A DNA stretch of 64,000 nt from Seison nebaliae (taxonomy: Eukaryota; Rotifera; Pararotatoria; Seisonacea; Seisonidae): contig JALJEE010002469.1 in NCBI GenBank assembly GCA_023231475.1, forward strand, positions 60,985 to 124,984, in the 5' to 3' direction. This document shows, one piece after another, positions 1 to 64,000 of the stretch (position 1 is the stretch's first letter; every line of letters starts with the position of its first letter). The notes below the pieces were generated by a model that did no database searches, was not told where the DNA came from, and saw only the letters and a list, made by a program, of their open reading frames with translations. The position numbers and the translations under genes were made by a program.

Positions 1-1298
1 CCGTCTGCATTCTTGTCTGCGTATGTACGTTAGCTTATTTTTCGGAGTTATGTAATAGTTTATTAAATGGATTCGTTGAGATTGTGTAATTAGTGGGGAG
101 AAAAGGGGTTGGATGGCTGGGTGAATACGAAGCAAATTTTACGTGAGTTCTAAATTTAATAAGAAGAAATCGGGTATTTTATGCAAACCGTTCTTCTTCT
201 TATTCTTCTTCTTTTCTCTCGAGTTTTAGCGGCTTTTCTTCTTCTTCTTATTCGTCCTTCTCACTTCGTCAAGTCTATTCATTCAGTTTCTTTTTTTTTT
301 CTTTAATGTTTAATATTCGCAATATTCGTATGAAAATTATTAAGACATTCACCCGAATTTCCATTTTGTTGAGAGGAAAACGTAAAGAACTAGATCGACA
401 AGACGACTATACGCTTGTGTGAGTGTGTGTGTGTATGTGTGTGTGTGTGTGTAAGACTTCATGGAAGGAATACCGATGTATCATGCACATCGTACAAGTT
501 GAAGATGTGGAAGAATAAGGAGATCTTCCAACCATATAACTCATTATCTCCATTATCATCAACATTAACAGTAGCAAATAGGAGAAACAACAAGAACAAG
601 AAGAACAACAGCAACAACAGTCGAATAATAACAAACTTCTATTGTAGTGGATTTGTGAGACTTTTATGCTTATCATATTTCATCGACTGATAATTTCCCA
701 AAAGAACAAGGTAATACGATGGAGTATAGTAAATGGAAATGGAGTTGTTGTTTCAGATGGAATGATGGCTCTGTAGTATGAATGACTCGATGGAAGTACA
801 ATTCGATTGGAATTATCGTGACAAATTAAATGAATTTGTTATTAGTTCTTAATTTCACCTAAAATTCATTAATTACGAATCATCCTAGAAATACCTCCGC
901 CTTCTCCCGCTATTCATTGTGTAGGTGAGGGGATGTGTATTTTGAATGTGAGAGCGACTTGAGACAGAGATCGATGCACCAGCTCCAAAGTAAATGATGA
1001 GACTTCCTATACGACAATCGAATGCTCTCTCCGATCTTTCTTCTTCGTTAGAGGCAAATTATATGGAGACAGGTGTACTACTGAAAATATTTTTGGTGGC
1101 ATTTTAACTAATAAATTATAATTGGGAGAAATTAATGAAAATTAAAGAGGAGAAAGTAGTTGGAAAGATAAGAAGAAGAGACAGGTGGATCATCACAAAG
1201 TCAAAGGAAAGTATATACCAAATTGAATTGACGACGTCGACGAAAGAAGAAAAGGGAGGAGAAGATGAGAAGAGTCGAATCGACTTTTAATGAAAGGA
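1..1298. other. Non-coding, low-complexity stretch
   Basis: No gene is supported here. The stretch holds pyrimidine-rich runs (TTCTTCTT-like, about 190-250), a TG dinucleotide run near 415-452 and AAC/AAG triplet runs near 590-620. Reading frames across the TG run are artefacts of repeat translation (Cys-Val and His-Thr runs). Confidence 0.6.
415..452. repeat. TG dinucleotide microsatellite
   Basis: Imperfect run of TG repeats interrupted by single-base changes. Similar TG/CA runs occur near 32100, 50740 and 56530. Confidence 0.9.
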
Positions 1299-1306
1299 TA
1301 TATAAA
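1299..1306 (+). promoter_or_regulatory. Putative TATA box
   Basis: The sequence TATATAAA is followed by GG, with a purine-rich leader and then an ATG at 1355, about 50 bases downstream. That spacing suits a TATA box and a short 5' leader. No transcription data are available; position and motif are the only support. Confidence 0.4.
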
Positions 1307-1354
1307 GGTGAGATGCAGAGCACAGGCAAATAAGAAAAAAACCGAACAACGAAG

Positions 1355-1543
1355 ATGATGAAGATAAATAATAAGAATAGTTTGTTATATGTAAATGAAG
1401 GGAAAACGAAAGAGATTATAAAAATAAATGTCGTTTGGAATATGATAAGTTCTCAGTCGGATGTTCCCGCTGAAAATGATATGAGATTTTCACCTCACCA
1501 GATTTCCCCACATTCAATCTTCGAATACATCTTTAATTCATAG
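1355..1543 (+). CDS. Possible small protein, 62 aa, behind a TATA box
   Basis: I do not recognise this product. An ATG-initiated frame of 62 codons starts about 50 bases after a TATATAAA element, with a second ATG directly following. The N-terminal half is Lys/Asn-rich and the C-terminal half is Ser/Pro/His-rich, with no membrane segment or known motif. Frames of this length are common by chance in this AT-rich DNA, so the promoter-like element is the main reason to list it. It could also be the first exon of a longer gene, or noise. Confidence 0.25.
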   Translation: MMKINNKNSLLYVNEGKTKEIIKINVVWNMISSQSDVPAENDMRFSPHQISPHSIFEYIFNS

Positions 1544-2009
1544 AGCGGAAAACCTTTCAGTTCTTTTCCTCACACATTCTTTCGTCAAGGCCTGTAATCA
1601 TGAAGAATGAAATCTATTTCATTTCGATATTCCCACGCTAGAGACAGTTTGGATAGATAGACAAACGGAGAGAAGACAGGAGAAACGGTTAGATTAAATG
1701 GTTAAATTAGACGGTTAAATAGTTAGGTAAAGATACTATAGGTCGGTGGCTAGAGAGTGGCACGTGTAAGTGTGTGTGTATGTGTGTGTATGAGAGAAAT
1801 ATGCATATTCACATATCCAACACCAGAATCTTTAGATGTCCTCCACATTCACAAGTTAAGTCTCTATCGCCGATGCGTCGATGAGTGCGAATGTGCGTGC
1901 ACTTTGTGAATGAATGGGAGATATGGATACATATGTCAATTATTTCCATACTAAGTAAATGAAATTCTCATTTTGAAGTTTACTATTTATTTTCATAAGT
2001 CTATCGCAT
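1544..2009. other. Non-coding stretch downstream of the membrane-protein gene
   Basis: Nothing recognisable. It contains a GTGTGTG-like run near 1770-1790 and probably the 3' untranslated region of the minus-strand gene whose stop lies at 2010. Confidence 0.5.
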
Positions 2010-5000
2010 TTATAGCATATCCTTCGACCGTAAATAATCATGGATTAAATTGGTCAATTTGAAACCGGTGAATCGTTCCAATCTCTCGGGTAAGTTTCTC
2101 GCCGATGGTAATGAACTTATTCGTTTCTCTTCTTCTGGCTCTTCTTCCGTCATGCGCGAAGGACAACTGTTTCGTCGCGAACTCCACGGCTCTCCTTTCG
2201 GTAGACTTTTCTTCGCCGGTAGACTAGAATCGATACTTGACATCATCTCAAACGAATTGAGCCAGGGCACTTGTCGATATTTCCCTCGACGATTCATTGT
2301 CGACGGGAAACTCTTCTCACTCGTCAATCGAGCCCACTCGCCAACATTCCCATCCGCCATCATTTCTATATCATGTCCATCTTCTGACACATTGACCGGC
2401 AACAGATTACCACTCTCTCCACGTCCATTCCTCAATCTTTTCGACATTCTCCGACGTTTAAAAAGAGTGCTAAAGCCTAAATAGACAACTATAATTACGA
2501 CGATAAGCAGGACACCTGGAAATACGATAGTTCCGATTAAAGTCATAAAGATGTTATACTTCCTTCTGGAGCCGGGCGATTTCAAATGACGAATTTTACG
2601 ATAATTCTTCGTTTTAACAATCACACTTTCGTTATGTTTCAAACAATTGGAGTTAATATAAGGATCGTTTCTCGGACATAAACATTCGCCATTTCTCATC
2701 TCAATTCCATCGCAACCAGTTTCATTCGAGAGGAGAAGTTTCTTCTCAACCGATATCGTCTTTCCAGTAATGCGCAATAATTCCATCACATTCTTTTCCA
2801 CATGACCAACTGCAGTCGTACTGAATACATCATTGAAACAAGATTTTATTTTACAAGTAAATATTTTATGAAAAGTTGAATGAACATTGAATCCATCGAC
2901 GAACATGAACAACATTCCATTATCAAGTTGAATACGACGAATAACCGGATGTCCCAGATCTTTTTCAAACGACATTCTCATTGATTCTATAATTCGATAA
3001 GATCTCTTTTTTTCTTCTTCTAATTTCAATAACTCATTCATATCCGTTACTGCATACATTATATCGTCATTCATTACGAAATCGACAATCGTCGAATAAT
3101 TCCCAATTATTTCAAGTTGTTCAATCATATCTCCCGTCCATAACAATCGTATGATTCTCGTTTCTATTCGATGATCTTTATTTGCCTCCGATTTCTCCAA
3201 AATAAACAGATATTGATCATGTATCACTAACCGTTGAATGTCGAATTGACCTCTATATGGAAATGGTGAAAGAATGGAAAGTGGAGGAAGTGGAGAAACT
3301 TCGTTTTGTAAATGAAAAATATTCGATGTTTCAAATTCGGCAATTCGTCAATCTCTCCTACAAACATTTCATTTCGTTCATTCACAAAGAATATTTGATA
3401 ATTGAATCGATCGATCTCCATAAACTTTATCTGTCCTATACTTACCAGAGGTGACTGTTTTCGATCTAAATAAGTCAATCCTTGAAGTGGGATATTGAAA
3501 TTAGCATCTTGCTAATCAATTGTCGATTAAGAGAAGAAAAGGTGAATTAGAACACATGTATTGTAAAAATAAAAGAACCTGAAAAGATGGTAATTCGAAA
3601 CGAAAAAGAAAAGCCGATTCTTCACCATCACTAATAATATAGAGATATGGTGCTAAATACTTCATTTTCACGACTTTATTTTTTCGAATATCTAACAACA
3701 TCTGCATTCGTAAACTCATCATTGTTTGTTTGAATTTGAAGAGTTTACCTCGTTCATCGAACGAATACCATTGGAATCCCATCAAATATTTCTTTGAGAA
3801 GAAGATTGAGAGGAACAGTTCGTCATTTCTCGTCTTCGGTGTACATGGGAGTTTTTTCGTTTCGTTATTGAACAAAGGAAAGTTTGCCGATTTTTTTGAC
3901 ATTTGATTTTGGATGATTTCATGTTTCATATATTTCTCATATTCATAAATGATTTCTTCAGTTCCATTTGCAACCTGTTTACGGAAACCGAAGAAACAAA
4001 ATTTCTCTTTCTTCAAATGACAACAAATTCTCTTCCAATTTTTTTCGAAGAAATAATCTTCCTCCGAATTGACAACATATCTCCCCAATAGATGTAATCC
4101 ATTCTTCCAAAATAATTTAACAATCAATTCATCTAATTCCGTATCGAATATGATGAGAATAATTGCAGATAAATCATTTTTCTCATTCTCCTTCATTTCC
4201 ATTATCTGGAAATCTTTTATGATATTATTCGTTTGAGATGTGTAGATGAATTTCGATGCCATATCATTCATATTTAATTCAACGAGGTTATGTTGTTCAT
4301 AAAGAAAATAAAGTTTGGGAGATCCGTTTGAAAATAACCATATGAAATGATGGACATCTGGCAGGAATGGAATTTTACGATTCTTCCCATTGGAACTTAT
4401 TTCGAAATTTTTATGGATTTTACAATTTTTAAAATTGATCATTTTACAACTTTGTCCTTCGGATATGAATGGCCATAAACAATTTTCCGATTCGTCCGAT
4501 GTATTTTCTCCTCGTCCATCCATATTATTTTCGATGGTTCCATGTGTAAATGGAATAACTTCAGATATGGTGGGAAAGAAGGCGGAGAAGTTGAGTGTGG
4601 TCTTATTATATCGTAATAGTTTGTGCATATACCAAGAGAAGACATAAATTTCATCATTATACGATTTCGTTAATGATGTGACGATGGTCGTTGAATTATT
4701 TAATCGATTACATTGGTGAGGCAATCGAGGCCATTTCCCTAAATTTGCACATTCATTTTTATCGTTCACTTTTCGCCATTTGATGGCTCGATATTTTTTC
4801 GTTTTCAACGCCCGATAAATATTTCGGGGAAGGTAAGGCATCATCATAATTTCATCGTCGACCGTTTCCACTTTTATTGCGTCGCTTTTAAAAGAAATTT
4901 TCATTTAAATTTTATGAAAATGATAAATTGAACTTGTCGATAGATAAGGTGATGGAACCGATGGGCAACTTGTCCACATAAAGGAAATCGATGTTGTTCG

Positions 5001-6902
5001 TCGATGGATCACATTGGGAAATAGTTTGAAAAAGTTGAAGGAATTCGAATGCGATTAGTAATTCATTCTCGAACAATTTAACGAGACCGAGAACTAAATT
5101 ATTTTTAATATTAATATCTAAATGGATTATATTCACATTCTCCAACAGTTGAACATGACAATCTATTAAAAATCGACATTTAAATAATATATGAGAATGA
5201 GATGATAAAACCGTTTTGTGTGGAAATTCCTATGAGTTTATGTTGAATCAATGCGACGAAATGTGTTTGATTTCGATATTGATATGAATGGACGAATGCC
5301 AAATCCAATTCTTTATTGATGAATGGTAAAGTGAGTATGGTGGACATTAGAAATGGAGTGCCATTTTTTAAAATGAGTCGATCGATTCGATTCGGTCGTC
5401 TTAACAGATAAAGATAATCATTCGATTCATCTAAGAGGTTCGATTCATTCAATGTACTACAAATATGTCTGGTACGAGTTTTCGCTAAATACGTTTGACG
5501 GTTATGTTCCTCTATCAAAAATAGAGAATGTAATTCCTCATCATAATTCATGTATTTCAATTCATATAAGACAATCTCCGTCGGCGAATGACGTCGAAGA
5601 AGATTTTGTAACAATAATATCTTGTGATGATGAAATGCATTCTCTTTACGTAATTTCTGAAGTGCTCTTATCTCACAATTCTCCATCGATCGTTGAATGA
5701 TTTTCGTATTGGTCGTCAGTATGACACGTGTACAATGGTTGCCAGAATGAACTGATAATTGTTTAACAACATCAACATCTTTCAAATATTTCAAATTAAT
5801 TTCATTACCCATTTGTGTCATAGGGCGATTGGAGAAATTAATTCTCAATAATTTCTTCATACAATTGTTGAAGAGATAAATTATTCCGTTGTCACTATCG
5901 ATACTGATGACGTCTTGTTGGACACATTTTATTGTCTTATTATTGTCAATTTGCGTTGGCAAATCGAATTCATAAGTATTATTTGTATTTGATCGAATCT
6001 GCAAGAACGGTTGTTTTCCTGATCGATATCCAAATATCCCAATCGAACTAAAGAAGTTGAATGAAATAGGATTGGAATAGAAATGAAAACTCTTTCAATC
6101 GATGAATGGATGTGAGAATTTGAAAATTCTCCAATCGAACAACTTGTGCGTCGTGGATAATTGAAAAATGTTGAGTCTTCCTGAGGAAGTTCAAACGGTA
6201 AAATCGCTTACCAAAATTCTCGTCATCTTCCAACCATTGCAATTGGTTACAATACTCGTCATAACGCAAATAAGTAACTGCACTCGCTCGATAATCTCCA
6301 AATATCGGACGACATTTGTTCAGAACGAAAACATGTTTGCTGTCATTACCTTCCTGTTATTGGGAGAAATGAAGGAAAAAAATGAATTGATCTTTGGAGG
6401 ATATCTTCAAGAAAAGTATATTAGATAGATGATGAAAAGTGGAAAATAGAATTTTCCGTCAAATAGATATGAATGAAGATATGAGATGATGATGATGATG
6501 ATGATGATATGAAAGTGTTGAAATGAAAAAAAAGGTAAATAAGTTTTAAAGTGGAGATAGAGTAGTAGAGAGTGAAGAAGTAGTAGAAGTAGTTAGTGAA
6601 TAAATAAGAAAGAAAACCTTTTGAATATTCCCAATGAACAAGTTCTTCTTAACTTCATCGTACCAGAAGAAGGAACGACGATGGTAGGCGATGAAAGTAA
6701 AATGGGGAGCATAGGCAGCGGATGAAATGACGTCCGCTTCTTTGTTCTGACAGGTGATTGCAATATGAACTGGGTCCTTTGAATTCTCACGTAATAATTG
6801 CAAATGACGGCCGTAGCTAATGAGATGCACGTTACGGAACGCTATGACATTCCCGCTCAGTAGACAACACATGAATAAAACAAAGAAATGTTGGCGCTTC
6901 AT
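2010..6902 (-). CDS. Large type I membrane protein, beta-propeller-like ectodomain with EGF-like module (diverged LDL-receptor-like)
   Basis: Seven exons join in frame to 1457 codons: 6902-6618, 6353-6091, 6047-5212, 5162-4934, 4884-3579, 3511-3300, 3252-2010. The product starts with a signal peptide (about residues 1-22, hydrophobic core FFVLFMCCLLSG). A long ectodomain follows, with recurring hydrophobic-aromatic strands of the kind seen in YWTD-type propellers (for example ISIDSDNGIIYLF and IYVFSWYMHKLLRYN). Near the C-terminus lies a Cys-rich EGF-like piece (CDG...GECLCP...NSNC), then one membrane segment (about 25 residues rich in Ile/Val/Leu) followed by KRRR, and a cytoplasmic tail of roughly 150 residues. 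Propeller-EGF-membrane order recalls LDL-receptor relatives, but no canonical YWTD motif or LDL-A module is visible, so the family is inferred. Every intron starts GTT; five are 43-67 bp and the first is 264 bp. Confidence 0.8.
3440..3445 (-). other. Unused GTAAGT site inside an exon
   Basis: On the minus strand the coding sequence reads through CTG|GTAAGT, which encodes part of SPLVSIGQI. It resembles a standard animal 5' splice site, yet the frame continues on both sides and the exon closes properly at a GTTTCT donor 140 bases later. Listed because it bears on the unusual donor preference in this genome. Confidence 0.6.
6481..6510. repeat. GAT triplet microsatellite within intron 1 of the membrane-protein gene
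   Basis: Tandem GAT/ATG triplets lie inside the 264-bp first intron (6354-6617). Expansion of this run may explain why this intron is longer than its neighbours. Confidence 0.85.
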
Positions 6903-9383
6903 GTCCGATCAACATTCAGCAACACACATAAATTAAAGCTGCTCTCTTAAAGTAAGATGATAATTCAGAAGATACACAATCTAAGGGATGTAAACAGCAA
7001 AACATGAGTGAAGTGGGAAGAGAAATGAAACGATAGATAATTTTTGATGAGACTTTCGGACGAATGTAAACTGGTCAGAATGAGAGAGAAGGGAGAATGA
7101 AAAAGAAGAGAAAAGGTCATAAAAGAACTGTCTGATTTGAAGGAGGAAAGGAGGAAATGAATGAAATAAGTTTTAAAGATTCTAATTGAACGGATCACGG
7201 TCATCACATAACGATTGAGAGCGAAAAACATCATCGCTGGCCATTCTCGTCCGATGATAAAAAGTCTAATGGCGATAATTAATGTACCTTTCTACGAGTC
7301 ATCATTATAAATGTAAGGGAACTGCTATTCAACGAAATTTGCTTTCGAACGACTCGAAATAAATTCTAACAAGCAAATACGAAAATGAAGAAGACGAAAA
7401 AAGAAGGAGAGGAAGAAGTAGAAGAATATAAAGGAGGAGAATGCGAAGAAGCGAATGAGAGGAGAAAATAGAAAGGTTATATAGATTCCTTGCATATCGA
7501 TTAATATTTAGGAGAATCGTTAAGAAACCTCATAAACCTTATAGACGAAGAATATGATAGCGAATTCTTAATGAATAACCAAATTAAAAGTAATCATATA
7601 ATTTGCTTGCGTAGCTATTGCTTCAACAAGTAATTGACATTATAATTGTCATTTCAGCCGGATACGAACCCTCTTATCACAAATTTCAGATCTCGACTTT
7701 CTCATTCACTAATGTCAGCCCAATGTCCAACATTTTGAGAGATGTTGGTTGTTAAATACATCATTGCACCAGATAATATCAGGACAACAAGTCCCAATGT
7801 ATCACCTTTTCAATCCACTACAAATTTTACTGAAATTTTCTTTTCTTTTCAACATTCGTTCCTCTTAACATTTCGCCAAAGTTCATGGACACTCTCCCAA
7901 CCGACACATTCTATGACGGATATTCGGAAACGGAAAAAAAATAAAATATTTTTTTCCTTCATTCACAAATGTTAATATCTTTTAATTCGAAAAGAAATAT
8001 GACCAGTTAACTAATTCGAAGGAAAACTGTAAGAATCCAATAAACTGAAACTGCCATTACTTCTCTCAATGCCCTTTCGTTTAAAGCATTAAAAATCATC
8101 TGTCAGCATTTTTTTTTTTGAAAATCAATCAAACTATAAATCTTCTTTATAAAATAAACATGAAGATTTCACTCATTTTAATATCTTCTGACTAATGTAA
8201 GATGAGTTTTGTCATTATTTTGAGTAACTTTCATTCATTTTTGTTCAGACAACAATTCCTTTACTTACGTTGGGATAATATTGGGATATAATCTGAATCT
8301 ATCTAATATTATATGATATTATTATCAATTCATTTCACATGGTACATACGCTGAAATGCATCTGATTGACATCTATTGTGAGGAATGGTAGAATGCGAAT
8401 CATGTTCAATTGATAGAAAAGTTTAATGATAAAACGGAAAATTAATAATTTTCATTCCCATCGGATTTCAAGTATCCAAATTTTCTAATTAAACTTCCCA
8501 TATCGTTTAGTGGTTAAATACACCAATACAAACTTCCACGAATATTTCGTCAAGGAAACACCTCGTACAAAATAAATATTCATGCATAAACACATTGCTC
8601 ACAGACGATTTCATTTACCAAGAATTACATTTAATTACCTCATTGGGAATTAATGGAACATATTTTAGTACCCAGGTAATAAGTAACATAGTGATGAAGA
8701 ATAATAAGATATTTCTAATCTTAAATATTTCTTTCTTTCAAACTTGAAAGAATTTCATCTATTTATTTTCCTGATAATGCTCTAATTAAACTCTATGAAT
8801 ACAGTCAATGAATAAATTCAATTTTCATTTGAATTTTACGTAATTATAAATCTTGGTCTGTCCCTTAACATTCACCTTTTCTTTCATTCAGCCTTATAGT
8901 TTCGTAATTCTTCTTTCATCCAATCCGAACTGCATTAGTAACTGGTTTATGACCTCCGATTCCTCAACCATTCCATAACATAAGGAGATTTCTGGAACAA
9001 CTTCAGAAACGTGAAATTTCCATTTTTTATGCCTAGAAATATTCCATCTTTTTAATCACACCTACCGAAACGCGATCTTTACCACAGACTACTGGTCATC
9101 GATTACGGTTTAACTTATTTTCGAACATAATTTTATTTAAAAAAAACTTATAATTCTAACAAGATATAATTCAAAAGGAAATCCTCTAAATGAACTTATA
9201 TTAAAGAAAAAGAATAAATTTCAAGTTTTATTAAAATTATAAGATAATAAGATGTACGAAGAATTTCCTTTAGCAGAAGAATGTTTATAGTAAAAATTAT
9301 CAAATTGTTTTATTAATTCTTTTTCCCATTAATACGAATTCAAAAATTCATCCCGAAAACCCAAAAAGGTTTTATTCATTTTC
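6903..9383. other. Non-coding stretch, about 2.5 kb
   Basis: No convincing gene. It should hold the promoter of the minus-strand membrane-protein gene (6903-7250) and the 3' flank of GILT. Reading frames up to 89 codons near 6965-7234 and 7742-7975 are Phe/Leu/Ser-rich with no conserved pattern, and I treat them as chance frames. Confidence 0.5.
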
Positions 9384-10240
9384 TCATTTTCCATATTCTG
9401 CAGAACGTTTTGAAGAATGATGGAAAGATAGTGTTAAAAATTAGGAAACTTTGATTGAAACAAATTTGAGGTTTATCTGGACCGAGATAAGTATCACAAA
9501 CCAATTTGGTTAAATTCTCTGTTGCATCATGTTGGATTTTATCGGTGTGAATCTAAAAATTGGTAGAAGTTCATTAACAATATTCGAATAGTTCAAGAAC
9601 CCCATTCACAGTTACCCAAGGCACAAACTCATGTTTCGGCCTTAATTTAGCCGTTTCAGTACCAACATAATATTCCAAAACATTACCTGCCGTACTGTTC
9701 GCACAACTCATTAAAATTCTTTCATCAAACTTGATCGATTTGGCGCACTGTAGAAAATGGGAAACAATTGAATCAGAAATCAAAAAAAAATTTGAGCAAC
9801 CTTCAAAGCAATGTTATCGATATTGGATGGTTTCTCACTTTCTTTACTGATGAAATATTCCATACAATGTATGAACGTGAATTTTGATGGCTCATCCGTA
9901 ATATAATTTAATGCACATGTCTCCAATATATTTCCTCGACATTCAACTGGTCCATGTTGACAAACGTATTCATAGTTATATGGCGATTGTCTCGTAATCT
10001 ATAGACGAATTAAAATTAGAATTATCTCACTAGTCATTGAACCTTTGTATTACCGAAAGGATAGAAAGTTATCTTCATAATCGTTCCAACTTCTTTTTCT
10101 GCTTTTTCCAATTGTCCCAAAGTGAAATCGACACAATCGGGACAAAGTGATTCCATGTAGAGCCCAATGTTGACCGGTGGTGCCATATGGGCATTTGAGA
10201 GGAGAAAACATATGAAGAGGAGGAATATTTTGGAAATCAT
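9384..10240 (-). CDS. GILT: Gamma-interferon-inducible lysosomal thiol reductase (GILT) family protein
   Basis: GILT enzymes reduce protein disulfides in the acidic lysosome. Five exons join in frame (10240-10043, 9998-9801, 9747-9601, 9552-9450, 9397-9384) to 219 residues, within the family's usual size. A signal peptide covers about residues 1-18 (KIFLLFICFLLS). The active-site CXXC is CPDC at 33-36 within LYMESLCPDC, and the GILT signature CQHGPVECRGNILETC starts at residue 79. The conserved stretch PWVTVNG|IHTDKIQ falls exactly across the third intron, which fixes that splice. Introns of 44-53 bp start GTTCAA, GTTGCT, GTTCTT and GTTTCC. The last splice is less certain; without it the protein would end about 20 residues later, at 9376. 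Family assignment is secure. Confidence 0.92.
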
Positions 10241-11910
10241 TTCTAGTAAACAAATGGAGTTTGAGTGAAAGAAGTTAAATTGAAATTAATCGATTTCACT
10301 CGATACAAATACAAATCTTTTCCTTACATTGTTTTATTATTACAACAAATTATCGAGGTGTCGAATAGTTAAATAAAAACAAAAATAAAGTCCGGTTAAG
10401 AGAGTTCGGAGAGAAGAACCGACTCACCATGAAAAAATATACGATCGTATTGATCATCGACGATTCTGAAATATTCTCGGAAAAATAGATAACATATTAA
10501 GAAATTTATCTGAAATTAACAAGAAATTTGTGAAGCAAATCTCTGACTCAATTTTAGATCTCAAACAAATCGAGTACATATGTTAGAATGTCGAAATTTG
10601 AAATTAAATTACGTTTATTGCAGTTAATTTTTCATTGGAATAATGTCCTAAAATTATTTTCAAGAGATATACTCTCATACTGATTGGAGGTTGTAGAAAG
10701 TGAGAGAAATCGAGAAATTTCAATTGAGATTGAAAAGATTATTCATCCTACAAAAGACAATCTAAGAATGATCAACGCCATCAGTTAAAATTGAAGATTT
10801 CTTCTTTTTATCAATAGGAAAATAAAGAACATAAATTTCTGTAGCTAATCTAATCTAAACCGGCCGGATGAAAGAGATATTATTAATCTTGATTATTATT
10901 ATAGTGGCAAACGATAAATGTAAGAAAACAATATCAATATCATTTTAACATCACATAAATATCAGTTCAAATTATACAATGCTATACAATATTTATTTAG
11001 CAATATTTCGAGATATTACTCCTAAACACGATGAAGGGTCCAATTTTGTCATTGGTGGAAATGATATCAATATCCTCATACGGAGAACATAAATTTTTCC
11101 GTTACTAAAAATTTAATATTCTTTAACACAAATGGTCAACTCTCGTCTTTCGGGTAATACTTGTTTACTTATAAAATTGTCTAGATTAAAATATGAGTGG
11201 CCATAGAAACTATTTGATGAAGATAAGACTTGTTTACTTACAACCTCAACAAATTTAAATAAAATATTTATAATCTCTCATATATTCGTCTGATATATGA
11301 AATAATGAGAATTTGAAAGCAGCTGACATCTCTAACATCTCACATGAGAGTCAATGAATCCTCGTGAAATGCGTTTGGATTAATAATAAAACTAAAAACT
11401 AAATTTCGTTGTGATGAAAAAAATTGTAAGAATAATTAAAGATAAAATTATTTCAGGTTGTTATTAGCCTTGGAGTCATTTCATTTTGATACCTGATACC
11501 CATGAAATTTTTGTTTGAATTTATCGCATAAGAATTTTGATTAATGTGGAGATATGTTTATTGAGAAGGAATTAGAATATAAGAATAACATAAAACAAAA
11601 TCAACAAGACAAAGGCTACGGTTGATGGCGAATGATGAGTTTTCAATGTGTTCAGAGTATAAAAAGAACGACAGTGATATGAGACTCAATATGAGAAGAA
11701 CAATTATATTCACCGGGAAATATAAGTCATAAAAGTTTAATGATCTTTCAAGTTTTGTTCAGATTTTTTTCTTTTGTTTCATATGCGACGAATTTGATGG
11801 TTCCCAACAAATCATCATCAGAACTATCAATAGTTAGTTACATAATTTGGTATTTTCAATAATACTATTAGTAATCGATTGGGAGGAGATTGACCGTTCT
11901 CCTAACTCTT
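10241..11910. other. Non-coding stretch between GILT and the Goliath-like ligase
   Basis: AT-rich DNA without a supported gene. It presumably includes the GILT promoter near 10241-10400 and the 3' untranslated region of the ligase gene. No repeat or structured RNA was recognised. Confidence 0.5.
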
Positions 11911-13277
11911 CTACGATATGGTGGACGCGACAGAATTTGCATTTCGTTCAACGTCGTTAGTTCTCGGTTGAGTTGATGAGAAATCGTTTCGGAAGTTCGT
12001 TGCTCGGAATCGTATCAGATTTCTTTGAACGATATGCTTGTCGAATTTGATTTGAAGATCATAAGCTTCTAAAATATCTTTTTTACATAAAGGACAACTA
12101 CGATGATCCATCAGCCACTTGTCCACTTCCTTCTTATGGAAATAATGTCTGAATGACAATGATGAAAAGAGAAATTAATCGATTGATATTTTAACTTGCA
12201 CGGAAGTTCTCGAATGACGTCATTCACTCGAAATGAATCTAAACAGATCGTACATGGATCGCCTGTCAATACCACATCGCCATCCTTTACAATCCGTTCC
12301 GGTATTTTACTTAACGCTTTTTTCGTTGCCGCAACAATTTTCTTCTGAAAATTTTTTGAAAGAAAATTATGTAATATATTGAAGTGAGAAGGGAATTAAA
12401 CTGTGAATCTCGATTTGGCATTTGATGTTCTCATTCGTTGCCAATAGTAGACGCAACACCAGATGAGTATTGTCATTATAAGAAAGATGAAGAAGAGGAT
12501 GACCACATAAACGGTATTAGTTTTATTCGGTTGACTAAAAATTTGAGAATGGAAAATTAAAATTTTACATTTGAAATGAAAGTAAAAACGTTATTCGAAT
12601 ATAGTAGGAAGTGCCTTTGATGATGGAGAGGTAGCCAATAGTATTAGTTGTTTTAACGATCTTCTTCAACAGTTGTCCATATGTCTGATTGATGAACACT
12701 GTTACGATATCGCCATCTATAAAAGAGAATGAAAGAAATTGAAAAATATTTCTTTAAAATATATTAAACGTTTCGTTGTTCTGATGTTATGTTGGAAATT
12801 ATTATCCTGATCATAAATGACGGCAGCTACAGCGTTAGCGGATTTGACCTGTCGAATCTTCTCTTCGAATGAACAATTGCCGCGAGGAATTAGTGCAATC
12901 CAATTCCTATTCTTCTTATCGACGTTAACTCCACAAGCATCAGTGTCCGTTCTGTTGGAAGTGACGTGAAAGAGGGGGAGAGAAGAGACGTTGCTATGAA
13001 GTGAGTCGCTGCCATAGAAACCGACCTCTTCCAGAGGATAAACATAAGATTTATGATTTGTCGTCACATTCAAATGGAAAATGACCGATAAGTAATTTGG
13101 ATGTAGACTTTCATCTTTCATCTGAACCTTCACCAATTCTTTCAGAAATTTTAAATGTTCCGAATTCTTACTCGAATCCGATCTGCCTAACTGCTCCTTA
13201 CCAATTACCTCATCGTTTTCTGCGGACACGTGCCAAACGAGCAACGTCCACAAGAAACATAGATGGTAGAGATACAT
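11911..13277 (-). CDS. Goliath/GRAIL-type PA-TM-RING E3 ubiquitin ligase, RING with an altered zinc ligand
   Basis: Family members are endosomal membrane proteins whose cytoplasmic RING-H2 recruits E2 enzymes. Five exons (13277-12770, 12716-12590, 12534-12402, 12344-12196, 12148-11911) give 384 residues. The order is signal peptide (MYLYHLCFLWTLLVWHVSA), protease-associated domain (NWIALIPRGNCSFEEKI, then HGDIVTVFINQ), membrane segment (TVYVVILFFIFLIMTILIW), the KKALSKIPERIVKDGD linker, and RING-H2 (CTIC...LPCKHYFH...CPLC). The sixth metal ligand, normally Cys in HKxCVDPWL, is Glu (HKKEVDKWL). I chose the ATG at 13277 because it gives a clean signal peptide and directly follows a good acceptor (TTTAACAATCGTCAG). 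An in-frame ATG at 13340 would add 21 residues. All four introns (47-57 bp) start GTT. Confidence 0.9.
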
Positions 13278-13477
13278 CTGACGATTGTTAAAGAAAAGAA
13301 TGTGGAAATGGATAAAAATGATTAAATGAGGACAAGCCATTAAATGAGGAAATGGGAGTGAATAGTTAATGGTGGAAATAATGTTAGAATTTCACACGAT
13401 CATTCCGTTCGTTCTGATAAAAAGGACGAACCATATTTTCTTTTCACGATGACCCAACATTACCGTATAAGCGATCA

Positions 13478-13483
13478 TATAAA
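13478..13483 (+). promoter_or_regulatory. Putative TATA box
   Basis: TATAAA followed by GG lies 73 bases upstream of the small plus-strand reading frame at 13556 and between two divergent genes. The motif and spacing support a core promoter; no experimental evidence is available. Confidence 0.4.
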
Positions 13484-13555
13484 GGTTTTATGTCCGTAGA
13501 GTTCACGTAATAAAAGAATTCATTTGCAAAATAGTTAGTTTTTAGTAGACAACGA

Positions 13556-13720
13556 ATGAATTATTCCATAGAATGGGAATTGTATGAGACGAAACACGAC
13601 AAATTTGAGGACATGACGACTAACATGGACGACGAAGGTCATTCAACGAGAGAATTTAGAGCAGAACAAAAGAAATTTTTGATGACGTTTACTAAATGTG
13701 GGAAGGGAATATTGGCTTAA
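13556..13720 (+). CDS. Small acidic/basic protein, 54 aa, unrecognised
   Basis: A complete ATG-to-TAA frame of 54 codons begins MNYSIEWELYETKHDKFED and ends KCGKGILA. It is rich in Asp/Glu/Lys, has no signal peptide or membrane segment, and has a single Cys near the end. It sits 73 bases after a TATAAA element and is divergent from the Goliath-like gene, 278 bases from that start codon. I do not recognise a family. The balanced codon use (several ACG, GAC) looks like the neighbouring genes, but the frame is short and could be chance in purine-rich DNA. Confidence 0.4.
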   Translation: MNYSIEWELYETKHDKFEDMTTNMDDEGHSTREFRAEQKKFLMTFTKCGKGILA

Positions 13721-14189
13721 ATAAAAACTTCATTTCTAAACAATTTCTATTTTTCTTCAAATTGGAAAATATATTAAATGAATGTATAGTATTTATACGA
13801 AATGTTATTAACGTTTGAATGTATAAACGGTAATTCGTCGGTGGTGAGGATATGTTTATCCGCTCACTGCCATTCCTTCCATCATCGAATGAGAGACGAA
13901 GAAAACGAGTTTGGCTGAAGTTATTTCCATCCTAATTCGTTTCCGAATATTTCCCAAATTTTAACTTTCCTTTTTAATTCCGATTTTCTCCAAAGATGGA
14001 TGAAAATGATAAGTGAAAAGTTATTACGAGGAGACAAATTATAAAGATTGTGTTTAATCTATTTCTTCTCTCTTCTCTATACTACTATACTACACAGATA
14101 GAATAGTCGTTGCATAAGTGTTGATTAAAATCGATTGAAACTGTCAATGAAATTTGATAAGATAAAATTGAAAGTTATTAAAATAAGTT
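13721..14189. other. Non-coding stretch
   Basis: Nothing recognised beyond short AT-rich and pyrimidine-rich runs. Confidence 0.5.
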
Positions 14190-14402
14190 ATGTCTCATTT
14201 CGACGCATGCGAACCTTTCGTTATCGTTAACTATTTCTTCGACTGGTGTGGGGAGAAGACGATGTTATATGTAAGTCAAGTATGTCGTAAGGTAAACAAA
14301 ATGGATAATGATCACCATTCGTCTCTGAATCATTTAGTTAAATTAGTCACGACAAAAGAAGACAAAAAAATGATTTTGCGCATCTTACTACAATCGTTGT
14401 GA
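14190..14402 (+). CDS. Possible short F-box-like protein, 70 aa
   Basis: An ATG-initiated frame of 70 codons. Its first half, MSHFDACEPFVIVNYFFDWCGEKT followed by MLYVSQVCRKVNKM, has the spacing of hydrophobic residues and the SQVCRKVN-type turn seen in F-box motifs. F-box proteins are usually much longer, with a substrate-binding domain, which is absent here. It may be a first exon, a degenerate copy or a coincidence. No promoter element or downstream exon could be tied to it. Confidence 0.3.
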   Translation: MSHFDACEPFVIVNYFFDWCGEKTMLYVSQVCRKVNKMDNDHHSSLNHLVKLVTTKEDKKMILRILLQSL

Positions 14403-17400
14403 ACAATCCTTCTACATATGAAGATAACTAAAAATGAGAACGGATGATGTGAAATGTGAAATGAGAAAGGTTAAATGATGGGACGAATGATGACGACGAT
14501 TCTCTTCGTTCTTTCCAAATGATAAGTAAATGATTTATTAGAAAGAAATTGTTGGGTCACTATGATAGAAGAAAATGAAACGATACAATGAACTATATTG
14601 AATTGATGGAGAAAGAAGAATGAAATATACTTTACTTCATTAGAATCGTGTTGACAATATGGAAAATTGAATAAGAGAATGAGGATAATATTCGCATTCT
14701 CCAGTTTTTGGATAAAATTCGAGTGGAAATCATAGTAGCGATGATAGTAGTAAATAGAGGACGAAATGAATTGGAGATGATAATTATAGTTAACAAAAAT
14801 AAAAAACAACATCACGTAAATGTTGAGCGTCCGAATAAATGACGAAAAAAAAAGGTATTATCGGTAGCAAAACAAAAATTTCCTTACCTTACGTAATTGT
14901 TATGGTTTAAGTGTTGCGTCCGAATTTAAAGTTAGAAAGTATTTTACTTAGCGTTAGAAAGATACAAATGTTTCTCATTAATTCAAATGAATAATTCTTT
15001 TCTTTCGAGACCTACATCTCACATCTTCATTTGCCTTCCTCTTCTCTCCGATATTTCGTGATTTTTGGATTAAAGATGAAATACATATTATGAACATAAT
15101 ATGCAGGAAATAGACCGTTTAATCGGAACACCATTAAATTCAATCGTAACACTTTAATTCTAATGGCTAATATGTCATACTTAAATTTAATTTACATTCA
15201 AATGGCCGAATGAACAAATCTATCACTTATCCATCATCTGGACATATATCTGATGTTTTCAAACGAAATTTTTCTTTTTTTCCATTCCCGCTCATCTCCT
15301 GAGGGGATGGATGAAACTTCTCGAATTACCTTAATGAATTGTTCGAATTGTGTAAGTGAAAGAAAAAAGTGTTGTAAGAAAGACTAATCTATTGTTTCAG
15401 AATGAAAGATAATCGGACGAAATTTGATTTAGAAGAATGATACAGTTTTTTGGAGAAAAAAAGAATTTATAAAGAAAAAAATATCTCGTCGAATTTATTA
15501 AGAAGAAATTCCCATTGAAACTTTCTCTCCCATTCATCGATGAATAAACGTATGATTATGACATAATCATCAGTAAGAAATGAAGATACGTGAGAAGATC
15601 ATTCATCCTTCATTACATTACCTGAAACAAAGAAGGGGATATGATGTAGAAGAAGTTTGTTTAGAAATCATCTATTTACATTCTCTCTCACCTCGTAATG
15701 TTATTCATTTCACATCGTTAAAACTTTAACTAACTGTCGATGATTTTGATAAGTGTATTAATTTTCATTTAATTATCAACAAGACATTCCTCTTTCCTTC
15801 TCTGCAAATAAGTAAGAGAGCATATGAAATTCTTCTCGCAATATGGAAATCGATTTGGTTAAATGTTTGTCGTCTCTTCCAAATTCTCCACATCAAATAT
15901 TCTTCAAGAAAGATGATTGAACTTGATGAAAATTTTGATGAGTTGATAGAATGGAAGTTGAAATTATATGAAAAAAAATTCAATTTATCCCCAAAAATAA
16001 AACATGAAGTTCACCAGTCCACAAAATTTATTTATTGAGAAATTTTCTGAGAAAAATAATATTTAATCATTCAATTATTTACATGATTGGGGAGAGGCAC
16101 GTGACTTATTAATATGGAATTATTTCGAGTTGAAAGAAAGATGTTGGCTTCCCGTCTTCTGTCCATTTCCCCGATGAACAAACGATTCATGGACTGACGG
16201 ATTGGAGATGTGTAATTTTCTGATTTACAATGATTTCAATCCATTTATTGAAAGAGAAATGAGAACGTGGGGGTCTATCCCAGATGAGGGAATAGTTCGA
16301 ATTGATTATACCAATATGCGGAAGGAATTTTCTTCATTCCTCTTCTTATTCTTTTTCTTTACGATTCGGTTGAAATGAGAAAACGGAAATCTGTTTCTTC
16401 TATATCGTCCTACGCTTCACTGCGACTCTTCAATTTAACTGTCTTTCCATTAAGAAATTGGTTAACCGGAAGTTGGTGACCGCTTCCATTCCTCATTCTT
16501 CTCTAACAATCACAACTACAACAACGGACATCGTTTGCAGTAAATAAGTTTGACAGGTGTAAATGAATTGGTTAATCGGAGAATGATATGGAAGTCACTT
16601 CCATCAATGATGATGCAATGAGTTTGTAAGTTAACAGCTCGAATTAAGCGATAATTGATGGGATATACGTCGTGCACGACCACCACTTTCCATCGATTTC
16701 AAGATCGGTAAAGAAGAAACGAATGAAAAAGTAAAAAATTAAATTCTTATCTGATCTATTGATGGCGAATGATATTTATGCAGAGTTGAATATAATCATA
16801 TTAATAATTTTCCTGTAGTTGAAAGAAGCAAGTGAAATTGAAAGTTTTCACTCGTTAAAATAATGGCAGTTACATCAAGCAGTAATATTCGAACATTAAA
16901 TTGTATTGGTAATTTATCGAAATGTGAACATTCGTAAGAGAACGATCATTATGTTCAATGACGTAGTGAATGAAATAAGCGGAAAAAAGATGATAAGTCT
17001 ACTATCTCTCTCTCAACGATTGTAATAACGGAAGCAGAAACCATTAATTTAGTGTACAACTAAACTTTCAACTTAACTAAAAACACATAGACACAAACTA
17101 GTACCATTCCATTTGTCATAATAGCGATGAACGGCGAAACGAGAGAAATTTCACTTCTCTTTTGGACTTGTTCGATTTCATTCTATTCAAACATACGTCA
17201 TCTCTGCCACCAAAAACCTTACTCTGAAATAAAATAAGAGAAAACATTTTTTTCAATCGACTACTTGTATGTCGATGACGAAACATTAAAGAAAACAGAT
17301 TGGCATATGTTCGATTATTTTACACCAGTCGTCTCTAATACATATATCCTTCACCACAAATTAAATTTCGCTCTATTGCATCAGAGAACGAATATAACGG

Positions 17401-17753
17401 CTCTTTCTTAATCAGATTTATATGACAATTTTAATTATACATTCATTCTAAAACATACGGTATATTTGATATACGGAATAACTGATGTACAAGTAAATTA
17501 TTCAACTTCTCACCATATGCACAAGAACAACAATAAATGCAAAATGAGGAGATTAAAATTGGGACAAGACATATCATCCAAGAAGTCTACATTTTCTTTG
17601 TGGTTCTGGTTGAAATTGGTTGAATTGGAAAGATTTTCGAAAACGATCATTCTCTCTCAATCACTTTGGAGATATTGTTGAAATTGCATTGAATTACATC
17701 GAACATCACTTAATGTTTCTCAACGAACATATTCGGTTGTATGAAATAAAATT
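14403..17753. other. Sparse region with fragmentary plus-strand reading frames
   Basis: No gene can be assembled. Open frames without a start codon occur near 15730-16040 and 16190-16380, one interrupted by in-frame TGA at about 16195. They could be remnants or separate exons, or chance. Minus-strand frames at 14471-14815 and 15765-15983 are Tyr/Phe/Ile-rich and unconvincing. Confidence 0.4.
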
Positions 17754-17804
17754 GTGTACGCTATTCATCACATAATTTTGTTAATCATATATATCCATTT
17801 CTTC

Positions 17805-18103
17805 AATGGAATGGCATCATCAGCTGTGAATGAATGGAATGAACAGACTGAGAATATTTTTCGTGAGTTAACCCCTCTGAGGGAGAGAATAAAGAAAAAT
17901 TCTGAATGTTTATTCAGCTTTGTCCTTCTTTTAATTACACCGAATTTGGGATGGTATCATTGGTGGATCACGTAGTCTGGTGTTGCATACGTCTCTATGG
18001 AAGGAAACGTTCATCACTTGAACACCATTTGATCGATGTGATATTGAGAGGGAAATTACGAAGAAATACTATACGATATCCCTTAATTCGAAGGTTGTTT
18101 TAG
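17805..18103 (+). other. Possible two-exon secreted peptide precursor (weak)
   Basis: An open stretch ending near 17872 contains a hydrophobic run and then Glu/Asn-rich sequence. A good acceptor (TTTATTCAG) follows, with an open frame from 17920 to 18103. That second piece has three Cys residues, then CCIRLYGRKR. Gly before a basic triplet is the usual sign of an amidated, convertase-cleaved peptide. However, the best GTT donor upstream is in a phase that does not join to this frame, and the first piece lacks a good ATG. I keep it only as a candidate. Confidence 0.18.
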
Positions 18104-21054
18104 AAAGGAGAGAAAGACTTCATCAGGAAATTAGTTTTGGATGATTTCCATATGAATTAATAAGCAAATAGACATGAGTAGAGAAGGAAGAGGAAATGAA
18201 TGAACTTAATGCAAGATGCACCATGTTTATATGACTCTTCTTCCCATCAGCCATCAGTTAACTTTTTTTTTATTGAGTTCATATGATAAAGTTTGCCGAA
18301 CATATTACAGGGAATGGTGCCATAGACAAATTGGATGGCAATGAACAGTAAACAGACATCCCTTTATTTAAAGCATTCCAGTCAAACACTCAAGTCATAG
18401 GAACCTGCTACTGCAAATTGTTAGCAAACAATCTCGTAACCACTATCATCCTCTACTCAATTAAATATCATTCATTCCATTCGTTTATATTCCGGTGAGG
18501 ATATGGAGGAGTTTGAAGAAGGAGATTTACTTAACCAATTCGTATACATGTTCCAAATCGAGTTTTAAAGGAAATAATAAATGGACATATTATTTCCAAT
18601 CCTTCGCATTATTCTCTATCGCTATCGCCATTCTCAGAGGAAGAAATAAGTACAAGTAAATAAAGGAGAATGGAGAATGTTAATATTGTATGTTATTTTT
18701 TGGGAGACGGGGGTGTTATGCAAACTTTAGGTAGTCCTCGTCACCTAATCAACTGAACTAACAAAAAAAAATAATGAAATAAAATTCATGTTGAAAGAGG
18801 AAAAAATGGGATAAACAAAATATTTTTTTCATCAAAATCGACGAATTTTATAGTTCAAAGTTTGATAAAAGTTTGTGAAGAAAATGTTTTATAAAGAAGT
18901 TAAATAATATGTATAATTGAATGTTAGATGGAGAGATGAAAAATGATGGTAACGTATCGGGAATTATCCATTTCAATTCGATATTTCGATTTTAATTCAA
19001 TCAATTCGTTGGGAGGACCAATAGGAGAATAATTCCAATGGAAGAATTGTTGAGAGAATGTGTGTGTGAGAGGGTTTCCGCTGAGAAGGAAAATGGAACG
19101 CTTAACCAAACTACATAAATTGACGTATCTGAAACAATTCAAATAAATATCGTTTGTGATTCATAGAATACTAGAGAGACATAGTAGACGATATTGCTTA
19201 CATGATGTGTCGGAGGATGAATCAACAAGTGAGTTGGAGAAATATTGGAAGGGAAAATGACAGACAGAAAAAGGAGGGAGTACGTCGAAAACGAACTATC
19301 AATCTTCAAGTATAATTAAGATGGCGATATATTTATAATATTAACATTCATTCTCTCATTACACATAACGTTCGTCGACAATACATATCTTCGTTTCGAA
19401 CCAATATTAAATCGCATTGTTGTCGGCGTTTGAAACTGGAATCTGTTTTACTTTCTTCCTTACTTTAACTTGTTCAATGAATCTTATTTGTCTTTCCTGA
19501 TTTACAAATCGACGAATTTTACCTCGAATCGAATTTATTATTTTCATCTCTCATTGAAATTCGAATGAATTGATAAAGAAATGAATTCTGGACAATATTT
19601 TCTCGAATTCCTTTAACTGGAATTTTGGAAGAATAATGAAGAAATTGTAAATTTGAGGAAAGGTTCTTTCTGCTGTTAAATCGAGTGTGAGAAGGCGAGG
19701 ACGAGGAGAATTAACGAAATAGAGACATGAATCTGCATGGAAATATTTATAATATTCAAATGATTTTTGCAGAAACTTTTCCCAGTAAATTAATTTGTTC
19801 GATACACAATAAATTCCAATAATATATCTCAAATCTGAGAGAAAAGAAATAGGAGAAATGAGAGAGCATGTGAGGGAACGAAGAGAAGAATTGAGAATGT
19901 GGCGGAAGAAATTTCTTCATTGCCATGACAACAAATTCCTTTCATGATCATATAAATAATTTCATATAAGTGAAATTATATAACAATTTCTTTTAACGAC
20001 AATAGGAGCCTATAACACTCACTTGAGAGGAATGATAAAACTTGTTCAATTTTTTTCTGCTTACCCTCCCTCCATTTCTCCAACGGTCTCTCCCATCACT
20101 TCCTGAGCAATGATCGACAATGAATTTTTAATAATCTCCTTCCTCTTCCATCAATCTTCTATCATCGTCAACTATTTTGTCACCTGACATAGTTAATTCT
20201 CATCTTTTAACAACAACACCTCTCTCACTCTCTCTCTTGTATGTTGGAAAGTCTTGAAAAACTTTAAAATTTTCGATTCTTCAATTCGACAAGTGGGATC
20301 TTACAGTACTTGTTAGTATTTTTGACAAGTAATAATGTTTTATGTTTTCTTCTTGAGGTATTTTTTACTCCTGTGCCAACATTTGTGATTGATGTCATAT
20401 TCTCATTCTCCCCACAGATTGACTAATAAAAGAAGAAGGAGAGAAAGAAAATAAAATATAGAATTATTTAGATAATAATATGGTGAAGATGAAATGTGAT
20501 GAACAATCGCTTAGATCGAAAAAAAGGGAGAAATAATTCAAAAGAAGATTGAAGAATATGAAAGAAAAGTTATGGTAATTTGCGAGATAGATAGAGAGTG
20601 AGAAAGTGTGTGGTCGTTTAAATAGAAAGAAGCAAAAAATATCGACAAATTGATGAGAAGAAAATTTTCAGTCGATTTTCAATGATACCAAACTGAAAAG
20701 AATGTTGTGCCTCTCAAAATAATAACAATGAAGAAAGGGAAGAGGTGATTGGAGTGATGTGATATGTACATACGGAATAGTTGTTGGTCAGAAGAAACAT
20801 TAATTTGGAATTCATTCTCGTCGTTGAAATGCAAAAAAAGAAGAACAATCTTTTTTTACGATGAATATTTAAAATAAAAATCTTCTTCTGAAAATTAAAA
20901 TATTTTTTAATTTTGTTAGTGTTATTGTTATTGTTGTTGTTGTTGTGGTTATTGTTTGTTAATTGCTAAAACGAAAATTTTTTTCTAAAATTGTTGATGT
21001 TGTTGTTGGATGAAGATGTGGCAATGATGTGAGAGTATGAAAAATCGTCAAGAA
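18104..21054. other. Non-coding stretch, about 3 kb
   Basis: No supported gene. Contains CT-rich runs near 20225, TTG triplets near 20925-20945 and AT-rich sequence. Minus-strand frames at 18924-19142 and 19551-19832 lack start context, conserved motifs or splice partners. Confidence 0.45.
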
Positions 21055-21354
21055 TTAAAATGAAAATTTTTCTTGACAATCGATTAATGGTCGGCGATTT
21101 GAAAGAAAAAGAAGGAAGGAGGGGAGAGGATAGAGGTATGAAAACAAGGTGATTAAAATAAATTTCTTACCGTCGATTCGAATGAGATTTTGAGAGATGA
21201 TTATCGGGAGTGACATCCATTTATCCCAAAAACTATTCACTGATCTACATGGAATTCTCATGAGGAAATGAGGTACATAGTAGCTGAACTCCAAACGAAT
21301 TGGTCTCAACACTCCCAATAGTATTAATGGAATTAATCGATGAAGCAGTTTCAT
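21055..21354 (-). CDS. Possible secreted-protein first exon (signal-peptide-like)
   Basis: The frame begins MKLLHRLIPLILLGVL, a plausible signal peptide, and runs about 60 further codons before turning into Phe/Leu-rich sequence to the stop at 21055. The convincing part ends at about 21170, where a GTAAGA occurs. No downstream exon could be joined. It may be exon 1 of a secreted protein or a chance frame. Confidence 0.22.
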   Translation of the reverse strand: MKLLHRLIPLILLGVLRPIRLEFSYYVPHFLMRIPCRSVNSFWDKWMSLPIIISQNLIRIDGKKFILITLFSYLYPLPSFLLFLSNRRPLIDCQEKFSF

Positions 21355-21363
21355 TAAAATCAA

Positions 21364-22062
21364 CTTTTTTTTTTCTCAAAAATTATCAAATAGTATCGAT
21401 TGCCGATAATTGAGCGACAAAGCGGTTTTCTGTGAAAAATATGAACGAGAAAAGAGAAAAAGAACAAATAAAATATTTTTGCAGAATGACAATTTGCTTA
21501 CGAGTTGTGGTCAGGAGATAAACCTTCTCTTCTCCCCAAAAATCTTCGTTCGTCGTTATTTATGAATTGATGAGAAAAACGAAGAAGTTGGAATTCGACA
21601 ACGACTCCGATTCTGGGGAGAGATTATGACGATATAATAATAATAATATTAATAATAATAAAAAGAGGAAGAACGAGAATAAAATGATTTGAAGGTGTTC
21701 ACATGATGATGGAGTGTGTTTGTGTGTTTGTGTATGTGTGTGATGAAAAATGAGAATTAACAAACGAGAGAGAAAAAGAAGGAATTATGAAATAGAAGAA
21801 GATCGAATTGGACATCGAAACAAGTCAGTTCTTTCTTGAGAAATTCAAATGAAATTCCAATTTTGAACATTTAACAACTAAATTAATTGTAAGAGAGAAG
21901 ATGAATTTGAGGGACAACTGACAAATAATCTTTCGATCCGTTCGCAAATGAATCTGATTATTGTCACGTTAATTCTCCAAAAAATATCTCTTCTGAACTT
22001 CTGATCTACTTTAGAACTATTTGTCATTTCTAATCTGATTTTCATTCCATATTTTCTTCTTC
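21364..22062. other. Non-coding stretch downstream of calpain
   Basis: Holds the calpain 3' flank and a GTGTGTTTGTGTGT-like run near 21714-21742. Nothing else recognised. Confidence 0.5.
21620..21662. repeat. AAT/ATT triplet run
   Basis: AATAATAAT-like run in non-coding DNA between the calpain gene and the region before it. Confidence 0.7.
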
Positions 22063-25000
22063 TTACGACTTCTTCTCACACGCCTTCGTCAACACATCGA
22101 CATAAATCGCTCCATAACCATTACCAGCCAGTCTTTGTAATTCCGTTCTAGCCATATCATCGTCGTTGGAATTTAAGACATTCATTTGAGCAGTTGCCAA
22201 TTCCAGATCACGATCTTCTGCACTCATCTTCTTTAGAGATCGTTGTCGTTTCTTCTCAGCTGATTAATGAAACGGATTAATGAAATTTCTCATGATTATT
22301 TCTAATAGAAACCTGTAGAATTATCGAGTGAGAGATGAAGTGTTTTCTTACCACTATCAATCTCAGCGTCTATCTCAACTTGTCCTATGAATTCATCTCT
22401 TGCTAATTCATTCTTATCATATACCTAATGAAAATTAATTTGAAAATGATGAATTTGAATAAGACAAATTAACTTGTACGACAATCGGTTTCTTCGTTTT
22501 CTTTCGATAGAAAATGGCACTCATATTCCATTCAGGATTGTCTGAATTACTGACAGCAGCCGATTGAACATTCTCTTTATCACATTTAATTATCACATAT
22601 GGATCCATATCTATTGACATACATAAATTCAATTATCGTTAAATGAGAGAATGAAAAAAAAAACTTTTATTCGTTTCTTTCCCTTTCAATTTCTTTGGTT
22701 CTCCAATCACATTGGATGGTCGATTTAAATTCTCTGCACGTTTCACATGAACTAAAGTTGAGCATTTTACAGGTCCAGAACAACATCCAACTTTTGGATG
22801 ATCTTCAATCAATTCACTATCGGATAGTTTTGATGATGATTTGGAGAGAGAGAATTAATAATAACGTCAAATTACAGAATTGATCCGAATAGATTCGTAG
22901 AAGGAAATTCCCGTCGATATTCGGATCAAATGTTGACGGAATAATGACGTAACGTCCATAAGGCAAATAGGTGCGAAGGAAAACTGATCTGGTGTTGATG
23001 TAAGTGGAGACACCAGCTTTCGGTTTGATTTCTTTCAATCGATAAATTCGATTTTCTTCCACCTATTCATCCAAAACTCATATTATATAACAAAAAAAAA
23101 AGAGAATTGAATAAACTTTCATAATGTAAAATCCGATTGTTAAATTTGTAATTCCTTGTCCTCTCACATAACGGAGATCGTGTTGAATCAAATTTATCAG
23201 AACAAGATCTTCTGATTTAGAGATGTCAAATCGATACTAGAAATGAGAAAGTTAATGAAATTCTAAATTGAATTTGAATAATATGAAACTTGTGGATTAT
23301 TGAAGAAAGTACTCTTATTATTAATGCAACCGCCATTACGGTTTGGTGGCGACCAAGAGCCTATAGCTAACGCTTCACTCCAAGTCTTTCTTAAAGAGAA
23401 GAAAGAAGTGTTGACTATTCGACAAATGGCGACGTCAGTGAAATATTGACAGAAATCAGAGAATTCCATCCAGAATTCTCCATCATCATCAAATGTTAAT
23501 CCGAGTCGTTGTCTTTGATGATCGGGAACTTGTTTCCATTCATCGGAATTGTGAGACCATGGTCCATTCCATTCTTTATCACCCCATGGATTCCGAATTC
23601 GAATAAGCATTACTTCCTCTTTCACTCCTGCTAAGAAACTGAGAACAGCTTCTTCTCGAATTTTTAATCGTTTAACACTCGTAATTCCATAAGCATGACC
23701 TTTAATCAATCCACATGGTAGAGTAACTTCCATTTGTTCGGCCGATTTAATGTTGATGGCACAAGCCATCAATGAACGATAATCATACTCATTCTTTAAT
23801 AATTGAAATAATGCTTCACGCTTCTCAGCATCACGTGCATATCCACCATCAATGATACTTATCGGTTCAGCGACACCTCCTGTAAAGTCAGTGAGAGCTT
23901 CTTGAAGATTACCACCATCCAAATTCTCATAACAGCCATTCAATTTCGCATAAGCTTTCTCCAACAAAGCACTCCAAAATTCATTTTTGGATTTCGAACG
24001 AATAAATATCAATTGTCCACCAATTGTTGGTAATTGATCGTCAATGACCACTTCGATCCATTCACCAAATCGCCAGAAATTAAAACGGAAAATTCCTTGA
24101 TAATTCTTCGCATTATCTTCATTCCATTCTTGATCTTTCCAATTAGGAATGACTTTATTCCAAATACTCTTCTCCGTCGCCAACACGGAACAAGCAGCGA
24201 CGAACCAACAATTTCCTAATTGTCCTTGATAGACGTCATTCTGACTAATACCATCAACGAACAATTTAGGATTGGGACAAATATCCTGTTCGTTTTGATT
24301 GATAAAAAATGAACAATTGAAATTAATTGATTAAATAAATTTAAATTAACTCCTGGTCTCTTCCAATCGATGCCGCGAATACTCTGCGAATGGAATAGAG
24401 ATTTATCATCTGCAGGAAATTCGGGATCTTCAAATAATGTTTTCGATTTGAGTAGATCCTTTCGAATTTTGTTATAATCTTGATTCTTGAACTTTTTAGG
24501 TCGATCAAATAGTCCAGTGAGCCCAAGCTTCTTAGCCGCATCTAGAAGATTGGTTTGGGAGAAATAAAAGAAAAATTAAAAATTGATATAACGAAATAAT
24601 TCAATTATTATTATTATTATAAATAATATTATTATTATTATTTTCAATTTAATTATATTCCTTTTTGTCTGATGAGTTGATGAGTGAATGGAAGAGAGTT
24701 CACTATATCTTAATCATAAATTCATTTTCTTCTCTCAACAATTTCATGTGAATGTGCAGAAGAGAAAGTGATTTGCTCTCAATTCTCGTTAATTTCAATT
24801 TGGCGTTTAGTAGAAGAAAAGGAAAATGTTGAGAGTTATGAAATAATTTTACCATTGCGACGAACGTTCTCCTTCTTTTCAGTGAGGAACTGCTGATTCA
24901 ATGCTTTTGTTCTTGCTGTCCCTACACCGGCAACGGGTGCCTTCTTTCTTCCAATCGTCGATGTCTTATCAGCATCAATATTATTATAATTATGAATTCC

Positions 25001-25153
25001 CGAATATGCATGTCTCGCTGTGGGCGATAGAGAAGATTTGGTTATGGTGTTAGTGACTTTAAGAGGTCGACGTTCCTGCGGTTGCTCTCCTGTCGACTCA
25101 TCGTTACAAATCAGCTGCGAATTCGCACGATACTCGCTGCCGTTATTGAACAT
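22063..25153 (-). CDS. CAPN5: Calpain-5/TRA-3 type cysteine protease with C-terminal C2 domain
   Basis: A calcium-dependent cytosolic protease of the atypical class without EF hands. Nine exons (25153-24853, 24541-24351, 24285-23290, 23236-23117, 23062-22866, 22816-22665, 22610-22474, 22424-22313, 22259-22063) give 800 residues, longer than human CAPN5 (640). The catalytic triad is intact: Cys190 in [13 protein letters not shown], His361 in [10 protein letters not shown], Asn396 in [14 protein letters not shown]. The calpain beta-sandwich domain follows ([20 protein letters not shown]), then C2 ([38 protein letters not shown]). The first 100 residues are low-complexity and not family-like, and the C-terminal tail of about 65 residues is extra. 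Intron 1 (311 bp) would start GTAAAA and is the one exception to the GTT donors; its exon 1 assignment is the weakest part. Introns 2-8 (49-65 bp) all start GTT and are fixed by alignment to calpains. Confidence 0.93.
22347..22352 (-). other. Unused GTAAGA site inside calpain exon 8
   Basis: The coding sequence reads through GATAGTG|GTAAGA. Splicing here would keep the frame, but it would delete [12 protein letters not shown], which matches the TLHL..NS segment of CAPN5 C2 domains. The site used by frame and homology is GTTTCT, 40 bases downstream. Confidence 0.65.
24599..24645. repeat. TTA/AAT triplet run in calpain intron 1
   Basis: ATTATTATTATTAT-like tract interrupted by AAATAATA, within the unusually long first calpain intron. 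Confidence 0.75.
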
Positions 25154-26565
25154 TTGGGAGGTATTTCCGGATTTGCATATACAGGTAGCTGTTGGTGAGC
25201 AATTAATAGAAATTTCGCTGTTTTATTCCATCCACAATGAATTCCGGAGATATTTAATAAAAACATTCAAATAACATTTTCATCAATTTGACAATAACAA
25301 ATCATTTAAACAAAAAAAAAAGAGAGAGAGAGAAAAGATAAATGAAAAATACAAATAAATTATATAAATACAACAACAACAATAACAATAACAACGACGA
25401 AGACGATAACTGATATCGATAAGAAATTGAAGAAAATATAAAAAAGAGTTGTTGTGGTTGTAATGGAATGGTAAGAAGTTTCTCGTCAGTCGAACGAAAT
25501 TGATAGAGGAAGAAAAGTTGGAGATTTTTTTCCTTTTTATTCTTTACTATAATTAATTAAATAAATTTTCTGATGCCGATACCGTAACTGAAAATAATTG
25601 GTGGCCGAAAACAATTCCGTTCTCTTCCAAATTTACGGGGAGAGGAATTTGGGAAGGGGGAAAGGTTGAAGACGTTTGTAGATAACTCGTTTTTAGGATG
25701 TTCAGAAAAAAAGGAATTAAGAAGAATTACGAATTTTCTCCGTCGGATCAATTTGAAAGAACAATCAGATCCTTTCAAATTTTTTCAGCAAATACGTAGA
25801 AAGAAAGAGCACATAAGGGAGTCAGTCAACATTAGTTGAACATTTGCACAATTTATTACACCATCAGTCAACTCTGATAGGCGCAGACTATCGATAGAAC
25901 GGTCAACAACATTGAGACGAAGGTCAATGTTACATAATAATGAACAGTTTTCATAATTTCTTTCTTTCTCACATGCAAAAAAAAAAAAGAATCTTTCTCA
26001 TTCTTCTTCCATTCTTTTTCTCTGCCATTTCCATCAGACGATCAAACGAATAATAATGAAAACGGTAAAAAGAAATATACGTAAGAAACGAATAGGTAAG
26101 ATGTCGGGAAAAGGAGAAACTAATCAGAAGGTCTCCATGTTTTTTTCTTCGCTGTCAAATGCGCATTTTTCAGATCATATGTCATTATCTTCTAAATAAC
26201 TACAAGAACAAGAACAATAACAAGAAGGAGAATAATTATATTAGCAACAAAACTTAACAATAACGACAACAATCGAAAGATAATAATGGAAGGAACGAGA
26301 ATGATCATGAACGGAATTATTATAAAACATTTTAATTAGCACTATTATTATTGGAACGGGTGGGAATGGTGGACGAAACGGAAATGTTAAAAAGAAGGAA
26401 AACGATAATTTGTTATAGGAAGAGAATCGTCAAAGGAAATAAATCATCAAATTCAAATTGAACATCCATTTACCATATCACATCAATCTACATATTAACA
26501 CATTCTCACTAATATGTGGAGTGATCGATGAAAAATTATTGTGATTACGTGAAAATCGATTGTAG
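25154..26565. other. Non-coding stretch upstream of calpain
   Basis: Contains the likely calpain promoter, GA runs near 25321-25333 and AAC/AAT triplet runs near 25370-25395. A 32-codon ATG frame near 26101 (MSGKGETNQKVSMFF) could be a first exon for the isolated exon at 26566, but the phases I can see do not join. Confidence 0.4.
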
Positions 26566-26784
26566 GGAAATCAGGAAATATCATCATCGTCAGCGGAATT
26601 AATTGATAAAAAAACGTTTATTGGATATATTGAACTTCATTCTCTGAACGACAGTTCATCCGACATATCAGTCCAAATCCACAATTTACCCATGACATCT
26701 CCGTCTTCCGATCCTCCTCCTCCTCTCCCTCCAATTCAAATCAAACATGAAAATGACAAGAAATTATTAATCTCTTCCGTTTAA
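26566..26784 (+). CDS. Possible terminal exon of an unidentified gene (72 aa)
   Basis: An open frame begins directly after an acceptor-like TTGTAG and ends at TAA. It encodes Ser/Asp-rich sequence, then MTSPSSDPPPPLPPIQIKHE and a short basic-hydrophobic end. Composition and codon use look like real coding sequence of the kind found in disordered C-termini of regulatory proteins. It has no early ATG, so an upstream exon is required; I could not find one whose phase fits. The gene it belongs to is unknown. Confidence 0.4.
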   Translation, partial: GNQEISSSSAELIDKKTFIGYIELHSLNDSSSDISVQIHNLPMTSPSSDPPPPLPPIQIKHENDKKLLISSV

Positions 26785-28413
26785 TATGAAGAATTTATAT
26801 ATATATATTTTTTTTGAAGAAGACGATCTTTAATCGATATATGATGTATGTGAGTCGACATGAACATAGACCAACTTGATCTTATAGAATTAAGTAAACA
26901 AAACTACATTTGAAGACCATTCGAAATCAGTCGAATTCAATTGGTAGACTTTGAACCTCTTTCCATCATGAAATTTTCGATGGGAAATTGAAATTGGTTT
27001 AATCTATTCAATTTTTTCATTATCATTCTGGGTTCGAATGAGTACAAATTTCCAGTACGAGTAAATGAATTTAAAAGAAAAGAAAATTTTAAAAAAAAGT
27101 TTTAAATGGATTTCTTAGAGAAAATTATTGAAAGAATTTTCTCCCAATACTCCCCAACAGAGGTATTATACTTTAGTAATGTATCTTTTATGGCACTGAA
27201 TGGTCAAGTTAAATCGAACAGATGTTTAACTACTTATACAGTTAGACTGACACAAATAGATTTATAAACGAGAACACATTCACATACAGACGGATGTATA
27301 TCAACATTTCCATATCGACACTTTCTCCATTTAAAATTAATGCACACCAGTATTTGCTATTCTCGATATTCAGTTAAGTCTTACAAGAATGATGATAGTG
27401 GTGTAGAGAGTGGAATTACCTTCGCCATAAAATCGCACACTAATTTCATCCGTAATGAATATTTTTGCATAAGCTCCACAACAGTCTACCTATTAGTGAA
27501 AGAAAGGTGAACAAACATGAGGAGTAGTTGATGAACGATAAATTTTAATTAAACGACAAATTACTATTGGAAGAAAAATCATAAAAATGATAGTGATAAT
27601 TATGAGAATTATTGAATACAATGTCTAAGTTACATCGTTTAATAGTTTCAAGTGAGCCGTTCGATTGGACTCAAACTTCGTTTCGTCAAAGAACAAAACT
27701 GCCTTACTATTGCCAAAATTATCTTACAGTTTAAATTCGACAAACTGAATAATTGAATCAAACTACATCATTAATCACATTACGATAAGTCTTAAACATG
27801 GTTTTGACAATTAACTTCAAGTTGACGAGTTGTCGGTTAGATGGAAATCGATGAATGATAAAAATTAGTTATATGCGTTTCGTTGTCGATTTCTCATTGA
27901 ACATTTTCAATAATGTTTGGTGGACGACGATTATGGAGAAATTTTCCCTAGTCAATGTCGTCAACTGGACGTTTGATAAATGAGAAAGATTACACAATAT
28001 TATTAGGAAGAACGCATTCAATAAGATCATGAATTACAATAACAATAACAACAACAACATCGATAATCCATAACAACAATAATGAGATGAATGAGAAAAG
28101 TATCGAACAATTACGGTAGAAATGAGATGAAGAAATATAATAATAATAATATTAATAGTTATTAGAAGTAGGAATGTTCACAATTATTCACGTTGAGGTA
28201 GAGTGATGAGGTCGAAGGATGAAGAAGCATCATATCCGCAACGCTAAATTCACCTCAAACTCAGAAGAAAGAAACTCATTGCATAGAGTTGTATAATAAT
28301 TTTATTCGTACTCATTTCCTTTCATACACACATATGCACATGTTCATACAAAGAGACATCTGTAGAAATACTATAAATCGAGTGGTGAAAAATTAATTTT
28401 TCTTTTTGAGCCA

Positions 28414-28465
28414 TGTACTACTACTACTAATAGTAGTAGTAGTAGTAGTAGTGGTAGTAGTAGTA
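28414..28465. repeat. TAC/TAG triplet microsatellite
   Basis: TACTACTAC followed by TAGTAGTAG repeats with one GTGG interruption; the two halves are partly self-complementary and could form a hairpin. Confidence 0.85.
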
Positions 28466-28592
28466 ATAGAGACTCGTATCTTTCAAATCCTGATCGATAT
28501 AACGAATGAAGGAAGCGTAATTAGAAAAAGAGAAATTATTTCATGAAATTTCTTTCTTTAATTCGATAGTGTTTTATGACTTCTATGACGTC

Positions 28593-28648
28593 ATCATCAT
28601 CACCATAATCAACATTATCCTTATCATCATCATCATCATCATCATCGT
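28593..28648. repeat. TCA triplet microsatellite
   Basis: Two blocks of ATC/TCA repeats separated by about 20 bases. Confidence 0.85.
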
Positions 28649-30740
28649 CGGTCTTGGAGTTTTCTTCTGACTTATTCTATTTCATTTCCCCCTCAAAAAT
28701 ATAGGAATCATTCTACAATTCGCGTCTTCTTCGATGAGATGTAGAACATCACTCTCATCCATCTCTACCAACTATACACCATTTGTACGCCACCACTACT
28801 TCTACATATTCTGATTTTTCTTCCGATACGTTATCTGTTCCAACAACAACAACAACGACAACAACTGCTACTCAGTATAGGTCGGGAGGGGAGAGATGTC
28901 ATTGATAAATGAAATAAGATGACAGTGTGGTAGATATGCTAGTTACATTTTAGTTGAGAAAATGAAGAGAAACTCAAAATACTGAAATGAGAAAGGAATG
29001 GAAAGTCAAGGCTCTTTCCATAACCGAACAGGACGATGGGAAGCAGAAAAATAATTCTATTTTTTTTTCTTGTAGACAGATCCTCCAACTTACCAACTAG
29101 TTGCCACATGTCGACACCGTTATCTATATATTATTAATTGGCAAGCAACTTTCCTTCTCCTTTTGGGATGAATCATCCAAATGGACATTCTTTCTTCCTT
29201 TCTTTCTTTTTTCTTTTTTTCTACCTCTCTTCCATCATTCTCCACATCATTATTATTATACGATTTGTTTCAAACAATTCTGTCAGATGATTAAGAAAAG
29301 GAGAACTAGCTCGACATTATAGTTCGGTTAGAATGGAAGAAGAATTAAAGAGTTAATTGTCCTGTCTAATTCCATAATGAACTGATTGAGTCACCTTTCC
29401 TTCTCATCGGTTGTAATCGATAATCATTCCCCATCGACGCATCAGCATGAGACGAATATGGAGAAAAACCATTTGACGACTACTACAATTACATAAGTAT
29501 GGTATGTGAGTGAATGTAAGATGCAAGGAGAATGATAAATAGTTCGAGAAGAAATGGGAAGAATGAATATGTAACTCAAGTGTAGGAAAGTTAATGGTGA
29601 TCGTTGAGAGAATATTTTCATAATTCGTTCAATAAATTTATCGACGATATAATGTTGAAATAAGCGACAATTTTTTTTCCTTTCATATTATTGATATTTT
29701 AATTTTATTAATAATTTATTATCAATATTATTTCATTAAGCAGAAGATAACCTTTCACCTCGCCTTTCGTCATAGTCTTCAATTCCTCTTCTTCTTTTAC
29801 ACTTTGTACGATAAGATTTGTTTAAACGGCCGATATATGAGAATCGTTTCACTTGAATATTTATAAACAATTTCTTTTTGCTTTCTTATCGTTTACCAGT
29901 CCGAAATGTCTTCCTATTTGAGTTTGCGTTAAATTGAAATTTCTTTTTTCTTCTTTTTGGATTCACAATCACAAAAATTTAGGAAAAACGTTTCGTTAAT
30001 TTCGTTTCGATGATATCACAGGAATGACGTTGTTATTGTCGATGAAGTAGTTTCTTGGAAAATCAAGTTGATTCTTTCACCCCATACATATCGTTCTGGA
30101 CGGAGGGGTAGTTATGATTCTGGTTGATGATAATGATGATGATAAATGAAAAGGAAAAAAGAAGAATGGATATCTTCCCAATCTGAAATGGAATAAAAAA
30201 ATCGAATAAATTTCTGTTTGAGATGAATAATGGGAAATTGTAGAATTGAGTCATCCAATTGTGGATGAGTAACAGAAAGAATATTTTTCTTCTTTACCAT
30301 CATCCTTCCCCTCCCATTCACCAGACGAAGAGGTGAAATGGAGATGTTTGAGCGAAACGAAATAGACAGGAGGCAAGTCAATGAGAAACATTGATATGAG
30401 AATAGTTGTGGGAAAGGAATGGTAATTCGCCACATCTTCTCGAGAAGACACGACGGAAAATTAATGAGCCGTCAAATGATAATGATTCATTATTGTTCCA
30501 CATATCTTCCTTCCATTTATCCTCCCATCTTCCTCTAACGGAATCAAATGAAGAACATGATGATGGTAAGGAATATATTTCCCAGAATTAATTTATTTTC
30601 ATTCTGGTTTACGTCTATTCATTTATTTGTTCATCATTTCATAACTCTCACTGACATGAGTCGTTCTCCCATGTCATTCCTTTCTCAAATTGACTTAACG
30701 AAACTAAGTTGAAGAAGAAAACTTCGCTCATCTTTCCTCT

Positions 30741-30766
30741 GAGAGATGAGATGAGATGAGATGAGA
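30741..30766. repeat. GATGA pentanucleotide repeat
   Basis: About five tandem copies of a GATGA-type unit in non-coding DNA. Confidence 0.8.
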
Positions 30767-32104
30767 TATTGTAAAATATAAATGAGAAGGAAAAATTAGG
30801 AATTATGACCACTTTCCTCCTTTTACATTCATGTCAATTAGTTAATGATTGATGGTGTTTGATATGATGATCTATTTCGTTAGTCTATTGGAAGAGTCAT
30901 TCAATGTCAGAATTGGAAGAAAAGAATTGATGGTACGTGGAAGGGAATGATTAAAAGTTTTTCTTTCCATCAAACACCCATAACAATTGCATGGAATGGA
31001 AAAAGGAAAAATAGGAAATTTATCTACTTATTGTTCCTCTTCGTTGCCGCTTTTTTTTTAATAGCCAAGAGAAATGTCAGCTGATAATATTTGAGTTGCA
31101 ACATATTCATCTAGCGAACTACCAAATTACCATCGTTTCTAGAACGATCAAGCGAACATTGAGGAAGGATGCAGATGTGGTGAACGAATGAATTCGTCTG
31201 ATATTCAATAAATATAAACGTCAATGTGAAATGAATGAGGAAATAGTGGGGGGAACTTATTCCATCATCATTCGACGATAGATTCCTATTTGTGTGTCTG
31301 TATGTAATAGCTTCCCCACAACTACCATTTCCATTCTCTCGAAAATGCAATATCAAAGTGCGTAATAAGAAGTTTTTATGGTCGGGAGATGGATGAAGGA
31401 TTGGGACGGAGAAAACGTGAATGAAATTCTATTTGTAATTTTTATAATGTGAACTGTCAGAAAGTTGAATTTCTTACCAGCATTACCCGATTGTTGGATC
31501 GTTAATCATGATTGCAGTTTCTCAACTTCTCCTCGAAATCACCAAGAATGATTTGGTGTTTCTTTGATATTCATCATAACTGTAGTTACTCACAACAAAT
31601 TTCATCTTTCTAGCAGCACCTTTAATTCTGAGAGGATGGAAGACATATTCTAATGCGAATGAAATTTAAGAGGACTCTCTTTTTAACGATGACAATTCTG
31701 ATACTTTTCTTCATTCAATTAATCATTTTTTATATAAGTTTTTAATGAATTTTGTAAAAAGTTTCACAATTTCCTGAAGACTAAAGGAAATGAACTAAAA
31801 GGAATTACATATCAGAATATACACATTTATTATAAAATGAAATTTGGAACGATCTTCATTTCGATCAGTGATACCATAAATAAATTCCATCAAACAAAAT
31901 AATAAGATGAGGAAAATTTAAATTAATTGATCTTGTTAGTTCGATTAATTGGTGGAAGATCATTCCGTCGTGAACGAATAATTTCCTTCTCACCTTTCAA
32001 AACAACTTCCCAAACAACCGATAATAACTCATATGCGATTGGCGACTACGACTATGATATTATATAATTCCCACAACCGCTGGTAGCCAGTTACCTCAAT
32101 TTTA

Positions 32105-32142
32105 CACACAAACACACACACACACACAAACACACACACAAA
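32105..32142. repeat. CA dinucleotide microsatellite
   Basis: ACACACAC run with AAAC interruptions. Confidence 0.9.
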
Positions 32143-32807
32143 GAACAAATATAGAGAGATGAGTGAAAGACATAAAGAGGAATGATGAGAGAATGAAATT
32201 CCAATTGAGAAATAAGAAAAAGTTCAAATGTGAAATGGAGAGACTCAATCATCAACGCCATGATGATATTCACTAGAAAAAAATTAGAGAACGATGATAG
32301 TGAGTTATATAGTGTGAAAAAACGGATAAGAGAAATTGGACGAAAGAGGAAGATGTTGTCTTGTGTTCGACGATTCTCAATTTGACAATCCTCCATCTTT
32401 CCAAATCCAGTCCTATCGATAGATAATTGATAGAGGTAAGAGTGTCATCCTTCATTCGTCGTCATGTGTATTGGATGAAATCCATACGAGATTTGATCGA
32501 ATAATTAAATGAGAAGAAATCAAAGAAATGATAAAAATTACATAAGAGGAATGTTGTCGTTATTGTTAGGAATGAAATGAATGAACAAGATTCTTCTTAT
32601 TTACATAAAAGAAAGGGAGAGAGAATGGAGGAGAGAGATGAAGGATGATTGGGAAGAATGGAAGTGTTTTAATTGATCAGTAGGCGAATTGAATAGAAAT
32701 GAAATAACTTTTATCGATTTCCTAATAATAATAGAATAAAAAATACAACAAGAATAACATGAAGAACAATAGGAAGAATAAGTGGAATAATAGAGATTGA
32801 ATTTTTC

Positions 32808-32840
32808 GTCTCTCTCATTCTCTCTCTCTCTCTCTCTCCT
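32808..32840. repeat. CT dinucleotide microsatellite
   Basis: CTCTCTCT tract with one ATTC interruption; a similar tract is near 54036-54055. Confidence 0.9.
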
Positions 32841-33923
32841 TTTTCAGTTTGTTATTACACCCAATACGATAAGGAAATGACATAGAAACGAAGAACTGTA
32901 ATTTGTTCAATTTTCAAATGTCACTTATCTGTTCGAGATGGGAAGAGAGAGTAGTGGCGACATCGGTGCCAGTTCATAGGTCGATACCGAATGAGTCGAA
33001 TGACGAACGTTCATTACAAATGAGAGAATCGATTCGCTTCCCAATTAGATAGAACGTTTAAACATCTACTTCATTTCAGCCTCGATCAAATACAACATCT
33101 CTAGTCCACACTCACAAACAAATGGACTAATTCCGTAACATGAGTTTTTATTATGTTCATGAACATTCCATCTTCTTCCTTTCTTACACAATCATCATCT
33201 CTTATCTTCAGCTGCATCTCCTTATGAAGTCGAATCGAATGTTCAATGTAATTTTCCTTGGCACGTGACCAGATCGAGAGGAAGGTTAGTCGTTAGTCAC
33301 AGGAATCAATTTAATAGAACGTTTTAAGCGATCTCATCCCTCAAACTCACGTTAGTCCAATTACAAAGACTCAATAGAAAATGAATTTATTTCGTTTAGC
33401 GTCTCCTTCCCTCTCTACCCCCTCTCTATCCATCTTGTCAGTGCTTGAGAGAATGCTTTATAGAAATATATATATTTTATTCTTTCCAAAGTCAATTCTT
33501 TTAGTTATCATCTCTATTTGCACCATACACACGTATACACGTAGATGTATATATGTGCATTAAATAAGTTATGTTTCTTTTCCGTCATACATGTCGTCCT
33601 GTGGAATTCTCATTTCCATTTCCATCGGACATAGTCTCCTAATCGATAAAGCCACTCTTTCAAATTTCCACATCAAACGACAATTCACCATTTTTTCTCC
33701 ATTTCATTTCGACGACAAGCAACTCAATCCTCATACTTAATTTCTTATAAGTTTAATTATCATTCATTAATGCCGTCCTTCGCCATTCCATCAGCACTCT
33801 TTAATGATATGCATATTGGAAGCAACATTACACCTCTTGACTGAATATAACAATTGAACATACTTCTTTTTTCATTCGGTAACTTCATTTTTCAAATGTT
33901 TAAACTAACTTAATTCGATGCAG

Positions 33924-34021
33924 TTTTCGACTTGTTTCCATTGGAACTTATTGAAGTAGATTATTCGGACAATTATTCCATTGTTCCAAATCAATTATCA
34001 TCTTCATCTTCCAGTCCATAG
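33924..34021 (+). CDS. Possible short terminal exon (weak)
   Basis: After an acceptor-like ATTCGATGCAG, an open frame encodes FDLFPLELIEVDYSDNY, then a Ser-rich end and TAG. It looks like an acidic C-terminus. No upstream exon was identified and the stretch is only about 32 codons, so chance is quite possible. The following frame at 34098-34340 is also open but lacks an ATG. Confidence 0.2.
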
Positions 34022-35786
34022 AACTATTCTAATGAAAATATTCTTCACTAATGCAAATGATGAATATATGGAACTTACAATGAATTGTTAGCATAAGGTG
34101 AAGGAAATTATTCTCTCTTTTTTTACCAACTCATCTTCCAAAACAACAACTTCTTCCCGAGTAAATTTCGTCCTTAATAATCTCACCAAACATCGAAGTC
34201 AGTCAGTTATATCACATCGTAATTTGAATTGGGAATTTCAATCGAATAATATTCACAAATCTATTGAATATCTAAATCAAATGATTACGATAAGAGGTCT
34301 GAATCCCAATCAAATGATTAAAATAATCAGATCCTTATGACTTGTTCTTAACTATTCGAGATTCGGAAAATTCATAAAATTCCGTAACGTCAAAAATTTT
34401 GGAATTTGATTTAAATTTATTAAACGAATATTATTAAAAGAATTAATTTTAAACGAGTAAAAAACAGCCTCACATATATTACACCATTCAACCATATACT
34501 ATTCTTCTTCCTTGATTAACAATTGAATGGGAATTAATTGGTTTTTCCAATACATTGCATTTATCGGTCAAACATAATAATTATGCGACTAAAAGTTCAT
34601 GAGTCTTAATTATCATTAATGCAGTTCAAATCGGTACTTATAGAGGAAATTTTATTTGTTTAGAACTACAGTATAATCCTTCAACGGATCAGTTTATTTA
34701 TTTGATATGGTTGGTTAAATGTCAGTTTGTCTTAAATTTCGAAAAAGTCCAATAAAATACTTATACCATACGTATAATAAAAATAATTTATTACCGTCTT
34801 GTGTGGTAAAATGAAACATTTAGGCAAAATGAGAAACATGCTTCTGTTTATTAGCCCTAAATCATTTTTCTAATATGTAAATTTCTTTTAAAATAGTTTT
34901 ATAGGTTTAAAAAAATACATACTTTCATAATATTGTGTTTTTGTATATATATTTTTTTTTTTTTTATTAATCATACCTAATCCCCGCGGGGCAAATTATA
35001 TAAAAAAAGAGATAAATCCTTAAAGGAGTTATTTAAAATAAAGTTCCTACCGAGATCAATGTACTCCTTGAGTGATTCGGGAACCAGATCACTAATAACA
35101 AAATTGGATATCAGTGATAACGACTCATCGAGAAAAGATGGGAATTCAAGAGAATAATTATAATATATTTAAGAATATATAAGATAATAGATAATATATA
35201 AATAAGACGATATAAGAATATTTATCTTTATGGATAAATAAAAAAAACCTTCTAATCTAATGACGTGAATTCATGACAAAACCAAATTAAGTGTCCTTTA
35301 TAATGCCCTTATTTATTCTTTATTCTCATCACGAGAATTTATGTTGATAATAAGAAATAATGTGGAATAATTAAAAATAAAAATAATTTAATATTCGAAA
35401 AATATTAGCCAAATTTTGAAATTTAAAATGAGAATCGGAAAAATCAGAAAATGATGGTTAGTTGGAAGGGAGTGAAGAGGAAAATTATACGATTAATCAT
35501 CATCAATGGACAACATAACACACTCGCGACATTTAATGTTTTTGGATAAAAGATGAATAAATTAAATAATAATTTAGTGTATTGTTTTATTAATTTATTA
35601 TCTTTTGCAGTTGGAAGATGAATATTTGTTGAATTGACATCAGTTTACAATTAGAAATAATGTTTTTCATTTTCACATGTTTTCAATTGTCAATACATAT
35701 TCTCATTGAATACATTTGATTTATTTGCAATTCTCATTTTTTCTTTTTCTGTGGAATTGAACAGATCCCCAAACGGAGTTAGGGAA
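34022..35786. other. Very AT-rich non-coding stretch
   Basis: Poly-T near 34952-34966, a GC palindrome at 34982-34991 and dense TATA/AAT sequence around 35160-35240. No gene is supported. Confidence 0.5.
34982..34991. repeat. CCCCGCGGGG palindrome
   Basis: A perfect 10-base GC palindrome in otherwise very AT-rich DNA, next to a poly-T tract. Function unknown. Confidence 0.9.
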
Positions 35787-35984
35787 TTAAATTGATTGTG
35801 TGTTTTGAGAAAGACAGGAGAGATCGAGAGAAGCATCTTTGGAAATTCGAATAAGATATATTCGAATTTGTTTAAACGTTAGTGGAAGTTGTAGTTCTTG
35901 GGAAGATCGAAGGAAACCTTCTCCAAGTTTTAACTTAAGCGAATAGGAACGAATTAAAACGACAAACAAGAACAATAACATCAT
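35787..35984 (-). CDS. Possible small secreted protein, 65 aa
   Basis: An ATG frame starts MMLLFLFVVLIRSYSLKLKL, a convincing signal-peptide-like start, followed by about 45 residues without Cys pairs or known motifs. It is divergent from RNF10, whose start is 160 bases away, so both might share a promoter region. Frame length is within chance expectation. Confidence 0.28.
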   Translation of the reverse strand: MMLLFLFVVLIRSYSLKLKLGEGFLRSSQELQLPLTFKQIRIYLIRISKDASLDLSCLSQNTQSI

Positions 35985-36144
35985 TAATATATTAGGGTGA
36001 ATAAATATGGATTGTTAAACATGTCTATCAAGAACAAATTAAATAATACTTCGAGTAATTTAGTTGAGGAACAGTTGACGTTTGAGAAGAAGAAGAGTCG
36101 ATTACTATATCGAAATCAAGGAATATCTATTCAACTTCATCAAA

Positions 36145-38548
36145 ATGGATGTTCGCAATCAACGACTCTCATCGAAACAATACGATGACAATAATCAGCA
36201 ACAACCACAATCATTGACATCATCATCCATGATAATCATAAACAACAACAATAATAATAAAAGTAATTTAGTTTCATCCAAAAAAAATGTTAAGTTAAAT
36301 TCGGAAATTAATTTCGGGAGAAAATTCCCGTCCACCAAAGGCAAATCGACCAAAGCTAATCGTCGTCGAAATAAAGTTACGTAATAATTTTTAGAATTTG
36401 AAAATATTTATTTATTTTTGGAACTAATATTTGAAGTGAGAAATGAGAGAGAGAGAGAGAGAGAATAAATGATAAAGAATGTGAAAGAGAAGAGAGAGAC
36501 GATGAAAAAAAGAAAAAAATCCAATTGTTTTCATTGACGGAAAATTTTCATTTTTTTTATATTTGTCAAAAAAACTTTTCGTTTTCGTAGAAAGTGGATT
36601 CGCATAAAGAGGAATCTGATGTTGAACATGTTCATCAATTCCACGTCATCAATTCATCCAATGATCATACGAAGAAGAACAGTGGCAGCAATCAGTCGTC
36701 GACTAATCGTCAGAAGAAGAAGAATAATTTTAATAATAATCGATTGATTTCTAATTATCAGAAGAATTGTTTCCCAATTAATTGGAGTCGAATGGGTGTG
36801 AAAAAGATGAAATTGATGCCATCAACATATATTAATATGCAAGTAATCATCGGATATCATTCACTCCACAAATATGAGAGGAGGAGTGTTCATTCATTCT
36901 CCATCGATTTCATTGACGATTGGAACGATATTTTATATGTTCGAATGTTTTCTGATGAGGAAGTGCAATGTCCAATTTGTTTGGAAGGTGTCAGAATTGC
37001 TAAATTGACATCATGTGTCCATATCTTCTGTTGGGGTTGTCTCCAACGTTATTTCAATTCGACTAATACTACATGTAATAAATGTCCGGTTTGTAGTCGT
37101 TTCATTTATTTGAATCGAGTGAAGACATTGAAAATTATATATAATATGTCGAAGGAGAATGAGATACAATTGCGATTAATGTATGCGGTGAATGGTGTAG
37201 CAATGCCAGTGATGAATACGGAGGAGAAGAAGTTCGTTCAATTTCCATTAAATGATTATCCGATCGCTGATGTTCAATTAATTGATCGTCTTCCTTCGAG
37301 ACGTTTGTTCGTTGGAACGATTGATCATTTGTTAAAAGTAGAAAATGAGAATTTGAATGATATTCATTATCTAATGAATAATCATGTGAATTATGAAGAC
37401 ATGAATGAATTGCAATCAATAATCGATTGTAAATGTAAACAGAAAGAATTAGTAAATCAATTGAATGGCGAATTAGATGAAGAAGATTGTGTGGAGAATC
37501 GAAGGAAACAAGACAACATTATTCGAACTTATCTTCAATATATTGAGGGGAAGAATCAATTCAATTTCGAAATAATAAAAACCGAAGAAAATATTAAATA
37601 TTTCTATCAATCGATTGATGGACGATCGATTTATTTAAGTGCTTTCAATTATCATTGGCTTTTTACCAATCATGAAATGAAGATCGAACAGATACCTTTA
37701 TTGATCGATGGAAGGATTCTTTCCAAAAATTTAGTTTTCCGTAATGACGTTCGTATTCTCTTATAATTTCTATTTTATTTTTTATCGATCAATTATTAAA
37801 TTAAAAAAAATTTTAGAGACATAAACAACTTTATCATTTGAATGACAATTCGCCAATTCATTTGATTGAGATTGATATGAAAGATTTGTTGTCAGAAGAG
37901 AATTTCAAGAAGTTGGAACGTCGAAAAATGGAGAGAGAACGTTTCAAATTGAGGAAGGACGAGAACGATAATAAACGACGTGATGAGAATGAGGAACGTG
38001 AGAAGAAGAGATGGAAGAATATGAGTATCTGTTACAATGAATTATCGATGGAAGATTTGGAAGAGGAATTTGATCAAACTCTCATGGGAAATGATGACAT
38101 ATTTCCATCATTGGCCACTACCACCGTCGATACACCAACGACAAATATGGAAATTATTAGAAATGACGAAACGGTTAATGGTTGTCATAGCAATGAAGCT
38201 GATTTGTCACCATTGGATGAACATCAACAACCGGCGAAGAAAGGTTGGGATAAAAATCGATGTTGGTCTGCAATGGTCTGGAATGAGAATATTAATGATT
38301 CGAATGGCATCTTTCCTCCACTCCCAACAAACAATATTAACACCACCACCACCACTTCAATATTGCATGAGAAGGATGAGGAGGAAGAAGAAGATTTTGA
38401 ATTTCATACGAGATCGTTAATTGATATCGATCAATTCCTGGAGAAGATGGTGATTTCGGGTGGGAAAAATTCGAAACGAACAAATAAGAAAAATAATAAA
38501 AAGAAGAATAAACAACAACAACAACAACAGGAAGAAGAAGGACAATAA
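36145..38548 (+). CDS. RNF10: RNF10-like RING E3 ubiquitin ligase
   Basis: RNF10 is a RING ligase that ubiquitinates ribosomal proteins of the small subunit in mammals. Three exons (36145-36375, 36591-37748, 37817-38548) give 706 residues against 811 in human. A basic N-terminus (KFPSTKGKSTKANRRRN) and the conserved lead-in DDWNDILYVR precede the RING (CPIC...CVHIFCWGC...CNKCPVC, about residues 204-245). Further family blocks follow: YFYQSIDGRSIYLSAFNY and the FRND|RHKQLYHL junction that spans intron 2 and matches human DVRQRHRYLSHL. The tail ends in a Lys/Asn/Gln-rich stretch. The start is the ATG followed by DVRNQRLSSKQ. Introns of 215 and 68 bp start GTTACG and GTTCGT. Confidence 0.93.
36447..36466. 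repeat. GA dinucleotide run in RNF10 intron 1
   Basis: GAGAGAGA tract inside intron 1 of RNF10. Confidence 0.85.
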
Positions 38549-38573
38549 TAATAATAATAATAATAATAATAAA
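38547..38573. repeat. ATA triplet run at the RNF10 3' end
   Basis: AATAATAAT repeats begin at the RNF10 stop codon and continue into the 3' untranslated region. Confidence 0.8.
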
Positions 38574-38902
38574 CTTGAAATTTTATTAGTTTTTTGGTAT
38601 CGATGGAAATTATTAAGCTAATTTTCGGTTAAATTCAATTTAGAATAATAATAATAATATTTTGATTTTCTGATTTATCTTTGACTAATTTCTTTTATTC
38701 TCTTCCTTTCTTTCATTATTATTTGCGCTTATCTCCATATTGAATTTCTTATTCGAATTCAAATCAACTGAATTGAATGAATTTGATTCTAATTAGAAAT
38801 AAATGAATTATTTTATTTGAATTCTTTTTTTTCAATTGATTTCCTTAACTGTTCCTCACATCATTAAATCATCCACTATATTAATATAAATTCATCCAAA
38901 TC
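38549..38902. other. Intergenic spacer between two plus-strand genes
   Basis: 354 AT-rich bases with the RNF10 3' region and presumably the promoter of the next gene. Nothing specific recognised. Confidence 0.5.
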
Positions 38903-41188
38903 ATGGAACACGATGGAGAATCAAATGATGCATCAGAAGCTGATGTCGAATCTACTGATAACGAAGAAACTGGATTATCATTCCAATGTATTCGATTCAC
39001 AAGTGGAAATGAAATCGATATTAATGAGGGAAGTCGAACATATACAGCCAAACAAAGTAGACCTCCCAGTGAGATATCGTTATACGGAAGAATGCCAAAA
39101 CGACAACGAAGACAACAACCGGTTAGCGATTTGATGGATGCGTGTCTAGAGGAAATTCCTCCTTATCACGGTTCGATTGTTCAACAAAAATTTCCATATG
39201 AAAAATTTGGAATTTATGATCCGATCAATCCTTTAAAAGAAGATATTACTCGACTACAACGTAAATTCGAGTTATTCGCACAGAAAAGACGATTAGAACT
39301 TGTCCACTACATGTACGTGGATGAAGACGAACGTAGAAAATATTTACAGGAATTATCGGAAGAATCCGTCTCTCCCACTAAAAGTAAGACAGCAGTTGAA
39401 ACTGTAACAAGTTATGATAGTGCTCGTCGAGGTTTTGATGAAACTATTACTACTTCCACAAATGTCGAGAGTAGTACGACGATGATGAATAAAGAAGACA
39501 AATCTTTGGCAGAAAACGAAAATACTGACAATGGTACTGACAATGGTACTGATAATGGTACTGACGACGTCTTTGAAGACTGTTATGATATGCATCTTCG
39601 AACTAGTCATGTTGAATCGAAAAATTATTTTGATGAATTGTTAAAATATAATGAAGATGTAAATAGTAAAGAAGAGAAAGAAGAAGAGAAAGAAGAAGAG
39701 AAAGAAGAAGAGAAAAAAGAAGAGAAAGATGAAGAAGATGAAGAAGAAGAGAAAAAAGAAGAGAAAGAAGAAGAAGAGAAAGAAGAAGAAGAAGAGAAAG
39801 AAGAAGAAGAAAAAGAAGAAGAAGAAGAAAAAGAAGAGAAAGAAAAAGAAGAAGAAAAAGAAGAAGAAGATGAAGAAGAAAATGAAGAAGAAAAAGAAGA
39901 AGAAAAAGAAAAAGAAAAAGAAAAAAAAGAAGAAGAAGAAACGATTGATAATAATTCTGAAACGGAGAGTAAAAAAAGTGGAAAAGAAGATAAAAAGGAA
40001 GAAACTGATGAAGAATCGAAAAATAGTTCTGATGATGAGACAGATGAGAATGACGTACAGAATTCATTATTTAACAAAATGGTAAATGATCATTCATCAG
40101 ACCAATCTGGAAAGAAAGACTTACAAGAGAGTAAAGACAATTTAATTCGATTGATCACTTCGAAACAATTGCGACGAGCAGTAATTTGTGGATATTCGTC
40201 TGATCTCGATCTTGACCAATGTCTCAATTTCACCGATCCACAAAATAAGAATAACGATAATATTGCATCGAATGATCGGAGATTTCGACGAGCTACTCGT
40301 CGAATTGGAAAAGGAAGAAAAAAACCGATTTTTCGTTCAACCACCGACATACGCTTAGATTTTTGGGATAATATGGTAGAAACAGATAAATCTCCAGAAA
40401 TCGTTAATACGGATGATATAAGATTGGGTCGTTTACAAGAATTGTTCGATCAGGAATTCTACAATGACTTGAATAGACATTCCTCTCCAGTACCAATTGT
40501 TAGACGACAACATTTAAAAGGCTCTCAAGATTATTTGAATATTGCCAAATCGAAATGTCTCACTCCCTTTAACGGTTTTATAGATAGAAATGAAGATTTC
40601 TTTGATAAATCCTTATTATCTAAAAATAGTTCTGATTCATTATTCTCTATTCCCATCAAACCTCCATATGCATTTAAACGAAATGAGAATACCATCTTCC
40701 CACAACAAATAATCAGTTCACAAGAGAGTAATCGATATGATTTCAATTGTCCTTTTCCTCAAGCCATCGATTCCGTCTTACAAGAAATGAATTATCGAGA
40801 ATTTATGGAGGAAGAGGAGATATTGAACGCCGGTGCAAAAAATATGAATATGTTTAATAAAAAGTTGAAAGTGTGTAGCGAAGCGAAATGTAATCGATAT
40901 GAAGGTTTTACTTATGTACCGGGTAATCACGATTCAATAGTCGCCAGTTTGGAGATAGTAGAATTCAACGTTTTCAACAATGTTTATATAGCTGATTGTG
41001 ATTGGTCGAATTTCATATCGAGAACATTCATTAGTTATATACTCTCCCTCAGATATTATCAGTTTATGAACGAGTGCAATGCACCACAAGTCGCCATCCG
41101 TTATAATATTGATAGAACAAACCAATTATTTTATCGTCAAAACAAGTCACTTAAAACTTTATCGAGTGTAATCATTGAGAAAATGTGA
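38903..41188 (+). CDS. Glutamate-rich protein of unknown function, 761 aa
   Basis: A single uninterrupted frame from an ATG. I do not recognise the family. The N-terminal 170 residues include MPKRQRRQQPVSDLMDA and a charged helical stretch (ITRLQRKFELFAQKRRLELV) that could be a conserved region. A low-complexity acidic block follows (about residues 255-345, Glu with Lys, encoded by GAA/AAA/GAG), then Ser/Asp-rich sequence with basic patches, and a C-terminal folded-looking part (FTYVPGNHDSIVASLEIVEF). There is no signal peptide or membrane segment. Acidic block plus basic KRQRR motifs suggest a nuclear or chromatin role, but that is inference. The Phe/Leu/Ser-rich frames on the opposite strand are shadows of the Glu-rich repeat. 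Confidence 0.85.
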   Translation: MEHDGESNDASEADVESTDNEETGLSFQCIRFTSGNEIDINEGSRTYTAKQSRPPSEISLYGRMPKRQRRQQPVSDLMDACLEEIPPYHGSIVQQKFPYEKFGIYDPINPLKEDITRLQRKFELFAQKRRLELVHYMYVDEDERRKYLQELSEESVSPTKSKTAVETVTSYDSARRGFDETITTSTNVESSTTMMNKEDKSLAENENTDNGTDNGTDNGTDDVFEDCYDMHLRTSHVESKNYFDELLKYNEDVNSKEEKEEEKEEEKEEEKKEEKDEEDEEEEKKEEKEEEEKEEEEEKEEEEKEEEEEKEEKEKEEEKEEEDEEENEEEKEEEKEKEKEKKEEEETIDNNSETESKKSGKEDKKEETDEESKNSSDDETDENDVQNSLFNKMVNDHSSDQSGKKDLQESKDNLIRLITSKQLRRAVICGYSSDLDLDQCLNFTDPQNKNNDNIASNDRRFRRATRRIGKGRKKPIFRSTTDIRLDFWDNMVETDKSPEIVNTDDIRLGRLQELFDQEFYNDLNRHSSPVPIVRRQHLKGSQDYLNIAKSKCLTPFNGFIDRNEDFFDKSLLSKNSSDSLFSIPIKPPYAFKRNENTIFPQQIISSQESNRYDFNCPFPQAIDSVLQEMNYREFMEEEEILNAGAKNMNMFNKKLKVCSEAKCNRYEGFTYVPGNHDSIVASLEIVEFNVFNNVYIADCDWSNFISRTFISYILSLRYYQFMNECNAPQVAIRYNIDRTNQLFYRQNKSLKTLSSVIIEKM
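39667..39942 (+). repeat. GAA-rich triplet expansion coding for poly-(Glu/Lys)
   Basis: About 275 bases of GAA/AAA/GAG triplets within the coding frame of the glutamate-rich protein. Interruptions are mainly GAT and single synonymous changes, so the frame is kept throughout. Confidence 0.9.
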
Positions 41189-41779
41189 GAGAAGTTTTTT
41201 TTAGAAAAAATATTTTTTAAATAAAATTTCACTATACTCAAACTACTTCCAAATTTTTCTTCGTTCGTCCATTTCACCTTATTTTCAATTCTAATGTTTA
41301 TCCTTCTTTCCTATTTGATAAAACTTGAAATAACACTGTTCGATCGATGAAAATGGTAATTTGTCAACATTCTCTGTCAATTACATTCCCTATTAATTTT
41401 GAGTTTTTTTTCATAAACTCTTCTTTTGTTGTTGGAGAAATAATTTTAGGGAAGTATTATTTTGTAGGTCATAAGGTAAGATGGGAAAAGGAATCCCGGA
41501 GCGGTATTCACCTTATGAAAGAATCCACTCTGTTTCTCATTTTCGGAAAGGAATTCACTTAAATATTGGAGCAGATTTTACCAGGGAGAAAAAATTATAT
41601 TTAAATCAAATTTATTTCGATCGAATGAAACTTTTTCTTAAATATTCTTTTTGATTATGAAAAAAACTCGTGATAAAAATAAAATGAAATATTTATTAAA
41701 TAAATATTTGAGAATGTGAAAATGAGTAAGCTTTCTATTCAATTTTAAATCTCGAAATTTACAAAAGATCTCTTAAAGA
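41189..41779. other. Intergenic stretch between convergent genes
   Basis: AT-rich DNA between a plus-strand stop and a minus-strand frame. A 71-codon frame at 41347-41562 has no supporting feature. Confidence 0.5.
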
Positions 41780-42031
41780 TTATTTTACGTCGTTCTTAAT
41801 ATGTCGAACGCTGCTTCGCGTGGCAATGACGTCTATGAATAAATTCCTTCTAGAAGAACTTTCTAGAATATTCTTTTTCGATTTAGTTCTTTGAGAATAT
41901 TGTTTAGTCAGTTCATTTTTTTCAGAAGGGGGAAGTTTTAATGTTGAATGCTCCAAAGTTTGTTCCTTTATTCGTTTTGTTGAGTCTATTCCGAGGCCAA
42001 TAAGATGGATAACAATTTGAGACATAGTCAT
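41780..42031 (-). CDS. Small basic protein, 83 aa, second of two overlapping frames
   Basis: An ATG frame with a strongly charged, Lys/Arg/Ser-rich product (for example LGIDSTKRIKEQTLEHSTLK and later RRNLFIDVIATRSSVRHIK). No family is recognised. Its ATG overlaps the stop of the upstream 42-codon frame by the four bases ATGA. Either the two are read from one transcript, or a 54-bp intron starting GTGCAA and ending GGAATAG fuses them into one protein. That donor would break the GTT pattern seen elsewhere. Confidence 0.4.
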   Translation of the reverse strand: MTMSQIVIHLIGLGIDSTKRIKEQTLEHSTLKLPPSEKNELTKQYSQRTKSKKNILESSSRRNLFIDVIATRSSVRHIKNDVK

Positions 42032-42156
42032 TCAATTGTTGCACAATGATCATCAATGGGATCTGGTGGAAGTATTGGAAGTAAATCATCCTGTTGTTGC
42101 TTCTTTGGCGCACAGGATGATGATTCAATACTTCCAAAGTAGTCTTCAATGTCCAT
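42028..42156 (-). CDS. Small acidic protein, 42 aa, first of two overlapping frames
   Basis: The ATG frame starts MDIEDYFGSIESSSCAPKK and continues with an acidic, Pro-rich stretch to a TGA inside ATGA. Composition looks coding. It may be an upstream reading frame, an independent microprotein, or exon 1 of the gene continued at 42031. No homologue recognised. Confidence 0.4.
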   Translation of the reverse strand: MDIEDYFGSIESSSCAPKKQQQDDLLPILPPDPIDDHCATIE

Positions 42157-42779
42157 AATGGATCGATCAGTTTAGTAACTTTTTTATAGTAAATTTTCGA
42201 TCCTTTTTATTTTTCTGAATTAAATTTCGATTTTCATATTTTATTATTAATTATTTTTTTTTTCATTAACAGCATCCTTTAATCGATTTGGGATGAGAAA
42301 GAAAGTCGGTTGTGTGTGGATCTTCCACAGGGTTGTCTATCATCAAGTTCATATTAATATTTCATTCTCTTCATTCATCTTTCATTCCATTAAACAGTAT
42401 CCAAATCTCTAAGGAATTCGATATACTTTGGGGTCGGTCGATTAGTGGACACCCTCTTTGGATCCCTAATCGACCTTATTGTCATGGACAACAATTTTCG
42501 AGGGGAAATCGTTCGTCAGGGATCATTTCACCAGATCGTTATCGTTTTGGTGAAAATCGATCACTGGCGAACGGCGAATAAATATGGTAAGGTATTTTAA
42601 ATACTCGTTTCCATAAAGGGTTTTGGGAGGTCTAAATGGGAATATTGATGTAGATACGTCTACATCAACAATTACTTTCTCCTAAGACCCCGTAAATATT
42701 TCAATTATGGATATGGAAATTTTTACGTTAATATCCTACTGCCTTGATCAGAAGGTAATGGATAAATTCTATATAAGGT
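42157..42779. other. Intergenic stretch before the minisatellite
   Basis: Nothing clearly functional. The frame at 42312-42581 (89 codons) is Ser/Arg/Gly-rich without motifs or start context and I do not call it. Confidence 0.45.
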
Positions 42780-43125
42780 TTAAAAACCAAAGTATTTCAA
42801 TCAAGGGTTTAAAAGGCAAATAATGTCAATACAAGGGTTTAAAAAGCAAATTATATCAATATAAACGTTTTAAAGGCAAATTATATCAATATAATGGTTT
42901 TAAAGGCAAATTATATCAATATAATGGTTTTAAAGACAAATTATATCAATATAATGGTTTTAAATCCAAATTATATCAATATAATGGTTTTAGAGGCAAA
43001 TTATATCAATATATTGGTTTTAAAGGCAAATTATATCAATATAATGGTATTAAATCCAAATTATATCAATATAATGGTTTTAAAGGCAAATTATATCAAT
43101 ATAATGGTTTAAAAGACAATTAGTT
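42780..43125. repeat. 30-bp minisatellite, about 11 copies
   Basis: The unit is close to AAAGGCAAATTATATCAATA plus TAATGGTTTT. The first two or three copies (42780-42870) are diverged and the central ones nearly identical, with GGC, GAC or TCC variants at one spot. Because the unit is a multiple of three, one plus-strand frame stays open and repeats a 10-residue pattern (ANYINIMVLK); I regard that as a by-product. It lies 370 bases beyond the SLC45 stop. Confidence 0.95.
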
Positions 43126-43501
43126 GGATATTAAAGAAAAATTGGAATAAAAGATAAGAAAAGAAACGTATTTTAATCACCTTGGGACCCTTTTTGACAA
43201 GTGCAATGATATTTTAAAACTTAATTTGATTTTGGATCGATTACGTTTGATTTACAACTGGTAACAATGAAATTTTTTTGACAATGAATAAATTTTTATT
43301 ATTAATTCTTATAAATAGATTAAAATGATTTTATTGTTGAAATAAAAATTTTGGTGTTAAATTTAAAAATAAAATGGACGCAATTTGAAAGGATTGTTTT
43401 GAAAAAGAATGTTCGAAAAGAAATTTCAGATTATGACATGAGAATTTGTTCTCGATAAAAAGAGAGAGGTCATTATTAAATTTGGGAGATACGTATATCT
43501 A
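43126..43501. other. Non-coding 3' flank of the SLC45-like gene
   Basis: AT-rich DNA between the minisatellite and the transporter stop codon; likely contains its 3' untranslated region. Confidence 0.5.
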
Positions 43502-46035
43502 TTATAGATGATAATGTTTTTGGATTTCAGAAGCAGAAGTGATTAAACCTAAACTTGATATGTATGCACATGCGCCGAATAGAGCGGCTACGATAATAAA
43601 AATGTCAATTGAATGAAAGAATGAGAGGACGGTGGATAGACTGAGAGTGAGAACGATTTGTGATGAATACCATGCACCATCTAATATTGCCATATCTAAA
43701 CTAACACCATTGCTATGTCTAGGTTTATCTTGATAGAATAACTGAATGAGAATATTTATAAATTATAATTTAATAACATTAATAAACTAACTTTCTTCTT
43801 GAGATGAAAAGTGGAGACTAATGTAAAAGGAATGACAGTTAAAGTGGCAAATAAGAATCCTGTGAAAGAGCTCATCAGATGTACCATATAAATTTCATGC
43901 TGAATGATATTAGAGTATGTTCTGATATCGAATAAATTGGCAAGTATTGTGGAATTGTTGAAATTGGATGGTTTCAACGAACCTTTCATATCATCCATAA
44001 TTTGAATGAGAGAATGATTTATTTTCCATGACTTTTTTATTTGTTGTGCTAGAGGTTGATAGTTTTCATTCGTGAAATATATTGGAGTTTGTAATAATTG
44101 GAGATCTTGTGAGAAATGAACGACACACAACATGAAGATCATTGAGAGAATGAACGATAATACTCCTAATGAATAAATACGTCTCGTTCCATAACGACGA
44201 ATGAGTTGAGGAACTGACAACGCATAAATGGCCGAAACGATACAATGCAACAATAATCCATGAGAACCAGAACGAATTCCTGTATCATAACGTTGATGTG
44301 ATCGTTCGCTAATAAGTTCGTTCGGATTGCCCAGAAATAAGCGACGACCAATCCAATCGGTATAGAAGAAGTTCCAACACATCAAACCAGCCCACGAAAA
44401 GAAATCGGTATAAGCCAATTTCCTTAAAACATATGGTGCTCGAAAGAAATAGACGAAATAAATTGGAATTATACGTCGAAGAAAAGTTTTTGGTTTTTTC
44501 AAATTCTTCTTTCGCCCATCTCTCACAATCAATAGACTGGAATTTGAATTTCGACTACTTTCAAAATGTTGCATAGATGTTGTTGAATTAAATAATTCTT
44601 TTTTTTTCTCGTTGTGGAAATCAGTCGAATCTTCATCATCCGAATCATCAAACATTTCTGAGGAACTTTCCTCCTCAGAATCATCATCAGTACAAGATGG
44701 ACATGGAGAGTCAAATGGAATAATTTGATCATTTCTCGATGAATTCTTCTTTCCATTCGCTAATAATTGTCGACGTTTCGATTTATTTCGATGTCGATAG
44801 AAACTTTTTCGTCTTCTCAATTCCGTTGCTGATGACATAGTGAGAGAGAAAGTGATGGTAAATAAGACGAGTAACAAGCCGATAACTGCCCGCTCTTGAG
44901 TGGTATTTTGGAGGAATTCTTTCGTATTCTGAATAATATTAACGAATGATTTATTATTTTTGTTGATGATGTGACGATTCTTTTTCCTTGTTGATGGTAC
45001 GACCAGTAATGTCCAATGAACTGAAGAGACATAATATCCGATACAACCGCCAATACTCATCATTGTCGAATAGATAATAAATGACGAATGATGTTGAGCC
45101 GTACCTCTGGTTAATTCAGAGATCAATGCTTCACATGGAGTTAATAATGCTTCAGAAGTAAAATCAAAAATTACGATCATAAAAATCAGACCGAAAGTTG
45201 GTAAATATGATAAGTAATATATTAGATATTGATTAACTGATGAATGTTTATGTTGATGAAATGAAGAAATATTTCTTTGTTTGAGAAGTTGTTGAGTGGA
45301 TGATGGTTTTATTAGACTATTATTATTCTTCTCAATCAATTGAGTTATGTCATGTAAGTTCGATGTATTTTTTGGATGTAAGAGATGATTGATAAAATTT
45401 GAATTATTTATATCAATACCATTCTTTTTTATAATCGATGGTATTTCTAATGATTTTGGTGTGTTTAATGTGGATGTGTGAAATGCTCTCGGATTCGGTC
45501 CAAATGACGATTGCTGATATGTTTGTGGTTGTTGTTGCATTAGAATCTCATCATATAAATCGAACTTCTTTAATACTTGTGCTATCCACATCTCTATCCA
45601 TGGCATACATGCTAAAGAAATCATCAAGAGAAGTGAGAATCCGATAATGAACGGTTTCCTCTTACCTAATCGATCTGATATTCTCGAAATATATGGCATA
45701 ACCGCTAAACAAATAAATGGACCTAAGCCTAAGATGATCCCTATTCGAGATTCGTTAATGCCCGATTTCAATAATAATGGTGGTGCAAATGCAAATACAC
45801 CACTCACCGTAAATTCCACTCCACAAATTATACAGTTTAACATGATAAGACGATAGAAAGGAATCACCGGTTTTCTCGTAACTTCAACCAACGCCTCATC
45901 TCGTCTCCATCGTCCATACACTAAATTTTTCAAATTATCATAAATTTGATGAAGACAAAGAAGTGGTAGAGTTAAAAGGAAAATTATTAATGAGAATAAT
46001 TGTTGTATTGGATTCCTGAAACATTTTCGGAACAT
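43502..46035 (-). CDS. SLC45-type proton-coupled sugar transporter
   Basis: SLC45 proteins are major-facilitator symporters for sucrose and other sugars. Two exons (46035-43792, 43741-43502) give 827 residues. The family features are clear: LNCIICGVEF in the first helix, the cytoplasmic DRLGKRKPF loop at 121-129 (the RxGRRRPF motif), the second-half start FSWAGLMCWNFFYTDWIGR matching SLC45 LTWFSxxxxxxFYTDFMG, and the YDTGIRSGSHGLL segment. A long central loop is rich in Ser/Asp/Glu (DDDSEEESSSEMFDDSDDED). The intron is 50 bp and starts GTTAGT; the last exon encodes the final two or three helices. The paralogue (SLC45A1-A4) cannot be decided by eye. Confidence 0.92.
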
Positions 46036-46442
46036 TCTGCATTCTTTTCACAAAAGAAAAATTATTAATAAATTATCAAATTTTTTAACATCACAAATTT
46101 TTCCATCTTCTCAGGAAGGTGTAATCAATCAATCAATCAAACATATCAGAACAGAAAACGATAATAGAAAATTAAAAAAAAAAGGAAAATCTGTAAGAAG
46201 ACAACTATAACTTATAAGAAAGGACCATCTGTTACTTGACTTCCTTCTTATAATAATTTTCCATTAAAACAATCTTTCGACATATTATTGGAACATTTAT
46301 TTGATTCATCCAGAAATTTAATACTCAGAGAATGTTTACTTAATTTCTTTGAGAATAAACATCAATTCATCAATTCAACATCGATACAATAAACATAATT
46401 TCTTTTATAAGATTAAAAATGAGAGAAATAAAATAAATGATC
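46036..46442. other. Intergenic spacer, SLC45-PPOX
   Basis: About 400 AT-rich bases containing TCAATCAATCAA-type repeats near 46125-46140; presumably the SLC45 promoter and the PPOX 3' region. Confidence 0.5.
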
Positions 46443-48129
46443 TTATCGCAGATAGTTAGATGTTGAAAGAATGGAATTATATATCGTATCAGTCACTCCG
46501 ATATTATTGAAGGAATTTCCATTCAACAAAATGGATGACCAATTTAATGATTTTAAGATTGAGCTAATTTCAGGTAATATTTCCGTTCGATAACCAACGT
46601 CATATTGAGGAATGGCATTCTCATAAAAATTACAAATAGAAAATACCGGAACTTTATCCGTTTTGATGACCTGATGTGATTTGATGGAATTGAGAGAGAA
46701 TTGTCGGAAATATTCCTCGAAATTTTTTCCGCTCTTTCGATAATTTTTCCAGAGATCATCAAAATGATTCCTTCCTCCCATCAATATGGTTAATCTGCCA
46801 CGTTCTTTCTTATTGACAAGTCGATCTTGTGAGGGGAAAATGAAAGAATCGAATATCACTCCAAGTACACCGATGGATGATGATGATGATGTCGATTCAT
46901 TTCGTGAAGAAGGAACGAGATATCCGAATGATTCTTTTATCATTTCTTCATTGATGATTTCTTTTAGTGGTTCATCAAATTCCAAACAAGAAACAATCAT
47001 ATTAGTTGAATGTATTCGATTTAATGAATGAGACAATTCATTCCATTTTCTATTCTTTTTTATGATTAGACGACTTAATTCACGAGAATTAATTGCAGAA
47101 ATAATTAAATCATAATTTTCTGATAAACAATTTGTTGAATGAATCGAATTCTTCTCAATTGATTCGATTTGACAATTTTTCAATATTTTCAATTTTATTC
47201 CATTCTTCAAACAATTCTCTTCAGATTTCTTCAGAAGAATATTCGTTAATTCACTCAATCCTTTCTCCATCGTCCAAACTGCCACGTCCATGTTATCCAA
47301 AATATTCTCATCAGCAAATGGCCAAACATCAGTAAGAATATTATATTTCGAACCAATTTGTTCACTAATTTCTGTTGAATGATTTTCATTCTTTCTTTTA
47401 ACTCTCCTCATCCCTCTCAATAGACTACCAGTTTTTAATAAATGTTCACCGAATTCATTCGGAATAGTTGCTCGTGCACTAAAAAAAAAGAGAGAAAGAG
47501 AGAGTTGAGAGAACTATCTTAATCAATTTAACCTTAAACGATCGATATCACCTGCATAAATGCCTGAGAGTGCAGCATCGATTACATTACTCGTTAAATT
47601 GGCACCAAAGATATGATTACATAAATCTCGGACACTCGTATCATCACATTTCTCAAAAGGATTCCCACGAATATTATCTAATTAAGATAAATATGAAATT
47701 TTGTTGGGATGGAAAGAAACTTGAAATCTCTCGACAAATCAAAGAAAACATCGATTCTCCAAAAATTTTTCTCGAAAATAAAGATGGTCGTTCAATGAGA
47801 ACGGGTCGATTCTCATGAAGAATATAACGATTTTTAAATATTTTATTCTTTTTCGATATCGTCAAAATATCGGAGGATGATGATGATAAATTTTGGAAAA
47901 GATTCAAAATTCTTCGTCCTTCAATTCCATCACCACATCGTATTGTATGAGCACCTAATTCGAAGAGACCTGATCGATCATTTCCTTCCAATTTGTACGT
48001 GTTCGTCCATCCTCCAATTTTCGACGATTTTTCATATAAATCGATTTGTCCATTACGTAAAAGAGAAGTGGCTGCATAAAGAGAAGATAATCCACTCAAT
48101 CCACCTCCAACAATACCAATTCTTAACAT
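46443..48129 (-). CDS. PPOX: Protoporphyrinogen oxidase
   Basis: Catalyses the penultimate haem step, six-electron oxidation of protoporphyrinogen IX to protoporphyrin IX, on the inner mitochondrial membrane with FAD. Three exons (48129-47721, 47677-47533, 47478-46443) give 529 residues against 477 in human. The FAD dinucleotide motif VGGGLSGLSS is at 6-15, followed by GGWTNT and FELGAHTIR. Later blocks are YAGDIDRLSARATIP, GYLVPSS, GVLGVIFDS, IPQYDVGYR and NNIGVTDTIYNS, each with a clear counterpart in human PPOX. Introns of 43 and 54 bp start GTTTCT and GTTAAA, both placed by homology (LS|ARATIP-type junction). No separate targeting peptide is seen, as in other animal PPOX. Confidence 0.95.
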
Positions 48130-48313
48130 GACTAAATTAACTCTAAAGAAATTAATGAAATTGAATTTTTTTATCTTTTTAACAATTCGAGAAGAAATTT
48201 CTCAGAAATCTATTGACTTTTATTCTTAGAGAATATATTTATAGAATATATGTATATTCTTCTTCAATTCATTCGTAATATCTTTCTCTCGTTCTTTCCA
48301 ATTAAATTTTCCA

Positions 48314-50167
48314 TTAGTCAATGAATAACATATAAAGAATTTGATCGATTGATGGAACTTGAGCTGACAATATGTAAAGTAAATTGAACAAATGAAGAAG
48401 AAATTGAAGGTAAATTCGTTTGATGGAGATCTCCGTTTCTTGTTTCTTTTTCAAAAGAGAAAGATAATTGGTGAAATAATTGTAATTACGTTGTTGATAT
48501 GCAGATGGATTTGTGTGCACATCATCCACCATCGAAGTGGTGGATTTGAGAAATAATCGAATAAATTTCGAAAATTTTAAATTGAACGGCAATTCATTAT
48601 TCTCATTCCAAATGTCCAAATATTGGTTCCAATCGAAAAAAAAATTTTTACAATTTATCAAATTGGCGAAGGATTCCATCGATTGATTCGTTCCAACCGT
48701 CATTCTTTCCTCCATAAATCGATATTTGATGAGTGGCGCATAAAAATCGAAGAGATTGAGAACTTCATGTCTCGGAATCCTCAACTCTTTCATTCGTTCC
48801 GTTAATTGCATATGAGGAATGACTCGTCGAATTTGACGGAGATAATTCACTAAAGGAAATTGTGAACGAAAATTGCTGGAAGAATTATTCTCTCGTCTCA
48901 ACCACGAATCGATGGAGAAACTCAATCGTAACATTTGTTTAATGACGGTTAATTCGAGATGATGAATGGGAGTCGATTCACAATATAACATAAGTAGAAA
49001 GTTGCGATTAGGAAAATCGATATCACCTTCACCAATTCCGAAACTGGTTCTCAATTGAACACTTCTCTGATCAATGTAAATGTTACGATTGAACATTTTC
49101 GAATAATCAATTTCCATTCCGAATTCTTCTTTTTTCAAAATCTCCAAATCAGTTGGAGTGAGTTTGAATATGCCAATGTCATCCGTATCTTCGATCTCAT
49201 TTGAATAATTATCGAAAAGAACATCATCGAATAAATTCAATTTGACCAATGGATTATTTACATAATCATCCACTCGACTAAACGCGTTGATGAGTTGGAG
49301 TGAGAGTCCGGGAAATTTAAGTTTTCGGAATTCGTTTCCATTCTTCAAAAAATATGAGACGAATGAATATGGACGAACGAGTGAAGGATATTGTTGATTA
49401 AATGAAATGATATGTCGTTCTCTCATTTTCTCATTTTCCATTTCTTCTAATTGAGAAGTTTCAATCGAATTCTTCGTCGAGTCATAAGCGAATTGTAAAG
49501 GAATTCTCAAATCATTTTTTTTCGGTTCATAATTAAGGAATTTAATCGTTGAATTGGTGAGAAAGAGATTTTGATAAACTTCTTCGAAATATTTATAATT
49601 CTCACCCAATTTCATCAATGGCTCTTCGATTCCGGTTAATAAATCGAATTGATTAATTCGATTTGCTGCAGCATATTGACGGAATTGAAAATAGAAATCT
49701 TCTTTTGACGTCATTGGTGATTGGGAGAATTTAACGAAATGAAGATCAGATGTGGAAAGAATAGAAGAATTATCGACAATTGTAGAGAGCGAAGAAATGA
49801 TAAGATGATAAATCGCTTTCAATTCATCAATCGATCGACATGTCATCTTCGATATCTTACACCAATCACATGCGATGGAACTATTGAAAATTTTTATAAG
49901 TTCCTTGAACAATTTCTCCGACCACATACCAAATAATTCTAATTGGAATCGATGATTCCAATGTTCCGTATCAATTCCATAAATAAAACATTTCATGCAA
50001 CATTTATATTCTACCGGTTCACACGTCACACATTGAAGAAGGAAACAATTGGCGCTGGTGAAAATGGTGAGACATTCGTTGCACATAAATTTCCCATACG
50101 AATGTTGTACTTCACTCTCATGATAATTAACAGCAGCAGCGAATAATGGCAATTTATCAATTTTCAT
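48314..50167 (-). CDS. Unrecognised intronless protein with N-terminal Cys/His zinc-binding region, 617 aa
   Basis: One uninterrupted frame from an ATG, 146 bases... upstream of nothing conserved; I do not know the family. Residues 28-75 hold Cys pairs and histidines (CNEC, CVTC, CCMKC, then HWNH), a B-box- or ZZ-like arrangement, followed by CDWC around residue 100. The remaining 500 residues are a mixed helical sequence with no motif I recognise, including FNQQYPSLVRPYSFVSYFLK and a Leu-rich end. No signal peptide; the last 25 residues are hydrophobic (FLLHLFNLLYILSAQVPS) and could form a tail anchor. It lies 185 bases upstream of PPOX on the same strand. A TRIM-like or cargo-adaptor role is possible but unsupported. 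Confidence 0.8.
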   Translation of the reverse strand: MKIDKLPLFAAAVNYHESEVQHSYGKFMCNECLTIFTSANCFLLQCVTCEPVEYKCCMKCFIYGIDTEHWNHRFQLELFGMWSEKLFKELIKIFNSSIACDWCKISKMTCRSIDELKAIYHLIISSLSTIVDNSSILSTSDLHFVKFSQSPMTSKEDFYFQFRQYAAANRINQFDLLTGIEEPLMKLGENYKYFEEVYQNLFLTNSTIKFLNYEPKKNDLRIPLQFAYDSTKNSIETSQLEEMENEKMRERHIISFNQQYPSLVRPYSFVSYFLKNGNEFRKLKFPGLSLQLINAFSRVDDYVNNPLVKLNLFDDVLFDNYSNEIEDTDDIGIFKLTPTDLEILKKEEFGMEIDYSKMFNRNIYIDQRSVQLRTSFGIGEGDIDFPNRNFLLMLYCESTPIHHLELTVIKQMLRLSFSIDSWLRRENNSSSNFRSQFPLVNYLRQIRRVIPHMQLTERMKELRIPRHEVLNLFDFYAPLIKYRFMEERMTVGTNQSMESFANLINCKNFFFDWNQYLDIWNENNELPFNLKFSKFIRLFLKSTTSMVDDVHTNPSAYQQRNYNYFTNYLSLLKKKQETEISIKRIYLQFLLHLFNLLYILSAQVPSIDQILYMLFID

Positions 50168-52399
50168 TTTTTATAAAATTTCTTTTAACAAACAAATTGT
50201 TCTTGAAAAACACTTTTATTTTTTTCTTCTCGAGAAAGAAATTATCTAGAAATTTTTTCGTTTTCTGAAAAATTTCAGATGAAATTGAGAATTTTGTAAT
50301 TTAATTAAAAAACTTATCTCAACCCGACATAGTATTTATTGGGGAAAATTAAACTAGTTAGAATGAGAAGAAAAAGTTGGAGAGAATTCCACTACTCTAA
50401 AAAAATTATTCTTCTATTCAATTTATTTGTACTATTATGTAATTTATCGGGAAATTTAATAGGAAAATATTTGATCATGTTAACTACACGGAAAAATATT
50501 TTCCGTTGACTGCAGAGATTATTGATCAACAATAATATATTGTTTTTACATATTCTTGAAGAAAAGGAACTTTCTTCGAAATTTTCATTTTTACGGAAAT
50601 TTTATACATTTCCAAATTTTCATAAGTTCGTCATTGATATATGAATTGGCGTATTAGTAATAAGTGAAAGAGATGAAGTGTTTCGTTGAAGCATCGATGA
50701 GATAAGGACTATGATATCCAACGAATCTTTTATGTGTCTGTGTGTGTGTGTGTGTGAGTGTGTGTGTGTGTGTGTGTGAGTGTGTGTGTGTGTGCTCACA
50801 ATGAAAGTAATAATGCTTTCCGACGTGTATCATCAGCTAAAATGGAGAGAGTAGTAATCCATCATTTGCTACAACATTTTTCATATATATTAAGAAAAAT
50901 AAAAATAAATAATAATTACAGCTTCCCTCATAATCATACGTCAGTATATGATAGTGTTATCGTTCATTCATGCTGCCCACCAATTCATTCAGAGAACATT
51001 TCTTTCAAGTTGAGGAGGGATGCGTCATTAATTTAACTTCTACGTCATCCGTCTCCATTTAACTTAAACTTACGAAATGCTCATTTGGGGGAAAATCTTT
51101 TTCCAGCATGAATTTAGTTGAAATATAAAAATTTAGTTGTAAGTTCGAAGAAGATAAGTTGATGAAAGGCAGAGAAGATGAATGTGGGAGTGAAGGAGGG
51201 GAAGGTCGAACATGTAAGGAAGTTGCGATTAAACATTTAATAACTAAGGGCATTTAGAAGAGAGGAGCAATCGAACGAATAAAAGTAGTTGAGTCGGCAA
51301 AATTATCCAATATTGCCGAGAGGAAGGAAGAGAGAAAGTATTTGATGATATGATTGAAAAGTTTAAATCAATTCATCTCTTCCTTTATCATTTCCGTTCT
51401 TTTCTTCACTACTTATCATCAACGAATTATAAGATGGTCATCACCAAACTCTATGGGGATGTTGAACAACAGCATGCGTTTCCTTCACAAAATAGAATAA
51501 AGATAAGAATCTGTTAATTTTTATTTAAACAATACGTAGAAAGAAATGAAGGAATTCGGAGAGATTGTTTATTTTATTGAACATTAATGAGTCAAATAGT
51601 CGTATCGTCTTGGGCATGGTGAAATCGGAATGTTTCTCGTCAAACTTTAATGAACTTTCTTATAAGCTTATAATTTGAATTTTGAAAAATAAAAATTATT
51701 TGTGGAAAACGGACACGATATAATTGCGGTGAAGAACAATAGTAAATTCCATTCAAAGTTCCACAGTATAAAGTACAATTGGCTTATTTGTTCAGTCCAT
51801 ATCAATTTCTATATTGACCAAACCAATCACTCTCTAATCAAACAATACAACTATCAACTTTGAACTTGCTTCTTACGTGTTAGCCAGTGAGATTAACCAT
51901 TGTTGTTGGAAGAATCGGAATTTGATTCCCGTTTGGCAATGCTAAACATTTATATTGTAAAATTAATATGTTTCAAATAAGTGTGACATGATTAACATAA
52001 AGAAATCTTTTAATATCTCCTCAATTTCTTTCTGAATGTTTAGCTAGACAGATAAGACTCTAATAGATAAACTGACTTAGCTAGCTAACTAGTCCCACTG
52101 GTCGTTTGTTGAGGAATTGATGTTCGTCACAGTTTTATGAGATGTGATGGCAAATGTCCTTCCATGGACGATTAGTAAAGGTACATGTACTGGTTGAAAT
52201 GACTGTGGAAAAGAAAAGAGATAAATGGGAGTTGAGATGTGACTGTATATTCTTGAAATTGGTTCATTCGCATCAATTGATCATTTCCATCATATCTGGA
52301 ATCTAGATTAAATAGACGATTTCAGCAAACTTACTGATGTTTTAATTTGAAGTTCCCTCCACATATTCTCCGTAATGAAATTGAGGGGGAATTGATATT
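50168..52399. other. Non-coding stretch, about 2.2 kb
   Basis: Contains a TG microsatellite (50732-50793) and AT-rich DNA. Frames at 50758-51036 and 51059-51253 derive from the repeat or lack support. Confidence 0.5.
50732..50793. repeat. TG dinucleotide microsatellite
   Basis: TGTGTGTG tract with two GAGTG interruptions. Confidence 0.9.
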
Positions 52400-53005
52400 A
52401 TGATTCATGTTCGATGTTTGCTAACAGCAAATAAGAAAGAAATCGGATCAATAAGAGACGAAGAGATTGGTAGAAGGAGAGAAAAGTGGATTTCTCTCTT
52501 GCAACTTTCATATAATAGACGATTGACAGATCATTCTGGTGACAATAGTGAAAACAAAGGGTTGAACTGTCTAATCGACAAGGCGGAACAGGATTCGTCA
52601 CCGGATTTACTAGTCGATCTGATTAATCGAGAAATTTCTTCCTTTAAACAGATCGATTCGTTGCGATCAGGTCACACCATTCGAACTTCGTCTTACCTCC
52701 ATCTCATCTTTATCCTTTTCATTTTTACTTATTCCCATTTCCATTTCTCATTTGATGTCATTCATTATCATCAGAATTCGTTTATGTTGAACTCTTCTCC
52801 TCCAACCAATTCCAGTTCTTTTGGCCTGAAAAGAAACTTCTCGATCCATATTATGATGATCGAGGTAGGAGATTTACTTTCTATGTTTCACATCGTTCTC
52901 ACTAATGTTTCGATTCAATTCTTCCTTTCATTCCCATTCCCCCCACCAATATATGTTCATCTTCATTCATGTCAAAAGAAAAGAATGTCGAGCACCATCG
53001 ATTAA
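52400..53005 (+). CDS. Hypothetical protein, 201 aa
   Basis: An ATG frame of 201 codons, longer than most chance frames here. The first 95 residues are charged and coding-like (RRREKWISLLQLSYNRRL, DKAEQDSSPDLLVDLINREI). A hydrophobic run follows (LHLIFILFIFTYSHF) that could span a membrane, then a Ser/Phe/His-rich tail that looks less convincing. Codons such as TCG, CGA and GCG resemble those of the secure genes. No homologue is recognised, and the true protein may use only the first half plus another exon. Confidence 0.4.
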   Translation: MIHVRCLLTANKKEIGSIRDEEIGRRREKWISLLQLSYNRRLTDHSGDNSENKGLNCLIDKAEQDSSPDLLVDLINREISSFKQIDSLRSGHTIRTSSYLHLIFILFIFTYSHFHFSFDVIHYHQNSFMLNSSPPTNSSSFGLKRNFSIHIMMIEVGDLLSMFHIVLTNVSIQFFLSFPFPPPIYVHLHSCQKKRMSSTID

Positions 53006-54475
53006 GATTAATAATTGACTGTTTCACAACCAGAGAATAGAAATTAATTCATTTCTTTCCCTTCCCACACAAAACCGTTTCGTCGATTTTTCCTTTTTAT
53101 GGAATTTTTAATGTCAATTATCGTCAACATTACCAATTCCTTATCGATTCATCAATTATTCAACATTAATAATTTAATTAATATTGTTATAGTGTCCAAT
53201 TACGTTGTGTCTAACCACAAATCGTTCTCATTCAACAAAAAATTTCATCAACACTTTCACAATTATTCCATAAGGAATCTTCAAACGCATAATTTTCTTC
53301 AATTGAAAATTTTTCTAATGAAACGTACAAGCTTACTTAAAAGAAATTTCAATTTCTGAAAAGATTAAGAGAACTTCTTTAAACAAATCTTTACGGAAAA
53401 GAATTATTGGTAATGATTAATATATTTATGATCAATAGAAAGGAATAGAATGTGAAGTGACAAACAACTTTCATACTTTTATGTAATTCAACAAACTACG
53501 ACATGAATAGTATAAAATTGAATATTTGTTTTCTATTATATTTCTTCTTTTTTTTTCGTTTATTTTTCTTCGGTTCCTATCGGAAGTACCATTCTTCCGC
53601 TTTTCTCCACACTTCGAGTTGTTTACAACAACGACCTCGTTTCTTTTTGTCATCGGTTTCCCTCACTACGTCCTATCAATTTCCTTTACGATTACAATTC
53701 CGTGTTCGTCTCTTTTGGTTAAGGAGAAGTGGTGATGAGATTTCTCTCAATCTTCCTCTCTACCATATTTTCATTCATTTCCATCATTATTATTGTTCGT
53801 CCGATAAATAGATAAATAAACTCTACACTCAACATTTCCCAAGACGAACATTTTGTCAGTTCTTGTTTGACAGAAGGTCCAGAAGACAATTCGATCCTAT
53901 AAAAACCATTCGATAATTGTTTATGTTTTCCGTCGATCGATTAATTAAATGACGCAATCGCTAAATTCGATTTAAGTGAAATGAACTTTCTTTATTTACT
54001 TTCACCTGCTAAGTGTCAATAAACGAAGTTCTTCTCTTTCTCTCTCTCTCTCTCATCTTCCTTTCTTTACTGGTGCCGCTTCGTCTAATGATAAATTGAG
54101 TGGTCTTTGTTTATGTTTAGAAGACGATGGTTCTCCCCACTAAAGTGGATGGATGTGTTGACTGGATGGTTCGTTAGCATTCCATCAGCTGATGATGATA
54201 TTTATATATATATTTTCATAATTTTCCTCATTTATTTTCTTTCCTATATTATTGAGGAGAAAGGTGGGGCATTTTCAAATGGCATGAGAAATCGGTTAGA
54301 CAACGAAGAAATTACAGTTCTAATTTAACTGTTCGGACAATTTGTTCATTAATCTTCACTGAAAATTAAACTTCGATGTGTGGAATAGTAAAGATGGAAG
54401 ATAATGATTTTGTGGGAATCATTTTTCTTCCTAATTATTTATTTCCATCCATATATTTTTATGGGAACCACCACT

Positions 54476-54480
54476 ACCAC

Positions 54481-54519
<39 letters not shown>

Positions 54520-54531
54520 TATTATTATTAG
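54476..54531. repeat. CCA/TCA/TTA triplet microsatellite
   Basis: CCACCATCATCATCAT run passing into ATTATTATT. Confidence 0.9.
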
Positions 54532-56527
54532 GAATAACATTTATTTAATTCATTTTATTTTTAAATGGTTCCATTACAAATAAATGATCACTTAGTGAAA
54601 TAGCGGACGATGTTCTTAATAGACATGTTTACTTTTCGTCGAGTCGCTACGAATTGAACCTGAAAGTAATTCATCTTCAATAACCACAACTAGTCTCATT
54701 CTCAATATACGTCGACTGGGAAGTACATTTTCTACATCATCTTCTTTATTAAATACTCTTCTTTACTGCCTACTCTTTTTTCTTCGTCGTCACCATATTC
54801 CTTCTACGTTCTCTATTCATCGAATATTATCATCCTCAAAACTACATTCGATCTGTCATCACCATTTATTCATCAAACTTCACTGTAGGATCAGTGTCTT
54901 GTAAAAAGGAGAAAATTGTTGATAGATGAATCTAGATAGAAGAAAATGAATCTTCTTCTTCCTCTGATTTTTTTCTTCTTCAAATTTTGTTTGTGTCTTC
55001 GTATTTCGATGTTGAAGTTATTAGAAGAGCCCAAACGTCGATTTGGTGAGGTTCGAATAGTGCGTAGTTTGATAATTGGATTATTTCCTATCGAATTCAA
55101 TAAATGTTTGATTAACTAATTTGTTCTTTTTTGTGTCGTTGGAGGGGGAGGGGGTAGCGGTAAAGGCAAAATGGTGTTTTCGTTGATTTGCTATTTCTGT
55201 GAAAATGATCAAAGGCTTTCTCATATCAATTGGCAATGTTCGACATCTGTTTTCAATCAGTTTTTCCGCTTCATTAATAATCATTCATTGATAAACATCT
55301 ATTCGTCTGATGAGTGCAAACAGTTCGGTTTAGTGCAAAAGGATTTTTCGATTAACCACAAAATATTCGAGTGATTTAAGAATGATTTTTTGATAAAAAA
55401 AAGTGAATGAAAGGGCGAATTAAGTCGATGTCAATAGATGTGAGAGTGATTAAGAAGGAAATCAATGAAGAAGGTTTGCCGATAGACAAGTTGGACGAAA
55501 CTTCTAAAACTAACTAAGAGAAAATAGAGTTGTGATAGTGTTGATGGTAAACATCGGTGGTCGTTTCAATTAAACTTTTTCATTTGAATTCCCTTCGACA
55601 TGTATGTTGTGGTGTGGGAAAAGAAAGAAAACAGCTAAATAATACCGAAATGACCGTTGGGCATTCGAATTTATCGTCATGATCATTTGCTAATGGACTT
55701 GTCGACGTATGTGAAAGAATTGTTCGTTATTCTTATCATAAAAATTTCACTTTCATTCCCCGCCAATGATGACTGTGAATAAATGATAAATGTGAAACCG
55801 AAAAATTATTTATGAATTTAATGGTTTTACAGAATTCGTGTGTCGGAAGCAATTCGACGATTTTCTCATTTTTATTTATTCCATTCCTCACATCTCATCA
55901 ACTTCTCCCCTTCATCACATAAACACAATATGGCGGCCAATAAAGTAAATAGTTCTATTCTCTTCCATAACATCTCCACTAGCCAGTTCCGTAGCTTTGT
56001 TTAGGGTTAATATTTATCGAATGATGTTCACATTAGTGCTTGGGAGGATTCCAACAGATAAAGAAAGTCCATTGGCGAATGGAGCGAAAGAATTTGGGAA
56101 ATATTTCCGTTTCTTCCTCAGAAAAATACCATTCGAAAATGTTGATTGATTAGTTATCGATATCGATTCTTCTATCGCCATCACTCGTCGTGTTGTCCAT
56201 TCTGAGTAAGTAGGAATCTTTTCAAATTCTCTAATTGAAAGAAGACTTTGTGAACTCAATCGATCATAATGAAGGAAAACGATAAAAAGATGAGATGGAA
56301 GCAGAGGAAGAAGAATGACCCTTAGCTCAATTTAGGTCAGTAATTACTTCTTTCTCATCGGGTCTTATTTCCAGTTCAATGCATCTCACTCAATTCTCAG
56401 AAATTTTAATTATTAATTCTTTATCCAGCTGATCATCAATCTCCACCATATTTATTTTTCGAAAATATGTACTCATTATTTCTCTAGTAGTCTGCACCAT
56501 ACCATCCATGGCACTTATGGCATCCCT

Positions 56528-56552
56528 ACCACACACACACACACACACAAAC
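56528..56552. repeat. CA dinucleotide microsatellite
   Basis: ACACACAC tract in non-coding DNA. Confidence 0.9.
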
Positions 56553-57778
56553 ACAAACTGATGATCTGCACTGGACATCGTTTCAATATCGTCTTGTTTT
56601 TCTAACAAATTTCCTTTCGTTATTGGGTAAATTTTGGGAGATGTTTGTTTAAATTGTGAGACATGTCTTTCTTATCAAAACAGATAACGTCTATCTTTCA
56701 TATTTTAATCATTTTGAATCAAACATTTCTGATCTTTCACTTTGTTTGTTTTCAAATTAAGAAGGCAAATCAAAAAAGATGTCTAATGGATCATTTATAT
56801 CATCCACAAACTGATAATGAAGAAAGATATTCATATTCATATTCATTTTCCTCCCTTTAACATATCACTAAATGCATTCATGACATCAATGACATTGATA
56901 GATTAATATGAATTACATGAAAATATTTTGTTCAGTTCTTGTTCATTGATCTCACCACGAAACGAGTTGAATTTGATGGAATTTGTTGAATTGATCTACT
57001 TAGGAAATCAAGTGAGAAGAGGTAAAATAAAAGTTATTTTATTTGGAATTCTCTTAAGAAAGCTGATGAAGAAGATTAGAATAATATTTATGTTTTGTGT
57101 GAAATGATAACGTGGAAGATGAATATTCTGTAGTGTTCGTTGTGGAATCAACACATTTTAAACGATCTTTCTAGCACTAGTTAATGATGAAGTGGTAGGA
57201 AGCAAGTGATTGTGAGAAGATGATAAGGTGAAATTAGTGTTATTCTTCAATCATTCGTTTGTCGATCAACGCTTGTTCTCCGTGAACTTTGGCACGATTA
57301 TTCGCGTTAGATACTTCTTTACAATAATAATATGAGAGAATATTTATTGTCGTTTCGACTTCAACAATTTCTTATTTTCCGGAAATTGGAATATGACCAA
57401 ATGACTTCCGTTCTTTCTCACATTGCAATCTACTTAATTCTTGTATGAATATGATTCTTCTCAATTTAGATGTCTTCCATTCATATACACCTAAGTTGTG
57501 AAAGGGAGAGAATTGGAGAACATATTCTCGTTTACTAATAAATTGATCAAACTAAATATAATTCCGTTTTCGTTTGTCCTCTTTTCTTCTCTCGTCCTCC
57601 TCTCCCAATCAAACTCGTCATTCATTTCAGGAAGATATTAATAAGTTGATTAAATAGAAAATTCGATAATTTCATGTTCCCCTCCCACAAGAAAATAAAA
57701 TATTTCCATTTCTTTCTCCTTTTCAAAGATAATTTCTCATTTAGATCAGAAGGAGTGAACAAACCACGAAAGAATAAT

Positions 57779-59035
57779 ATGTTCCGTATAACATCAATTT
57801 GCTTCCTTGTGCTCTACATAAATTTATTTGAATTGTCCCTATCGAAATCGACGGGAAAAATTTCGGTAAACACAACTTTCCTCCACGATACGTCAACGGT
57901 GAAGAAAGACATCGAAGAAGCGAATGATCTACTCCCCAACAAACTAGACGAAGAAGAGATCGACAACGTTCTCTTCAAATGGGACAAAACGCATAAACCG
58001 AAAGTTGATGCGATCAATCGCTCTATCGATAATGAAGTGGCATCGAAACGAATTATTTTAAGAAATAAATCGAAAAAAACTGTTTATTCCGATGACTCAT
58101 CATTGATCATCGATAAAGAGAATGAAAACGGTGATAATGATAACGGAAAGAAACGACCACTCACCTCCACCATTATCATCAGTGTCTCAGCCGTAGTTAT
58201 TGGTGGGGTGATAGCCACCATCATTTTCACTTTGCTACGACGACGATCTGATGGGAAATGGGGCAGGATAGTAACGAGTAAACTCGATTCAAGTTTCGAT
58301 GAAGAGACGAAGAATCAGACATCGGAGAAATCAACTACCAACGGAGATATTGAGAATGATGACGAGAACAATAAGAATTTAGAAGATAATGTCGACGATA
58401 ATGGAGAAGAAGATGAAAAGACGAATTTAGCAGGCAAAGTGGAAGAAACAAAAACAGAATTGAATAACACGACTGATATTTTAGATGATGATACTCAAAT
58501 TTATCCGAAAACGAAGAAACGCAGATATACTTTATTCAACAAATTCAATTTTTTCCGTAATCATCGACTAACTGAATCGAAAGATAATGAAGCACTTCTT
58601 TCTTTGACGAGAACTGAAGAGAATGAAGGTGAAACAGTCGTTCCTCCAATTCTTTCCCCTAAAAGTGAAGAAGATTTGTTATCGAATAAAGATTTACTTG
58701 ATCAACAGAATGAAATGATGGAGAAGGGAAGTAACGCAGCAAAAGCATCAGTATCGCCAATTGATGGCGAAGACGATAACAATAGTTCGATAAGAGAAAA
58801 TGAGAATATTATAGAGAGTTGTGAATTGAAAGAGAGTAATGAAAAGAATGAAGATGACAATTTAAGTGAAGATCTGTTAAAAGAAGAAGAAATCGAAGAG
58901 AAACAATCAACAAAAAGTGATATGATCGAACTGACGACAAACGATGATAATGGAAACGATAATGATGACATTGATGATGACAATGATAATGTAAAAGAAG
59001 AAGAAGAAGTGAATGATGAGAAATTGAAAGAATAA
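57779..59035 (+). CDS. Type I membrane protein with long acidic cytoplasmic tail, 418 aa
   Basis: I do not recognise a family. The ATG at 57779 gives a signal peptide (FRITSICFLVLYINLFELSLS). An ectodomain of about 110 residues follows, with several N-glycosylation sequons (NTT, NRS, NKS) and no Cys pairs. A membrane segment (STIIISVSAVVIGGVIATII) ends in LLRRR, then about 230 residues rich in Asp/Glu/Asn/Ser. The frame extends upstream to an ATG at 57674, but that would bury the signal peptide, and TTCTCATTTAG just upstream looks like an acceptor in the 5' leader. The tail ends in Asp-Asn repeats (NDDIDDDNDNV), like the DN run in the PDZ gene at the window edge. Confidence 0.75.
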   Translation: MFRITSICFLVLYINLFELSLSKSTGKISVNTTFLHDTSTVKKDIEEANDLLPNKLDEEEIDNVLFKWDKTHKPKVDAINRSIDNEVASKRIILRNKSKKTVYSDDSSLIIDKENENGDNDNGKKRPLTSTIIISVSAVVIGGVIATIIFTLLRRRSDGKWGRIVTSKLDSSFDEETKNQTSEKSTTNGDIENDDENNKNLEDNVDDNGEEDEKTNLAGKVEETKTELNNTTDILDDDTQIYPKTKKRRYTLFNKFNFFRNHRLTESKDNEALLSLTRTEENEGETVVPPILSPKSEEDLLSNKDLLDQQNEMMEKGSNAAKASVSPIDGEDDNNSSIRENENIIESCELKESNEKNEDDNLSEDLLKEEEIEEKQSTKSDMIELTTNDDNGNDNDDIDDDNDNVKEEEEVNDEKLKE

Positions 59036-59865
59036 AAATTTCCCTCCGATTGTTCGTCAGTTGTATTGCCATTTTTATGATATTGCAATATTTTAATTCT
59101 TTCTTCTTTTTCTTGTTAAATAATTTTAATTCTCTCCATCATTCATCCATATTTCTTCTTCCATTCTAATGCTACATGGGAAACTATTTACTACTTCGGA
59201 ATGATTCTATGTAATCCACAACTTTTTCCATTTAACTCATTGTAAAATTTGTTTCCATTCTCCACAATCAACAACTAATGTGCACAACTGAATTGATATT
59301 GTTGCACTTAATTCAAATCATCCCATCACAATCACAATATACAAAATACAAAACGAAAGAGATGGAACAGAACATAGTTTCTTCTTTCCAACACATTTTC
59401 TCGAATGAAAATATTTCTTTTCAAAAATTTTCTCCCAATTTCCATTTTATCTCAACAACCAAACCATATCTCAAATCTTCATTTTCTTCTTGTCTTTATT
59501 CAAATTGATCGATAAATCGATTGAAATTCCTTTTCGTTAGAGAATGTTTTTTCTTTAGAAATGAAAGAGAATGACGAATTCCATGTCAAAAAACAAAACA
59601 GTTGTTATTCCATCAAATTTCCTCGATTGATAATTATAATATCAGAATCATATTAAATCAAATAAAAAATTATTTTTGAGAATTTATTCGAAACGGACAA
59701 ATGAGGGGAATGCAGTGGCATTTTATTAGAAATGGTTAAAATTATTGAAGATTCTTATAATCATTAAAAAAAGGGAAATTCGAGTGAAACAAAATTCGAG
59801 AAATTAAATTTTTTTAGTTTTCTTTTACATCGATTCTTATTCTGTCATTCGATGAAGTGGAATTG
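59036..59865. other. Spacer between convergent genes
   Basis: 830 AT-rich bases with the 3' regions of both flanking genes; a 76-codon frame at 59278-59508 has no support. Confidence 0.5.
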
Positions 59866-60360
59866 TTAGAACAAACCAAAAGGATCTTTAAATTTCTCAT
59901 CGAAATCTCTTTCGGCTTTTTCCAATAATCTCTTCGATTTCGATGATCCACCAATTCCACTGGCAGCCATTGCAAATACTTCAGGTCGAGGTCTCTGATC
60001 CATTTGAGAATTCTTCAATACCATCGGTCTTCGACTACGGACGGTAGTGGTACCTTGAAGTTTCTGATTCTGAAGTTTAATATTCCTAATTTCCCTCCAT
60101 GTCAAAGCTACAAATAAGAGAGAAGAATTTGGGGAGAGAAAATGATGAAAGAAATAAAATTGAAAGAATAACAAATAACCATCGATAACTAGCAATGAAT
60201 TGAAGAGGAAAAGGAAAATTAAGAGAAAGAAATGGATAATTGAATATCTCATCGACACAAGAAATTGATTCAGTTGAGAGGGAATGAGTGAGAGAATGAA
60301 ATAAAAGAATTTAATGAAAAGAGGAGATGGAAGAGTCATCATATAGTCTGAGCGATACAT
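59866..60360 (-). CDS. Small membrane protein, basic C-terminal domain, unrecognised
   Basis: Two exons (60360-60180, 60107-59866) give 140 residues. The intron is 72 bp, starts GTTATT and has a strong acceptor (CTCTCTTATTTGTAG). The N-terminal 60 residues contain two hydrophobic segments (PLFIKFFYFILSLIP, IIHFFLLIFLFLFNSLLVI). The C-terminal half, ALTWREIRNIKLQNQKLQGT to FDEKFKDPFGLF, is soluble, basic and looks conserved. No family recognised. The start could instead be the later ATG before RYSIIHFF, leaving a single membrane segment. It lies 124 bases downstream of KATNAL2 on the same strand. Reading through without splicing also stays open, but the hydrophobic filler it would add looks intronic. 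Confidence 0.65.
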   Translation of the reverse strand: MYRSDYMMTLPSPLFIKFFYFILSLIPSQLNQFLVSMRYSIIHFFLLIFLFLFNSLLVIDGYLLFFQFYFFHHFLSPNSSLLFVALTWREIRNIKLQNQKLQGTTTVRSRRPMVLKNSQMDQRPRPEVFAMAASGIGGSSKSKRLLEKAERDFDEKFKDPFGLF

Positions 60361-60483
60361 ATGTAATCTATAGAAATTCGTTGTGAAACATTTATTTGAT
60401 TTAATGTCACCATAAATTTCTTGAAAAAAACAGATTTATTTTATTTATGTTTAACCGATCAGAAAATTCCCATGCCCATTCTC

Positions 60484-62139
60484 TTACAATGATTCATAAT
60501 TTTCTTTCCATTTTTTATACTTCCCTTGAAATTGGGCGGCAGACGGTTTGGTACTCTTCAATGCTTGTATGACGTCATCATTGTTGATGGGATCGAGAAC
60601 GATGTTATCAACTTTGAAATCATTCTCCAGTTGATTAAACGCCTTCCTCACCGTATTCATTGCCACTTCTTTACAAAGTAAATGCAAATCGGAACCAGAA
60701 TAACCGTCCGTCAATTGAGCTAGTTCGCTGAAATTCAAATTCTCAGTCCGAATGTATGGATTGTAGAACTCTTCTGCATGATTATCTATCGCAAGGAATA
60801 GACGAAACATCTTCTCTCTTGCTTCTAATGACGGCAAACCGACATGTATCCGTTTTTCTAAACGACGTAACATTGCCTGATCTAATTCCCATGGAAGATT
60901 CGATGCGGCCAACACAAAAACTACATCATTCGATTTAGCTAAACCATCCATTTGAATGAGCAATTCAGTTTTCATTCGTCGTGAACCTTCATGATCACCA
61001 CCAGCACCCATTCCACGTTGACTCATTATTGCATCCAATTCATCCAGGAAAATGGTTGATGGAGCATAAAATCGAGCTAATTCGAATAACAATTTTACTA
61101 ATTTCTCCGAATCGCCTCGCCACTTACTGACGATAGTCGAAGCAGAGACATTGAAGAAAGTTGTGTTACATTCAGTTGCAACGGCTTTCGCTAACATCGT
61201 CTTACCGGTACCGGGCGGTCCAAACAATAGTAAACCTTTCCATGGACTAAGAATACCGGAAAATAATTGAGGATATTTTAAGGGATAAACGACCGCTTCT
61301 TTCACCACTTGCATCGACGATTCCAATCCAATAATATCCTCAAATTTCACATTTGGACTCTCCAAATAAATATCTCGAGTTATGACTTGAGCTAATTCTC
61401 TCATTTCCATCGTCATGTTACCGAGAGCGCCTAACGGTTTTATTAATTTGTCATCGTTTAACTTTTCATTCGTTTGGAGTTGATTGAATATTTGATCATT
61501 CGCTGAAATTTTTGTTACGTCGTTAATCATTGCACGCACATCAATAATTGGTCCCTTTTTTATTTGTTCCGCTTCCGTTTTTACGATAGCGCTCTTCCCA
61601 ACATTTACTCCTTGTAATTTTATTTGTTCTTTGGATTCGGTTGTTAAGTCTGTCGCATTATTTGTGGAGTTGACACTTCTCAATTTCTTTTCATTCGATG
61701 AGGTAATGCTCTGAGAGGAATTACGCGGTGCACTACTTGTCAACGGTGCTCGTTGCACTTTCGACATATTATTATTGAGCAACGGTAAATTACCGCGATA
61801 TGATTCGGTGCGTCGTGAAAAATGTTTGGGTTTCTTTCCCGATTGTTGTTCATTTGTTGAATTTCTTGTAATTTTAGGATATCGCTTAAACTTGACGAAA
61901 TAAAACGATTCGTATTCCTGCAAAATAATATCCAAATCAATATTATCACATACAAGATAACGTCGTAAATCGACACTCGTCTCGCTTTGCAAATTCTTCG
62001 ACGTGTCGATATAGCCCTCGTCTTCCAACCAGCGGAAAACTAATGCCAATAGCTTTTTCTTTCGATCCTTAACTCGTTGATCATCCGCTTCCTTTGCCAC
62101 ATAAGCATTTCGTAGGGTTTGTGTACTCAATTCTGCCAT
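60484..62139 (-). CDS. KATNAL2: Katanin p60 ATPase-containing subunit A-like 2
   Basis: AAA ATPase of the microtubule-severing (meiotic clade) group; KATNAL2 acts on ciliary and sperm microtubules in mammals. The intronless frame gives 551 residues against 538 in human. A LisH motif lies at about 26-58 (LLALVFRWLEDEGYIDTSKN), then a long Ser/Thr/Asn-rich linker. The AAA domain carries Walker A GPPGTGKT at 307-314, Walker B IFLDEL at about 363-368, ASNLPWELDQAMLRRLEKR with the arginine fingers, and the C-terminal TKPSAAQFQGKYKKWKENYESL, matching the family. DLHLLCKEVAMNTVRK corresponds to the helical lid. Start ATG is followed by AELSTQT. No catalytic residue appears lost. Confidence 0.95.
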   Translation of the reverse strand: MAELSTQTLRNAYVAKEADDQRVKDRKKKLLALVFRWLEDEGYIDTSKNLQSETSVDLRRYLVCDNIDLDIILQEYESFYFVKFKRYPKITRNSTNEQQSGKKPKHFSRRTESYRGNLPLLNNNMSKVQRAPLTSSAPRNSSQSITSSNEKKLRSVNSTNNATDLTTESKEQIKLQGVNVGKSAIVKTEAEQIKKGPIIDVRAMINDVTKISANDQIFNQLQTNEKLNDDKLIKPLGALGNMTMEMRELAQVITRDIYLESPNVKFEDIIGLESSMQVVKEAVVYPLKYPQLFSGILSPWKGLLLFGPPGTGKTMLAKAVATECNTTFFNVSASTIVSKWRGDSEKLVKLLFELARFYAPSTIFLDELDAIMSQRGMGAGGDHEGSRRMKTELLIQMDGLAKSNDVVFVLAASNLPWELDQAMLRRLEKRIHVGLPSLEAREKMFRLFLAIDNHAEEFYNPYIRTENLNFSELAQLTDGYSGSDLHLLCKEVAMNTVRKAFNQLENDFKVDNIVLDPINNDDVIQALKSTKPSAAQFQGKYKKWKENYESL

Positions 62140-62900
62140 TGGTCCTTTTCAAATTAAATCATTTATAGTTCAAGAACATCGAATACAATTGCTGTGACAT
62201 CGTGTTGTCATGGTAACTAGGAAAGAGATCGAAAAGAAATTTAGGAGAAATATTGTTCTTTTAAATTTCATTTTAATTATTTTTCCATTTTCAAATCATT
62301 AGTTCAATCTCTCATACACAAATGCATTTCATGTGCATCAATATCAGCATCGGATTAATCCAATCATATCCTATCCATCTCACCTTCTTCATTCTGATCT
62401 AATCAATTATTGATGATCACAATAAGAATTCAGTTTGGACGATAAATTTGTATAAGTTCAAATTAATTAAGTTTCTTGAAATTATTGCGAAGAAATATAA
62501 AACTATAATTTTACTTTGATTTTTTATTTTTCAATTTCTCACCAATTTGAAATGAATAATTTTCATAAGAATCATATCTTAGTTTGTTCATTGAATAAAA
62601 TTTATCATATTCCAAATAATTAACACGTCATCGTAATAACAAGAATAATAATAATAATAATAATATCTATTGGTAATAGATTAGAAAAGAAAAATGAATT
62701 TAAAAAAAGATTGGGGGAGTGAATAGGGAATGAAGGGGAAGGAAATAGTTTAATGGAATTTACATAAAATAAAGATGGCAGTTATAAATAATATGAATAA
62801 GCAGTAAATTAGTTTAGTTGATTGGAACTGGACAATTGATAAGTTGTGATATGAGAGATACTTTACAAATTCTCGATGGAACGATAATCGTGTTGCTATA
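62140..62900. other. Spacer between KATNAL2 and the PDZ gene
   Basis: 760 AT-rich bases with an AATAAT run near 62645-62666; includes the KATNAL2 promoter and the PDZ-gene 3' region. Confidence 0.5.
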
Positions 62901-64000
62901 TTAACTATCATAATCGCCGCTGGTTGACGAGAGTAATCTGGTGGATTGCATTGAGGAGAATGGAACGATTTTTTTAGTCATTGTCATTTCGATTGATGTG
63001 GTCGTTGTTGTAGTGATGGTCGTTGTCTTGGTCAATGGTAGAGGGAGTTTGTTTGATGAATAAATCTGATCATCTTTCCGGTACGAAGTGAGTGATGATG
63101 GTGCCGACCAATTAACTGGAGCAACTAATTGATTCAATTGAGAAGAAGATGATGATGAGGAAGAAGAGGAAGAGGAAGACGAATGAATATTTGGAATCGT
63201 CTTCGTTATTTGGTCTTTGTATTGGGGAGCAGTAGGAAATGGGAGTGGTTTATTCACCTTCAAATGACATTCCCCAATAGCTACTGATTTGAGAATTTTT
63301 ATTGCATCATCCAACGATGGAACGTTGAGATGTTGATCATTAACTGAAACTAATCGATCTCCAATTTTCAACTTTCCTTCTCGCTGAGCTTCACCATTTT
63401 GTACAATATTTCGCACAACAAAATTGTTGTTGTTGTAGGAATGAGGACATTGATAGTGGATGATGGAGAAGCCGAGACCCGATTTATCCGTTCGTTTATT
63501 TAAATGAATATCAATCTCTTTCTTTTGCCACATACACGACTCGTGAAGATTCCCAATTGAATGCGAATAAAATAAATTCGGTTTATTCCCATTAACTTTA
63601 TCATATTTCTCGTTCTTCCTTTTCACGTCTCCAATTTTTTTAAATTGATTCTTTGGTTCTTCATTATTATTCTCAATTAACAATTCTTCTTTTATCATCT
63701 TCTCACATTCGTCATTCAATTCCTCTTCAACGGAAATATCATTATGAGGATTTACTGTTTTTTCATCTTCAATTTTTTCTTGAAATTTCATTTTTTCTAA
63801 TTCATCATTCTCTTCATCCTTTTCTTCTTTTAGGAATATTTCTACTTTCTCTTCTATTCCATCGTTATCATTATCATTATCATTATCATTATCATTATCA
63901 TTATCATTATCATTATCATTATCATTATCATTATCATTATCATTATCATTATCATTATCATTATCATTATCATTATCATTATCATTATCATTATCATTAT
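62901..64000 (-). CDS. PDZ-domain protein, 5' part beyond the window
   Basis: The frame is open from the window edge to the stop at 62901. An ATG at 63791 exists, but the frame continues upstream through acidic codons (KVEIFLKEEKDEENDELEK) and then (GAT AAT)n, so the protein probably starts outside. Counting from that ATG, a single PDZ domain spans about residues 92-179: IDIHLNKR, the carboxylate-binding loop SGLGFSI, VVRNIVQNGEAQREGKLKIGD, and DDAIKILKS. PDZ domains bind C-terminal peptides of membrane proteins and scaffold complexes. A Ser run (about 203-217) and Thr-rich sequence follow to the end. Which PDZ family it belongs to cannot be told without the rest. Confidence 0.85.
   Translation of the reverse strand, partial: NDNDNDNDNDNDNDNDNDNDNDNDNDNDNDNDNDNDNDNDNDNDNDGIEEKVEIFLKEEKDEENDELEKMKFQEKIEDEKTVNPHNDISVEEELNDECEKMIKEELLIENNNEEPKNQFKKIGDVKRKNEKYDKVNGNKPNLFYSHSIGNLHESCMWQKKEIDIHLNKRTDKSGLGFSIIHYQCPHSYNNNNFVVRNIVQNGEAQREGKLKIGDRLVSVNDQHLNVPSLDDAIKILKSVAIGECHLKVNKPLPFPTAPQYKDQITKTIPNIHSSSSSSSSSSSSSSQLNQLVAPVNWSAPSSLTSYRKDDQIYSSNKLPLPLTKTTTITTTTTTSIEMTMTKKIVPFSSMQSTRLLSSTSGDYDS
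63866..64000. repeat. ATTATC hexanucleotide repeat, coding (Asp-Asn)n on the minus strand
   Basis: At least 22 perfect copies run to the window edge. On the minus strand they read GAT AAT in the PDZ-protein frame. The array may continue beyond the window. Confidence 0.95.

What the first reader, a model, noticed from the sequence alone, without database searches (positions are those of the whole stretch)
2010..62139. Introns start with GTT almost without exception
Across eight genes I joined exons by frame and, for calpain, PPOX, GILT, Goliath, SLC45 and RNF10, by family alignment. Of 28 introns, 27 begin GTT: for example GTTTCT at 3299, GTTCTT at 9600, GTTTTT at 12589, GTTAAT at 24350, GTTATT at 22865, GTTAGT at 43791, GTTAAA at 47532, GTTCGT at 37749. 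No consensus is visible at +4 to +6. Most animals use GTRAGT, where +3 is A or G and +5 G pairs with U1 snRNA. A whole genome using +3 T would imply an altered U1 5' end, a dominant U6/U5 role, or another recognition mode. After I noticed the pattern I favoured GTT sites, so a few placements may be biased, but the homology-fixed ones are not.
Basis: partly seen in the sequence, partly recalled or inferred. Interest (0 to 1): 0.88.

Follow-up and report, generated by a model that had tools for sequence, protein, structure and literature searches.

The report
Rotifer introns and U1 changed together
In the tiny marine animal Seison nebaliae most introns begin with GTT instead of the usual GTA or GTG, and three of its four genes for U1, the RNA that recognises intron starts, carry the matching base change, so the start signal for splicing appears to have been rewritten in an animal.

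Summary
The window lies in a 36 Mb assembly that protein hits identify as Seison nebaliae (Rotifera/Syndermata). An exon-intron model blind to +3, run on 314 kb, introns, 76 with GTT; T follows GT in 40% of non-ORF DNA (p=7e-18). Learning from a featureless donor, or from a GTRAGT start, also ends at GTT, +3 T about 0.94. Two GenBank-annotated genes have 13 GTT donors among 14 introns. Four U1 genes were found; three read AUACUAACCUG or AUACUAACUUG instead of AUACUUACCUG. Position 6, normally U, is A and would pair with donor +3 U. The A6 genes keep the Sm site, the U1A motif and a 3' box shared with other snRNA genes; the one canonical-ended gene lacks the U1A motif but folds equally well. 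U6 and U5 recognition boxes are unchanged. Donor +5 and +6 carry no signal. Best reading: U1 and donors coevolved to a new 5' splice code. No RNA data were examined, so expression and splicing are inferred. My searches found no report in print.

The parts
3253..3299 (-). intron, donor gaa|GTTTCT (SNEBB_001553)
   Evidence: annotated protein mapped exactly
3512..3578 (-). intron, donor cag|GTTCTT (SNEBB_001553)
4885..4933 (-). intron, donor caa|GTTCAA (SNEBB_001553)
5163..5211 (-). intron, donor acg|GTTTTA (SNEBB_001553)
6048..6090 (-). intron, donor aga|GTTTTC (SNEBB_001553)
6354..6617 (-). intron, donor aag|GTTTTC (SNEBB_001553)
22260..22312 (-). intron, donor cag|GTTTCT (calpain, SNEBB_001556)
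22425..22473 (-). intron, donor caa|GTTAAT (calpain)
22611..22664 (-). intron, donor aaa|GTTTTT (calpain)
22817..22865 (-). intron, donor gac|GTTATT (calpain)
23063..23116 (-). intron, donor aaa|GTTTAT (calpain)
23237..23289 (-). intron, donor caa|GTTTCA (calpain)
   Evidence: the HMM agrees on the donor, not on the acceptor
24286..24350 (-). intron, donor gga|GTTAAT (calpain)
24542..24852 (-). intron, donor atg|GTAAAA (calpain), the one non-GTT donor of the 14 annotated
9600..9600 (-). GILT donor ggg|GTTCTT (donor position only)
   Evidence: spliced product matches Pfam GILT over residues 24-136, which does not reach this junction
9800..9800 (-). GILT donor aag|GTTGCT (donor position only)
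   Evidence: read by eye
9999..10042 (-). GILT intron, donor aag|GTTCAA
   Evidence: HMM
43741..43791 (-). SLC45-like intron, donor aaa|GTTAGT
   Evidence: frame and sequence; the HMM chose 43777 instead
47479..47532 (-). PPOX intron, donor aag|GTTAAA
   Evidence: product gapless to human PPOX across this junction
47678..47720 (-). PPOX intron, donor caa|GTTTCT
   Evidence: HMM and frame; junction poorly aligned to human PPOX
36376..36590 (+). intron, donor aaa|GTTACG (RNF10-like gene)
   Evidence: HMM
37749..37816 (+). intron, donor gac|GTTCGT (RNF10-like gene)
   Evidence: HMM path; donor letters
12535..12589 (-). intron, donor aac|GTTTTT (Goliath-like gene)
   Evidence: HMM; donor letters

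Best explanation
In Seison nebaliae the U2-type 5' splice site has shifted from GTRAGT to GTT, and most U1 genes have changed with it: U1 position 6 is A, so it can pair with donor +3 U. Shown: the donor statistics and the U1 gene sequences. Inferred: that the A6 U1s are expressed and read these donors. U1-A6 would pair with A(-2), the GU and +3 U; one form (U9 as well as A6) can also pair with the common -1 A. Because +5 and +6 carry no signal, recognition leans on the short core from -2 to +3 and probably on helpers such as U1C, a LUC7 protein, T-rich intron bases at +7/+8 and the short intron itself (inferred). U6 and U5 recognition boxes are unchanged. The remaining GTA/GTG donors are tolerated with a mismatch or served by the one U1 gene that kept the canonical end.
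For: Donors: 76 of 90 GTT with a +3-neutral model, p=7e-18 against 0.402; EM from a featureless donor or a GTRAGT seed ends at +3 T 0.936/0.935; 13 of 14 introns of two GenBank-annotated genes; both U1C introns and the five LUC7 introns that I placed by eye are GTT. U1: four genes by covariance model and the same four by a pattern with positions 6 and 9 left free; A6 in three. The A6 genes keep AUUGCAC in loop II and AAUUU of the Sm site and match a 3' box shared with U2, U4 and U5 genes at 11, 10 and 11 of 11; random 45-base pieces reach 10 or more in 0.7%. The contigs with U1 genes have GTT introns themselves: C208 11 of 13, C647 17 of 20, C762 11 of 11. A6 raises mean Watson-Crick pairs per donor from 4.01 to 4.79 (C9) or 5.04 (U9). 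U6 ACAGAGA and U5 loop intact.
Against: No RNA evidence: neither splicing nor U1 expression was observed. Even U1-A6 pairs at only about 5 of 9 donor positions, mean duplex energy -2.3 to -2.7 kcal/mol, and +4 to +6 do not follow its A3-C4-U5, so U1 pairing alone does not explain site choice. The canonical-ended gene L002 fits the U1 model as well as the best A6 gene (112.4 against 112.9 bits) and has fewer marked non-standard positions (6) than L003 (12) or L004 (14); its 3' box score, 9 of 11, equals that of a good U2 gene. 14 of 90 neutral calls are not GTT, and on the five arbitrarily chosen contigs 5 of 17 are not. The -1 A excess is modest (p=0.012). The method was not run on a second genome as a control.
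Confidence: 0.86

Rival explanations
1. Two-code system: the canonical-ended U1 (L002) is a working variant that reads the residual GTA/GTG donors, while the A6 genes read GTT.
For: L002 fits the U1 model at 112.4 bits with as few marked non-standard positions (6) as the best A6 gene; 12 of 90 neutral donors are GTA/GTG and one of 14 annotated donors is GTAAAA.
Against: L002 has AGAGCAC in place of the U1A motif AUUGCAC and AATTCAACTGT as its 3' box; the GTA/GTG donors listed show no GTRAGT pattern, 2 of the 12 having G at +5 with A or G at +3 followed by G, and one GTGCGA; some of them are false calls (one lies inside an annotated exon).
Confidence: 0.35
2. The +3 U preference is set by U6, U5, Prp8 or another protein, and the A6 change in U1 merely followed or is incidental.
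For: U1-donor pairing is weak at +4 to +6 and in total; U6 also contacts donor +3 to +5 (PMC11347140, passage).
Against: U6 and U5 contact sequences are unchanged, whereas the one changed position shared by three of four U1 genes is exactly the one facing +3. Prp8 was not examined.
Confidence: 0.1
3. Artefact of AT-rich composition or of biased intron placement.
Against: 76 of 90 with a +3-blind model; GTT emerges from a GTRAGT start; 13 of 14 in GenBank models; U1C gapless after removal of GTT introns; the matching U1 change.
Confidence: 0.02
4. The A6 U1 genes are pseudogenes or foreign contigs and the working U1 is canonical.
For: L003 and L004 have more marked non-standard positions (12 and 14) than L002 (6); L002 has the canonical arm.
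Against: A6 is shared by three diverged paralogues with intact U1A motif, Sm core and 3' box; their contigs carry GTT introns; L001 and L002 lie on one contig.
Confidence: 0.05

Closest known systems
Major (U2-type) spliceosomal introns of animals, CAG|GTRAGT read by U1 AUACUUACCUG (consensus recalled; U1 consensus also in the Rfam alignment)
   Same: GT-AG ends, T-rich acceptor; U1, U2, U4, U5, U6, U1C and a LUC7 gene present
   Different: +3 is U, +5/+6 uninformative, U1 position 6 is A in three of four genes
Fritillaria borealis non-canonical introns (PMC13326754; passages seen)
   Same: an animal with a genome-wide departure from the usual donor
   Different: there the paper states strict preservation of the U1 5' end and proposes U2AF paralogues and m6A changes; here GT-AG stays and U1 itself changed
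Alternative U1 of the diplonemid S. specki (PMC12621601; passages seen)
   Same: a U1 gene with a changed 5' end beside a conserved one
   Different: a run of C in one of two genes of a protist, with complementarity comparable to the canonical one; not a single-base match to a genome-wide donor shift
Laboratory U1 suppressors (Zhuang and Weiner 1986; Zahler et al. 2004; seen only as reference-list entries)
   Same: a U1 base change that matches a donor change
   Different: made or selected for single mutant sites; here natural and across the sampled genome

Membership tests
U1 snRNA (RF00003) | full-length covariance-model match above the gathering score | tested here: met
   four genes, 97.4-112.9 bits against cut-off 69.5, model positions 1-166
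U1 snRNA (RF00003) | 5' arm AUACUUACCUG | tested here: not met
   met in 1 of 4 (L002); A6 in 3 of 4, with U9 also in L004. The family label rests on the fold; the arm is the departure
U1 snRNA (RF00003) | U1A motif AUUGCAC in loop II (motif recalled; also in the Rfam consensus) | tested here: met
   present in L001, L003, L004; AGAGCAC in L002
Major U2-type introns | GT-AG termini | tested here: met
   14 of 14 annotated introns have one GT-AG placement; EM from a featureless donor finds G 0.81, T 0.97
Major U2-type introns | donor consensus GTRAGT | tested here: not met
   +3 T 76 of 90, +5 G 14 of 90
Minor U12-type introns | U12 snRNA and its donor consensus (recalled) | tested here: inconclusive
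   donors do not resemble it; the U12 search found nothing, but no control genome rang either, so it says little
LUC7 family | Pfam LUC7 domain | tested here: met
   spliced product 230 bits over residues 5-240; three matches in one place of the genome
LUC7L3 subfamily | closer to LUC7L3 than to LUC7L/LUC7L2 | not tested
   impression from recalled human sequences only; the best solved structure is yeast LUC7

The most novel reading that the evidence does not exclude
A natural reassignment of the 5' splice code in an animal: U1 and the genome's donors (tens of thousands by extrapolation) moved together from GUR to GUU, and the U1 gene family has split into readers that differ at positions 6 and 9 (A6-C9 for AG|GUU, A6-U9 for AA|GUU, U6-C9 for residual GUR), a code change caught in transit.
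Probability: 0.38. Interest if true: 0.95.

Novelty: new variant of a known kind. Interest (0 to 1): 0.9.

Why it matters
The U1 5' arm is usually treated as frozen (recalled view), since one change touches every intron at once. A 2026 study of animal genomes with mostly non-GT/AG introns still reports U1's 5' end strictly preserved (PMC13326754, passages). Seison would show that the arm can change in an animal, that several U1 gene copies can carry the transition, and that an animal can splice with no information at +5 and +6. It makes coevolution of snRNA and splice sites testable by comparing Seison with acanthocephalans and bdelloids. It may also matter in practice: gene predictors with GTRAGT priors would misread such a genome, and the gene loss reported for this lineage could be partly inflated by that (inference, untested).

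Tried and rejected
Species guesses from memory (eriophyoid mites, orthonectids) were followed through and dropped when one search returned Seison nebaliae. The COX1 search found no match in this assembly. The 18S rRNA search did not complete. A shared promoter element upstream of the snRNA genes was sought without a convincing result; two upstream regions (U2 L033, U6 L005) were too short to use. A shared 3' box was seen instead; it was defined from these same genes, so its scores are partly circular. A branch-site motif is weak: TCTAAT in 9 of the 76 GTT introns, 5.8-fold over non-ORF DNA. HMM errors: at SLC45 it chose 43777 rather than the frame-supported 43791; two of its ten donors in the annotated genes disagree with the annotation; its best path fused neighbouring genes twice (donors GTTATT before PPOX, GTAAGA after KATNAL2), called a repeat region as a gene and missed part of a LUC7 exon. 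Best-path calls were not counted; the 90 are posterior calls, errors included. The outside-window EM used a coding model trained on all sampled contigs, window included. No control on a genome with ordinary introns, and no comparison with acanthocephalan or bdelloid U1, could be run: no collection of animal genomes was at hand. The search for a LUC7 paper found nothing, so the exon-side/intron-side rule for LUC7 proteins is recalled only.
Full report
Where the window comes from. The window is C697:60985-124984 of an unnamed assembly of 36,032,870 bases in 846 contigs. A search with the spliced calpain gene returned 'hypothetical protein SNEBB_001556 [Seison nebaliae]', 94% identity over the whole query, on a contig of 124,984 bases, the length of C697. 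A second gene returned SNEBB_001553 of the same species as its only hit at E<=0.001 among 6,851 candidates. The published GC content of the Seison assembly, 31.9% (PMC8351084, passages), fits the window's 30-36% per 4 kb. Seisonidea are grouped with Acanthocephala as Pararotatoria (PMC12256650, passages).

Are the donors GTT? The eight cited coordinates all read GTT. I then wrote an exon-intron HMM trained on long open frames and ran it on 26 stretches, 314,000 bases. With the donor model fixed to GT and nothing more, 90 introns had both ends above posterior 0.5; +3 was T in 76, A in 6, G in 6, C in 2; above 0.8 it was 29 of 32. In non-ORF DNA T follows GT in 40.2%, giving p=7e-18 and 4e-9. 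By source: window 17 of 18, rest of C697 8 of 11, C647 17 of 20, C762 11 of 11, C208 11 of 13, the five arbitrarily chosen contigs 12 of 17 together (p=0.011). When all six donor positions were learned by EM from background composition, GTT emerged (+1 G 0.81, +2 T 0.97, +3 T 0.94, with T taking 0.13 of +1, a sign of some misplaced calls); a GTRAGT start ended at +3 T 0.935; contigs outside the window gave 0.927. Against the two annotated genes, 8 of 10 HMM donors agree and 6 of 14 annotated donors are missed.

Annotation and homology. Mapping the two GenBank proteins exactly to the DNA gives 14 introns; every junction has one GT-AG placement and 13 of 14 are GTT, the exception being GTAAAA at 24852. 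I do not know what evidence that annotation used. The U1C gene has two introns, both GTT; with them removed the protein aligns to human U1C over residues 1-57 without a gap. The one LUC7 gene found has five introns that I placed by eye, all GTT, one of them (between NILS and SRF) less surely; the spliced product scores 230 bits to Pfam LUC7 over residues 5-240. PPOX is gapless to human PPOX across its second junction, GTTAAA; its first junction lies in a poorly aligned stretch and rests on frame and HMM. With SLC45 these make 24 introns, 23 GTT. Three GILT introns are GTT as well.

The U1 genes. Rfam U1 finds four genes, 97.4 to 112.9 bits. A pattern that leaves positions 6 and 9 free finds the same four; the same pattern read backwards, as a control, has one match. 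L001 and L003 begin AUACUAACCUG, L004 AUACUAACUUG, L002 AUACUUACCUG. Position 6 faces donor +3, so A6 can pair with +3 U; position 9 faces -1, so U9 of L004 can pair with -1 A. The three A6 genes keep AUUGCAC in loop II and AAUUU of the Sm site; L002 has AGAGCAC. But L002 is not the worse fold: positions marked non-standard by cmscan number 6 in L001, 6 in L002, 12 in L003 and 14 in L004. A 3' box, AATTAAACTTT, follows the U5 gene and both U4 genes (11 of 11) and two U2 genes (9 and 10); the A6 genes match at 11, 10 and 11, L002 at 9, a low-scoring third U2 at 6; random 45-base pieces reach 9 or more in 6.5% and 10 or more in 0.7%. So the A6 genes look like regular snRNA genes, while L002 may be a variant or a copy losing its U1A site; its status is open. 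Contamination does not explain the A6 genes: their contigs carry GTT introns, and L001 and L002 share a contig.

The rest of the machinery. U6 keeps ACAGAGA and U5 its loop; U2 keeps GUAGUA. U4 and a METTL16-type gene are present. U12 was not found, but no control rang, so this says little.

What the donor looks like. Among the 76 GTT introns, -2 is A in 51 (27.3 expected from codon position, p=3e-8), -1 is A in 37 (p=0.012) or G in 19 (p=0.039); +5 and +6 do not differ from non-ORF composition (p=0.51, 0.64), +4 avoids G (p=0.017), and +7/+8 are T-rich (p=9e-7, 3e-5). Across all 90 donors, A6 U1 makes 4.79 (C9) or 5.04 (U9) Watson-Crick pairs of nine, canonical U1 4.01; the best partner by duplex energy is the U9 form in 55, the A6-C9 form in 20, canonical in 7, ties in 8. 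Mean energies are weak (-2.3, -2.7 and -1.8 kcal/mol), so U1 pairing cannot be the whole story. I infer that U1C, a LUC7 protein, T-rich intron starts and short introns (median 52.5) help.

Is it known? I saw passages, not whole texts, of two Seison/Syndermata papers: the 2021 paper has no 'donor' or 'snRNA' in its main text, one 'splice' and two 'intron'; the 2025 paper has no 'intron', 'splice' or 'U1 snRNA'. Search listings on Seison, on rotifer splice sites, U1 coevolution, GTTTGT, non-canonical metazoan introns and the U1 arm showed no such report. The library lacks most subscription journals. The nearest statement that I saw is that Fritillaria, with mostly non-GT/AG introns, keeps U1's 5' end unchanged (PMC13326754, passages).

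Scale and caveats. EM expects about 228-232 introns in 314 kb, which extrapolates to roughly 26,000 in the assembly; this is arithmetic, not a count, and includes false calls. No RNA data were examined. 14 of 90 neutral calls are not GTT; at least one of them, 25128, lies inside an annotated exon and is false, but I cannot say how many of the rest are.

Noticed in passing
L001:1650-1660 and L003:1650-1660 (minus); U2 at L032:1501-1692: The A6 change turns the U1 arm into AUACUAACCUG, which contains UACUAAC, the yeast-type branch-site sequence (recalled), while Seison U2 keeps GUAGUA. U1 could in principle pair with U2; untested.
   Followed up: no
L001-L004, U1 loop I: Loop I differs from the Rfam consensus GAUCAAGAAG in all four U1 genes (GAUCAGGAAC, GGUCAAGAUG, GAUCAUGGAU, GGUCAGGAAG), so U1-70K binding may have shifted too.
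   Followed up: no
G000:C540:21603-22771 (L037, L038, L039): Only one LUC7-family place was found; from recalled human sequences it resembles LUC7L3, recalled as the type that favours exon-side donors, which would suit donors without +5/+6 signal.
   Followed up: partly
window 2013-6872 (-): SNEBB_001553, 1447 residues with a long hydrophobic stretch towards its end (by eye), had no hit at E<=0.001 but itself among 6,851 candidates.
   Followed up: partly
L034:1501-1702: A third U2 gene scores 78.7 bits against 139.1 and 135.4, has many non-standard pairs and no 3' box; probably a pseudogene.
   Followed up: partly
L032:1501-1692, L033:1501-1692: Seison U2 has an extra U between GAUCAA and GUGUAGUA and two extra bases in its first loop compared with the Rfam consensus.
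   Followed up: no
window 42793-43123: AT-rich tandem repeat (ACCATTATATTGATATAATTTG units) beside the SLC45-like gene.
   Followed up: no
window 39660-40070 (+): Long glutamate/lysine-rich low-complexity stretch within a 767-codon open frame.
   Followed up: no
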